64,000 bases of DNA. Origin: Limnomonas spitsbergensis. Its lineage: Eukaryota; Chlorophyta; Chlorophyceae; Chlamydomonadales. The stretch is from contig JAYJMM010000106.1 of NCBI GenBank assembly GCA_037349105.1, forward strand, positions 744,001 to 808,000, in the 5' to 3' direction. Both the position numbers and the translations under genes were made by a program. Shown here in pieces: positions 1 through 64,000 of this stretch. The notes under the pieces were generated by a model. It ran no database searches. It was not told the origin of the DNA and saw only the letters and a list, made by a program, of their open reading frames with translations. The first letter of the stretch is position 1, and each line of letters opens with the position of its first letter.

Positions 1-365
1 ACCCCCGCCACACCCACCCCCGCCACGCCCACCCCCACCACGCCCAATCCCACCCCCGCCACGCCCCCACCTACCCCGCCACCCCCACCCCCGCCACCGC
101 CCCCACCCTTGCCACGCCCCCACCTACCCCGCCACCCCCACCCCCGCCACCGCCCCCACCCTTGCCACGCCCCCACCTACCCCGCCACCCCCACCCCCGC
201 CACCGCCCCCACCCTTGCCACGCCCCCACCTACCCCGCCACCCCCACCCCCGCCACCGCCCCCACCCTTGCCACGCCCCCAACCATCCCTGCCCCCCCCC
301 CCCCCCCCCCCCCCCCGGCCATCCCCCCCACCAACCCGCCACGCCCATACCCACCGCCCACACCC
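1..365. repeat. C-rich minisatellite
   Basis: Runs of CCACCCCCACCCCCGCCAC; from about 107 a 53-bp unit containing CCTTGCCACGCCCCCACC repeats four times, ending in a C homopolymer (290-316). Open frames here are composition artefacts. Confidence 0.8.
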
Positions 366-419
366 CCAGAGGCCGTCGCTGACGTATCTTATTAGCCACA
401 CATACTCATAACATGTCCT

Positions 420-1539
420 CTATTTAGTACGTGTTCATGAATCATGAGTATCAGAATATGTCAGAACCTAACGATATGCAATGACATGCAATGTATGCAA
501 TTATATGCACGTGTGTGCAGCACGTATGGCCCGTAGTCACAGCGTCGTCATACACAAAATAAGTATCATGTGAGGAGCCGGGGTCCAGCCAGTCAAAAAT
601 TGAGGATGAGCCCATTGAACATCCTCGAGATGAACCCGTGTGTACAGCTCTGGTCCTCCAACCGGTTCAACTCAGGTTCTTCATCTAGTCGGTCTTGGCT
701 ACCCCCCGGCCCTCCCCTAATCCTACTCTAGTTCTCCCCTGAAACAAATGTATGGCCCTTACTCACAATATGTACTCAGAAAACAAGATGTCCACATCCT
801 GATCCACCAGCTCGTTGAAACAGAGCACCGTGTAAGCCTGGGGTGGGGAGGACAACGAAATTCATGGATTTCAGCTACAATTCGGCTACAATTTAGCGAC
901 CAGTCAGCTGCAGATTGGCTGCATCACCGTGTACGCCTAGGGTGGGGAGTAAAACAAAATTCGTGAAGTTCATCTACAATTCGGCTACAATTCGGCAGTA
1001 GTTCGGCTACCTCACCATTCTAGCCTGGTGTCGGGGGCCAAATACCATGAATGCACGTCAGCTACAATTCAGCTACAGCAACAGCTGAAGCTTTACTTCA
1101 GCTAAACTTCATCCACCATTCAGCGACAACAACAGCGGCAATTCAGCACCATCGCGGCCATGGCAGCTATGGGGTCCTGAACCTTTATTTTAGGGTTTAG
1201 GGTTTAGTGTGCTGAAGCTTCAGTTCAGCTTCACCAAAGCCTACGGCCGACAGTGGGACGTGCAGCGTGCCCTGCTACTGGAGCCAGCAGCCCCCATTGG
1301 CCCAGTGGTGGCCGCTGCCCAGCGAGGGGCGACGTGCATCAAGCCCTGCAACTAGAGCCAGCAGCCCCCATTGGCACAGAAGCCTGTCGCAGGTGATCAG
1401 GTGCGCTCTGAAGGAAACTGCCAGTTCTTCATCTTTCGGCTGCTTTATTTTGCTTGGAATTATTAAGGTGGGAGACCGGCCGCCCAGCCCTAGGAACACG
1501 GCTACGAGTCCATCCGCGAAGGCTCAACAGTTTTCAACA
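420..1539. other. Intergenic, no gene recognised
   Basis: 840-1130 holds many loosely spaced GGCTACAATTCGGCTAC / CAGCTACAATTC words related to the CAGCTACAT family. 1188-1204 is TTTAGGGTTTAGGGTTTAG-like telomeric sequence. The rest shows nothing recognisable. Confidence 0.5.
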
Positions 1540-1895
1540 CCAGTTTTCCTTTTTTTGGCTACGAGGCCACCATTAGCAGGCCGCCCCCCGTGGCCATCAG
1601 AGGCCCGATGGGGACCCTATCTGGACCGACCTACGGCTGGCGGCCCCAGCAGCATGGCTAGCCACACCGGGGGCCTTTGGGGGGTGGTAGCTGATACGTA
1701 GCTGAGTCCTGAGAAAATAAACACTGGTCAACACCTGCCGTCGCCAACGGCCCGATTTTAATCTAATCGGCACATGCCAACGGTGCGGTGGGCGGCCCAA
1801 GTAGCAAGGCTGGCCATGCCTGTGGCCCACTGCCGGAGGCCGGAGTGTAGCTAACATGTAGCTCAGTCACGCAAAGATAGGCACTGCAAACACTG
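1540..1895. mobile_element. Two abutting copies of the CAGCTACAT family
   Basis: 1540-1726 and 1720-1895 each contain a GGCCGCC-rich block, a GCATGGCTAGCC-like word and paired GTAGCTGA/TGTAGCT words near one end. They share the CACTGG junction. Both are opposite in orientation to the 2167-2424 copy. Confidence 0.5.
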
Positions 1896-2166
1896 AGGCG
1901 TTCTCTCCACCAGCCCCCTCTCCACCCGGCGATTGCTCATGCTAGATGTGCCAGAACCCATATAAACCCTAAACCCTGAACCCTAAACTAGGCGATTTCT
2001 CACACTCGATGTGCCGGACACGCTGCCGTTGCGGACGGTGGCGCCCTTGAAAGCTTTGGAGAGCCATGTGCGGAACAGATAGACCCAACCCTTCCTCTTG
2101 GTTGCGCCTTGGCCAAAGCTGACGCTGCCGCCTGCAGGGCAAGCGTGCGCGTTACTTCTACTCGGG

Positions 2167-2424
2167 CAGTGTTCCTTGTTGGTGTGTCATATCAGCTACA
2201 TATCAGCTACATATCAGCTACATATCAGCTACATATCAGCTACATATCAGCTACATATCAGCTACACCCTGGACTCAAGCCAGAGGCCCCGTTTGTGGCC
2301 AGCCATGCTAGTCTGCTGCTTTGGTCATCAGTGGTAGGACGGTCTAAATTTGGTTCCAATCGGGCATTTGGGGACTGAGGGGCGGCCTGCCAGAGGTGGA
2401 CTTGTGGAATAGAAATGAACACTG
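2167..2424. mobile_element. Short TIR element of the CAGCTACAT family
   Basis: Ends are CAGTGTTC and GAACACTG. Inside is an array of CAGCTACAT-like words (2190-2265), then GGCCAGCCATGC, GGTTCCAATCGGGC and GGGGCGGCCTGCC. The same order recurs at other loci in the window, so this is a dispersed family, probably a non-autonomous DNA element. Confidence 0.6.
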
Positions 2425-3032
2425 TCGGGCATTGATCATTTGGGGACTGAGCTACGTGTCCCGCCTCCGGCCGGCGGCCCCCAGCTGAGGCAAGCTATTT
2501 TGCTGGGGCGCTGGCCGATCCATAATTGTTTTAAATTGGGCCTGCGGTGGCCATGGGGCGAACCGATGATGATGATGATGATGATGACGGTGTCTCACAC
2601 CCCCCCAAAAGAAAAACGCTGGCTCTCACCCACGATGCCGATCTTTAAGGGCCGTACGCCTTCCATTCCCCCTCTGATGGCTGCTCTGAGGCGGTGATTA
2701 GAGCCCATGTATGCCATGCCTGCGTTCCATCGGAAGGGTGTGAAGGTTCGTCCTCAAGCGGGAGAGGGACAGTTATGCACAAGGAAGCAGGAATTTAGCA
2801 TATGCAACAACCCAACTCCCAATATCTCGTAGGATATAGATTACAAATGGCACCAGCCAACACCGGGACTTCTAGTAAGATTCCCCGGATAAAGACAGAG
2901 CCGTAGCCCTGTCTGCACCCTGTATCTAAGATGCAAGCAGTACATGGCTGCGGAGTTACGGTACCGGTACTAGGGCTTAGAACCTTAGAGGGGCAGCGGG
3001 TCAGAGGGGCAGGCTTATCACAGAAATCCTCC
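2425..3032. other. Intergenic, no gene recognised
   Basis: An (ATG)n run of seven units lies at 2565-2586. A minus-strand frame at 2795-3052 is short and unsupported. Later exons of the divergent gene could lie here, but I cannot delimit any. Confidence 0.4.
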
Positions 3033-3566
3033 TCATGCAGGTTGTCCATCAAGACACAAACATTTCACACATTGTGAGCAGAACTTGCAAAGTGTGCGGA
3101 TTGGGCACGTGGGTGACGGTGCGTGAGGATTGTTGGACATCACAGTGATCCGCCTCATGCAGGTGCATGGGAGACGACTGCATGAGTTGTGTGCGCATGC
3201 CGTGTTTATGTCGTTTGCATGGCTGTGAGTGTAGCACTGCTCTTTTGAGTACTTGCCCCTCCGGAGTTGCTCCTCTGGCAAGCTGAAATTGTAGTCTGCG
3301 ATCAGGGGCTCCAACAGGTCCAGCATCCGGCTGTTACCAACTTGAATGTTGCTCAACTGTTGCATGTGCAATGGTTCGCCCGGGCCTGTCATCCCCGAGG
3401 CTAAAGATAGAAGCACAAGCACCACGATGCTTAACAATATCCCATGTGAGACTTTTGGCCCGGAGGTGCAGCTGGCGACATTTTTCGAACGCCAGCTCCG
3501 GTACAAGGCCAACTTTGTTACGACGTATCTGGACTTGTATGAAAAGAGACGTCGGCTTCCTGACAT
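3033..3566 (-). CDS. Possible first exon of a signal-anchor membrane protein
   Basis: An open frame of 177 codons starts at an ATG on 3566-3564 and runs divergently from the RNase P start, 202 bp away. Its first ~110 residues look coding. A basic, mixed N-terminus of about 45 residues is followed by a hydrophobic segment ILLSIVVLVLLSLASGM, then a polar part with QVGNSRMLDLLEPL and FSLPEEQLRRGKYSKEQ. This is the layout of a type II signal-anchor protein. The remaining residues are Cys/His-rich and less convincing, so the exon probably ends at a donor near 3240-3310, for instance at the GGTAACAG word. I could not find later exons confidently in 1-3000, and no family is recognised. Confidence 0.33.
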   Translation of the reverse strand: MSGSRRLFSYKSRYVVTKLALYRSWRSKNVASCTSGPKVSHGILLSIVVLVLLSLASGMTGPGEPLHMQQLSNIQVGNSRMLDLLEPLIADYNFSLPEEQLRRGKYSKEQCYTHSHANDINTACAHNSCSRLPCTCMRRITVMSNNPHAPSPTCPIRTLCKFCSQCVKCLCLDGQPA

Positions 3567-3768
3567 CGCCCTGCCCAGTCCAACTTGAAACGTGCAGCCT
3601 TTATATGGGGGCGAACATTTCGCCGTATCCTCGAACGGGGGGGGTGATTTGCCTCGAGATTTGCGGGGAGATTTGTGTGACTTCCGGGAAGTGTGGACGC
3701 CAGTGACTTCAACGCAACCCGGGCTGATTTATCGAATTGAGTACACGGCCAACAGCACGCAGCCAGCA
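3567..3768. promoter_or_regulatory. Putative shared promoter/5'-UTR region
   Basis: This is the 202-bp gap between the ATG proposed for RNase P (+) and the ATG of the divergent membrane-protein exon (-). No TATA box stands out. A G-run lies at 3640-3649. The frame of RNase P exon 1 is open back to about 3592, but the first in-frame ATG is 3769. The call rests only on the head-to-head arrangement. Confidence 0.25.
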
Positions 3769-6700
3769 ATGCGAATCTGCAGGATTTCTCTTCCGGTAAA
3801 GCTCAGCGCTAGCTCATTTCGGCTGATTAGCAGCTTCTACTTTCCAAAGGCCAAGCCCATCGTTCGCGTTAACGCATTGTTGCCATCCGGCATCGTCTCA
3901 TCCGGCGCCGTATTTCCCATCAGAGGCGCAGTCATGGAGGCCGTCCCTAGCGGCGCAGTGGCTGCGAGCAACCTGGCGAGCATCGAAACAGGCGAGAAGC
4001 TGCCGCCCGCACCCCGTCGCTCAATTTTTGTCGCTGCGATCCGTCCTTGGACTGAGCATTGTATGAACTCATGCGCAGCACGCTTCTCGCGCGCAGGAGC
4101 TGGCGGAGCAGCCGCTGCGGGTACTGCCTCCCTGGCTCCCCCCAGCGACGGCCAGCAGCCAGACCAGGTCATGGCCGAGCAAGCCCAGTCGGACCATGCC
4201 CAGGCAGGGCAGAAGCGGAAGGCCGAAGGGCAGCCCAGGAAGAAAGTGATGGACCCTAAGAAAGCTCGGGTGTGTATGGATGCCGGGCATGCGTTTAAGG
4301 CATGGGTGCTGGGCATGGTTGCATGCAGCATGGTCGTAGGCAATGGGTTTAGGGCATGGCTTAGGGCATGGGTGTATTGCATGGAGCATGGCATGGGGCG
4401 TGGGTGTAGGGCATGGGGCGTTTGTTTAGGGCATGGGTGCATGGCATGGGGCATGGCTGGCCGTTTTACCATGGATGTTGTTGGATAGGGCATGCCCATG
4501 CAGGGGTGGGCATTCCCAGGCCAGCTTGGGTATGCACATTTGGGTAGATCATGCCCATGCTGAGCGCATCAGCTCTGTCTGCCTTCATGGCTTGCAGTCA
4601 GCATGGACTTGACACGACCGGGCTTCAAATCCAGTGATTATTTTGGCACGCTTCAGCCACAATTCAACTACCCCATGGCCTTTGGCCGTGGGGGCCTGGT
4701 GCAAGGAGCCCTACTGTTCCGGCCACCGGCCATGGGCCAGTCAAGGTTTGGTCCCGATCGGCCCAGTAATGGCCGCCCGGTGGCCCCTTAAAGGTGCTCT
4801 GGTGCGCACTAAACAACACTGGCTTCCGTGACAGATCACTGTGTGTATACCGTAGAACTACTTTGACTCCGATCGTAATTAAATAATCATTGGGGTGCGC
4901 GGACATGGCTGCGCGCTGATATTAATTCAAAAATCGCCGCTGCGCGAAGCGTCAGTAAGGTGCCCAAACAACTATTTTGGGGGTGCGCGGTATGAATTAA
5001 AAACAACATTTTTTACCAAAAAAAGCGCGCCACTGTTCGATTCGACATCCGTTCAGTCATCCTTGTCAAGTGTGCCCAAATAGCCCTGCATAGTAACACT
5101 ACTGGTGACTCAGATGAGCACCACCGGTACTCGTAGCAAGCATTACTGCTCAGTTCAGCCGCCATCCACTGATGATTATGCTGACTTTTGCTGATCGTGT
5201 ACCGGAGGAGGATGACTATGCTGATTTGTGCTGACCGTGTACCGGAGGAGGATGACTATGATGACTTTTGCTGACCGTGTACCGGAGGTGGATGAATTTT
5301 GACTACCGTATGATGACTTTTGCTGACCTTGAGGGTTTTAACTAAGTTTTACTGTACTTGCTGAAAGTGCTGCGCGGAAGGAAATTTAAATTATTTCCAG
5401 TAATGTGCGGTGTTAAATTATAAGTACCTGCTGCGCGACGTTAAATTGAATTAAAATATCGTCGCTGCGCGACCGTTTTTAAATTATTTTTAGCTGCGCG
5501 ACGAAACAAATTCTTTTTTGGGGGTGCGCGGAGTCCAAGTGGTTCTCCGGTACTGTTTATTGCGTTCAGTCTGCGTTCAGTCTACGCCTAGATCACTGCG
5601 TGTATATTGCATTCATTTTGACTTCGGTAGTCTCAGTGCGCATGGCGCAGCGAAGCTCTAAGCGGCCTCTATGCCAGCTCATTGTGGCTATATCTCCACG
5701 TCATCGAGCGGGGCGGGGCAGGTGTCAGGGCTAGGTTTTCGGGATTAGGCTGGGCGCGTGGTTTAGGTGGCAGTAGTGGAACCCTGCTGACTGGACATGT
5801 ATCAGTGTTTATTCTAGTGGGTACTGGACCACCTTTGCTGGGCCGCCCCGCGGTCACCCCTGGGCCGATTCACATCAAACCTGGTCCGGCCTCCGGCCCA
5901 AGCAAAACAGGGCTGGCCGAACCAGGGGCTTGTTGCCGGGGGCCACACTGTAGCTGAACTGTTGCTGATAGTGGTATACCACTCACTGGAAAAAAACTGG
6001 CATGTTAGGTAGCCATGTCGTGGATCAGGTCCGGGTGTGGTGTAGGGTTCTGGGTTCTAGGCCAGGGTTATCTATTTATAATCTAGGAGGTGGCGGTAGA
6101 GCGGGACTCGGCTGAGGGGATGTGAGGAGTGCGGGGGGCAATCTTCGGGCATGCCCATGTCGGTTGGGCAATCTTCGGGCATGTGCATGTCGATTGGGCA
6201 ATCTTCGGGCATGTCCATGTCGGTTGGGCAATCAATGGGCATGCCCATGTCGGTTGGGCAATTATCGGGCATGCCTATGTCGATTGGGCAATCATCGGGC
6301 ATGCCACCTGTCGGTTGGGCAATCGTCGGGCATGCCCATGTCGTTTGGGCAATTCAACGGTCTCGGTGCCTCATGCCAAGGTGCTAGAGCGATATCAGCT
6401 AGGCCAGGGTGTGAAGTGATTGGGACACGACCCAGCCGCCATTGGTTTTATTCTTTTGTTATTATTATTATACCGGTAGCCTTTATAACTTCGTTAATTT
6501 TCTTATTAACTATTTAATTAATTGAAAAGGTGCCAACCGAAACAAGCTGGCCACTCCTTGGTGCCTGCCTCGCCACCCTAATATACCCGCTCTTGAATCA
6601 TCTCTTAAATCATCTCTTAAATCATCTCTTAAATCATCTCTTAAATCAGCTTTTAAATCAGCTTTTAAATCAGCTCTTAAATCAGCTCTTAAATCAGCTC

Positions 6701-7799
6701 TTAAATCAGCTCTTAAATCAGCTCTTAAATCAGCTCTTAAATCAGCTCTTAAATCAGCTCTTAAATCAGCTCTTAAATCAGCTCTTAAATCAGCTCTTAC
6801 ATCATCTCTTAAATTAGCCCTTAAATCAGCTCTTAAATCATCTCTTAAATCAGCTCTCAAAGCAGCTTTTAAATCATCTCTTAAGTCATCTCTTAAATCA
6901 GCTCTTAAATCAGCTCTTAAATCATCTCTTAAATCATCTCTTAAACCATCTCTTAAATCATCTCTTAAATCAGCTCTTAAATCAGCTCTTAAATCAGCTC
7001 TTAAATCAGCTCTTAAATCAGCTCTTAAATCAGCTCTTAAATCGGCTCTTAAATCAGCTCTTAAATCAGCTTTTAAATCAGCTTTTAAATCATCCAGCTC
7101 TTAAATCAGCTCTTAAAGCAGCTCTTAAATCAGCTCTTCAATCACCTCTTCAATCAGCTCTTCAATCGGCTCTTAAATCAGCTCTTAAATCAGCTTTTAA
7201 ATCAGCTTTTAAATCATCCAGCTATTAAATCAGCTTTTAAATCAGCTCTTCAATCAGCAGGGTGCCACCCTTGGAACCTCAGGATTTCCCCGCTGTCACT
7301 AGTATGATTGATGTGGCACCAACTCTGCACCCAGAGACTAACAGCTGTACAGTGATCGGGAACGAAACAGTGGGGCTAGAGTCTTTTCACTCTCCAATGA
7401 CCAGCCGTCAACATTACCGTCAAGGGCCCGGTAGCTCTACAGGCATCTGGAGCCTATGATAGCTGCTCGGATGAAATTGTGCAGTTCATCGAGAAGTAGT
7501 CAACCTTGCCTCTATAGACGCGATTTCGCTTGTTGTCGCCAGAGAGTTGTTCCAAAGCGGCCGATCCCTAACGCTGTTGATGCTGCTCATACTGCTGCTG
7601 ACTCTTTGAGCTGCTGATACTTTGTGCTGTTGATGTCTCCGATCATTCATGCTGCTGTTGCTGCTGCTGTTGATGCTTCTCTTTGTGCATGGCTGCTGCT
7701 GCTGCTGCTGCGGCTGATGTTGTTGATGCTGTTGATGCTGTTGATGCTGTTGATGCTTCTCTTTGTGCATAGCTGCTGCTGCTGCTGCTGCTACTGATG

Positions 7800-7832
<33 letters not shown>

Positions 7833-10800
7833 ATGCTGCTGTTGATGCTGCAAACAAATGCTGTTGATGCCGCTGTTGATGTTGTTGTGATCGCTGCTGA
7901 TATGTTGCTTTATGCTGCTTCTGCCGTCGCTGCTGTTCCCTACCAGATCTTCAAGCTCCATGGAGAGATCTGCATGCATGCCAGGTTCAACCGGCTGCAA
8001 GGCGCCATGACAACATTCAGGTGAACAGCGCTAAACCCTGAACCCTAGACCCTTGACCCTAAACCCTGAATCCTAGACCCTAAACCCTGGCCCTACACCC
8101 TAAACCTTAAACCCTGAACCCTAGACCCTAGACCATAAACCTTAAACCCTGAACCTTAGACCCTTGACCCTAGACCCTAAATTTGCATGCATGCCAGGTA
8201 CAACCCGCTACAAGGCGCAATGATAACATTCAGGTGAGGAGCGCTTACCCCTCGACCCTAAACCCTAAACCCTTAGCCCTAGACCTTCCGCCTCAAACCC
8301 TACACCCTAAACCCTGCACCCTAAGCCCTAGACCTTCCGCCCTGAATCCTACACCCTAGACCCTAGACAGTAAAACCCTCACCATTCAGCTGAGGACAAA
8401 CCCTCGATCTGAGCTGTACAAGGTTCCGGAATCCTGAACCCTAGACCATGGCAACATGCAGGTGAGGGCTCAATCCTCACATGTAAAAACACATCTTAGC
8501 TGTGCAGGGTCCGGAATCCTGAACCCTAAACCACTACAAAATCCAGGTGAGGACTAATACACCCTTAACCCTTAAATCCAGGTGAGGACAACCCTTAACC
8601 CTTAAATCTGTGCCATGCAGGGTTTGGGAACCTGAATCCTGGACCCTAAACCCTAAACCCTCCAGAACCAATAGAAGGTTTTCCTCCTGTGCTCAAAACC
8701 ACAGAGCCGCTAAACTGTCGGAGATGGTCATGTGGTTGTCTCTTTGTGACTGAAGTCAGGCACAGGCAAGAAACCTGAAATCCTATCATGTTTTACGAAA
8801 CTGAACCTATAACCCCTTATCGTTCACCATCATGAGGCACAGCACCAGTGATGGACTAATGGTTGTCTTCGTGACTGAAGTCAGACATCGGCACGAAACC
8901 TGGAATCCTATAATGTGTAACAAAATTGATCGTATAGCCCCTTTTTGTTCACCATTATGAGGAACAGCACCAGTGCTGGAGTAATGGTTGTCTTTGTGAC
9001 TGCATTCAACTAGGGGATTCAATGAGGGGCAAGAGAGAAATCCCGGGCTGTACAAAGCACCGCTGTTTATTTTGGATTCCCCTTGTGGCGCATAAACGCC
9101 TGTAATGGTGTACCAGTGATGGACCAGTGGTTGTCTTTGTGACTACATTCAATTAGGGGGCAAGCAATAAATCCCGGGCTGTACAATGTACGGCTCATTA
9201 TTTAGGAATTCCCCTTCAGCGCATAAACACCTGCAACGGTTTTTCTCCTCACCCCTCATCCCAATGTACCGCAGCACATTGGTGTACCCCTCACCCCGGA
9301 TTCCATTGTACCGCAGGGATGTTGTTCAGGAGGGCCTCTGGCTGAACCCTGGACTGTACAATGGACCGTTATTTTCTTGTATTTTCCTTCCGGCACATTA
9401 ACGCCTGCATTGGTGTACCCCTCACCCCTCATTCCAATGTGCCGCAGGGAGGTGGTTCAGGAGGGCCTCTCGCTGAACCCTGGGCTGTACAACGCGCTGC
9501 TGTACATTTCTTCGGGGGGCAACAACTGGGAGCACTACGTCCGAGGCAATAAGCCGCCGCCGCAGCAGCTATCGCAGCGTAATGCTCCGGAGGGGCCGGA
9601 GTCCAAGGCAGGAGGTGCACGACCCGCCAAGGAGGTGGCGGAGGGGGAGCAGGAGGGAGGTGTGTGTGTGTGTAGGCGGGGGAGCAGGAGGGAGGTGTGT
9701 GTGCATGTGTGTGTGTGTGTGTGTGTAGGCGGGGGAGCAGGAGGTGTGTGTGTGTGTGTGTGTGTAGGCGGGGGAGCAGGAGGGAGGTGTGTGTGTGTGT
9801 GTAGGCGCATGCTTCGAAAGGGCGTGTATCAACTTGTGCAGGAAAGAACGTAAGCTACGCACTAGTAGGGCGTGATGGTTCAGGTGACAGCGCAGGTTGG
9901 GTTCGAAGCCACATCTGCGCCGTTACCATTATACTTGTGTATGCATCAGGGTGGTGTGTTTGTGTGTATGTGTATGTGCGCTAGGAAAGGGTGTGTGTGT
10001 GTGTTTTCGTATGCGCGTGTGTGTGGTGTGTGTGCGTGTACACGCTTGTGTGTGTATTTCGTATACTGTGTATGTCATATACTGTATATGACTCTCAAAT
10101 TTAAACGATTGTAGAAATTGTAACCGTACATAGGTATTTATTGAATCACGGGTTCTGCCAGCCCTATGCATGTGCAGTTTAAGGCATTCGTTTTTGAGTC
10201 AGGCAGCATGGCTTGCCGCACAAGGATCGTAATTGAGAGGGGTTGGCCTGGGTGATGAGGCTGCATGCTGCATGGATGACAAGGCTGCCTGCCACATGGG
10301 TTATGAAGAATGCCGCATGGGGGATGAAGGCGGCATGCTGCATGGGGGATGCCGCATGGGGGATGAGAAGAGGGGTGAGCTGTCTGAGAGGAGCACTGGC
10401 GCACGGATTGGTCAGCGTTTCTGCAGGCCAGCTGCACCCACTTGCACCTGCTGAACCGCCTGCTCAGCCCTTCTCACACCTCTCACACATCCTGCAGGCT
10501 GACTGCACCCACTTGCACCTGCTGACCGCCTGCTCAGCCCCTCTCACACCTCTCACACATCCTGCAGGCCGGCTGCACCCTCTGGCACCTGCTGAACCGC
10601 CTGCCCAGCCCCTCTCACACCTCTCACACATCCTGCAGGCCGGCTGCACCCACTTACACCTGCTGAACCGCCTGCCCAGCCCCTCTCACACCTTTCACAC
10701 ATCATGCAGGCCGACTGCACCCACTTGCACCTGCTGAACCGCCTGCCCAGCCCCTCTCACACCTGTCACACTATCCTGCAGGCCGGCTGCACCCACTTGC

Positions 10801-13800
10801 ACCTGTTGAACCGCCTGCTCAGCCCCTCTCACACCTGTCACACTATCCTGCAGGCTGGCTGCACCCACTTGCACCTGTTGAACCGCCTGCTCAGCCCCTC
10901 TCACACATCTCACACATCCTGCAGGCCGGCTGCACTCACTTGCACCTGCTGAACCGCCTGCTCAGCCCCTCTCACACCTCTCACACATCCCGCCCACCCG
11001 CCCGCCCACCCCAACTCAGAGCCACCCAGCAAGGATGAGCTGATCAGCGCGACAGCCGCCGTTTGGGCCCACATGCAGGTAACCAGCATCGCCCGGGAGG
11101 AATGGAACTAACTTTGGATGGGAAACCTATATACCTATATATATATATATTTATTTATTTTAACGATTAATATGAAGGTCGCTTCTTCTTCTCAATCCTT
11201 TGCTTGTCATGATGAATGCTGTGTGGTCCCACATGCAGGCAACTGACATCGCTCGGGAGACAGCAGTTGATTTATAAATCTAAATAATCCTCCCAAACAT
11301 ATAAACAAAAAAGATATATAATTCAAAAAAATCATGTTGCCTGTGTACCGTAGTCACGGACGTGTTTCGTTGTTTTGATCGTTCTTCAGGGAGCAACGAA
11401 ATCGACTGTGAAAATGTTTTTGACTGGAATTTTTCACGTTCAGGGGAAACGAATCAAAAAAATCGCCAAAACAGCGATTTGTTAAGCAAGAACGAAATTC
11501 GAAAACAACGAAACACGTCCGTGACTACGGTATATCCCTCGCCAGCCGCTTAAGCATATTCTGCCGTTTCAAGGATTTGTGCGCTTACAACTAACGAACC
11601 CGCTGTTTTGTTTGACTGCAAACTATACCCACATACTTTTATACCGCACCAGTTGGAAAATAAATGCACCATTCTGCATCTGAGGATGTCGTTTGACCTC
11701 AGAGGCTACCCCTGGATCCCCCTCCTTCTCCCCGACCCGACCCAGGAAGCATCAAGTTGGATAGTGCATCCTACGTCTCTCAGTAGATGTCCCTAGTTTA
11801 GGGTTAAGGGTTGAGGCTTTTTTTCCCCGCCCCCGCGCCCGGCACCCCTCGCTCATCCTCCGACATCCCCCCCCTGACCCTGACCCCCACCCATGCCCGG
11901 CACCCCTCGCTCATCCTCCGACATCCCCCCCCTGACCCCGACCCCCACCCACCCCCGACATCCCTCGCTACACTCCGACATCCACCTCCTGACCCTGACC
12001 CCCACCCACCCCCTACATCCCTCGCTACACTCCGACATCCCCCCCCTGACCCTGACCCCCACCCACCCCCTACATCCCTCGCTACACTCCGACATCCCCC
12101 CCCTGACCCCGACCCCCACCCACCCCCAACATCCCTCGCTACACTCCGACATCCCCCCCTGACCCTGACCCCCATCCACCCCCGACATCCCTCGCTACAC
12201 TCCGACATCCCCCCCCTGACCCTGACCCCCATCCACCCCCGACATCCCTCGCTACACTCCGACATCCCCCCCCTGACCCTGACCCCCACCCACCCCCTAC
12301 ATCCCTCGCTACACTCCGACATCCCCCCCCTGACCCTGACCCCCACCCACCCCCTACATCCCTCGCTACACTCCAACATCCCCCCCCCGACCTCGCTGCC
12401 CCCACCCACCCCCTACATCCCTCGCTACACTCCGACATCCCCCCCCTGACCCTGACCCCCACCCACCCCCGACATCCCTCGCTACACTCCGACATCCCCC
12501 ACCTGACCCTGACCCCCACCCACCCCCGACATCCCTCGCTACACTCCGACATCCCCCCCTGACCCTGACCCCCACCCACGCCCGGCACCCCTCGCTCATC
12601 CTCCGACATCCCCCACCTGACCCTGATCCCCACCCACCCCCAACATCCCTCACTACACTCCAACATCCCCCCCCTGACCCTGACCCCCACCCACCCCCTA
12701 CATCCCTCGCTACACTCCGACATCCCCCCCCTGACCCTGACCCCCACCCACGCCCGGCACCCCTCGCTCATCCTCCGACATCCCCCCCCTGACCCTGACC
12801 CCCAGCCACCCCTGACATCCCTCTTTACACTCCGACATCCCCCACCTGACCCTGACCCCCACCCACCCCCGACATCCCTCGCTACACTCCGACATCCCCC
12901 CCCCGACCTCGCTTCCCCCTTATCTCCCCCCCCTTCCCCCGCCCCCCAGGAAGCGGGTATCAAATTGGATAGCGCTGCCTATCTTTCTCTGGCACGCATT
13001 GAGGCAATCAAGGGGGATGCCGGAGAGGCTCTGAAATGGGTGAGTATGGACAGGCTTCGAAATGGGTGAGAACGGATAGGGCCATTGCTTTTTTCCTGAC
13101 CCAGCTACATGTCAGCTACATGTCTGCTACATGTGAGCTACATGTCTGCTACATTTTAGCTACAGTCAGGCCAGAGGCCCCAGTTGTGGCCAGTCAATCT
13201 GCCTGGGGCACCAGTCAGGCCTTTGGCGAAGGTGGACTCGTTGCCGGGGGGGAAAAGGTGGTAGGGGACAGAAGGATGAGGTGGCAGACAGTGGTAGGGG
13301 GGAAGGCAAGGGACCATAGCAGTCTGCATATGATGTGCACCACATCGCTCGAATAGAAGAGGGTAGTCCTGTTGTAGGCAGAGCACCATATCAATCCCTT
13401 AGGTCTACCGTCCCCTCCTACACACAGCAGGCTGTCTGTGCCATCTTCTGGCAGTGAACATCCGTTGTATACCATGTGCCCTCAAAAATACACATGCACA
13501 CCATACCATACCACACCACACCACACCACACTGTCTTCCTGCCCCCCGCCACCCTCCATTCCGTTGCTAACAGGCCCTCGGTGCCATTTTGTGGCAGTGA
13601 ACAATCCTTGTAGACCTAATTTCAAACACACACATACACGCACTGTCTGCCTGCCCCCAGCCACCCTTCATCTCGCTACAATCAGGCATTTTTGCATTCC
13701 TCGGGCTCAAGATCTCGTGTCCTGTCACCCCCGCCACCTGCACACATCGCCCCCCCCCCCCCCCCCTCATACGGCCTTCTCCCCCCTTGCCCTTGCTTTT

Positions 13801-16800
13801 CTTTGATGCTGTTAAGTTTTCTTGACAATGCTCTGATTTCCCCCTACCAGGCGCGTGCGTGTGGTGCTGACCAGCAGCACGTAACCCTCCGCATCTATCA
13901 CCCTGCCATGCTGGCCTACACGCTAGCGGGCGACGTCGCCGCCGTCATGTCTATTGACAAGGAGATTGCTGCGTTTGGCAGGCGAGTGGGCGCGGTAGGG
14001 CTGTCCATTATATGAGTTTGATGACGCAAAGGGCTTCATATTTTCATACATCCGTGTTCCTCTTCAATTCGTGCTCCTCTTCAATTTTCCCGCGCTCTTC
14101 CTGTAGGATAAATGTACTTGTATTGTAATCCTACTCTTCAACTCGCCTGGTCTCATCTTGTAGAATAAATGCCCGCGTCTTTTAATCCTACACTTCAACT
14201 CGCCCGCGATCTTCTTGAAGCATAAATGCTCATGCTCATATGTTAATCCTACGCTTCAACTCGCCTGGTCTCTTCTTGAAGAATAAAGGCCTATGCTCAT
14301 ATTTGATATTTCATTAACCTGTGCTTCGTTTCAACTCGCCCGCGCTCTCCTTTTATAATCAATGTCCATGCTCGTATTTTATCAGCCTGTGCTCCGCTTT
14401 AACTCGCCTGTGCTCTCCTTGTGGAATAAATGTCCATGCTCGTATTTTCTCCACTCCATCTCGCTTTGTGTGTGTTTGCTCCTTCAGGGAACAGCTGGAC
14501 CTGACAGAAGCCGAGTACGGCTAAACCCTAAACCCTCAACCCTCAACCAACCCTTCAGGGAACAGCTGGACCTGACAGAAGCTGAGTAAGGCTTAACCCT
14601 CAACCCTAAACCCTCAACCTACCCTTCAGGGAACAGCTGGACCTGACAGAAGCCGAGTACGCTTTCTTGATCGAGGCGACCAGCTTGCATGGGACATGGG
14701 CGCAACTGGCGGGTGGGTGGGGGCGAGAATGGTTCAGGGCTGGCGGTTGGGTGGAGGCGATAAGGTTTCAGGGTTTAGGGCTGGCGGGTGGGTGGGTGGA
14801 GGCAATAAGGGTTTAGGGCCGGCGGTTGGGTGGAGGCGATAAGGGTTTAGGGCTGGCGGGTGGGTTGAGGCGAGAAGGGTTAAGGGTTTAGGGCTGGCGC
14901 TTGGGGGAGGGGATAAGGGTTTAGGGTTAAGGTCTGGCAGATGGGTGGAGGCGAGAAGGGTTAAGGTTTTAGGGCTGGTGGTTGGGTGGAGGCAATAAGG
15001 GTTTAGGGCTAAGGGCTGGCGGATGGGTAGGCGAGAAGGGTTAAGGGTTAGGGGCTGGCGGGTGGGTGGAGGCAATAAGGGTTTAGGGTTCAGGGCTGGC
15101 GGGTGGTGGAGGCGAGAAGGCTGGGCGAGGATTCATATTGGAGCTGGATCAGGAAACTAAAGGAATGTTAGGAAACTGTGATAAGGTACATACACGATCG
15201 CTGTTCTCAATGCCCCTTTGCACGCCAAGGCAGATTTGGGTGAAGATAAATGGGGAGGCTGTTTGGGCGAGGCTGCATGCCACATGGTTGACTAGGCCGA
15301 CATGAGCGCATGCAATCACATTTTGTTTGTGTGTGTGTTCAATAATTAATGGTGCAGGACCGAAATCAACCCAAAGAGCGCCGCTTTTTTATCCATTCTC
15401 CGAAAGGTCCCGTATTTTCGGATGTTGTTCAGTACGGATGACGGAGCGACTGCGCTCGGCTCAAAGACCGTTAATAGTTGGTCGATATTAGGTTACATCT
15501 CATAAGATGTATGAATCTGCTGGCCACGGAATTGACACGGATTAGTTTTATATCAGGTTACCGGTATACCCTAACACATTTGAGTTTAACAAGTTTCCAA
15601 CTGACGGGTGCGGCGTCCATGTTGCGATGCGAGTCATACTCAGTACTGGCTAAAAGATTACTGGCCGCATAAGTGTGGAGGCCGGCATGCCGCATGGGTG
15701 AGGAGGCCGGCATGCCGAATGGGTGAGGAGGCCGGCATGCCGCATGGGTGATGATGTCGGCATGCTGCATGGGTGATGATGTCGGCATGCCGCATGGGTG
15801 ATGATGTTGGCATGCCGCATGGGTGATGATGTCGGCATTCATTAGGGAGAGGAATGTGTCTGACACGAGGTCGAGCAATGCATCTGTTCGCAAATTGTCT
15901 ACAGCTTCAGATGCTTTTAATACCAGAATCTTAGACCCTCACCCTGCCAGAATCTAAGACCTTAGACCCTCAGAATCTAAGACTTTACCCCTGCCTGTCC
16001 CCAGCTGCCTAAGACCTTGGACCCTCAGAATCCAAGACCTCACACCCTACCCTTGCCTGTCTGCACAGGTGTGCTACACCGTGTGAGCCGGGAGCTCAAC
16101 CAGCTGTCCCCAAGTACTATTGCTCTGCTGGAGTCTTACTTCCGCTGGTGAGTCTTCCACGATTCGCCCGCGATCCGTATGTGTTCCTTTTTTGTGACTC
16201 AGCTACATGTCAGCTACACTCCGGCCTCTGGCCAAAGCAGCATGGCTGGCCAAAAAAGCCCCCCCCCATGGCCATTTTTGGCCAACCATGCTGCTTTGGC
16301 CACCAGTGGTTGGCCGGTCCAAGTTCGGTCCCAATCGGGCCTTTCGTGGCTGTGGGGCGGCCTGCTGAAAGGTCACTCGTAGCCGGAAAAAGGAACACTG
16401 ACGATCTGTCTGCACTTCATGTACGCATGTCCAGCATGTCCGATGTTGGGCTGAGCTGCGGGGTCCACCCACATCTTGTAATTAACCTTTTGCGGAGTTC
16501 CTGCATGCGATTTTGTGTGTGCACGTCACGTATCTTCCTATACGCCCCTTTGCACCCAAGAAATGCCGCTTCGTGCCCCTTGGCCCCGTAATAAAGCTAG
16601 GTAGCAAATTGAGCTGTGCATGTTGGCGCTGTCTTCTGAGCAGCAGCCCTCGAAGCAGCGCAACATCTATTCATGATCTGATATCTTTGCTGTGTTGCTT
16701 GCAGCCATGCAATATTCTGAGTATTTCATTACTACCATTTCAATACCCGGTTGTAGAATTTCATCCCCCAAAGAATCAATTGAAATTTTCGTCGCGCAGC

Positions 16801-19800
16801 CAGACAAAAGTTGAAAAACGGCCGCGCGCCGGCGAATTTTTGCGAATCGTTTAATTCAACGCCGCGCATCAGGTACGATAATGAAAATCGCCGCTGACAC
16901 TGCAGCAGCGATTTTTGAATTAATATTAGCGCGCATCCAGGTCATCGCACCCATTCAATAATTAATTGTGAGCAAAGTCTACCGCGTTTTACGGTACCAT
17001 CACGTGTTGTGTTTCTCACAGCGGGCGATCCCTCGAGGCCTTCAGCGCCAGATCGGCGGGCCAGCGGGAGGCCTGCGAGGCGGCGCTGGACGCGGAGCGT
17101 GACGGCCTCCGGCTGCGGCGCCTCGCTGAGTACGAGGCCGCCGAGCCCGCCCGCCAGCAGCGCCACGCGCAAGCCCTGGCGAAGCGTGAGTTGCAGGCAT
17201 CTCGGGCCCAGCAGCAGGCGCAGCGGCAAATGGAGTGGCGGACCCAGCAGCAGGCGAATACGCCGGAGGCAAGGGCGGGCTCTCCCGCCCGCTCGCTGGC
17301 GCGGCAGGACTCCCCGAAACGCACGGCGGCGGAGGCCGGCCAGCCGCCGGTGGATCCATCCGGCAAGCCGGTTCCGGAGCCGAGTAGCACCACTGCAGCA
17401 GAGGGCACCGCCGCAGGGGTCGCCGAGGCGTCCACTTCAAATGGACTCAATGTGGGGCGTCCGGGCAGTCCGGTCCTCGCCGGCAAGGGCGCTGTTGTGG
17501 ATGAGGTGGAGGAGGGTGAGGTGGAAGCTTCGGCAGTTGAGAGGGGCGCCGCGGTGGGGACTAGCTTTCCAGGTGCAGCGCCGCGGGCGGCCTGCGCGCC
17601 GCGCAGCCCGAGGCACACGGGCAGCCCGTCTGCCCCGGCCTCCCCGCTTCGCGCTGACGCGGCCTCCGGCGCCAAGGGAGCACCCGGCGAGGAGGAGGAG
17701 AGGCTGCGCGAGGCGCGTCGACGCAGGACCTGGTTGAATTACGGCGCGTCTTCGGCGTGGGAGGTGGAGGCTGGGGTGCGTGTTGATGCCAAGGGGCACT
17801 TCCAGCAAGCGGGTGGAGGCGCGCTCGAGGTGGTGGACTTGGAGGAGGAGGAGTGGTGGGTGCGGGGATGGGTGGGGATGGGTTTGTTTTTAGGTGGTCG
17901 AATTGGAGGAGGCGGGTGGTGGGTGCGGGGTTGGGTGGCAAAGGTTCCTTTTCTTGTTGTTAGGTGGTAGACTTGGGGGGGGGGGATGTGTGGTGGATCC
18001 GGGGTTGGGTGTTGTTGGGTTAATTTTAGTTTTCAGTTTTATTTTCAGGTACATTTCTAGGTTTTGTAGGTGGTGGACTTGGAGGAGAGGAGGAGTGGTG
18101 GGCGCGGGTTTGGGTGCTGCGAGGATTATTTTTTGCCACCCTCTGCATGACTCTCTTTTCCCCTCCTGTCTAGGGCATCCTTTGCAACTGTGGTTGATTC
18201 CCTCTGCATGACTCTTTTCCTCCCTCTGCATGATTCTTTTACGCCCCGTGCATGACTCTCCCCCCCCCCCCCCTCTTGTCCAGGGCATCCTTTGCAACTG
18301 CAGTTGCCGACCTGGCCATCAGCAAGGAGAACCGCAAGTCGGACTTTGAGCACTACATGGACTGGTGAGCGGAGAAGGGGGAGGGGAGAGGAGGAGCGGG
18401 GAGGAGGAGGGGAGAAGAGGGAGGGAAGAGGGGTGGGGGGGGGAGAGGAGGGAGGGGAGGGGAAAAGTGGAGAGGGAGGAGGGGAGGGGAGGGGAGGGGA
18501 AGAGTGGTGAGGGAGGAGGAGGGGGATGTGTGAAGGCAGACAGGGGACAGACCAGGGCTAGGGTTCACGGGAGGGGAGGGGATTACCTTATGAGGGTTTG
18601 GATGGTAGACTGGCAATAAGGTTGGATCGGGGGTTCAGGTTCTAGACTTCCGTGTGCCTTAGTTCAGGGTTAAGGGTGTAAGGTTACGCCCTTAAGCACA
18701 AAAATTGTCCCAAGGGATAAGGTTAAGCCCTTGAACACCTCATTCCGTGCGCCTTGCATCCTGCTCCCTCGCCACTGCTTTGATTACTTGAGGGTTGAGC
18801 ACTTTGCAACCTTCGGTAGGGCGCTGGGTGGCTGCCCCTGGGCTGATGGGAACCAAACCTTGACCAGCCTACCGCCGCCGGAGGCCCAAGCGGCGGGGTT
18901 TGTGGCGCAAAAACCTCTTTTAAGGCCAGGCTGTGGCTGAAATGTAGCTGAAGCACCCCGAAGAAAGCTGTAGCTGAAGTGTAGCTGAGGCCCCCTAAAG
19001 TAAGATGTAGCTGAATTGTAGCTGAAGCACCCTGAAGAAAGCTGTACCTGAAGTGTAGCTGAAGCACCCTGAAGAAAGCTGTATCTGAAGTGTAGCTGAA
19101 GCACCCTGAAGAAAGCTGAAGTGTAGCTGAAGCACCCTGAAGAAAGCTGAAGCTGAAGTGTAGCTGAAGCACCCTGAAGAAAGCTGTAGCTCCCTCCCCC
19201 TCTTCCCCTACTCCTCAGGTTTGAACGCAACGGGCCGTATGACATCCTGATTGACGGCGCCAACGTCGCATACTTTGGGAAGGTTGGGGGAGGATTCCGC
19301 TGGAAACAGATCATCTCCATGACCAACTTTGCCAAGGAGAGCTATCCCGGCAAGAGGGTGCTGCTGGTGAGGGGGTGAGGGGGGTCCATCGGCACCAGAT
19401 CATCTCCATGACCAACTTTGCCAAGGAGAGCTATCCCGGCAAGAGGGTGCTGCTGGTGGGAGGGGGGGATGCAAGCCCCTGATTTTTGCCCTGACCAATA
19501 GTGTCGAGGAAAGCATCCCTCAGTAAGAGAGAACTGCTGCTGAGAGGCAGGGGGGGGGAGGGGGCACGCCCCAGATTATCTTAATGAAGAACTTAGTCTG
19601 GGTGAGCAACCCCAGCAAGAGAGTACTGCTGGTGAGGTGAGGGGGCGAGGGATTTTGTTGGCACCAGATCATCTCCATGATCAGCTTTGTCATGGTAAGC
19701 ACCCTCCAGTAAGAGAGTACTGCTGGTTAAGAGGGGGGGGGGGGGGGGGGCGGGTGAAGCCAGCCACACATCATCTCCATGACCAAGTTTGTACAGGGAA

Positions 19801-22800
19801 GCAGCCATCAGAAAGAGTGCTGCTGGTGAGGGGGGGATGGCGTAGGGACCCTGCCATGGGTAATAGGGTGCTGCTGGTGAGGGGGGATGGTGTAGGGACC
19901 CTGCCCTGGGTAATGGGGTGCTGCTGGTGAGGGGGGGAGGGTGTAGGGACCCTGCCCTGGGTAATAGGGTGCTGCTGGTGAGGGGGGGATGGTGTAGGGA
20001 CCCTGCCCTGGGTAATAGGGTGCTGCTGGTGAGGGGGGGGAGGGTGTAGGGACCCTGCCCTGGGTAATAGGGTGCTGCTGGTGAGGGGGGGAGGGTGTTG
20101 GGACCCTGCCATGGGTAATAGGGTGCTGCTGGTGAGGGGGGGAGGGTGTAGGGACCCTGTCCTGAGTAATAGGGTGCTGCTGGTGAGGGGGGGGGGGGTG
20201 TAGGGACCCGCCCTGGGTAATAGGGTGCTGCTGGTGAGGGGGGGAGGGTGTAGGGACCCTGCCATGGGTAATAGGGTGCTGCTGGTGAGGGGGGGGGGGG
20301 GGTGTAGGGACCCGCCCTGGGTAATAGGGTGCTGCTGGTGAGGGGGGGAGGGTGTAGGGACCCTGTCCTGGGTAATAGGCTGCTGCTGGTGAGGGGGGGA
20401 GGGTGTAGGGACCCTGCCCTGGGTAATAGGGTGCTGCTGGTGAGAGGGGGAGGGTGTAGGGACCCTGCCCTGGGTAATAGGGTGCTGCTGGTGAGGGGGG
20501 GAGGGTGTAGGGACCCTGCCATGGGTAATAGGGTGCTGCTGGTGAGGGGGGGAGGGTGTTGGGACCCTGCCCTGGGTAATAGGATGCTGCTGGTGAGGGG
20601 GGGAGGTTGTAGGGACCCTGCCCTGGGTAATAGGGTGCTGCTGGTGAGGGGGGGAGGGTGTAGGGACCCTGCCATGGGTAATAGGGTGCTGCTGGTGAGG
20701 GGGGGAGGGTGTAGGGACCCTGCCCTGGGTAATAGGGTGCTGCTGGTGAGGGGGGGAGGGTGTAGGGACCCTGCCCTGGGTAATAGAGTGCTGCTGGTGA
20801 GGGGGGGAGGGTGTAGGGACCCTGCCCTGGGTAATAGGGTGCTGCTGGTGAGGGGGGGGGGGGGGGGGTGTAGGGACCCTGCCCTGGGTAATAGGGTGCT
20901 GCTGGTGAGGGGGGGGTGGTGTAGGGACCCTGCCCTGGGTAATAGGGTGCTGCTGGTGAGGGGGGGAGGGTGTAGGGACCCTGCCCTGGGTAATAGGGTG
21001 CTGCTGGTGAGGGGGGGGGGATGGAGGGACCCTGCCCTGGGTAATAGGGTGCTGCTGGTGAGGGGGGGAGGGTGTAGGGACCCTGCCCTGGGTAATAGGG
21101 TGCTGCTGGTGAGGGGGGGAGGGTGTTGGGACCCTGCCCTGGGTAATAGGATGCTGCTGGTGAGGGGGGGAGGGTGTAGGGACCCTGCCCTGGGTAATAG
21201 GGTGCTGCTGGTGAGGGGGGGAGGGTGTAGGGACCCTGCCCTGGGTAATAGGATGCTGCTGGTGAGGGGGGGAGGGTGTAGGGACCCTGCCCTGGGTAAT
21301 AGGGTGCTGCTTTTGGTAAAAGGTTTGCAGCGGGGCCAGCAATCCGCTTGCAATACGCCCTGGCAATGGCGATACCCCCTGGTAAGATGATGAGGAGGAG
21401 GGTGGAGGGGCTGGTAATGGCGATACCCCCTGGTAAGATGATGATGAGGAGGGGGGAGAAGGCTGGCAATCACTCTCAGGTAACAGGCTGCTGATGAGGA
21501 GGAGGAAGGGGGGGAGGGGTAGGAGGAGGAGGATAGGGGAGGGATAGGAGAAGGAGGGGAGGGGGGGGGAGAAGGCTTGCAATCACCCTTAGGTAACAGG
21601 GTGCTGCTGATGGTGGTGGGAGGGGTCGGGGGCTGGCAATCCCCCCTTCTAAGCGGTGCTGCTGTCCCCTCTTTGTCAACTCGACGTTGGACAATAAACG
21701 CGTGTTGAGCAAAGATGATGCTTCACGGTGCTCATGGCCCCTATGGCCCCTGTGTCAACCGTCAACCCTGTCCCTCGTCATTAATGAGATGTTGCACAAG
21801 AAGCGAGTGAGCAATGATGATCCTTCCTGGTGCTTGGGGTGTAGGGTTTAGGGTTAAGATGCTTCCCGCCTCCCGGAGCTCACGCCCCCCTTCTCACCCA
21901 TTACCCCTGTCCCCTGTTCGTCAATCAGATGTTGCACAAGAAGCGAGTGAGTGATAAAGAAGCTAACACGCCAGAGGTTCAGTCTTTCCTCGCAGGCCTT
22001 AAGGTAAGGGGAGGGGAGGGGCAGGAGGGGAGGGGAGGCAAGGAGGGGAAGGAGGGGAGGGAGGGGAGAGGAGGCAAGGAGGGGAAGGTGGGGAGGGAGG
22101 GGAGGGGAGGGGAGGCAAGAAAGATGGGGGTCTTGGTGCAGGATTGGGACGGGGAGGGGGGGCGGAGGAGAGATCCCAGCCAAGTGAGGGGGAGGGGAGG
22201 CAAGAAAGAGAGGGGTCTTGGTGCAGGACAGGGACGGGGAGGAGGGAGGAAGAGAAATCCCGGCTACGTGAGGGGGAGGGGAGGCAATAAAAATGGGGTC
22301 TTGGTCAAAGAGAGTGAGGGAGGGGGGATGAAGAGAGTGGGGGGAGGGGGGGGAGGGGTGAACAGGTTCCACCTAGGGAGGGGGGAATTTACATTGGTGT
22401 TGTGACGCACCCTTGCTATTAAAACGTGTCTCCAGTTGACGCCATTTGCACAGCTCTTGTATTTGTACCCAGCTGTGTAATGCAATCGGCCCTTGTGCGT
22501 TGTCCACTGTGGATAAGCCCTCCTTTGTTATACTGTTTAGTTGTTTATCAACAGTGTTCACCCGCTCACCCAAGGTCGAGGGTTCGAACCCGCCAAATGA
22601 TCCCCTCTCCCCCTGTCTAGATCGCCAGGTTCCATGTTCCTGACCCCCTCACCTAAGAGGATGGCATGGCTGCACCATGGTCTTGGCTGTGCATGACAGC
22701 TGGAATTGAGCCCAGTCATTTCCTACCAGCCCCACGCGGCCGAGCGTTAAACAGGGCCCAGCGGGTATGGACCCTTCTAACACGCCCCCGATTTGCTTGA

Positions 22801-25800
22801 CGGTGTTGGCAGGAGGAGAAGGCGTTCTGCTACACGCGCCTAAACCCCGAACCCTAAACTCTTAACCCTTAAACCTTCAACCTTGTAGGACGAGAAGGTG
22901 TTCTACTACACGCCCCTGAACCCTTAATCTAAACCCTGAACACTTGACCCTAAATGAACCCTTGCAGGACGAGAAGGCGTTCTACTACACGCCTCAAGGC
23001 TCCAACGACGACTGGTACTGGCTCTACGCAACGGTGAGGACAGAAATTTGAAAATCAGTGAACTTTTTCCGTGTGTCAGCTACACTTCAGCTACTTCCTG
23101 GCCCCTAGCCTGGGGCCTCATAGGCAGCCAGCGATGCCGCTCGGGCCTGTGTCCGTGTTCTGGATGCCAGTCGAGGGTTCAGGGAACCCTAAACCCGTGT
23201 TGTTGAGAATAATGGCGAGGACTGAGTGTATGATGCTTACTGTTGCTTCACCACTGGGCGGCTCAAAAGTAGGCTGCTGCTGTCTGATGGGAGATGCTGC
23301 TACCCAACCAGAGCGGTAGTTGCTTCCTCCCACATGTTTCCCTGGGTGAACGGACCGCCTGCTTGATGTAAGCCGGTCAAGGTTTGGCGTCGATTGGGCG
23401 ATCGGCGGCCGTGAGGTGTCTTGCTGAAAGTGGACAGGTAGTCGAAGAAAGGCCCCACCTGGAGCCTCCGACCGGAGGCAGGAGTGTAGCTGACATGTAG
23501 CTGAGTCATGACAAATGAATAACTGGACATGAGGACATCCGTCAGAGGACTTTCAATTCGGGCAGAGCCATTACTGGTCACACTTTGAGGATCTAGATCT
23601 GTACAGCTGATAAATATCAGAGCCAATACCTGACGCACCCCTACTGCAGGGCGAGGCGCGGGGAGCGGACCAACTGATCAGCAATGATGAGCTTCGAGAT
23701 GTCATCTTGTTCATCCTTTGTTCCATACTTCCCACCCTCTCACACGCTTGACACCTCCCTCCTGCAGGTCAAGGCGCGGGGAGCGGGCCTGCTGATCAGC
23801 AATGATGAGCTCCGAGACCATATCTGGAGCCTGTTGCGCCCAAAGCACTTCCTGAAGTGGAAGGTAAGGGGGGGGGGGGGGGGGGCAGCAAAACCCTAAA
23901 CCCTAAACCCATGACCCCAAACCCCACTATAGGCTTAAGCTAAAGTGAAAGCACTTCCTCAAGTGGAAGGTGGGTGGGTGAGGGGGGGGGGCAGGAAAAC
24001 CCCAAACCCGTAACCCTGAACCACAAACCAAGCTAAAGATAAACCCAAAGCACTTCCTGAAGTAGAAGATGGGAGGTGGGGGAAGGAAAATCTTGAACCC
24101 TACACCTTCAACTAGGCTTAAGCTTGACCAAAAGCACTTCCGCAAGCGGAAGGTGGGGTGGGGTGGGGGCAGGAAAGCCCCAAACCCTAAACCCTGAATC
24201 ATAATCTAGGCTTAATCTAAACCCAAAGCACTTTTTGAAGTGGAAGGGGGGGGGAGGTGGGGGAGGGGAGGGGAGCACGGGGAATTAGAAGTACGTGAAG
24301 GGGGGGGAAATGGGGAGGGGCAGGTGAGTGGGTGGGGGAGGGAGGAAGGTGGGGGTGCAGACGTGTGGGGGGGGTTAGAGGAAGGGGGAGGGGAAGCTGT
24401 GAAGGAGGAAGAAAGGGGGAGGCGTATGTGTGTGTGGGAGGGTGGGGAGAGGAAGAGTGCAGGATGCATGAAAGCTTCTATTTGTTTGAGAGGAGGATCT
24501 CCCAGCGATGAAAATCAACTGTTTAGCCCAGTTTGAGGCGTGAGCATTGCCGTGCCCTCGGAAGTTCCTGCTTTTCTGGCCCGGCCCCCGCCAGCCGCCA
24601 GTGCTGCCTTTCTGTGCCGCCTTGGCTACAATTTTGCTACGTCTCGATGTGGTGGACATGGGGGGCCCGGTGCCGTCGCATGCGTCCGGCCTCTGCCTGT
24701 GCCCCATGCGCCCAACCAAGGATCTTTGAGGCTGAACCAGGCCTGGCTCTTTTTATATTATAAATATAATATAGCATACCGGTAAGTAAAATATAAATGT
24801 ACCCGTAATATAAAATTATATACATTATATTGCATCTTTTGTTAGTGCAAGAGCTGCTTAAGGTTGAAGACAGGTATACTGTGACTTAAGATATCCCGAG
24901 GACTGGGAATATCTGAAAATATCTGGCTGTGTATATTGTATCTTTTGTTAGTTCAAGAGCCGAGGACTGTAAATAACTGAAATCTGAACATTTGCCACCT
25001 GTCCTTACCCCACTCCCTCCCTCATATCCTTGATGTGGACGTCTTTGATCGTTTTTTTTTACACCGATGCAATCTCGTCTACCCCCACCTCCTCCCTGCT
25101 TGTTGCACACCTCTCTGATCGTGCTCACTTTGGTTTTGCACACGTAGTCTCGTCACCCTCGTTGATCTTGCTTATTTTTCCTGTGCACCGATGCAACCTT
25201 GTCCTCCTCTCCCTCCTTGCTTGTTGCATACCGCTTTGATCGTGCCCGCTTTGTTTTACACCGATGCAGTCTCGTCACATTGCGCACTACAACTTCTTCC
25301 CCGGTGAAGCGAAGGGCCAGTGGTTGCCCTCACTGGCCAAGCCGCCGCCTTACACCGAATGTGTCCAGGTGAGTGCGTGGAGCTTGTGGTGCTGCTGCTG
25401 CTTTTACTGTTTTTAGGGGCTACTGGTTATGAGTCGTAACCAAAGAGGTTATCAAACAATTAATGCGGCGAAGCCGAGGCTCGGTTGCTTGGTAATGAAA
25501 AACGTCACTCGAGACCATTGCAATCAGGTCGTTGGGCAGCAACACTTGGCCGGTGGAGACGAAATCTTGACCGGCCTACAGCCAGTGGCCAGGGGTACCC
25601 AATAAGACTGTTTGCGTCAAAATCCCGTACCGTTTACCAGTATCGTACCATGTTAACACACCTTATCGGCCATTTCCTGACAAGTCCGGCAATTTACCCG
25701 TATCCGTACCGTACCGTTTGACCGTACCGTATTTCAGAACCGGGTAACCCTGCCAGTGGCCCACGCAGCAGGTCTTGTGCCCTAGGCAGCAGGTTTCATA

Positions 25801-27721
25801 GCTGTAGGCCTAGATGGAGTTAGCTGGAGTTCCTTAAATTGTGTCTCATGGCCGTAAGCCTAGATGCATTCAGCTGGAGTTCCCCAAATTTGGTCTCATG
25901 GCCGTAGGCCTAGATATTGCCTAGATGGATTGAGCTGGAGTTCCCCAAATTGGTCTCATGGCAGTAGGCCTAGATGGAGTTCGCTGGAGTTCCCTAAATA
26001 GACTGTGTTGAAGGAGTGTGTTGTGCAGGTGGCCTGGGATTTGGGGCAAGAGAGGACTGAGCCAGCCCCGGGGAGCTTGCCGTTGAAAGTAGCCGCAAGG
26101 ATTGAGAGTTTACGGTGGAGGTTTTAGGAAACCATACACCCTCAATCCAAATCGTTGAAAGTAACTGCCAGGACTGACTGTTTAGGGTTGGAGTTTTCCG
26201 GAAACATGAACCCTTAACCCTCAATCCAAATCGTTGAAAGTATCTGCGAGGACTGAGTGTTTAGGGTGTAGGTTTTAGGGAACTGTAAACCCGAGTCGAT
26301 GAGAATAATCGCGAGGACTGAGTGTATGATGCTAACTGTTGCTTCACCACTGGTTGTCTCAAAAGTAGGCTGCTGCTGTCTGATGGTAGATGCTGCCACC
26401 CGTCCAGAGCGGAAGTTGCCACCTCCATGTTGCCCTGAGTGAACAGACCGCCTGCTTGATGATAGCCGATCATCAATGGCGTTAATGACGTGACACCACT
26501 GGGCCCTGCTTTAAAAGCCTCAGCCGCGGGGGCGCTCAGCTGTGCAGTTGGGAAATAAAAGGGGCGGGAACGAAGAAAAGGCGGAAATCAAGGGAGGGGA
26601 AGAGCAGAGCCAGCTTGATGAACGAGGGTCGTTAATGACGTTACAAGAAAAGAATAAAGTTATACGCCCTGAGGCAGCGTCTCAGAATCCCGCCGTTGGC
26701 ATTTTTTGGTGATTTCCCCCCATAGTGTCTTGATTGTCTGTCCTACTGTCCATGCGCCCTGAGGCGTGGATTAAGGAAGGCACCCGGTCGGCCGCAGTGC
26801 TGGGTAACCTACCATCTAGCTTTGTGTGCGGCTAGCCGGCACTCGGGATCACCAGAGGTTTGCCATCCCCCATCCATTATTTACTGAGACGGATACCGAC
26901 GGGGGGCCACAGAGGTACAACCCTTTGCCCCTTTGTGGGATGACGTGACACCACTGGGCCCTGCTTGCAAAGCCTCAGCCGCGTGGGCGCTCAGCTGTGC
27001 ATTTGGGAAATAAAAAAGGGGAAACGAAGAAAGGGAAGAAATCATGCGAGGGGAAGAGCAGAGGCCGGAAATATGGTATATGCATGGAATCTCCAGCCTG
27101 TACTGCATCTATGTCTCAACTGAATCAACCACAAATTTCACGGAAAGGAAGTCGCTTCACCCTGAACCCTAAACCCATGCCTGCCCCGGTACAACTCGTG
27201 GAAGGCTGTGGCACCGTCCGTAAGGCCTGCCCATCAGTGATCCTCCTAGTCGGTACTGGTACTGGTACGACTGGCACCGAAACACGGTATCAAACAATCA
27301 TTGGCCTTGAGGTCCAATGCAGTTGCTGGGAACAGAAAATTTCCCAAAGACAAGCGGGGAAAACTAGGAAAAGAGACTTTCCTGCGCATGTGGCAATTTT
27401 TTCGAAGATTTCAGTCTACCGTACCCGACAATTAACATTGGCGAACATAATTAAAAACAAGCACTGCTGCCCATCCCTGCTTTCTTTGCTTTCCGGGACG
27501 CTGAGGCATCGCACACGGTATGGGAGCATGGATATGCAGGCCCCCAGATAAACCAGGGTGAATAGTTGTTTTCATGGGGTCTACAGTCTTCACTATTCTT
27601 TAGTTCTTCTGTTGATTCATGTTTCTGTGTATGCGTGCAGGAGCTTGCCAATGGCGCGTGGATGTTCCCCTGCACTGATGGCTCCTGGCTGTGCGCGAGA
27701 CCCAAACCGGCTGGGGCATGA
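3769..27721 (+). CDS. PRORP: Protein-only RNase P (PRORP), 16 exons
   Basis: Removes 5' leaders from precursor tRNAs. Exons, joined by me from splice borders and frame: 3769-4269, 7947-8020, 9448-9659, 11020-11078, 12950-13039, 13851-13981 (GC donor), 14630-14712, 16069-16147, 17022-17855, 18284-18364, 19219-19366, 21929-22003, 22968-23033, 23768-23863, 25270-25368, 27641-27721. Phases close exactly, giving 902 residues. Residues 1-25 look like an organelle presequence ([17 protein letters not shown]). A basic stretch [11 protein letters not shown] precedes the PPR region (about 168-410). A low-complexity insert occupies about 480-640. The NYN metallonuclease domain follows, with DGANVAYF (D727), SNDDWYWLY (D803, D804) and SNDELRDH (D824); these match the four catalytic Asp of plant PRORPs. 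The C-terminus is WMFPC...WLC. Zinc ligands are mostly absent (see findings). At 902 residues it is longer than the ~570 of Arabidopsis PRORP1, because of the insert and the N-terminus. Exon 1 and the 9448 exon's donor are the least certain parts; the nuclease exons are near certain. Confidence 0.88.
4632..4830. mobile_element. Degenerate copy of the CAGCTACAT family
   Basis: Contains CAGCCACAATTCAACTAC, GGTTTGGTCCCGATCGGCC and GGCCGCCCGG in the family order. End repeats are eroded. Lies in RNase P intron 1. Confidence 0.4.
4890..5560. repeat. GCTGCGCGA / AATTAAA repeat region
   Basis: Repeated CGCTGCGCGA-AATTAAATTATTT words, and three ~45-bp units with GACCGTGTACCGGAGGAGGA (5190-5300). No coding sense. 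Related to 16790-17005. Confidence 0.5.
5802..5999. mobile_element. Copy of the CAGCTACAT family
   Basis: Ends CAGTGTTTATT and GGAAAAAAACTG. The inside shows GGGCCGCCCCGCGG, GGTCCGGCCTCCGGCC and TGTAGCTGAACTG in the family order. Lies in RNase P intron 1. Confidence 0.5.
6139..6350. repeat. 30-bp minisatellite in RNase P intron 1
   Basis: Seven copies of a unit with GGGCATGCCCATGTCGGTTG and GGCAATC. Length is a multiple of three, so frames are open on both strands. Confidence 0.85.
6588..7256. repeat. 12-bp satellite (TTAAATCAGCTC)n in RNase P intron 1
   Basis: About 55 units over 670 bp with point variants (ATCATC, AGCTTTT). Reads as (LLNQ)n or (RADL)n, which explains the two open frames. 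Confidence 0.9.
7565..7905. repeat. CTG/GATG trinucleotide-rich tract
   Basis: Imperfect CTG runs, including (CTG)8 near 7805-7830, and GTTGATGCT units, ending about 40 bp before the acceptor of RNase P exon 2. Poly-Gln/Leu/Ala frames are artefacts. Confidence 0.8.
8031..8665. repeat. Interstitial telomere-like tract with exon-2 tail copies
   Basis: Degenerate CCCTAAACCCTGAACCCTAGA words. At 8182-8240 there is a near copy of exon 2 from TGCATGCATGCCAGG through its GTGAG donor. Weaker remnants of the tail with donor lie near 8375, 8455, 8540 and 8580. Confidence 0.75.
9035..9375 (+). pseudogene. Decayed copies of RNase P exon 3 head
   Basis: 9314-9372 resembles exon 3 from GGAGGTGGTTCAGGAGGGCC to CTGTACAA. 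Shorter remnants, CCCGGGCTGTACAA followed by a T-rich piece, lie at 9046-9075 and 9174-9205. All have stops or no usable donor, so they are partial copies in the intron before the true exon at 9448. Confidence 0.6.
9655..10095. repeat. GT-rich microsatellite/minisatellite
   Basis: (GT)n runs alternate with AGGCGGGGGAGCAGGAGGGAG, a copy of the last bases of exon 3, so this array also appears seeded from an exon tail. 9950-10090 is further GT-rich DNA. Confidence 0.7.
10425..10990. repeat. ~63-bp minisatellite, about nine units
   Basis: Unit includes TGCACCCACTTGCACCTGCT, GAACCGCCTGCTCAGCCC and TCTCACACATCCTGCAGG. The CTGCAG end of each unit would serve as an acceptor. None connects in frame to exon 4 at 11020, so I do not call these exons. 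Confidence 0.7.
11348..11530. mobile_element. MITE with 29-bp perfect inverted ends and TA duplication
   Basis: The left end begins CCGTAGTCACGGACG and the right end is its exact reverse complement over 29 bp. TA flanks both sides (11346-11347, 11531-11532). At 183 bp and non-coding, it fits a Tc1/mariner-type miniature element. It sits in the RNase P intron between 11078 and 12950. Confidence 0.8.
11744..11800 (+). pseudogene. Copy of RNase P exon 5 head
   Basis: CAGGAAGCATCAAGTTGGAT and following bases mirror the acceptor and head of exon 5 (12950) but hit TAG within 12 codons. A 1.1-kb minisatellite now separates copy and original. Confidence 0.65.
11830..12940. repeat. ~57-bp C-rich minisatellite in RNase P intron 4
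   Basis: About 18 units containing CCCTGACCCCCACCCACC and CATCCCTCGCTACACTCCGA. Frames over 200 codons on both strands are artefacts of the array. Confidence 0.9.
13084..13262. mobile_element. Copy of the CAGCTACAT family
   Basis: Begins with a T-run and CTGACCCAGCTACATGTCAG, then four more CTACATG words, GGCCAGAGGCCCC and AGGTGGACTCGTTGCCGG near the far end. Lies in RNase P intron 5, just after exon 5. Confidence 0.45.
14085..14465. repeat. ~60-bp tandem repeat in RNase P intron 6
   Basis: Six units with TTCAACTCGCCTG, a CTCTTCTTG word and AATAAATGCCCATGCTCAT. Pyrimidine-rich, directly before the exon 7 head copies. Confidence 0.7.
14488..14592 (+). pseudogene. Two copies of RNase P exon 7 head
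   Basis: 14488-14522 and 14557-14590 repeat the TTCAGGGAACAGCTGGACCT head of exon 7 (14630), including the acceptor. They then break into CCCTAAACCCTCAACC words, with TAA stops. They show the same acceptor used three times within 150 bp. Confidence 0.75.
14713..15115. repeat. GGTTTAGGGCTGGCGGGTGG minisatellite
   Basis: About ten ~38-bp units mixing telomere-like AGGGTTTAGGG with CTGGCGGGTGGGTGGAGGC. The latter copies the end of exon 7 and its donor (CTGGCGG|GTGGGTGG), so the array seems to have grown from that splice site. Confidence 0.75.
15668..15842. repeat. 24-bp minisatellite in RNase P intron 7
   Basis: Seven units of GGTGAKGAKGYCGGCATGCYGCAT. Length is a multiple of three. Confidence 0.85.
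16181..16398. mobile_element. Well-kept TIR copy of the CAGCTACAT family
   Basis: Ends GTGTTCCTTTTT and AAAAAGGAACAC are exact inverted repeats of 12 bp. The inside carries CAGCTACATGTCAGCTACA, then a 2-arm internal palindrome around AGCAGCATGGCTGGCC, then GGTCCCAATCGGGCC and GGGGCGGCCTGC. It starts 33 bp after the donor of RNase P exon 8. Confidence 0.65.
16790..17005. repeat. GCGCGC/AATTAA-type repeat with hairpin
   Basis: Shares AATTAATAT, CGCGCAGC and CGCCGCTG words with 4890-5560 in intron 1. A hairpin is formed by AAAATCGCCGCTG and CAGCAGCGATTTT around 16880-16912, ending about 110 bp before exon 9. Confidence 0.45.
17890..18115 (+). pseudogene. Three tail copies of RNase P exon 9
   Basis: Copies at 17895, 17964 and 18067 repeat the exon 9 end, GTGGTGGACTTGGAGGAGGA, with its GTGGTGGGTGCGGGG donor. 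The first true donor (17855|17856) is chosen because it alone joins in frame to exon 10. Confidence 0.7.
18165..18205 (+). pseudogene. Head copy of RNase P exon 10
   Basis: CTAGGGCATCCTTTGCAACT copies acceptor and head of exon 10 (18284). The intervening DNA repeats CCCTCTGCATGACTCTTTT. Confidence 0.65.
18800..19198. mobile_element. CAGCTACAT-family copy with expanded GTAGCTGAAG array
   Basis: The 18830-18920 core matches the family (GGGAACCAAACCTTGACC, CCGCCGGAGGCCC). 18930-19195 is an array of AGCTGTAGCTGAAGTGTAGC units separated by CACCCTGAAGAA. It ends ~20 bp before the acceptor of RNase P exon 11, so the array lies where a branch point should be. Confidence 0.45.
19367..21312. repeat. 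Minisatellite grown from RNase P exon 11 tail and donor
   Basis: 19390-19460 is a clear copy of the last ~75 bp of exon 11. 19500-19760 holds three decayed copies. From 19806 about 25 units of ~57 bp follow, each with AGGGTGCTGCTGGTGAGGGG, i.e. the exon end plus GTGAGG donor, then TGTAGGGACCCTGCCCTGGG. Long frames of 350-626 codons on both strands are array artefacts. Confidence 0.9.
21780..21815 (+). pseudogene. Head copy of RNase P exon 12
   Basis: GATGTTGCACAAGAAGCGAG duplicates the head of the exon at 21929. Its preceding bases lack a good acceptor (ATGAG), and the frame diverges after 12 codons. Confidence 0.65.
22004..22360. repeat. G/A-rich minisatellite
   Basis: GGAGGGGAGGGGAGGCAAGAAAG-type units starting at the exon 12 donor. 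Purine-only strand. Confidence 0.7.
22808..22922 (+). pseudogene. Two head copies of RNase P exon 13
   Basis: 22810-22842 and 22888-22920 repeat GACGAGAAGGCGTTCTACTA with the preceding acceptor, then run into CCTAAACCC telomere-like words. The real exon is at 22968. Confidence 0.75.
23181..23368 (+). repeat. 188-bp segment duplicated between two RNase P introns
   Basis: Matches 26277-26462 over its length (GCGAGGACTGAGTGTATGAT, AGGCTGCTGCTGTCTGATGG, ACCGCCTGCTTGATG), with scattered substitutions. It interrupts a CAGCTACAT-family copy, whose halves lie at 23070-23180 and 23370-23520, so it may be an inserted element. Confidence 0.55.
23645..23706 (+). pseudogene. Head copy of RNase P exon 14
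   Basis: GGCGCGGGGAGCGG.CC then CTGATCAGCAATGATGAGCT matches the catalytic NDE(L)RD exon at 23768 but breaks at GATGTCATC. An intact CTGCAG acceptor precedes it. Confidence 0.7.
23946..24250 (+). pseudogene. Four tail copies of RNase P exon 14
   Basis: AAAGCACTTCCTGAAGTGGA-like tails with GGTGGG or GATGGG donors at 23948, 24046, 24130 and 24226. They are separated by AACCCTAAACCC-type words. Confidence 0.75.
24251..25268. other. RNase P intron 14, remainder
   Basis: 24250-24480 is G-rich low complexity. 24770-24840 is AT-rich. 25060-25268 repeats CACCGATGCA.TCTCGTC three times, the last being the true acceptor of exon 15. No gene seen. Confidence 0.45.
25790..26276. repeat. Two short tandem arrays in RNase P intron 15
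   Basis: 25790-25995: four ~55-bp units with GGCCGTAGGCCTAGATGGA and GCTGGAGTTCCC. 26085-26276: three ~75-bp units with GTTGAAAGTAACTGC and CCCTCAATCCAAATC. Confidence 0.7.
26277..26462 (+). repeat. Second copy of the duplicated 188-bp segment
   Basis: Partner of 23181-23368. It follows three ~75-bp tandem units with the word GAGGACTGAGTGTTTAGG (26085-26276), so its left boundary may lie inside that array. Confidence 0.55.
26486..27075 (-). repeat. Dispersed ~180-bp repeat, two reverse copies
   Basis: Copies start at 26486 and 26938 with TGACGTGACACCACTGGGCC and run into CAGCCGCG.GGGCGCTCAGCTGTG and a purine-rich body (gggaaataaaa...gaagaaa). They lie in the last RNase P intron and are more similar to each other than to other copies. 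Confidence 0.55.
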
Positions 27722-28066
27722 GCAGCTAGCTATGTCGCGGTGAATAGGTGCACCTAAGGAATAGGTGAACAAAGCGCATGTGCAGTCCTGTGCTAGGTGC
27801 AGTCATAGGTTGTGACAGCCGACTGAAGCAGGCCAAGGGGCTCAGGGACTTCCATGTTAACCGGAATCGAAGGCTCCGGTTGTGTGTGGTACTAAAAGCT
27901 ATTACGGGCGTGCATGAAAGGCTTACTGCCCTTGCAGGCCGAGTGTCTGTGGGCGTAAGTCAATGATATGACACCACAGGGCCATGCTAAAAAAGCTGCA
28001 ATGTGGGTTGAAGTCACTTGGGCCTTTTTGCGCTCCTTAAGGACTGCAACTCCGAAGCAAGTGTTT

Positions 28067-28071
28067 TGTAA
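28067..28071 (+). terminator. Candidate TGTAA polyadenylation signal, RNase P gene
   Basis: TGTAA, the usual chlorophyte poly(A) word, occurs 346 bp after the TGA of the RNase P last exon. The word is short and expected by chance, so position and spacing are the only support. Confidence 0.25.
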
Positions 28072-28096
28072 TCCACTTAAGTGCTACGCGAATACA

Positions 28097-29420
28097 GGTC
28101 AATCCATGACGTAACACCTATGGGCTAAAAGTTCTGTCAAGTTCAGGTGATGCACACTGAGTAAATGGGACGTCAATTCGTCACGATTGTATGATGACGA
28201 TCAGCATTAGAGCTCATTTGAATCCCGTGGCAGTGTGGCGAATGGCTTAATCGATGGATGCAATTTAAATTTCTGGTTTGAAATGGGCCTTGCTGACGTG
28301 GACGCTTCTCCCATGAGCAGATGTTGGCAGTGTGGCATGCCTCTAGCTCATGCATCATTGCCATGCTGAACAACGAGTGGGGAATTGGAGGATAATTCTT
28401 GAGGATAATTCTTGAGGCCTCGATGCTGTGTGATTTTTTTTTGAAGTTTTTACAGTCCATCAGAGCATAACATTTGATGCATGGGACATGTGCCCGTAAA
28501 CTGGTACAGGCACTGTGTAATCATGCCTCGCGTGTTTTCCAGACTTGTGACTGCACGGAAATTTCCATGAGCTCTTACCGCTGCCATAAGGGTTCATTCG
28601 AAAGGAATATCCTTACGGGTCAATGACGTTACACCTCTGGGCCCTGCTCAAAAAGGCTCGGCTGCGTGGGGCCTAACGAAAGGTTTGGGAGGAAAGACCG
28701 AAACAAACACAACTACACAAGGGGGCAGCAAAAAAAGGGTTAAGGTGGGAAATGAAGTGAAGGGACAGACAAAAGGCTAGGAAAGAAAGACAACGAATTT
28801 ATCCCAACGGGTATGGCAGCATATTGGGCTTTGGAGCCCTTGAGCGCAACCACACGCCAAGGCAGAAACAGCGAGAAACGCAGCGGAGCACCAACATTGG
28901 AATGTGCCGCAAGATCGACCAACCTGCAGGATTTGCTGAATCAGCAAGCTGGAGAGGTGCTATACCGTATAGCAAGCAGCTATGAAACGAGTTCAGAACC
29001 ACTAGCGCAATGAGTGGGGGTTGCATTCCATCCCCTTTTATTTCTCTCCCCACTTCCCAGTACTGTACCAGTAATTTCCCTGTTTTCATCAAGACAGTTG
29101 CGCGGCTGTGCCTTTCAGAGCAGAATAACAGTCAATGACATGACACCTTTGGGCCATGCTCAAAGGCTCGGTCGAGGAAGCGCCTGATTATCAGGTCGGG
29201 AGGAAAAGAAACTACGGTGAAGGTTAGACTACTAACGTAGAAGGAAAGAAATATGTGGTCACAGTAGAGGGGGAAATAATACTGGTACCGATGTAGGAAG
29301 GTTTAGGACGCGACACCTCTGGGCCTTGCTTAAACAAAGCTCGGCCATGTTGGCAAACATAAAGTCAGCTAGGATAGTCAAGGGAGAAGGCACAAAAAAA
29401 AGTGGGAGAGTGTGGGGACT
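28097..29420 (-). repeat. Cluster of reverse copies of the ~180-bp repeat
   Basis: Heads are recognisable at 28097, 28619, 29134 and 29306, e.g. GTCAATGACGTTACACCTC and TGGGCCCTGCTCAAAAAGGC. Each is followed by a purine-rich body. The 28619-28800 copy is the best full-length example. No coding potential and no clear terminal inverted repeat. Confidence 0.55.
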
Positions 29421-29547
29421 TTGTGCGGCACTGGTCCTCGCAGGCGAAAAAACATTTTTCAATTATTTAGCCGTGCGACCGCGTGCGGCCACGAAATGAT
29501 AAATGAATAAACCACAAGTTATTTTGCGGGCCAATTGACATAGTTTT

Positions 29548-29785
29548 GTTCTCCAATGTTATGTTGTTGTCCAGTCTGCATATTCCATCCATCGTCTTCG
29601 ACGTTACCTTGAAAACAGTCCCTCCGATTGTCGGTAAGTGTCTCCCCCTGTTCTTACTGACCCACCCTAGTCTCATTTCCCTTCCCAGAGTATAGAGACC
29701 GGGGCTTGGGCATCTCGTAAACCTGTACTTCCCAAAATCCACGCCACATCGGCGTTCTCTCTTCTTTTCATTTTTTTTGTTGTTT
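29548..29785 (+). mobile_element. Severely 5'-truncated copy of the same LINE 3' end
   Basis: Matches the last ~50 bp of the ORF and the whole 3' UTR of the element at 57356-58428, including GACCGGGGCTTGGGC and CTTCCCAAAATCCACGCC. It ends in a T-rich stretch (29766-29785). Same strand as the larger copy; no coding capacity. Confidence 0.65.
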
Positions 29786-32271
29786 GTGGCAGCATTCATA
29801 CAGCCACCCATAACCCTAAAAGGAAAGGGCCATGTGGAGCGAGGTGCAAAATACAATAAAATGTCCTACCGATATCTTACACAGCCCATGCCTGGGGAGG
29901 ATTTTAGTGGTTACTAGTTACAAGTCGTAACCGAAAAATTAAGTGGGCAAATCGAGGTTGTGTCGTGCGGTTGCGAAAAACGGCAAAATTAATCAGGATC
30001 CGGAACATTCTGGTGCTTGCGACGAGCTCTGCACCACGAAAGCGCTACTTCTGGTAACACAAAATGATTCGGAATGCAATTAAAAAGATTCCTGCCTATG
30101 CCACGGTGGCATGCCTTACTTGTCCCACCCGGTATATCCCATTTAATACTGGGAACCCATGCTAACCTCCGGAACAAGAGCAATATTGGGTTCATGACTG
30201 TGGATTTTGCAGCTGGCAGTGTTGCAGCAGGCAGTGTTGAAGGGAATGCAGGAAGGCTGGGTAGGCGAGGTGGGCACTTCGTGTCCGAGGCATGAATCCA
30301 ATATTGCTCCGAGACGTACATCAATGTGCCTGAAGGACTGCAGGAGGTGGGTGTCATGATAGATGGGAATAATGGGATCATGGGGAAGGGGCGAGGAATC
30401 CTGGGGAGGGCCGTCGGCACAAGTCTTCAAAAATGAAGACAGCGATTTTACCGAGTATCAGCCGGGCGTCGTTAGCAGCGCAAGGTAAAAAGGGCCCCTG
30501 GTAAGGTATATGAAAGGGTCACCTGGCAGGACCTCTCGAGTGCCTTAGTATCTTTTTGTGACTGCTGGGCATGCGCCTACACTCCGCAAAAGGACCGCTC
30601 GTCCCAGGCCGTCCCAGAGGCATCCCACGTCCTACCTGGGACGCCCACCTTGGATGCCTCTGGGACGTCTCCTATATTTCATTTTGTCCATGGACGCGTC
30701 TCAGACACGTCCCGAAGTGGGACGTGGGACGCGTCTCAGACGCGTCCCCTCTGGGATGCCTCTGGGACGCATCCCACATGCACTTAAGATGCATGCTGGG
30801 ATGCTTGTGGAGACGTCCGCCATGACGGATGCATGCCGGTATGGGAGCTAGGACGCATACTGGGACGTCAGGTGGGATGCGTTCTGGCACTGAGACGTCA
30901 GCTGGGATGCAAGCTAGGATGAATACTGGGACGGCTGCTAGGATGCGTATTAGGACGGCGGCTGAGATGTCCCATCCTTGTCAAGATGCATATTAGGTAG
31001 CTTGGGACAGGCATGGGACGCTTTGCAACCAAAAACGTTTTTATAATTTGGAGCTGCCTTAAAGCAGCCTATCATGTTCATAATCCATACGTCTAGATGC
31101 AATACATATCAGAGTAGCAAAAAAGGAACATTACATGCACACGACAGATTAAGAAATTTTGAGGCATCATGATCTGAGTCTGATTTAGCTACCTTGGAAG
31201 CTAACAAGTCAAAGATCCCGTTCCCACCCGGCCATTGGTTCGGCTACCGGCTTATGGCGAGACTGATGCCTTCTATCTTCTTCACAGCCTTCCTCCCCTT
31301 GGCAGGCTGGCTTGTCCACCACCACCTTAGCAAGCAAGTCAAAAGTATATCTCAGAGTTTGCTTTAAGCACAAGGAAATATCAATGCATGCACATGGAAA
31401 CAGTGTACGGTATTTGTGCATAGGAAATGGCCAAAGTTCAGTTAGCAAGAAAAAACTGTGCATCATCATTGCAACACCCCATTCACATGCCCTGGGACGC
31501 CCCGGGACATCAGGTCGTTCTGCGGAGTGCCATGCATTGCACATTAAGGGTGAAATGATGAAGCAATTACTAGGGGCGACACAATTGAACGGAAAGGGCC
31601 CCTGGTAAAGGTATACGCGCCCACATAAGTCGCTTAGGGGACTTGGGGATACGTAAGGGAGACGGCTCGCTCGCCTAGCCGTCGGTAACTGGCTGGCACG
31701 GAGATAGACGGAAGATGGAACGCTTAAGGGAAAACATTCGGCGCCGGGAAGAAAAGCATCAGCGACACAGGTAGAGCGGGATAGACGGCATGTTTTCAGG
31801 CTTACGGGGAGAGCATTCAACGTATAACGCACGGGCCAACGCAGGGCCAAGCCACGTATGTGGGTGATCAATCTAGGAACGCATGTTGGAGATCTTAAAC
31901 GATTTCACGAATCCCGCGATGCCAACAGTTGAGGAGTTTCCGACCACGAAATGGTGTCGGTGCGCGAAATGGCACATTAAACCCGCGGTGCATCGAACCC
32001 GAACCCTCGGGCTGAGATCTGTCTGATCGTATTCCTACATCGCGATGGAGACCCCCGTGCGGCGCTCACAAGCCATTCCACTCCCTACTAGGAATTGTGA
32101 AAATGAACCCTACCTCTATGGACCTCGGTTCAGCTAAGATGCAGCGTCAGGTTCTTGGGAGGTCGCCCGTGGGTGCACTCAAGTCGGTGAGTGAATTCCA
32201 CATCGGGAGGGTGTTTGCCACACGCACAAGGGTACCAGCCTCTGTGAACATGCAAGCACTGTGCATAACGT
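29786..32271. other. Intergenic region upstream of ChlH
   Basis: 29880-29990 shares GGTTACTAGTTACAAGTCGT and a GCGAAAAACG end with 25415-25500. 30600-31010 is a loose array of GGGACGC/GGGATGC words. GGGCCCCTGGTAA-GGTATA occurs at 30497 and 31597, bracketing 1.1 kb as direct repeats. Minus-strand frames (e.g. 31209-31871) have no recognisable motifs. The ChlH promoter should lie here, but no element is clear. Confidence 0.4.
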
Positions 32272-35200
32272 ATGTTTAGCCTCGCGAAACTACAAGCGCT
32301 ATCCAAGCAATGCGTCAATGCCCCCAGCATCATGCGTGCGCAGGTGTCCTGTGCCAAGCCCGTCGGCCAGTCACGCAAGGTAGGCATATGAGAGGCCTTC
32401 ATCTCGGCAATTGTGCCAGTGTGTAGCACGACTTAACGAAAGTATGCATGCGACGTAAGTTCTGACATTGCTTCTACCCGGCCGCAGGTGGCTTGCAATG
32501 TGCAGACCGGGCCCAAGCCGCTGGTCACTTTCAAGAACAGCGGCAAGCCTGTATCGTTCGACATGAGGGACGAAGACAATGGTGCGCGGTTGCGAGTTGA
32601 CAGCTGACACTCACATGGCGCTTCAAGTTCGGCCATGTCACTAGGACACGGGCAGGGGATGGTGCAGCCCGTCAACAGCATAGAGCTCTGAACTGGCGTT
32701 CAAAAGGATGTCTCACAGCAACAGCACGCATTAGTAGCGTTGCTCTGCTTCTTACTGCTGCTGCGACCGAAGTGGTTGGCATGTCATGGGCACGCGAAGG
32801 GCCATGCGACGCGCTGTCACGTCCCAGCGCCGCATCATGGGCGCGGCCATGGGCGTCAGCAGTGTTTCTATATGACTTGCGGGCATGTATCACAATTCAC
32901 AAACTCCTTCACCCTCTTCCTCTCTTCTCAGACAAGGGCATGTTCACGACGACCAACCCGGAAACTCGTCGAGTGGTGCCCGAGAACCCCAACGGCCGTG
33001 TACAGGTCAAGCTCGTCTATGTGGTGCTTGAGGCCCAGTACCAGTCAGCCCTGACGCAAACCGTCAAGAAGATCAATGCCAACAACAAGCAGGTGCGGAA
33101 CTGATCTAGCAGCTACTGGCTACGAGACACCCCCTCATGTCAGTCGAACGCACATTGATTAGCATGTGGATGCATGTCCAATTGTCTAGTTCTGCAGGGT
33201 TATGGTATATCAGTGTTACAGTGCCGATTGACATGGGGGAGCTGATGGACGTTGCATTTTTCGCATGGTTGTCTGCCACTGCTAAAAGATGGGCATAGGT
33301 CTCGATGCCCATGCAGCCCCATGCAGCGCTTGTGCGTCCATGCACCCCTTGCGTCCCCTCCCCCACTAGTTATTACCATGTACCTGTGCCCATGCGCTAA
33401 CCCCATGCGCCCATGCAGGTTTGCTTTGAGATTGTGGGCTACCTGCTGGAGGAGCTGCGCGACGCCAAGAACTTTGAGGCCTTCAAGGAGGATGTGGCCA
33501 CCGCCAACGTCTTCATTGGCTCTCTGATTTTCATTGAGGAGCTGGCTGACAAGGTGTGGGCTGGGTTGGCTGTGGTCGACCTGTTAGGCGTGGGTTGCGC
33601 TGGCATAGGCTGCCTGATGGGGTGCATGCCAGAAGCTTGTCCCAGGGAGAGAGCTGATTGTGTACTGAGTCAGAAGAGCATCATGTGGGAGCATCAAGTG
33701 GGAGTCCCGGCCCCAACCAAAGCACTCTGAATTGGACGTCTGATTGGCCCGGAGATCAAGGATAAGGATGGATGCCGAAGTGTTCAGCGTGCGACTCGTC
33801 GTCTCCCACTGGGGGGGCCCTGATCAGGGAAATTCCGGCTTCCTTGGGAAATCTGGGAAATTTTGGGCACCTTGATCAATGAAATCTTGGGCTCCTTGAT
33901 CAGGGATGTCCTGGCTTCCTCGGAAAATCTGGGAAATTTTGGGCACCTTGATCAGGGAAATCTTGGGCTCCTTGATCAGGGATGTCCTGGCTTCCTCGGA
34001 AAATCTGGGAAATTTTGGGCACCTTGATCAGGGAAATCTTGGGCTCCTTGATCAGGGATGTCCTGGCTTCCTAGGAAAATCTGGGAAATTTTGGGCACCT
34101 TGATAAGGAAACTTAAGGCGATCAGGGAAATCTTGGGCTCTTTTATCAGAGGGGAATCTTGGGCCCTGTGATAAGAGGGAAATATCGGGCTCTCCTATCA
34201 GATGAGAATATTAAGCTTTGTCTCTAATATTTTCCAAGCTCTGCCAGACTTGATCACCTCGCGCCAAGCGTTTACAAGGGTCTCTCATCCCTGCCCCCCT
34301 GTGCACCTCTTCGTAGATCATAGAGGCCGTCGCGCAGATGTGTGAGAAGCTGGACGCCTGCCTGCTCTTCCCTTCGATGCCCGCTGTCATTAACTAAGGG
34401 TATATGACCCTTTCTTTCTGACCAGCTATCCACCTCATTACCCTGCAGATCGTAGAGGCCGTTGCGCCGATGCGTGAGAAGCTGGACGCCTGCCTGATCT
34501 TCCCGTCAATGCCCGCCGTCATGAAGCTGAACAAGCTAGGCACGTTCAACATGAGCCAGCTGGGCCAGTCGAAGTCGATCATCTCGGACTTCATCAAGTC
34601 TGCGAAGCAGAATGACAACTTTGAGGAGGGCCTGCTCAAGCTGGTCCGTACACTGCCCAAGGTATGTATTCCCAAGAGTACTACTCTTAAGGTGTCCAAG
34701 GGGGTGCTGTAGTGGTTAGGCTTCGGGTGTTTGTCCAAGAGTTTAGACTTTGGGTGTTTGTCCAAAAGGTTTGACTGAGGAAGACTGCAGGGTTTCGACC
34801 AAGGGGTGCTGCAGGGTGTGTCTAAACCCTTAACCCTAAACAAGGTGTTCAGGGTTTAGACTTATGGTGTCCAAGGTTTTTTACTCCCAAGGGGGTGCTG
34901 CAGGGTGTGTCTAAACCCTAAACTAGGTATTCAGGGTTCAGTCGGAAGGTGTGTCCAAGGGTTAACTGCCAAGGGGGTGTTGCAGGGTGTGTCTAAACCC
35001 TAAACTAGGTGTTAATGGTTTAGACTTAGGGTGTGTCCAAGGGTTAACTGCGGAGGGGGTGTTGCAGGGTGTGTATTTCCAGAGGATGCTACCCGAAGGT
35101 GTCCAAGTGTTTGCCGAGGGTTTCGACCAAGTCTGTGCTACCTAAGGAGTGTCCCAGGGGGTACTGCAGGGTGTATCCAATGGTTGTCCAATGGTTAACT

Positions 35201-38200
35201 GTTGTTTAAGGGTTGTCCAATGGTTAACTGTTGTCCAAGGGTTTGCCGAGGGTTAACTGTTGTCCAAGGGTTTGCCGAGGGTTAACTGTTGTCCAAGGGG
35301 TTGACGAGGGTTTCGTTTAAAGGGGTGTTGCCCAAGGTATGTCTAAGGGAGGTGTCAGAGGGCTTGTTTTGTTTGGAGGTCATGCGCAGCTTATCGTAAC
35401 CAGACAGGCATCTTACTGCTGTACCAAACAGGCATCTTATTGCCTACCAAACAGGTATCTTATTGCCGTACCAAAAGGCATCTTACTGCTCTACCAAAAA
35501 GGCATCTTATTGCCGTACCAAAAAGGCATCTTATTGCCTTACCGAACAAGTATCTTATTGCCTTACCAAACAAGCATCTTAACGCCTTAACAAACAAGCA
35601 TTTTAATGCCACATGTTGAATGCCCTACCCTGTTTCCTCCTGTCACTGATGTGTGACCTTCCTGACATCCTCCTCCTCTCCTGTTTGTCCATACGTCATT
35701 TCCTCCCCTTCAATTTTACCATGTCACCTTGTTTTTCATCCCTTTTTGCATTTTAGTTCGTAAGGACTTGCATTTAATATCCTAACGACTCTCATCACCT
35801 GTTCCCCCCACCTCCCCTGCAGGTCCTCAAGTTCCTGCCCAGCGACAAGGCCAAGGACGCCCGCAACTTCGTCAACTCCCTGCAGTACTGGCTGGGCGGC
35901 AACCAGGAGAACCTGGAGAACCTGCTGATGAACGTGGTGCAGGCAAGTTGCCCTACAGATCTTGTCACACATTAACTGAGCAAACAGCTCGATTTTGTTT
36001 TGAACCTGCCGAGAGGTGAAGGCAGGTTTAACATAGACATGAAAATGTTCTGTCCTGTATTGTTCACGACAAATGTCATATTCTGCGAGTTAAAGTAACC
36101 AGGAGTTGGCAACCTCGAGTTGGCAACCTGGAGGTAGAGTAATTTGGAATTTTAGTAACCTGGAGTACCTGTGGATGAACGTGGTGTAGGAGTATGTGCC
36201 GGCCATGAAGGGCGGAGCCATGGCCGTCATCACGGAGCCTGTGCTGCCTCCCGACGTCGGGATCTGGCATCCTTGCGCCCCGATGATGTATGAGGACCTC
36301 AAGGAGTACCTCAACTGGTGAGTAAAGCAATGGGCGCAGCCACAGGCTTTGCTGGCACAACTTGGAGTCTGCGCTGCCCTGCAAGGTGCCATGCCCGTGA
36401 AATCCATCGCAAAAACATGTTATATTTCAAGAACCAAGCACCCAACCCTCAGCCCATGATAGCCATCTTTGCATGTCCTCCCAAGCCTTCAGAACCAAGC
36501 ACCGTCTCTCTACCCCTCGGCCCCTGCTGGTTATTTTTCTGACATTCTTTTGTATTTCCTCCCATGCCTTAAAAGAACCAAGCACCGTCTCTCTTACGCT
36601 CTTCGAAATGAAGTAAATCCATGATTTGAAACGGCAGTCTCTTGTGTTAGATCTGTTGAATTCCCAATCAGCTTCATATCGAAAATGTTAACAAAAATGT
36701 ATTTGTTTACTTCCCTCAGCCCCAGCTTACAACCCCAAGCCACAGTTATTCTCTGACGTCCTTTTGTATCTCCTCCCTCGCCTCGTAGGTACGACACCCG
36801 CAAGGACATGAAGTTTTCCCCGGACGCCCCCGTCATTGGCCTGGTCCTGCAGCGCTCCCACCTTGTGACTGGAGACGCTGGCCACTACGACGGCGTGGTG
36901 TCCGAGCTGGAGTCCAAGGGGGCCAAAGTGGGCGTTAGGGCTTAGGGTTAAGGGATTGGTGGGCGTAAGGGATTGTTTGAAGTGCCTAAGGGCGCCATGG
37001 TGGGCATTATGAATTGTTTGAAGTGCCTAAAGCTTCAACTGTTTTTGCATATAGATGCATTGGTTGGATGTCTTGAACGAAGCGTGGTTTGGTGTACAAA
37101 CCAAGCAAGATTTAAAGTGGGGAAATAGTACCGTAAGAACAAGGAATCTCGTTCAAACAGCACACCAGGGGTGGCAAGAGAGCAGCTGACAGACTCTGAG
37201 ACACCACCGCGCCTCCTCTCCCCCCCTCCCCTTTTCGCCATCGTGCCTCCTCTCTCCCCTACCCCCCTTTTCTCACTGCCGCGCCTCCCCTCTCTGCCTC
37301 CCTCTCCTGCCAGGTCATCCCGGTGTTCGCCGGAGGCCTCGACTTCAGCTCGCCGGTTAAGAAGTTCTTCTACGACCCGCTCGGCACCGGCCGCCCGGCA
37401 GTCGACACTGTCATCTCGCTGACCGGCTTCGCGCTGGTCGGCGGCCCGGCCCGCCAGGACGCTCCCAAGGCCATCGAGGCGCTGACGCAGCTCAACGTGC
37501 CCTACCTGTGCTCGCTCCCGCTGGTCTTCCAGACCACGGAGGAGTGGATGGAGTCCGAGCTAGGCGTGCACCCGGTGCAGGTGGCCCTGCAGGTCGCGTT
37601 GCCTGAGCTGGATGGAGCCATCGAGCCCATTGTCTTCGCAGGACGCGACAGCGCCACAGGTAACAGCTACTAAGCAGCCGACATCACACATTTATTACTT
37701 TTCCTGGTCCGTCCTGTGCTGTTGGCATGGCATCACACATTTATTACTTTTCCTGGTCCGTCCTGTGCTGTTGGCATGGCATCACACTTTACTATATTTC
37801 CTGGTCGTCCTGTGCTGTTGGCATGACATCACACTTAACTATATTTCCTGGTCCGTCCTGTGCTGTTGGCATGGCATCACACTTTACTATATTTCCTGGT
37901 CGTCCTGTGCTGTTGGCATGGCATCACACTTAACTATATTTCCTGGTCGTCCTGTGCTGTTGGCATGACATCGCACTTTACTATATTTCCTGGTCGTCCT
38001 GTGCTGTTGGCATGACATCGCACTTTACTATATTTCCTGGTCCGTCCTGTGCTGTTGGCATGGCATCACACTTTACTATATTTCCTGGTCCGTCCTGTGC
38101 TGTTGGCATGGCATCACACTTTACTATATTTCCTGGACCGTCCTGTGCTGTTGGCATGGCATCACACTTAACTATATTTCCTGGTCCGTCCTGTGCTGTT

Positions 38201-41200
38201 GGCATGGCATCACACTTTACTATATTTCCTGGTCCGTCCTGTGCTGTTGGCATGGCATCACACTTTACTATATTTCCTGGTCCGTCCTGTGCTGTTGGCA
38301 TGGCATCACACTTTACTATATTTCCTGGTCCGTCCTGTGCTGTTGGCATGACATCACACTTTACTATATTTCCTGGTCCGTCCTGTGCTGTTGGCATGAC
38401 ATCACACTTTACTATATTTCCTGGTCCGTCCTGTGCTGTTGGCATGGCATCACACTTTACTATATTTCCTGGTCCGTCCTGTGCTGTTGGCATGACATCA
38501 CACTTTACTATATTTCCTGGTCCGTCCTGTGCTGTTGGCATGACATCACACTTTACTATATTTCCTGGTCCGTCCTGTGCTGTTGGCATGGCATCACACT
38601 TTACTATATTTCCTGGTCCGTCCTGTGCTGTTGGCATGACATCACACTTTACTATATTTCCTGGTCGTCCTGTGCTGTTGGCATGACATCACACTTTACT
38701 ATATTTCCTGGTCCGTCCTGTGCTGTTGGCATGACATCACACTTTACTATATTTCCTGGTCCGTCCTGTGCTGTTGGCATGACATCACACTTTACTATAT
38801 TTCCTGGTCCGTCCTGTGCTGTTGGCATGACATCACACTTTACTATATTTCCTGGTCCGTCCTGTGCTGTTGGCATGGCATCACACTTTACTATATTTCC
38901 TGGTCCGTCCTGTGCTGTTGGCATGGCATCACACTTTACTATATTTCCTGGTCCGTCCTGTGCTGTTGGCATGGCATCACACTTTACTATATTTCCTGGT
39001 CCGTCCTGTGCTGTTGGCATGGCATCACACTTTACTATATTTCCTGGTCCGTCCTGTGCTGTTGGCATGGCATCACACTTTACTATATTTCCTGGTCCGT
39101 CCTGTGCTGTTGGCATGGCATCACACTTTACTATATTTCCTGGTCCGTCCTGTGCTGTTGGCATGGCATCACACTTTACTATATTTCCTGGTCCGTCCTG
39201 TGCTGTTGGCATGGCATCACACTTTACTATATTTCCTGGTCCGTCCTGTGCTGTTGGCATGACATTGCACATTTATTACTTTTCCTGGGTGGTCCTGAAC
39301 TCCTGTGCTGTTGGCATGTTGGCACCTGCAGGAGCCCTGCTGTGACGCACCCCCTTCTGGTGATTCCATTACTTTGTTTCCAGGGTGATCGCATTGGTGA
39401 TCGCATTGATGATCGCACTGATGATTGCACCACATTGTGTCCAGTGCGATGATTTCATTGATGATTCCACTGACTTCGTTGATGCCTTGTCCCCTCTGCA
39501 GGCAAGTCGCACGCCCTGCCTGACCGCGTGGACTCCCTCTGCTCCCGCGCCATTAAGTGGGCATCGCTGCGCAAGAAGAAGAACGCCGAGAAGATGCTCG
39601 CAATCACGGTGTTCAGCTTCCCCCCCGACAAGGGCAACGTCGGCACGGCGGCCTACCTGAACGTCTTTGGCTCCATCTTCAAGGTAAATTGGGAGTTTGG
39701 GTTTTGGGTTTGTCCTAACCCTGACCCTCAAAACCCTGAACCCTCATATAGACCTGTTCAACCTAGGCTGTTTCCCTGAATGTGTTTGGCTCATCTTGAA
39801 GGTGGACAGGGATTTGTCATGAAGACCAGTTCAACCTAGACTGCTCACCTGAGCATCTTTGGCTCAGCCTCGGGGATAGACTTCGTAGGCCAGCATATTG
39901 TCCTGCTTGATGCATGATGGGACAACCGCCCCCAAACCGGTCCAAGCATAACCTACTCATGCAGAATACTGTGATCAAAAGAAAGGCCCCTGTGGCCTTG
40001 ACCGTTACCTTGTCTTCTCTGGAAAAAAAGAGAAACAGACAACCATGCGCTGTGTTCCTTAGGTGCTGAAGCAGCTGCAGCGCGAGGGCTACGACGTCGG
40101 CTACCTGCCCATGGACGGCGAGGCCCTCATCAAGACTGTGCTCAACCAGTCGGACGCCAAGTACAACAGCGCGGATCTCAACATTGCGTACCGCATGAAG
40201 GTGGACGAGTACCAGAAGCTGTGCGAGTACTCCGAGGCGCTGGAGGAGAACTGGGGCAAGCCCCCCGGAAACCTCAACTCCAACGGACAGGTGCGCCCAC
40301 CCTTGGTTCTCTGATCAACCCGAGGTCAAGAACGTCATGATGATGTTCCCTCACACCTCCCTGTTATATCTGCTCATCCGTTCCTCAGGAGCTGCTGGTC
40401 TACATCTTAGCCTGTCCTAGCTGCTTCTCCGCCCCTCCGCCCTCTCATTTCTATTTCACCCCCCTCACCTCCCTGTGACCTACCTCTCACCTGACCCCTT
40501 TCACCTCCCTGTCATGCTCCTCCACCCTCTCCTTCCTCTCTCCCACCACCTTCACCTCCCTGTCACACCTGCCCCTCCGCCTCTCAGGAGCTGCTGATCT
40601 ACGGCAAGCAGTTTGGCAACGTGTTCATTGGCGTGCAGCCCACCTTTGGCTATGAAGGCGACCCCATGCGCCTGCTCTTCAGCCGCTCCGCATCTCCCCA
40701 CCACGGCTTCGCGGCCTACTACACGTACCTGGAGAAGATCTTCAAGGCGGACGCGGTGCTGCACTTCGGTACACACGGATCACTGGAGTTCATGCCTGGC
40801 AAGCAGGTGAGCTCCTTATGATTTAATATTGATCCTTAAAACTTGAACTAGGCAAGCAGGTGAGCTTGATATTCGATCGGAAACCCTAAAACCTAAACTA
40901 GGCTCCCTAGCATCTACTACTTCGTGGCCAATAGCCCACTACCCCCACCCTGTGCGTCTCTGACCCTGCTTCGCTTCTATCCCTCGAGTGGGCATGTCCG
41001 GCATGTGCTACCCTGACTCACTCATTGGCTCCATCCCCAACATCTACTACTACGCGGCCAACCCGTTACCCCCACCCTATGTGTTTCTGCCTCTGACCCT
41101 GCCGCCCCACTTTCCCTCTCAGGTGGGCATGTCTGGCATGTGCTACCCCGACTCCCTCATTGGCTCCATCCCCAACATCTACTACTATGCGGCCAACCCA

Positions 41201-44200
41201 TTACCCCCACCCTATGTGTTTCTGCCTCTGACCCTGCCGCCCCACTTTCCCTCTCAGGTGGGCATGTCCGGCATGTGCTACCCCGACTCCCTCATTGGCT
41301 CCATCCCCAACATCTACTACTACGCGGCCAACCCATTACCCCCACCCTATGTGTTTCTGCCTCTGACCCTGCCGCCCCACTTTCCCTCTCAGGTGGGCAT
41401 GTCCGGCATGTGCTACCCCGACTCCCTCATTGGCTCCATCCCCAACATCTACTACTACGCGGCCAACCCATTACCCCCACCCTATGTGTTTCTGCCTCTG
41501 ACCCTGCCGCCCCACTTTCCCTCTCAGGTGGGCATGTCCGGCATGTGCTACCCCGACTCCCTCATTGGCTCCATCCCCAACATCTACTACTTCGCGGCGA
41601 ACCCATTACCCCCACCCTATGTGTTTCTGCCTCTGACCCTGCCGCCCCACTTTCCCTCTCAGGTGGGCATGTCCGGCATGTGCTACCCCGACTCCCTCAT
41701 TGGCTCCATCCCCAACATCTACTACTACGCGGCCAACCCATTACCCCCACCCTATGTGTTTCTGCCTCTGACCCTGCCGCCCCACTTTCCCTCTCAGGTG
41801 GGCATGTCCGGCATTTGCTACCCCGACTCCCTCATTGGCTCCATCCCCAACATCTACTACTATGCGGCCAACCCATTACCCCCACCCTATGTGTTTCTGC
41901 CTCTGACCCTGCCGCCCCACTTTCCCTCTCAGGTGGGCATGTCCGGCATTTGCTACCCTGACTCCCTCATTGGCTCCATCCCCAACATCTACTACTATGC
42001 GGCGGCCAACCCATTACCCCCACCCTATGTGTTTCTGCCTCTGACCCTGCCGCCCCACTTTCCCTCTCAGGTGGGCATGTCCGGCATGTGCTACCCCGAC
42101 TCCCTCATTGGCTCCATCCCCAACATCTACTACTATGCGGCAAACAACCCGTCCGAGGCCACCATCGCCAAGCGCCGCTCGTACGCCAACACCATCTCGT
42201 ACCTGACGCCCCCGGCTGAGAACGCCGGCCTGTACAAGGGGCTCAAGGAGCTGAGCGAGCTCATCAGCAGCTACCAGGGCATGCGGGAGAGCGGGCGTGC
42301 TGTACAGGTAAGCTCTTCACCGTTTGGATTCTGTGCATTAGGCAGCCATTGGGGCATGCAGGTAGGCACTACATCGTGGATTATGTGCATTAGGCAACTT
42401 TTGGGGCACGCAGGAGAGTGGCCGTGCAGTGCAGGTATGCACTTCACCTAATTTTCTGCACTAGGCAGCTTTCGGGGTATGAGGGAAGGGAGTTCTGCCC
42501 AATATCTCACCATGCCCTTGATCCTCCCCCTTTGCTCAACCTGACTCACAACTGAATCGACGACCTGACTCATCCCTCCTCTTAGATTTGCGCGACCATC
42601 ATCGAGGTGGCGCGCTCGTGCAACTTGGACCGCGACGTCGTCCTGCCCGAGGGTGACGAGGCCGCGAAGGCGCTCAGCCAGGACGAGCGCGACAACGTGG
42701 TCGGCAACGTGTACCGCAAGCTGATGGAGATCGAGTCGCGTCTGCTGCCCTGCGGTCTGCACATTGTGGGCGAGATGCCGACTGCCATGGAGGCCATTGC
42801 CACGCTGGTGAACATTGCGGAGCTGGAGCGACCGGACCAGAAGCCGTTGGGCATCAAGGGCCTGCCGGGGATTTTTGCGCGCTCCATCGGGCGCAACATG
42901 GAGCAGATCTACGCCGGGAACAACAAGGTGAGCTGCACGAGTGATTTTTTTTTACGTTGGGGTGCCTCTCCCTGCTAGGATTCTGCAACATGGAGCAGAT
43001 CTATGCTGGGAACAACAGGGTGAGCTGCATGCTGAAGTTGGGTTGCCTCTCCGTAACGATCAGAAAAACCTAAGAGGACGTTCTCTTCATCTGGATCCTT
43101 TGGTCTAACTGGTAAGAACGTTACACTCTCTCTGCTAGGCTCCGCAACATGCAAGTATGAGGCTGGGTAGGCCAGGTACAGCAAGACCCGCTGCTAGCTC
43201 TGTGTCATCACTCCATGCTAGCATGATACGAAAATTATTCATGGTAGCGTTATACAGCACAGGATAAGCTGGATTGCAACACTAAGGTAGCACGACATTG
43301 CAACACTACGGTAGCACGATACTGCGCTATACGCCGATACGGTGCAGGTTTAGCTGGATTGTGCTTCCATGCAATTACTGTAAGCCGGATTGTACTACCA
43401 AGGTAGTACGATATGGGTCGAGTACAGCCGGATTGTGCTTTCCATGATATGTTCACAGTGCGACCCAGACTGAGATGCAACACCACCGCACCAACACCGC
43501 AACACCTGCTCTCTGTTGCGTAGGGCGTCCTCGCCGACGTTGACCTCCTCCAGCGCATCACGAACGCATGCCGCGAAGTGGTTGGGGAGTTCGTCAAGGA
43601 CCGGACGGGTCTGGACGGTCGCATCGGGACCAACTGGTGGACCAAGATTGTGAAGTACACCGGGATGTACGTGGACCCCTGGGTGCGCGCCATCCAGGGA
43701 ACGGAGTTTGCGGCGGCCAACCGCGAGGACCTCATCAACACCTTTAAGTGCGTGGTATTCTTCAGAGGGGATTTATTCAAGGAATCTTCAGGGAGTTCTA
43801 TTCTATCGAGGGAACTCAGCACATTGGGATTGGGTAAATGATTCGTTTTTCAGGAATTGAGCATGCGGATGGGGTAAACAATTCATTTTGAAGGGAATTT
43901 AGCTTGGGGGATGAACCATTCGGTGACTGGAAATTTTGCCACGGGGATGGGGTTAACAATTCAAAATTTAGGGTATTTAGCCACGGGGATGGGGTTAACA
44001 ATTCAAAATTTAGGGAATTTAGCCACGAGATGAGGAAGGAACGGGCTGTGTTTCTAAGCCACAAGCGAGCCTTGTACTTCAGCTTCTCTTATTCGAGTAT
44101 AAACAAGTATTCATAAGCAAGTATTGTGTCCCCTCTCTCCTGTTTGTCCCTAGGTATGTTGAGTTCTGTTTGGAGCAGATTGTGAAAGTACGGTGACTGG

Positions 44201-47200
44201 AACTCAGCTACGTAATTCCGCCACCGTTAGGACCGAAATGGGCCCAGCACTGATTGTGCCCCCCCTCTCTCCTGTTCATCCCTAGGTATGTGGAGTTCTG
44301 CTTGGAGCAGATTGTGAAGGACAACGAGCTGGGCGCCCTGTCCGAGGCGCTCAACGGGGAGTACGTGCAGCCTGGCCCCGGTGGTGACCCCATCCGCAAC
44401 CCGCTGGTGCTGCCTACCGGAAAGAACATCCACGCCCTAGACCCCCAGTCCATCCCCACACAGGTAAAGGGTGCAAGTGGGGAGTTTCTTACCCACCCCT
44501 AAACCACCTTCCAACCTCAAATGCGTCTGAAACTCTGGGACCCTGAAGTGGACCGTCTGCTTGACCTTCAATTTGTTTTTCTCTCTCTCTCAGGCTGCCT
44601 GCAAGAGCGCGCTGGTGGTAGTGGACCGTCTGCTTGACCGCGAGCGTGACGCCAACGGCGGCAAGTACCCCGAGACCATCGCGCTCGTGCTTTGGGGAAC
44701 TGATAACATCAAGACGTACGGCGAGTCCCTCGCCCAGGTCATGATGATGGTCGGCATCCGGCCGGTGCAGGACGCACTGGGCCGCGTCAACAAGCTGGAG
44801 ATCATGTCGCTCGAGGAGCTCGGCAGGCCGCGCGTGGACGTCGTCGTCAACTGCTCGGGCGTGTTCCGCGACCTGTTTGTCAACCAGATGCTGCTGCTGG
44901 ACCGTGCGATTAAGCTGGCGGCGGAGCAGGACGAGCCCGAGGAGATGAACTTTGTGCGCAAGCACGCGAGGCAGCAGATGGAAGAGCTTGGGCTCAAGAG
45001 CCTGAGGGATTCTGCCACGCGCGTCTTCTCTAACAGCTCTGGTGGGTGTTCTCCCCACAACATGTCAACACATGGGATCAATACGGTTTACCGGTGAAGA
45101 ATCTTAAGATTCCACCGCCGAGGCGTCGACAAATGGTTTCTTTGTGAGCGGAGAAACCAGTCTCTCTCGCGCGACACTCAATCAATGTTCCTCGCATATG
45201 CATATTCTGATCATCTTCATGTCATAGTACCTTAGCCTTCCCGGTCGTTTTGCAGGCTCTTACTCCTCCAACGGCAATCTGGCGGTTGAGAACAGCAGCT
45301 TGGCCCTCTTTCAATCAAGCCCGCCCCTGTTGTATATACGCAGGCTCTTACTCCTCCAACGGCAATCTGGCGGTTGAGAACAGCAGCTTGGCCCCCTTTC
45401 AATCAAGCCCGCCCCTGTTGTATATACGCAGGCTCTTACTCCTCCAACGGCAATCTGGCGGTTGAGAACAGCAGCTTGGCCCCCTTTCAATCAAGCCCGC
45501 CCCTGTTGTATATACGCAGGCTCTTACTCCTCCAACGTCAACCTGGCGGTGGAGAACAGCAGTTGGACCGACGAGTCCCAGCTGCAGGAGATGTACCTCA
45601 AGCGCAAGAGCTTCTCGTTCAACTCCGACCGGCCCGGCGCCGGCGGCGAGGAGCAGCGCGAGATCTTCGAGACCGCGATGAAGACCGTCGACTGCACCTT
45701 CCAGAACCTCGACTCGTCTGAGATCTCGTTGACGGATGTGAGCCACTACTTCGACTCAGACCCCACCAAGCTGGTGCAGTCGCTGCGCGCGGACGGAAAG
45801 GCGCCCAGTGCCTACATCGCGGATACGACCACGGCCAACGGACAGGTGGGCCCGGGTTTTCAGGTTTCCCAACGCGGTGGGCTCCTCGGTGCTTTTCTAG
45901 GCAACCCTGGCACTGTGGCAGACAAACAGACAGATTCTGCCCGCTGTCGGAGTCCAACTGTTTTGTTTGCAGCGAGCATTACCCGTTTAAACCTTCGTGT
46001 TCAGTTTGGTGGGTGAACTTGCTATCCTTTCTTTCAGCATGGCCCAAAGGTGTAACGTCATTACCCCACTACATTCTGAACCCTTAACCCCACTACTGGT
46101 ATTTTTGTGACCCGGCACAAAAACAAAATATGGCATCCCTCCAAAGCAGGCATGACCCACTGTTTTATTGCCCAGCACAATTACCGAAGATCTGATCCCT
46201 GCTCTGCTTCCCCACCCCTTCAATAGCAACTACCTCCCCCCGCCTGCCTTCACTGTCCCCGTCATCAACAACTTGCCCCCTCAACCTGCTCCCCAGGTGC
46301 GCACTCTGGGTGAGACCGTGCGCCTGGATGCCCGCACCAAAAAGCTGCCCAACCCCATAACATACCCCCGCATCACTACCCCTGCTGTTCACCCCCTGAA
46401 TGATTACCGCTTGCTTCTCTTGCTCTCAGGTGCGCACTCTGGGCGAGACCGTGCGCCTGGATGCCCGCACCAAGCTGCTCAACCCCAAGTGGTACGAGGG
46501 CATGTTGGGCAGTGGCTACGAGGGCGTGAGGGAAATCCAGAAGCGCCTGACCAACACCATGGGCTGGAGCGCAACGTCGGGCATGGTGGACAACTGGGTG
46601 TACGATGAGGCCAACTCGACCTTCATCGAGGACCCGGACATGGCCAAGGTGAGGAGAGGGGATAAACCCTGAACCCTAAACCCAAGGACGAAAAACAAGC
46701 CCTAAACTCTGAACCCGAGGAGAGAGGACAAGCCTTGAACCCTAAACCCTAGGAGGGAGGACATGTGCCTGCAGGTCCGGGCTGGTCTCCGGGACTCTGG
46801 GCTGGTCTACAAACTCCTGGGAGTGAACGCTTCCAGTCTGAGCAGCAAGTAGAAGAAAATGACCCATCGTGACCAAAAATAAGTGCGAAGATCCCGACAT
46901 AGTTTTATTTTCAGCTGTACCTCGCCTCAATGATCCCGTCTACCGTAGATTCGAATAGCCGTCCCTCCTTAGTATCGATGTCTGGGGGTGAGGGTAGTGT
47001 CTGAGGGCTGATTAAAGAATCACTCTTTTGGGTGAGGGACGGCAATTGGGCTTGCAGCACTGACATACCGCGAACTTCGATGCCGAGGGAACGGATGAAA
47101 CTAACGATCTGCCCAGAGGGTGGCATCAAAATATTTGAAAATTTTCAACCTAGGGAAGGTAAGTTAAATCTACGGTAATTATCCCCACTTTGCCTCAGCC

Positions 47201-47409
47201 TCATGTACCTTTGTCGACTGTCTAAATCCTCCCTCCCCCTGTGTCCCCTTCAGCGCCTGATGGACGCCAACCCCAACTCCTTCCGCAAGCTGGTTGCCAC
47301 CTTCTTGGAGGCCAACGGCCGCGGCTACTGGGATGCCAAGCCCGAGCAGCTGGAGAAGCTGAGGCAGATGTACATGGACGTGGAGGACAAGATTGAAGGC
47401 GTCGAATAA
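32272..47409 (+). CDS. CHLH: Magnesium chelatase subunit H (plastid), 20 exons
   Basis: Porphyrin-binding subunit that, with ChlI and ChlD, inserts Mg2+ into protoporphyrin IX, the first committed step of chlorophyll synthesis in the chloroplast. Exons: 32272-32379, 32488-32581, 32932-33092, 33419-33553, 34449-34661, 35823-35942 (GC donor), 36190-36317, 36789-36927, 37314-37659, 39502-39683, 40063-40290, 40588-40806, 42071-42307, 42586-42927, 43524-43747, 44286-44463, 44594-45041, 45520-45845, 46430-46648, 47254-47409. The sum is 4,203 nt with perfect phase: 1,400 residues plus TAA, the family's normal length. Residues 1-36 ([20 protein letters not shown]...) look like a transit peptide, and this ATG is the one in frame with the mature start [10 protein letters not shown]. 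An N-terminal ChlH-type domain precedes the CobN/ChlH domain, with the conserved [15 protein letters not shown] at about 677-691 and [18 protein letters not shown] next. All conserved blocks appear intact. Confidence 0.95.
33835..34200. repeat. ~78-bp minisatellite in ChlH intron 4
   Basis: Four units with GGAAATCTTGGGCTCCTTGA and TCTGGGAAATTTTGGGCACC, decaying at the right. Confidence 0.85.
34316..34398 (+). pseudogene. Head copy of ChlH exon 5
   Basis: ATCATAGAGGCCGTCGCGCA and following bases copy ~75 bp of exon 5 (34449) including [12 protein letters not shown], then end at TTAACTAAG. No donor, so a truncated copy. Confidence 0.8.
34662..35345. repeat. GTGTCCAAGGG-type repeats in ChlH intron 5
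   Basis: Many degenerate units built on GGTGTCCAAGGGG and GGTGCTGCAGGGTGTGTCTA with AACCCTAAAC pieces. They start at the exon 5 donor (CCCAAGGTATGT). Confidence 0.7.
35395..35615. repeat. ~22-bp minisatellite in ChlH intron 5
   Basis: About ten units of ACCAAACAGGCATCTTATTGCC. Confidence 0.85.
36158..36189 (+). repeat. Copy of ChlH exon 6 tail forming exon 7 acceptor
   Basis: CCTGTGGATGAACGTGGTGTAG at the intron end matches CCTGCTGATGAACGTGGTGCAG at the exon 6 end (35921-35942), with two substitutions, one turning CAG into TAG. That TAG is the only acceptor giving the correct frame for exon 7 (EYVPAMKGG). Confidence 0.75.
37683..39300. repeat. 48-bp minisatellite in ChlH intron 9
   Basis: About 33 units with CATCACACTTTACTATATTT and CCTGGTCCGTCCTGTGCTGT; early units lack one base (GGTCGTCC) or differ. 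The unit equals 16 codons without stops on either strand, hence 200+ codon frames both ways. Confidence 0.95.
40988..42070 (+). repeat. Eight 135-138-bp tandem copies of ChlH exon 13 head with acceptor
   Basis: Copies begin at 40988, 41123, 41258, 41393, 41528, 41663, 41798 and 41933; the true exon begins at 42071. Each has the first ~75 bp of exon 13 ([25 protein letters not shown]) plus a pyrimidine tract ending CTCTCAG. Units are multiples of three with no stop, so the frame stays open into the true exon from every copy. Confidence 0.95.
42330..42440 (+). pseudogene. Tail copies of ChlH exon 13
   Basis: GGGGCATGCAGGTAGGCAC and AGAGTGGCCGTGCAGTGCAG then GTATGC repeat the exon 13 end and donor (42285-42312). 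Confidence 0.6.
42983..43032 (+). pseudogene. Tail copy of ChlH exon 14
   Basis: CAACATGGAGCAGATCTATG through GGGTGAGCTGCATG repeats the exon 14 end with its GTGAGC donor. Confidence 0.75.
43850..44035. repeat. ~42-bp repeat in ChlH intron 15
   Basis: Four decaying units with GGGGATGGGGTTAACAATTC and TTTAGGGAATTTAGCCAC. Confidence 0.7.
44135..44200 (+). pseudogene. Head copy of ChlH exon 16
   Basis: CCCTAGGTATGTTGAGTTCT and TTTGGAGCAGATTGTGAAAG copy acceptor and first 36 bp of exon 16 (44286). Confidence 0.75.
45256..45519 (+). repeat. Three 88-bp copies of ChlH exon 18 head with acceptor
   Basis: Heads at 45256, 45344 and 45432 (GCTCTTACTCCTCCAACGGC) precede the true exon at 45520. 88 is not a multiple of three; reading from an upstream acceptor meets TGA within one unit plus. 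The last acceptor must be used for a full protein. Confidence 0.9.
46018..46062 (+). repeat. Fragment of the ~180-bp repeat inside ChlH intron 18
   Basis: CTTTCTTTCAGCATGGCCCA followed by AAGGTGTAACGTCATTAC matches the element's distal end. It is the only clear copy inside ChlH and carries a CAG that could act as a cryptic acceptor. Confidence 0.4.
46297..46365 (+). pseudogene. Head copy of ChlH exon 19
   Basis: GTGCGCACTCTGGGTGAGAC and following copy ~55 bp of exon 19 (46430) with a CCCCAG acceptor, then diverge at AAAAAGCTGCCC. Confidence 0.8.
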
Positions 47410-47530
47410 GCACCTAAAATAAGAGTGTTGGGCATATGCCCCTTGTACCTTCATTGTCAGGTTGTGCGTGCACAGAACAGCTGAGGTCTTTTAGAGCCTT
47501 ATCGTAGTTTCGGACCTTCTATTTGTATGT

Positions 47531-47535
47531 TGTAA
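47531..47535 (+). terminator. TGTAA polyadenylation signal, ChlH
   Basis: TGTAA lies 122 bp after the ChlH TAA, in a short AT-richer 3' UTR (47410-47540). This is the standard chlorophyte poly(A) signal at a normal distance. Confidence 0.5.
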
Positions 47536-47539
47536 CGAG

Positions 47540-48175
47540 TGGATTATCAACGGAAGGGCGTTGTGCATTCTCAGTGGGGCAAGCCCCCCCTGAGAGTGCC
47601 CGGTGCCCCCCGTATGTTTTGAGAGTGTTTTTTGGAGAGAAGTGTGACGGTTTTCTCCTTTCTTTTCCACGTGCCCTGGTCATGTTCACCAGTTTTTTAG
47701 TTCCTGGCGTTTTCTCGCCCCTTTCTTTCTCTGTGACTCAGGGCTGCAGCGCCTGACGTGTTTTCATCGGCCAGGCAGCCCGTCTGGTTTGTCCGTTCCT
47801 TGCCGAATTATGTACATCATGCATCTTGAGAGTAGCGCAGTCTTAGTGTGAACGGTGAACATGGCTGGCTTTGCGAACCAGTCGCTTGTAATCGGATGCT
47901 GCAATCAAGCCGGATACAGAATCAACCGAAACGGATGCACTGAACACAATCAACCTGGTGTTTGGCAACTTGGTATAAACCTGCTGCATAAAATTAGTTT
48001 CGTACCTGAGCCGTCATGCACATTATGCCGAAACAGGGGAACGAAAGGCTTGACCATGTGAGCGTCCAGCTAATCGGTTGGGAGGAAGGAAACAAAGAAC
48101 AGGAAAATGAAGAAAAGGGGACTTTAAGTCAAAGGTCAAAAGGCTGGGAAACTGGTCGGTTGTGGGTTGTATGTC
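47540..48175. other. Intergenic, downstream of ChlH
   Basis: No gene or array recognised apart from weak words of the ~180-bp repeat at 48045-48120. Confidence 0.4.
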
Positions 48176-48815
48176 AATGACGTTACACCTCCGGTCGGTT
48201 ATGGTTTGGAAGTAAGGCAGCGATATAGCTGATCCTGAGGTGATAGTTGGCGACCAAGCCACTGCCGTTGCACCTGCAGGTCGTCATCGTTGAGGCGTAG
48301 ACGTTCTCAGAGGCTGGAACTTCCTTTGCCTTTCTTTTCAGCCTTTTGTCTGTCCCTTCACTTTTTCTCCCCCTTAACCTTTTTCCGCCTTTTTCCTGCC
48401 CCTGTTAATTAGGCGTCCACGCGGCCGAGCATTTTTGAGCAGGGCCCAGAGGTGCAACGCCATTGACCTACATGCTGTCAAAGAGAGCTGGGTGTAAGTC
48501 TCACAACCAAAATCCTTTTGTGTTCCTCTATTTCTTGCCACTCTCCTTTTGCCTTAAGTTTCCTTCTCACAACTCAAATGTTGTGCGCCCAGCCGCCCTC
48601 CCAGCCGGGTTTTGTTTAGCACGACCCAGAAGTGTAATGACATGAGCATACATTGATACATGATGTGCCTGTGATAGCAGTGCAATTTGGGGATATCTTC
48701 TTTGAACCCTCCCAGACTTTTAGTTAATGACGTTACACCTCTGGGCCCTGCTTAAATAAAGCTTGGCCACATCGGCAAACCTGAAGTCAGCTAAGAAAGT
48801 CAAGCGAGAAGCCTT
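48176..48815. repeat. Mixed-orientation copies of the ~180-bp repeat
   Basis: Reverse heads at 48176 and 48725; forward copies end at 48470 and about 48640. The forward copy 48300-48470 is the reverse complement of 28619-28800 through head and body, including CCTTTTGTCTGTCCCTTCAC, which defines the element length. Confidence 0.55.
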
Positions 48816-49194
48816 TTGTGAAAATGAATCAGGGCCACCGCCTGTCCAGGGTAGCAATTATGAAGAGGGCCGGAGCATGGTCACGGTAAATGAATAATGA
48901 AGCATTTTTAAGAGATGGTCATATAATGATATCAGCTTACGTTTCTGTACCATTTGCCTAGCTATAATATTTACCGGCCTGTCCTCACATAACACTCTCT
49001 TCGCCAGCCACGGTTCAAAGACGGATGGGTCTCTCTCCAACAGAAGCTGTTAGCTTGCCACCCCCAACCTGCCGAGCTAGGCTTGACCTGCAAGAGTACC
49101 AGAAGTTCTGAAACTGCAAAAACTCGAATACCGGTACGGTAGGCAAGTCGTGTCGTAAAAACGGTACCGTACCAATATGCGTATTTCCAGACTG

Positions 49195-49330
49195 GCGAGC
49201 GCATTTAGGTGGGTCCGTTTGAATGTGTTTAGGTGGGTCCGTCTGGGCGCATTTAGGTGGTCCGTGTGAACGCATGCAGGTGGTCCGTTTGGACGCATTT
49301 AGGTGGGCCGTCTGAACGCATTTAGATGAT
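49195..49330. repeat. ~24-bp repeat
   Basis: Five to six units of GCATTTAGGTGGGTCCGTCTGAAC with variants. Confidence 0.75.
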
Positions 49331-49445
49331 TTCAGACGTCGCAAGTTAAAACACAATTGCTGTGAACAGGTCTTGCCCTGTCTGGAAACCCGTGGCTGGT
49401 TCCTCCCCATCTGCCCCCTGGCTGACCCTGGCTGTACAGAGTGGC

Positions 49446-49638
49446 AGTGTTTTTTCTTTTTCCGGTTACGATTCCAGTTTGGGCAGGCCGCCCCGCGATC
49501 GCCAACGGCCCAATTGGGACCAAACCTGGACCAGGCAATGCCTGGTAGCCAATGCAGCAGGCCTGGCCACAAACGGGGCCTATGGCCGGAGGCCAGAGTG
49601 TAGCTGACAAGTAGCACAGTCACGAAAAAAGAAACACT
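49446..49638. mobile_element. Well-kept TIR copy of the CAGCTACAT family
   Basis: Ends AGTGTTTTTTCTTTTT and GAAAAAAGAAACACT. The inside has GGGCAGGCCGCCCCGCG, TTGGGACCAAACCTGGACC, GGCCGGAGGCC and TGTAGCTGACAAGTAGC. Intergenic, downstream of ChlH. Confidence 0.6.
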
Positions 49639-49654
49639 TTTTTTAAAGAGGCTT

Positions 49655-49833
49655 CGTTGAGGGCTACTTTCTAGGTAAAACTCGGGTGTCGGACTTGGTC
49701 TTCTCTGCCTTCCCGGCCTCTCCTTCTGTTCCTTTCCCCCCCTTTCCTCTTAGTTTCTTCTTTTCTCCCTTCTGAACAGTTGGGCGCCCACGCGGCCGAG
49801 CTTTGAGCGGGCCCAGAGGTGTAACGTCATTGA
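49655..49833 (+). repeat. Forward copy of the ~180-bp repeat, long form
   Basis: Begins GAGGGCTACTTTCT, then GGTGTCGGACTTGGTCTTCT, a pyrimidine-rich body, GCGCCCACGCGGCCGAGC and ends GTGTAACGTCATTGAC. Very close to 52083-52262, so the two are recent paralogues. Confidence 0.6.
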
Positions 49834-50059
49834 CTCTTGGCCGCCGCAATCTGGCCAAGCCAACCATCAACTGTACATGAGATGATCTGAGAAAAGCATG
49901 ACAACTAGTAATTATTGAAGGAACAGCAGGTTGTTGGGATGGCTGCCACCTCCCTTAATTACTCAGGCCAGGCAAGTGCCAAGGGTGGAGTTCAAATCAC
50001 CGGCAAGACAAAGCACTCAAAAGGCACTCAATGTTGCCCCTGACTACTCTTCCAGTTCA

Positions 50060-50415
50060 ATTATGACCACCGCCGTGACCGCCGTTGTGACCACCTCCGT
50101 GACCTCCCCTGTAACTTCCGCTGTAGCCGCCTTTGTGACCACCGCCGTGACCGCCGTTGTGACCACCTCCGTGACCTCCCCTGTAACTTCCGCTGTAGCC
50201 GCCTTTGTGACCACCGCCGTGACCTCCGCTGTAACCTCCGCTGTGACCACCGCCGTGACCGCCACCGTGACCGCCGCCGTGACCGCCGCCGTGACCCCCG
50301 CCGTGACCACCGCCATGACCTCCTCTGTAACCTCCGCCGCCATGTCCGCCACCGTGACCTCCGTTGTAACCTCCGCTGTAACATCCGCCGCCATGTCCGC
50401 CGCCATGTCCTCCGC
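50060..50415. repeat. GTGACC(G/T)CC minisatellite
   Basis: Higher-order array of GTGACCACCGCCGTGACC triplets; reads as (TAVTSAV)n on + and GGHGGGH on -. A 194-codon frame (49931-50515) spans it and ends in a more complex tail KPGTTEEILRLDVKEGMETL, but I see no domain or gene context. Confidence 0.75.
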
Positions 50416-50515
50416 CCAAGAGGGCACGATGAAACCTGGGACCACAGAAGAAATACTTAGGCTAGACGTTAAGGAGGGAATGGAAACACTCAGCAAAGCA
50501 TTTGGTGCCTTTTGA

Positions 50516-51470
50516 AGATTTTTGCTGCCGTTCAATTGAACGAAAGCAAGCTCGTTGACAAATATCCGACATTTAAAATGCAATGGTGTACATGTATCAG
50601 ACCATCAGTCACCATGGCGTTTTTGTCACAAAGTTAAGGCATCCACCCTTTTGCGAAAGGGCCAGGCAGAGCGAACCGGGGGAAAACCAGCGGCATATTG
50701 TCTGGCTGCAATGAATGAATGGATGCACCGTAAACACCGGCAACTAGTATGATGAAGTGAATCAGATTATCATTGACTGTATGATTCATTCTGCTTCATT
50801 ATCGGAAGCATGGCTAAACTAGCGCTAGCACGAGTTCAGACTGGCATACTGCGCTCCCTCATCATGTAGGCCACATGGCTCACCTCTGGTTGTTATCGTC
50901 TTCGCCGATAGTTGCGGTTGAACCGGAAATTACGAGTGCCGCCACGAACAACATGAGCGCCAGACTTTTCACCGTCTTTGCCTTCATCGTAATAATTTCC
51001 CAACACAGCGTGGAACGAATTTCGGGGTTCAATATCGGTATGCATGCTCACGCCCAACGGCAATTTATATGACATCATCAACTGAACAACTGTTTCTTTC
51101 CAGACCAACCGTTACCCGAGCAACTGCCGTCTTCTCTAGCAGTAGCATTGATGGGTATACGTGAGGTGCACCTGGAATTCGTACTAAACGAACTGGTGGT
51201 AGCTTCCTTGAGATTACTACTTGATTGATGCTGAGGCTGACCGACGGACGGCCAGGCAAACTAACTGCCAGGCCAAGTGCCAGACCAGCTTCTCGGGCTT
51301 CCCTACGAAATCAGGACTGGAAGCCTCAATCTCATATTCCCCTTGGCCTCCCTATCATGATCCATACACGTCAAGCTTAGCACAATCACATCTGATAAGT
51401 CCCTGATCGATCTGATCGTACCCAATATCCCATTTCATCAACTCAGTGGTCTGTCACACATACATCACCC
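50516..51470. other. Intergenic, nothing recognised
   Basis: Complex sequence without arrays; frames up to 70 codons show no motifs. Confidence 0.35.
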
Positions 51471-51739
51471 AAAGGGCCAAAAGGTGAAACGTCATTGACA
51501 CATACATCACCGGTGTTGGGCAAGGGGACATGGAGAGCATGTAGATGATGCGCTGCATGTCTGCTGCCAGTGCCCTAGCGTGAAGGAGAGGCTTAGGGAG
51601 AGAGGTTGGGTATGCGCCCCGGAGGGCGCCACAGACTTTGAACAGTTGTACCGGGGCAGGCTTGGATGGGAGGCTCTGCCTTTTGTTAAGGACGTCGTAC
51701 ACATTGTTGAGGCCTAGTTTTGTTGTTTTTCTTTGCCTG

Positions 51740-52582
51740 GGGTATAGGCTTGAAAGGGGCAAGGATACTTCGGGCTGTCTTTTCCTTTTTTTTGGGGGGG
51801 GGCATTATTTGATTCTTTCTCCTTTGTGTTCTTCTCCTCCTTTCCTTCTTCCAACAGGAAAGTTGAACGCCCGCGCGGCCGAGCCTTTTTGAGCTGGGCC
51901 CAGAGGTGTAATGTTATTGACAACCTTCAGAAGTTAGGGCATTGACAAGCATCACCTTCTCTTTTGGTCCTTTTTGTTGTTGTTGTTGTTGTTTGCCCCC
52001 TTTTTAGTTCTTCTCTTCTCCCTTCTGATCAGTGGGGCGCCCTCGCGGCCAAGCTGGGGTGGAATACGCTTGCCTTTGTGGACTTTGTTCAGGGCTACTC
52101 TCTGGAGGAACTCAGGTGTCGGACTTGGTCTTCTTTGCCTTCCCGGCCTCTCCTTTTGTTCCTCCCCCCCCTTTCCTTTTAGATTATTCTTTTCTCCCTT
52201 TTGGACAATTGGGCGCCCACGCGGCCGAGCTTTGAGTGGGCCCAGAGGTGTAACGTTATTGACCTTCGTTGTGAGCTTGGTGCATCACAATTTTCGGCCA
52301 GTGCCACTCAGCTTGATGGCTTTCAGTCTCCTGATCAGTTCAAAGGGCTCCAAGACGACGCGGTGTAGGACTAGGACCCGCAGGCACCTACATCTACTCT
52401 CTTCAGGGGCAGGGGATACGGTTTGCCTGACTTTTTGTTTTTGTTCTTGTTGTTTGAAAGGTGAACTTGCTTTCCTTTTTTTCTTCTGTGCCTTCACCCT
52501 GGACTTTACTATCTGACTTAATGTTTGCCGACGTGGCCGAGCTTTATCTTAGCAGGGCCCTTAGGTGTAACGTCATTAACCA
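51740..52582 (+). repeat. Three to four forward copies of the ~180-bp repeat in tandem
   Basis: Copies end at about 51920, 52262 and 52582 with AGGTGTAA.GT.ATTGAC or AGGTGTAACGTCATTAAC. A partial head with GGGGCGCCCTCGCGGCCAAG lies at 52035. All are on the same strand, with pyrimidine-rich bodies. A reverse head lies further on at 52874-52935. Confidence 0.55.
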
Positions 52583-52935
52583 ACATCTACTGAGCAGCAA
52601 GCTAGCAAGGATAGCAATTGCAATGTGTTGTCCCCAAAATCTGCGGCCTGCCACTGAACCTTGTCTATGCAATATCTGGATAAGCCTGCACATATAGGGA
52701 CAGGATAGCTGGACAGCGGGTATGCACCGTTCTAAACAGGGACAGGTTGAAGTGAGCTGGTGAATAAAGACAGGCATGTGGTACCCACCAAGTGAGGATC
52801 TGAGCTGCCCAGGAGATGGCGCTCAGCCGCCCAGCCGGTCCTTCTTGGACTCCCCGGTCGGCAGGTACGAGTGAATGACGTGACAACTCTGGGCCCGGCT
52901 CTAAGGGATTCGACGGCACTAAAAAAACTAGGACA

Positions 52936-54235
52936 CCGTAGAAACAGAGCCCATGCTCGGTGATCTACCAGCACACAATGAAAGACCAGTGGCAGACGGC
53001 AGGTTCACACTTTACATTTCACAGGTCAATCACAGTACTGCAAAGTACAGGGTGTCAGCGACCACCCGTATGGGCAGTACATACAGTACTGCAAAGTACA
53101 GGGTAAAAGCCACCGCCGATACGGGTAGTATACAAAGCGCTGCAAAATTGCATGTTGTTGTCGACTATCTGTTCAGGTAGTACACACATAGCTGCACATG
53201 TGTTATGTCATTAACATAACTGCAAAGCTGTAATGTAATTAGAAGAGACGCAAATTACATGGTGTCGGGACCCCCCCCCCCACACACACATGGAAAGAAA
53301 AAAAGTGAAACACACCAAAAAGTACTCTGCGTCAGCAACCCCCTACATGGGAAGGTCAAATGAACCGCAAAGTAAATGGCATCTGCGACCATCCGTATGC
53401 GCGGTGACATGACAAGTCACTCCTTAACAACTCTTGGCAGAGCCTGCCAAAGCTGTGGTCGGGAATATTTATGAATCCACCAAGGTACTTTATAAGTGTC
53501 ACCCAGAGATGGAACACACATCGCTGCGGCCAGCCCTAACAGCCAGTCCATCGATCAGCCAACCAGCCCATCGGCCCGTCAACCCATCGGCCCTACTCAT
53601 CAATCTGCCAGCCTGTCAGCTAATGACAGGTATCCACATAAGCCCTCAGGCAACTGTGACTCAAAGGCAGCCACCCAGTTATTTTTCATCCCATCACGCA
53701 TTCGGTGACTCAAACTGCTGAAATCTTCTTTACCCCATCACGCTGAAGGTGATTAAAATTGCTGAAAATCCTCCCCACCCCATCACACACACAACCGTAA
53801 ATATATCCCGAACCCAGCAGCTCCATCTCATCCATTTCCAATCCAACGCAACTAAATCCAAGCGTACAATCTCAAACGGGTTACTCTGTGGAAATACTGA
53901 GATCCCCCGCCCCTAATTTGCACGGCCTTTGCTGCTTTGAATTAGAAGGAGCAAATCGGCGTGTCGATCCGCACGTGCTATACCAATACTTATGCTAGTT
54001 CCCCCCCCCCGAACTCCCACCAGCGCCTGCTTGCTTCTAGCTCCCCTCATTTCCCCAAGCACCTGCTTGCTCCGAGCTCCCCCCCATGCGTTTGTTGATT
54101 TCCGAAGTAGAGTCCATTAGGTATTAGCTCCTACTTGACTGATGGGGACCAAAACTGGGCCGGCCAATGGACAGGGGCGCGGCCCCAGAGCCGGCCTTGC
54201 CCCACGTCGCTAAATTGCAGCTGAGTCAGCACTGC
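52936..54235. other. Intergenic between dispersed repeats and the WD40 3' end
   Basis: 53030-53180 holds three ~55-bp units with ACAGTACTGCAAAGTACAGGG. 53540-53640 has CAGCC-rich short words. No poly(A) word is convincing for the WD40 gene. Confidence 0.4.
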
Positions 54236-57200
54236 CTACCTGTCCACCTCCCCCGAGTCCGTCGCCCCGTTCTGCGTCTGCGTGCGCGCGCCGCTGCCCA
54301 CCTCCCACACGACCGTGTCCATTTCCCCGCCCATGCCGTCACCCAGCGTCACCGCGTCCCGCCGCCGCATCGTCGTCAGGTGCAGTCCGTCCGCACTGAA
54401 CGACGCACTGGCCAACGAAAGCGACCCCGCGGCCCGCAGCAACAATGTGGGCGACTTGTACGTCCCTCGCCCCATGGCCCACACGCGGGCCGTCCCGTCC
54501 CCGCTGCACGTCGAGAGCCGCGCGCCATCGGGTGAGAACTGGAGCCCAAACACGTCCCCGCCATGGCCCAGCAGCACATGGTCAGGCTCCAGACCTGCGT
54601 TCCCGTTGACGCCGCCGTCCAGAGCGCCGTGGACGTCCCACAGCCTTGCGGAGCCATCCTCGTGGCCCGTCGCCAGCCGCCCGCCGTCGGGAGCGAAGGC
54701 CACGCCGCTGATCTCCCCGCCACGCCCGTCGAACGCGGCGACGCACTGGCCGCTGGTGACGTCCCAGAGCAGCGCCCGGCCGTCCTTGCTGCCGGTGGCC
54801 AGGCGGGTGCCGCACGAGGATAAGGCCAGGGCGTAGATGCAGCCGCTGTGGCCGTACCTGAGACAAATTAAAAAAAGGGGGCGGCGCTCAATGCGCCATG
54901 CACCATGCACCATGCACCATGCACCATTTTCAGTCCCCCCAGTCCGCCCAGTCCCCAAAACTCCCTAATCAAGGCACCATTCAACCACGATTTTCAAATG
55001 CACCAAACATCATTCCCAACTTCCAATCATTCAGCCCTCCCAGTCCACGCTGTCCGAAAACTCCTAGATCAATAAAATCTTAAATTCTGTATCGAATTCA
55101 TGACTTATCAGGCTAGGTTGGCTCACAACTCCAAGATCTGGTAATCTAAGAATGATCAGGCAATGTACCTCCCACTCACAATATCTGGTAATATAAGAAT
55201 GATCAGGCAACATACCTCCCACTCACAATATCTGATCATCTAAGAATGATCAGGAAATGTACCTCCCACTCACAATATCTGATTATCTAAGAATGATCAG
55301 GCAATGTACCTCCCACTCACATTATCTGGTCAGCTAAGAATGACCAGGCAATGCACCTCCCAGTCACAACATCTGGTCATCTAAGAATGATCAGGCGATG
55401 TACCTCCCACTCACAATATCTGGTGGCCGTTCAGGCGGAGGAGAGCCAGGTCATCATTCTTAGATAGGTCCCACAGGCGGGCGGTACGATCCTGGCTGCC
55501 CGTGGCCAATGTACTGCAGGAACACGAGGTACAGCAGGTGGTGAGTGAAAGGGAGACAGTGAGGGGAGGGTGGGCAGTGAGGGGAAAGTCTGATAGCCGG
55601 GCAATACATCTCTTGCTGCCCGTGGCCATTGAACTGCAGGAACACCATGTGCTCATGTACAGCAGGTAGAGAGTGGAGGGGAAACAGTTAGTGAAAGGTC
55701 CCACAGGCGGGCAATACAGTTTGGGCTGCCAGTGGCCATTATACTGCAGGAACACATAAATTCTCATATGCAGCAGGCAGAAAGTGGAGGGGAAACAGTG
55801 AGAGGAGGGTGGGCAGTGAACGGATGAGGGCGGGGACATATGCCCAGCAGTAGAGATTGCCACCGCCTGCTGCCACAGCCCCCTGTCTATTACATCAGAT
55901 GCATGCCCTTGGAATTATAGCATGACACTCCCCACACATCCACACTTCCAATGCATCTGTACTGAAGGCATCACATTTACATATTGCGGTATTGCACATC
56001 ACCCTTATGGCCCTCCAGCCCCACACCTCCCACACTTCCACACTCACCCTCCATCCATACTGAAGGCAACACAGCGCACATCACCCTTATGGCCTTCCAG
56101 GATACGCGTGCACACCGCACCCAGCCCATCCTCCTCGAGCTGCAAGAGGTCAAACAGGCACCGCACAACAGGAGGGGTTGGGGTGGAAGTAATCCATGGG
56201 CACAGTGCAACAGAAGGGGGGGGGGGGATGGAATCAGTCCAAGGATACCGATAATACCAGCTGCCCTGTTCGAGCTGCAATGTGGCAAGGTGAAAAGAAT
56301 GAGGAACTGGCTGAAGTGTAGCTCTTGTGTAGCTGATGTGTAGCTGAAACACCCTACTGTAAAAGTGTTTTGTGGCACGTGAGGCATACCCAGATTCTGC
56401 CTGCCCACCTGCCACAGCCGCACAGTCCGATCATAGCTCCCGCTGGCCAGTGTCTCGCCCGAGCTGTCGAATGCAACACAGCTCACGCCAGCCGTGTGGC
56501 CAATCAGCTTTGCGGTGCAGCGCCCCTGCACTGTCGACAGGTCCCACAGACGCGCCTGAGGGAGAGAGGAGGAGAAGGGCTGAAGGTGGGAGGCGGTGGG
56601 GAGGAACAGGGAACAAAAGGGGAGAGGATGGGGGAAGGAAGGGGAGGAAGGGAGAGGAAGGGGAGGGTGGGTAGGACAGGGAGAGGAAGGGGAGGAGGGG
56701 GAGGGAATGAGGAAGGGGAGGAAAAGGATCAGGGAGATGAAGTAGAGGAGGGGGGGCAAGGGGAGGTTGGGGATCAGAGGGTGGAAGCGAAGGAAAGGGA
56801 GGCCGAGGAGGGAGGAGTTTAGGGGGAGGAAGGGGACGAGGGGGAGGAAGGGGATCAGGGATAGTGGCAAGTGACCATGCACTTGTTGTACCTGGATCCG
56901 TACCTGGATCTGTACCTGGATCTGTACCTGGATCTGCACCTGGATCAGTACCTGGATCTGTACCTGGATCAGTACATCGATCTTAACTCGGATCTGCATT
57001 GCAGCCTGGATTGCCGTCTGTACTGCATGAAGTCTAGCAGGGTGGCTGCTGCCTCCATATCAACTTCCTAGATAAAGCTCTCGCCTCCTGCAGGTTGTTA
57101 ATCAGACCTTCTCTTTCAATCATGCAAAGCAACGGTGCGGACGCGGCCACGGCCCATGCCGCACTGCTCCCTTAACCATCACGCTCCTGTCTTTCTTTCT

Positions 57201-60200
57201 TTTTTTCGTTCAATCAAGCTTTGATTCGCTTTGCCATCAGGTTGTGCCCACGAGGTGCTGTGTCGTGCTTCCCAACTTGCAAGCTTGAGAAGTACGGCAT
57301 CCTCTAGATCTAGACCCAGGTATAGTTATACTCTTTACCCCTGTATAACAATCACATGTGGCAGTCTTCTGCTTGCCACTTTTCTCTGAAGTGCTGCATC
57401 CTCCGTATGCGAGCCAACCTCTTATGGACAGCTAAACGGGCACTTCTCTTCCGTATTCCCTACAAAACAACAGTGCGCTCGTTTACCGATGGCCTTTGCC
57501 CCATATGTACACCACCTCCTACTGGCCCACCTGACGCTACTTCTGACACACAGGGACACATGTCTGGAAGATGCAGGCATCCCCGTATGCAGGCCTCTTA
57601 TATCTCCCGACACAACAAGGCCCTCTGCCTCATCCAACGTTTCCTCCACAGAGGCACAAAGAGTGGTATGTTCACAAAAATGGATGCAACACCAGCTACA
57701 TCCCTCCCACCAGGCGTCTATGACACCCGTATCCCGCAATGGATGCTTCCCGCTGTCCCCCCTGCCACACTCTGCCGCCTTCGTCCTGATCTCCTCTTAG
57801 TTGAAGGCCTTATCATTGCCGATCTCCACAGTTATCCTCCTGCCCGGCTTGCCAACCCTGCCTTCCTTCTTGACCTCCAACACCGTTGTACTATCCATAT
57901 TGTTGAGCTCGGGTGTACCTCCAATCTACAATTCTGCCTTTCCCACAAATCCTCACAACATGCACAATTGGTACAATTGCTTTGCGCCGCTGGATGGACC
58001 CTCTCTACACCTATCATGGACCCTCTCCTTACTCCTGCCACCCACCCTCTTCCACGTCCGTTACCACTCCCTGCTACAGACATCCTCTACCCCTATGTTC
58101 ACCTCGTCATCATTGGTTGCTCTGGCATTTTCTATAAAGATATCATGCACCTCTTTCCAGTCCTTGGTATCCCACCCCTCCACGTCCCCCCAATGCTTAC
58201 ACAACTAGGAGTTCACACTGTCCAGTCTGCCTTTTTCATCCATCTGACTCCGACGTTTCCTTGAAAATAGTCCAGCCGACTGCCGGCCTGCATCTCCCCC
58301 TGTTCTAACTGACCCGCCATAACCCTTTCCCCCTTAATAAAGGGTATACAGACCGGGGCTTGGGCGTCTCGTCAACCTGTACTTCCCAAAATCCACGCCG
58401 CATCGGCGTTCTCTTTTCTTTTCTATAGATCTGGATCAAGATGTACACCCACGCCTCACCGTGTTGTCGGAGCTCCCTGTGACTAGCACGCTGCTGTCGG
58501 GCCTCAGCACGCAGCTATTGACCGAGTTGCTGTGACCCGCATTTAGATCGAGATCTACACCAGGTTTAGTTATGGATCTGGATCAAGATCTGCAACCACG
58601 CCTCACCGTGTTGTCCGAGCTCCCCGTGGCCAGCACGCTGCCGTCGGGCCTCAGCGCGCAGCTATTGACCGAGTTGCTGTGGCCCGTCAAAGTGTGTGTG
58701 CACACCCCACTACCTGACTCCCAAACACGCGCCTGCGGGCGGGGAACAAATGTATCAATCAACAGCGCTTCAGGGTTTCAGCGGGGAAAACGAGGGTTAA
58801 GTATACCGGTATGCCCTGGGGGTGAGGGAATGCGGCATCCGCGGTGGAGGTGGGTAATATGTTGTTAGCGGTGGCCTGTGGGGAAAATGTGGTCAGTGGT
58901 AGAGGGGAGGGACATGTGGTCAACTGTGCCAGTATATATTTGGCTACAAATCCACCTTTGGCAGGCAGGCCCAGCAACCCTCAAAAGCCCAATTGGATTC
59001 AAAACTGGAATGGCCTGAATGGTTGGCGGCCAAAGCAGCATGGCTGGCAACAAAAGGGTTATTTAATTGCCGGGGCCGGAGTGTAGCTGACTTGTAGTTG
59101 AGGAAAAAAAACTGCAATTTCCAGGTTCAGTTTCCAACATCTACTTCCACTTTATCCCAGTTGTTTTGCCTGGCCCTTTCAAAGAGGGCCGTTTAACGCA
59201 AGCGCATAACCCAAACCCTAAACCCTGTACCCCCCCCCCCCCTGCGCCCACCGTTCCATCTGAGCTGCCCGTAGCGATCAGCCTGCCGTTGCCCTCGGCT
59301 CCGAAACACACGCACCACACCGAGCCGCTATGCCCTCCCGCCGTCAGCGCCATCAAGGACGTATTCGCGCCGCCGGTCCCCTCCAGGTTGGTCCCCGACA
59401 TCAAGAACCCCGGCATCGATGTAGAACCGGCACCATAGGCGCCCGGCATGCCGGGCGCGGCGGCGGCGGCGGCGGCGGCCGCCGCCGCCGCCGCGCCGGG
59501 CATGGACGTGCCCTTTGGGTTGGACGGCTTGATTGGCGTGACCGGGCTGCGCGCAAAGCTGCTGCTCATCCCGTTGAAGCTCCCGCCGGGCAGCCGTCGC
59601 GACATCTGATCCTCAAGCGGGGTCACGTCCCAAACCCGTGCCGTCATGTCGCCGCTCCCTGTCGCAATCTGGCTCCCGTCCGGGCTGAAGGCCAGCGAGA
59701 AAAGGTCCCCGGTGTGTCCCTCTAGCTTCTGGCACTGCCGGCCCTCAAGGTCCCACACACGGAGCCGGCCGTCAACACAGCCCGTGGCCAGCCGTCGACC
59801 GTCGGGGCTGAACGCCAGCGTCCATACATCACCTATCTACGGGGGGTGAGAAAAAGGGTGGGGGGGAGGGATGGAATAGGCGTCAGCTGGCCACACCAGT
59901 CACACCTGTCACACTTGAAATGTCATTTCACACTTTCCACACACACCTGAGATCTACTGTGCTCACGTAAGCCACTGAGGCACACAGCCACTATGTGTAG
60001 TTCCACACGGTCACACTCATTTCATGATGGTCACACCTTGTAAGGGCACGGTCACACCTCAATGATGGTCACACATCTGGTCAACTGCAGGCGGAGCTCA
60101 TACTACCCCACCTTCCTCTCGAACCTCACATACTTGCCATTCAAACACCTCATACCTGCCCCTCGAACCCCTTATACCTGCCATTTGAACACCTTCCCCT

Positions 60201-63200
60201 TGAATTACACATACCTGCCATTCAAACCCCTTGAACCTGTCCCTCGAGCCCCTTGTGCCCTCTATTTGAACCCCTTGCACCTGCCCCTTGAAATCCACAC
60301 AACTGCCATTTGAACCCCGTATACCTGTCCCTTGAACCTCACATACCTGCCCCTTGAGCTTGACAGCGCAGCGCCCAGTGGCGGTGTCAAACAGTCGCAC
60401 CGTCCCGTCCCGGCTGCCAGTGGCCACCTTTTCACTGTCGGGGCTGAAGGCCACGCACCACACTTGGTAGCCCGTGGCCTGAGTGTGAACCTGGAAGGTC
60501 CTGCAGCATTGGTTGGTGCCCAGGTCCCACAACTGCAGGGGAGGGGTGAGAGGGGGATATGCAGTTGGTCAGACGGAGGGGAGGGGGTTTATACCGCAGG
60601 TCAACACTTGCAACCCGTGGCTTGGGTCCCATAGCTGAGGGAGCGGGGGCGAGGGACACGCAGCCCGTCAGATGGGGGGGGCTGACACACTGCGGGTCAC
60701 CACTCACCAAGTCACAGTCCGTGGACTGGGTCCCACAGCTGTGGGGAGAGAGAGCAGATGCACGTAGCGAGTCAGGGTTCAGGGGATAGGACGTCTACAG
60801 GTTACGCACCTCGAGGGTTTTGGTAGGAGCCCAGGTTTTAGTGCTGAGGGGAAGGGGGAGAAGAGTCAAAGCGGGTCAGGGATTATTTTATTTTTAGTTT
60901 ATTATTATTAATTAATATTAACATAACCCGTATTATTATTAATATTAATATTATTATTACCGGTATTCTTATTATTTACTACTATTTAGGGGGAAGCAGG
61001 TCCCTGGGCGCCAAAAGGCGCCGGGGGGCTCATTTAGATGCTGGTACATCATTTTAGCATCCGCCCCATGGTCCCTGGGCTCAGACAGGTGAGTTGATAT
61101 GGTGGATCTAGATCTAGTCACAGATGTGTCCCAACTTGGGCACATGCAGGTGAGTTGAAATGGTAGATCTAGATCTAGTCACAGATCTGGCCCAACTTGG
61201 GCACAGGCACATGAACTGATACGGTGGAGCTAGATCTAGTCACAGATCTGGCCCAACATGGGCACATGCAGGTGAGTTGAAATGGTAGATCTAGATCTAG
61301 TCACAGATCTGGCCCAACTTGGGCACAGGCACATGAACTGATATGGTGGAGCTAGATCTAGTCAAAGATCCGGCCCACCTTAGCCGTCCCATCCTCGCTG
61401 GCGGTGGCTAGCAGCTTGCCCCCTTTGCCGAATGCAACGCAGCAGACAACTGAATCGTGGCCCTTGAGCCTCGCCGTGCAGCGCTGTGGCCAGCAGACAA
61501 AAACGAGATTATGCGCACGCCAGCACATCATTAGATTTAACTTTAATTGTAGATAATTGGATTATGCATAGACTAGGGCATCCGTCAGAAATATGACAGT
61601 AACAGCGGCAGTAACAGGAGCAGTAGCAGGTGCAGCAGCAGCAGTAGCAGCTGTAGCAGCTGTAGCAGCAGCAGCAGTAGCAGTAACAGCAACTGCAGCA
61701 GCATCAATAGGGTGGGTCCTTGTATTTCTACTGAAGACAGTCTGCGCGCTCAATCTGAAGCAAACAATGAGGTTTCGGTGTAAGGAGCTTGTCATCGATC
61801 TTGCGCTGGGGATAGGGTTTAGGGTTTAGGGTTTAGGTAATCAGGTGGGATACCCATCCATGCCCTTGAAAGAGGGTCCCTTCTACACCACATGCAATAC
61901 CCTGCCATAACCATAGAACCATCCTCCAGCTCGTAACGACTCCAATCGCATCCTCCGGCTCGCGACGACCCCACTCGTATCCTACGGCTCGTAACGACCC
62001 CACTCGCATCCTCCAGCTCTCGAATACCACAAAAGCATCCTCCCGGACTTAATCGGGCATCCGGCTATCACTGTGTGCTCATTGCCAGAAAGGAATGTCT
62101 GGCAGGGCCGTCCAATCCCACTTTCCCCATCCAATGTCAGCCAGACCCCCTTTGCTTTATGAGCGGCTCGGCTACATTTCAGCTACATTTCAGCTACATT
62201 TCAGCTACATTTCAGCTACATGTGGAGTCAAGGAGGCATGTGGGGATGGATGGGAGGATGGCAGCCTTCGCATGGCAGCTTTACGAATAGGAGTTCTGTG
62301 CTGTCATTCGGTGTCTAATGTTTATATCAGCTCGGCCTGACCACATCCTGTATTTCAGCTACAGTTCAGCTACATTTCAGGTACATTTCAGCTACATTTC
62401 AGGTACAATTCAGCTATCTACGGAGCTTTGGGTGGAGGCCTCCAGCGCAGCCAGCCTTGCTGCTAAGGCCTATCTCTGTAGGCCTATCAAGGGTGGGTCC
62501 CGATTGTGTCTTTGGCAGCCGCAGGGCGGCCTGCCAAAAGTGGACTCATGGCTGAACAACGAGATACGGCATTCTGCATCTAAATTCTGCGTACTACGTA
62601 CTGCATACCCCCATCCTTGGACACCTTAGTGTGCAGAGAGTAAAGTGGAGCATGCCCTTTTGCATTCTATAGGGTACCAGTGAAAACACCTGAAGGTTCA
62701 CACACACACATTCCAAGGTTCAAGACAGGTTGAAACTGCAAAGCTATTACCTGTGCTCCCACGTCCCACACGCTAACTACGCCATCAGAGCTCCCCGTTG
62801 AAAGGCAATACTCCTGAGTTCCACACCTAGTTCACACAGCATTCACACCTGTACTCCCACGTCCCACACACTAACGACGCCATCAGAGCTCCCCGTTGAA
62901 AGGCAATACTCCAGGGTTTCACACCTAGTTCACACAGCATTCACACCTGTACTCCCACGTCCCACACACTAACGACGCCATCAGAGCTCCCCGTTGAAAG
63001 GCAATACTCCAGAGTTTCACACCTACTTCACACAGCATTCACACCTGTGCTCCCACGTCCCACACACTAACGACGCCATCAGAGCTCCCCGTTGAAAGGC
63101 AATACTCCAGAGTTTCACACCTAGTTCACACAGCATTCACACCTGTACTCCCACGTCCCACACACTAACGACGCCATCAGAGCTCCCCGTTGAAAGGCAA

Positions 63201-63529
63201 TACTCCAGAGTTTCACACCTACTTCACACAGCATTCACACCTGTGCTCCCACGTCCCACACACTAATGACGCCATCAGAGCTCCCCGTTGAAAGGCAATA
63301 CTCCGGAGTTTCACACCTACTTCACACACCATTCACACCTGTGCTCCCACGTCCCACACACTAACGACGCCATCAGAGCTCCCCGTTGAAAGGCAATACT
63401 CCAGAGTTTCACACCTACTTCACACAGCATTCACACCTGTGCTTCCACGTCCCACACGCGTGCAGTGCCATCAGAGCTCCCGGTTGCAAGGCATGCAACT
63501 GCCCCTGGCTGAAAGGTGCAGCTCGTCAC
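54236..63529 (-). CDS. WD40-repeat protein, 5'-partial, nine visible exons
   Basis: Exons in transcript order: 63529-63437, 61483-61379, 60532-60347, 59836-59252, 58732-58607, 56555-56409, 56139-56048, 55513-55415, 54857-54236. Phases close to 684 codons ending in TAG at 54238-54236. At least 12 WD blades are readable, with motifs such as GSSDGTARVWD, GHTGDLFSLAFSPDG, GHSNSVNSCALRPDG and GSYDRTVRLW, enough for two beta-propellers and so a scaffold role. Blade 5 is followed by an 80-residue insert with an alanine run (about 59420-59610). The first visible exon starts inside a blade, so the gene continues past the window's right side or in the unrecognised 63530-64000 repeat. The last codon overlaps a GTAGGC donor-like word, so a further 3' exon is possible, although I see none. 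The exact family is not recognised. The gene is convergent with ChlH. Confidence 0.85.
55130..55414 (-). repeat. Tail/donor copies of the WD40 exon at 55415-55513
   Basis: Five ~60-bp units each contain GAATGATCAGGCAATGTACC and TCCCACTCACAATATCTGGT, the reverse complement of the exon end and its GTGAGT donor. They extend into the following intron. Confidence 0.85.
55560..55765 (-). pseudogene. Two head copies of the WD40 exon at 55415-55513
   Basis: TGGCCATTGAACTGCAGGAA (55622) and TGGCCATTATACTGCAGGAA (55734) copy acceptor plus exon head and the GGGCAATAC part, with decay. Confidence 0.7.
55975..56035 (-). pseudogene. Tail copy of the WD40 exon at 56048-56139
   Basis: CATCACCCTTATGGCCCTCC repeats the GH.GDV-coding part of that exon, then diverges. 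Confidence 0.55.
56570..57005. repeat. Purine-rich tract and GTACCTGGATCT repeat
   Basis: 56570-56850 is GGGGAGGAAGG low complexity. 56886-57000 has about nine 12-bp GTACCTGGATCT units. Confidence 0.75.
57356..58264 (+). mobile_element. 5'-truncated non-LTR retrotransposon ORF (C-terminus)
   Basis: A 302-codon frame lies antisense in the WD40 intron between 58607 and 56555. It reads as the end of a LINE polyprotein. RMRANLLWTAKRA is followed by a C-C-H-C zinc knuckle (C48, C51, H68, C73), then the RHNKA block (85-89) and a tail with ELGCTSN, QHAQLVQLL and GCSGIFYK. This succession is typical of the region after the reverse transcriptase in algal LINE-like elements. No reverse transcriptase YXDD or endonuclease is present upstream, so the copy is dead on arrival by 5' truncation. 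The frame is intact to its stop, suggesting a recent insertion. The 3' UTR continues to about 58425 and ends in a T/C-rich tract. Confidence 0.7.
58265..58428 (+). mobile_element. 3' UTR of the LINE-like element
   Basis: Follows the ORF stop directly. It contains CTTCCCAAAATCCACGCC and a CGGCGTTCTCTTTTCTTTT end. Nearly the same sequence is at 29597-29780, which defines it as the element's 3' end rather than host intron. Confidence 0.65.
58425..58560 (-). pseudogene. Tail copy of the WD40 exon at 58607-58732
   Basis: GCCTCACCGTGTTGTCGGAG through GAGTTGCTGTGACCCGCATT repeats about 85 bp of the exon with its GTGAGG donor. ATCTGGATCAAGAT links the copies. Confidence 0.75.
58930..59114. mobile_element. 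Copy of the CAGCTACAT family
   Basis: Shows GGCAGGCAGGCCCAGCAACC, CCAAAGCAGCATGGCTGGC, GGGCCGGAGTGTAGCTGAC and an A-run end with ACTG. Lies in the WD40 intron between 59252 and 58732. Confidence 0.5.
60065..60346 (-). repeat. Tail/donor-derived repeat of the WD40 exon at 60347-60532
   Basis: About eight ~33-bp units with ATACCTGCC.TT.GAACCCC; on the minus strand these read GGGGTTCAAGGGGCAGGTAT, i.e. the exon end plus GTATGT donor. Confidence 0.75.
60540..60850 (-). pseudogene. Head copies of the WD40 exon at 60347-60532
   Basis: CCCGTGGCTTGGGTCCCATA and CCGTGGACTGGGTCCCACAG repeat the acceptor/WD-coding head region in ~90-bp units with decay. Confidence 0.5.
61075..61378. repeat. ~68-bp minisatellite next to WD40 exon 2 donor
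   Basis: Four units with GATCTAGATCTAGTCACAGA and TCTGGCCCAACTTGGGCACA. The CGGCCCACCTTAG end of exon 2 (61379) resembles the unit's CTGGCCCAACTTGG, so this too may derive from the exon tail. Confidence 0.75.
61590..61720. repeat. GTAGCAG/GCAGCA repeat
   Basis: Imperfect CAG/GTA triplet array in the WD40 intron; poly-Ala/Val frames on both strands are artefacts. Confidence 0.75.
62155..62560. mobile_element. One or two copies of the CAGCTACAT family
   Basis: Two separate arrays of CAGCTACATTT words (62170-62222, 62356-62415). They are followed by GGTGGGTCCCGATTGTGTC, GCAGGGCGGCCTGCC and AAAGTGGACTCATGGC, the family's distal block. Ends are not clear. Lies in the WD40 intron between 63437 and 61483. 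Confidence 0.4.
62735..63436 (-). repeat. Seven ~95-bp tail copies of WD40 exon 63437-63529
   Basis: Each unit has the last ~60 bp of the exon, coding YCLSTGSSDGVVSVWDVGAQ-like residues, plus a GTGTGA donor-like end and GAATGCTGTGTGAA. Copies agree with each other more than with the exon (GVVSVW against GTARVW), so the array expanded from one early copy. Confidence 0.9.
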
Positions 63530-63539
63530 CTATCATGTG

Positions 63540-64000
63540 AGAGAGAGGAGGGTCAAGATGAGTTAGAGGAGGGTCAAGATGAGTGAAAGGAGGGTCAAGA
63601 TGAGTGAATGGACGGTCGAGATGAGTGAAAGGACGGTCAAGATGAGTGAAAGGACGGTCGAGATGAGTGAAAGGACGGTCAATATGAGTGAAAGGACGGT
63701 CGAGATGAGTGAAAGGACGGTCGAGATGAGTGAAAGGACGGTCGAGATGAGTGACAGGAGGGTCAATATGAGTGAAAGGAGGTTCAAGATGAGTGAAAGG
63801 ACGGTCAATATGAGTGAAAGGAGGGTCAAGATGAGTGAAAGGACGGTCAAGATGAGAGGGAGGAGGGTCAAGATGAGTGAGAGGAGGGTCAAGATGAGTG
63901 AGAGGAGGGTCAAGATGAGTTAGAGGAGGGACATGATGAGTGGGAGTAGAGACAAGATGAGTGAGAGGAGGGACAGGATGAGTGGGAGGAGGGTCAAGAT
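63540..64000. repeat. ~22-bp minisatellite at right edge
   Basis: More than 18 units of GATGAGTGAAAGGACGGTCA with variants; frames on both strands are artefacts. It continues past the window. Confidence 0.9.

Follow-up and report, generated by a model that had tools for sequence, protein, structure and literature searches.

Introns of the green alga Limnomonas spitsbergensis carry partial copies of the ends of their own flanking exons. These border copies are real, and about a third of the exon ends tested have one adjoining them. We think it likely that they reflect a high, ongoing rate of short local duplication in non-coding DNA, a genome-wide process for which the exon border is not clearly special: copies that cross an exon end survive as inert sequence, and exon-internal ones are mostly purged.

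The window, the whole stretch of 64,000 nucleotides that we analysed, was compared with itself by blastn (E<=1e-3), which gave 250 pairs on the same strand with less than 3 kb between them. Among these pairs are the copies that a sequence-only reading of the same DNA had listed at 14488, 14557, 22810, 22888, 23645, 34316, 44135, 46297 and 17895; those listed at 23948-24226, 42983, 55130-55410 and 62735-63436 also appeared. Letter-by-letter alignments display many of these copies. Another listed site, 8182, adjoins a telomere-like CTAAACC array in a part of PRORP outside the gene model. The three genes of the window and their copies are collected in Table 1.

Table 1. Modelled genes of the window and partial exon-end copies in their introns.
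Feature	Position	Strand	Remarks
PRORP (proteinaceous RNase P)	11020..25368	+	12 modelled exons, 11 introns; spliced alignment to P0241, P0242, P0247, P0245
Copy of exon 11020-11078 tail and donor	11218..11259	+	
Copy of exon 12950-13039 head	11717..11781	+	
Two 71-nt units with head and acceptor of exon 14630-14712	14481..14590	+	
Copy of exon 17022-17855 tail and donor	18068..18116	+	
Copy of exon 18284-18364 head and acceptor	18125..18196	+	
Copy of exon 19219-19366 tail and donor	19396..19469	+	
51-nt x 29 array	19817-21311	+	derived from the 19396..19469 copy region
Copy of exon 21929-22003 head	21747..21811	+	
Two copies of exon 22968-23033 head	22811..22914	+	telomere-like spacer
Copy of exon 23768-23863 head and acceptor	23631..23699	+	
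Array of copies of exon 23768-23863 tail and donor	23948..24267	+	
ChlH (magnesium chelatase subunit H)	32443..47406	+	spliced alignment to C. eustigma P0001; Pfam CobN-Mg_chel
Copy of exon 34449-34661 head	34315..34393	+	
33-nt copy of exon 35823-35942 tail	36157..36189	+	intron 5, GC-AG; ends exactly at next acceptor; 29/33 identical
Intron 9	39684..40062	+	two exon-tail copies, one at 39775-39803 and another that is weaker
Copy of acceptor and 15 nt of exon 40588-40806	40354..40403	+	
135-nt array, acceptor and head of exon 42071-42307	40904..42070	+	x 8.6
Copy of exon 42071-42307 tail and donor	42404..42489	+	intron 12, proposed donor-change locus
Copy of exon 42586-42927 tail and donor	42985..43029	+	
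Copy of acceptor and head of exon 44286-44463	44130..44186	+	
88-nt array, acceptor and head of exon 45520-45845	45252..45515	+	related copy in ChlH paralogue
Copy of acceptor and head of exon 46430-46648	46294..46357	+	
WD40-repeat gene	54335..63529	-	9 modelled exons; Pfam WD40
47-nt array, ~10 exon bases and donor of exon 55415-55513	55128..55414	-	under border-test sensitivity
Two copies, acceptor and head of exon 55415-55513	55595..55819	-	
Copy of exon 56048-56139 tail	55931..56018	-	
Copy of exon 58607-58732 tail and donor	58424..58539	-	
Weak copy, 11-nt tail and donor of exon 60347-60532	60138..60188	-	
Weak copy, acceptor and 10 nt of exon 60347-60532	60625..60680	-	
98-nt array, tail and donor of exon 63435-63529	62749..63434	-	x 7.6

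All gene models are predictions from protein homology and GT/GC-AG borders. The PRORP test set leaves aside the 5' exons and the last exon (~27641-27706), ChlH contributes 19 of its 20 found exons (exon 1, 32139-32168, was omitted), and the WD40 query was stitched together from the gene's own open frames, with exon end 55415 entered 2 nt off. We compared 36-nt exon heads and tails with their own intron against a null of intron chunks from other genes (p<=0.01), with two wrong-side controls run alongside. In the window, 27 of the 74 exon ends of the 37 modelled introns had a significant partial copy (heads 15/37, tails 12/37; wrong side 0/37 and 0/37), so that the copies do lie on the expected side of the adjoining intron, as first proposed (controls 0/74). 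Three gene copies outside the window, a ChlH paralogue and two CDC48 paralogues, gave 8/39 heads and 13/39 tails, with wrong-side counts of 0/39 and 0/39. Over the six genes, 48/152 borders were positive on the right side and 0/152 on the wrong side, heads being about as frequent as tails (23 versus 25 copies). No PRORP paralogue was found among 9 matches, all of which fall in the window's own gene.

At least one border copy was present in 22/37 introns of the window and 41/76 overall; the sequence-only reading was right about the copies themselves and overstated their spread, which it put at nearly every intron. Its figure of more than 40 copies can hold only when the units of arrays are counted (e.g., 98 nt x 7.6, 135 nt x 8.6). 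Our counts are lower bounds because copies with only ~10 exon bases escape detection, as did the 47-nt array at 55128-55424. The two CDC48 paralogues carry border copies in 7/13 and 6/13 introns, mostly at differing positions.

The copies are direct, in the same orientation and near their source, with a median offset of 126 nt (interquartile 88-161; 47 of the 48 copies, the ChlH intron 5 tail copy having been dropped). Identity over the exon part ranges from 0.73 to 1.00 (median 0.91, n=47), a wide spread of ages that bears out the suggestion of a continuing duplication process. Spacing is indifferent to the reading frame (offset modulo 3: 17/15/15, 47 copies). A tandem unit requires homology between the spacer and the sequence on the far side of the copy, and this was seen in 24/46 testable cases (one spacer was too short); because the other 22/46 spacers are without such homology, some copies may not be plain tandem duplications. 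In a single case, 20 nt from inside an exon recur exactly in ChlH intron 15, which fits templated insertion better. The window has an excess of telomere-like CCCTAAA heptamers (57 against 10.7 expected). Telomere-like filler as the cause of the copies found no support: of the introns with border copies 15/41 contain heptamers, as do 8/35 of those lacking copies, and the introns with copies are longer.

Are exon ends favoured over the rest of the intron? The same test was applied at arbitrary intron positions (pseudo-borders; introns <260 nt yield none, leaving 67/76 introns). Pooled counts were 48/152 at borders versus 944/2432 at pseudo-borders for the six genes and 27/74 versus 803/1722 for the window genes, with the opposite lean outside the window (21/78 versus 141/710). 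Pseudo-borders were spaced 25 nt apart, and those falling in the same array depend on one another; we therefore weighted by intron and obtained means of 0.35 at borders and 0.27 at pseudo-borders, a difference of 0.08 with a bootstrap interval of -0.005 to 0.165 (67 introns). A clear border excess over the intron interior was thus not found in the six genes, the per-intron interval just spanning zero. Against 0.04 in Markov controls, local-duplication coverage is 0.19-0.48 in segments of the window; it averages 0.32 (median 0.23) in 18 other 10-kb regions, a non-random choice of round-number places on contigs matched in earlier searches. The claim of a special border density, far beyond that of normal introns, was not supported: interiors are positive about as often, and the duplication load of the window is ordinary among the regions compared.

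Exon-intron borders could instead be true hot spots to which duplication is directed, perhaps through breaks linked with splicing or R-loops. The per-intron means and the counts outside the window lean this way, but the per-intron interval includes zero, the pooled window rates run against it, and the copies show no fixed cut point, their homology entering the intron by 2 to >80 nt; we therefore hold targeting to be unlikely. The same spread disposes of an exact cut at the AG, indicative of an RNA-level or splicing-linked origin, which ChlH introns 3 and 17 had suggested. There may yet be a modest border excess beyond the slower decay of pairs that include exon sequence, since borders exceed pseudo-borders outside the window and the per-intron interval almost excludes zero; a small excess is expected anyway, decay being slower when one member of a pair is conserved. 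The idea that each copy brings a spare splice signal proved true for most: where the alignment reaches the border, AG is kept in 17/19 head copies and GT/GC in 16/20 tail copies (19/23 and 16/24 without this filter). Such retention, 33/39 in all, might mean that copies are kept for function, as alternative exons or splice sites, but exon identity alone predicts that level (~0.81; p 0.69), and only 17/47 offsets are divisible by three, making a function of this kind quite improbable. Copied splice signals decay at the same rate as their surroundings, and apparent selection preserving them (p 0.025 against an assumed 0.68) was gone once measured identity was used. We infer that the copies are unused in splicing.

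The copies might also mark intron birth, each intron having been created by a duplicated exonic segment. ChlH intron 5, with its upstream-exon-tail copy at the acceptor and a faintly similar fragment in the paralogue, could be such a case, as could ChlH intron 9, which is present with its exon-tail copies at AAG|GTG in the window gene and absent from the paralogue on C19, a difference that either gain or loss would explain. However, the expected signature (an intron end like the upstream exon tail, or an intron start like the downstream exon head) reaches p<=0.05 in 4/76 and 4/76 introns, close to the chance level, with intron 5 standing alone as a strong example, and intron positions are common to the CDC48 (13/13) and ChlH (13/14) paralogues despite frequent border copies, so that we give intron birth very little weight. 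Still less credible is an assembly artefact of repeated units. The published assembly was built on noisy PacBio CLR reads, but the ~50-240 nt units fit inside single PacBio reads and Illumina polishing was done (PMC11228838), which makes such an artefact unlikely; moreover, point changes distinguish the copies from their sources, and genes on three other contigs show the same pattern.

What is the mechanism of border duplication? Under the local duplication that we favour, short segments would be duplicated across non-coding DNA at offsets around the median given above, probably by fill-in of staggered breaks and subsequent end joining, in part with templated filler. A duplication across an exon end would leave one intact exon and splice site and be tolerated because the extra exon edge leaves with the spliced-out intron; one lying wholly inside an exon would mostly be lost because it would mostly break the protein. 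Repeats within exons amount to 11/380 36-mers, supporting the original proposal that junction-spanning duplications survive through one intact exon. The inert copies would then drift and at times grow into arrays.

Intron 12 of the two ChlH paralogues (a and b) suggests a further consequence. The flank of the donor used in ChlH a shares 0.91 identity with an internal copy in ChlH b and only 0.71 with the donor used in ChlH b, whose own exon tail matches that internal copy at 0.94; the ChlH b donor flank still gives a weaker alignment at this position in ChlH a. Because the ChlH a donor best matches the internal copy in ChlH b, the site used in splicing may have moved from one unit to another; alternatively, there may have been conversion between the paralogues. 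On this one case, arrays may now and then let a functional splice site move between units. We tentatively propose that border-spanning arrays could act as a splice-site reservoir, in which the functional donor would pass between units by unequal exchange or new duplication; consequently, splice sites at the same coding position in paralogous introns might not be related by descent, and this route might bring about turnover of exon ends, of intron lengths and occasionally of introns.

An excerpt of the genome paper of Limnomonas spitsbergensis (PMC11228838) makes no mention of border copies, and the open-licence literature yielded no earlier report of them for this alga or its order. With copies forming a natural series that ranges from fresh to decayed, the alga is suited to measuring the tolerance of spare splice sites and the turnover of splice sites and introns. 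Gene prediction and exon-level searches will run into many false exon ends in its genome.

Introners are elements that have spread by copying through many genes, causing fast change of intron content. The algal copies resemble them in changing intron content rapidly across many genes, but each derives from its own neighbouring exon: an introner-type shared element was not found, as border copies match their own exon against a null of other genes' introns. In the one stretch compared, 601 bases bearing copies, matches elsewhere ran through telomere-like sequence and a 41-nt repeat, not through the exon copies. Growth into arrays is shared with intronic minisatellites, although the algal units, unlike ordinary ones, take in an exon end and a splice site. 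Local duplication likewise yields spare splice sites in a described route of intron gain, in which an exonic AGGT segment is duplicated in tandem (PMC3443670, PMC2891723); there the duplication lies within an exon and makes an intron, whereas the algal copies cross the end of an existing one. In vertebrate cells, small tandem duplications arise in break repair through fill-in by CST and Pol alpha-primase followed by end joining (PMC8355091). The algal copies are similarly direct, short (tens to hundreds of bases), local and sequence-independent; they differ in being known from their products only, in that about half of the spacers are without detectable homology, and in the high intron density.

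Self-comparison of the window finds 250 same-strand local repeats, and many copies are legible directly. Exon models of ChlH, PRORP and the minus-strand WD40-repeat gene, derived from spliced alignment, gave a test set of 40 exons, 37 introns and 74 exon ends. The modelled introns are GT-AG, with GC-AG in two and one exception, a WD40 end entered 2 nt off; the ChlH proteins encoded here and in Chlamydomonas eustigma share 90% identity. We compared the first 36 nt of each exon with the upstream intron and the last 36 nt with the downstream intron, using chunks of other genes' introns (paralogous families excluded) as the null and calling positives at p<=0.01. In the window, 15/37 heads and 12/37 tails had border copies, partial exon heads or tails repeated in the adjoining intron; in ChlH-b (the ChlH paralogue) and two CDC48 genes, all outside the window, 8/39 heads and 13/39 tails did. 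Wrong-side controls gave 0/76 and 0/76 over the six genes. The pattern is real and strictly sided, and it occurs in all genes tested. The sequence-only reading had placed copies in nearly every intron, which overstates their spread: at least one occurs in 22/37 window introns and in 41/76 overall.

Genes and features, in window coordinates unless a contig is named
Feature	Position	Observation
PRORP	11020..25368 (+)	Seemingly single, unlike ChlH and CDC48; intron 3 also starts with GC
ChlH	32443..47406 (+)	
Second ChlH (b)	C19:2266436-2276656	
ChlH intron 5	35943-36189	GC donor (GCAAGT) in both paralogues
ChlH intron 9	39684-40062	Absent from b; AAG|GTG site; may be a gain or a loss
Before acceptor of ChlH exon 44594-45041	44547-44566	Exact 20-nt copy of that exon's interior; resembles templated insertion
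WD40-repeat gene	54335..63529 (-)	
WD40 intron start after exon 55415-55513	55360-55440	By eye, resembles an inverted copy of part of that exon

Heads (23) and tails (25) are equally frequent. For 47 of the 48 copies, the median source-to-copy offset is 126 nt (interquartile 88–161) and exon-part identity to the source is 0.73 to 1.00. Homology reaches from 2 to over 80 nt into the intron, and therefore the splice site is not a fixed cut point. In 24/46 testable copies, the spacer's far half shows homology to sequence past the copy, the arrangement required of a genuine tandem unit; the lack of such homology in the other 22 may reflect either decay or a copy that arrived with filler or via templated insertion. 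Offsets are divisible by three in 17/47 copies, and AG or GT/GC is retained in 33/39 border-reaching copies, matching the prediction from identity alone. At the sequence level, these frame and splice-dinucleotide results point to inert copies.

Are borders special? We set pseudo-borders every 25 nt within introns and scored them by the same 36-nt test, which was positive at 473/1216 and 471/1216 in the six genes. With each of 67 introns weighted equally, borders score 0.35 and pseudo-borders 0.27, a difference of 0.08 with a bootstrap interval of -0.005 to 0.165. By its own criterion, then, the earlier claim of a density special to borders is not supported. Pooled rates lean towards borders outside the window (21/78 versus 141/710) and the opposite way inside it (27/74 versus 803/1722). 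A slight border excess is expected anyway, because in an exon-containing pair a single member can drift. Exon-internal repeats are scarce (11/380 36-mers) and lie in WD40 exons 4 and 9, the long PRORP exon and ChlH exon 2. Across 18 arbitrarily chosen 10-kb stretches, local-duplication coverage has a mean of 0.32 and a median of 0.23 (range 0.015 to 1.0), compared with 0.19–0.48 in window pieces and 0.04 in Markov controls; the window's local duplication is ordinary by comparison with these stretches. Three of these stretches are satellite-like, with 79–100% local-repeat coverage (L033, L031, L043).

ChlH and CDC48 each have two very similar copies on separate contigs, those of CDC48 on C99 and C39, with mostly the same intron positions, possibly from an old segmental or whole-genome duplication. 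The CDC48 copies share 14 exons at identical positions; over exons 2–14 their proteins are 98.5% identical, 132/327 fourfold sites differ and the introns are barely alignable. Border copies occur in 7/13 and 6/13 introns, and those of the same kind and position in both genes (one head, intron 6; two tails, introns 7 and 10) are near the 2.4 that we calculate under independence. Most were therefore gained, or lost, after the split. Over the 8.5 kb compared of the second ChlH locus, 183/565 fourfold sites differ and 13/14 intron positions are common to both. Intron 16 carries the same border copy at the same place in both genes; thus, border copies can persist long.

Do copies replace splice sites? 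Among 26 introns shared by paralogues, flanks were alignable at the score used in four (ChlH 11, 12, 16 and 17), and only intron 12 clearly showed the pattern of a donor exchange. There, exon tail plus donor is repeated several times in both genes. In the window gene (a), the used donor has a flank that matches an internal b unit at 0.91 identity and b's used donor at only 0.71; that same b unit shares 0.94 identity with the exon tail of b, which is 0.84 identical to the exon tail of a. On the simplest reading of these alignments, the used donor would have moved between units, through duplication in one lineage or deletion in the other. Against this, b's donor flank does align at the corresponding place in a, with a score of 46 versus 100. 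Gene conversion between a and b may instead have occurred, a possibility we keep because 0.91 exceeds what fourfold-site divergence suggests. The intron 11 flank match falls within an array, and the intron 16 array is compatible with either outcome. In intron 5, a's acceptor is the end of an exon-tail copy, and b has a weakly similar fragment ~70–90 nt upstream of its acceptor. Together, the evidence is suggestive of one case of splice-site exchange.

The assembly comprises 260,226,709 bases in 124 contigs; the genome report gives a total of 260.248 Mb, also in 124 contigs, of which the longest has 10.736 Mb, lists 3.933 Mb as contig L50 and, for the merged annotation, puts the mean intron at 788 bp (PMC11228838). 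Medians quoted for six core-Reinhardtinia species are 198–343 bp (PMC8226300). This alga's introns are long, the comparison being of a mean with medians, which are unlike measures, and we infer lengthening by local duplication. Telomere-like CCCTAAA/TTTAGGG heptamers number 57 in the window (10.7 expected) and 53 in 180 kb of other regions (18.6 expected), and the 16,059 nt of exon sequence contain none; sense TTTAGGG occurs 16 times in 5' intron halves and once in 3' halves.

The real, strictly sided pattern is explained by a high local-duplication rate and survivorship: local duplication of an ordinary kind, filtered by selection, would account for it best. Polymerase-theta repair is a known route to filler and a candidate here. 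Staggered-break fill-in followed by end joining, described as a duplication route (PMC8355091), could likewise produce the copies. Duplication of an exonic AGGT segment has been reported to produce new introns (PMC3443670, PMC2891723), and the intron-gain signature of that model is near chance here. That process is related to ours but places the duplication elsewhere.
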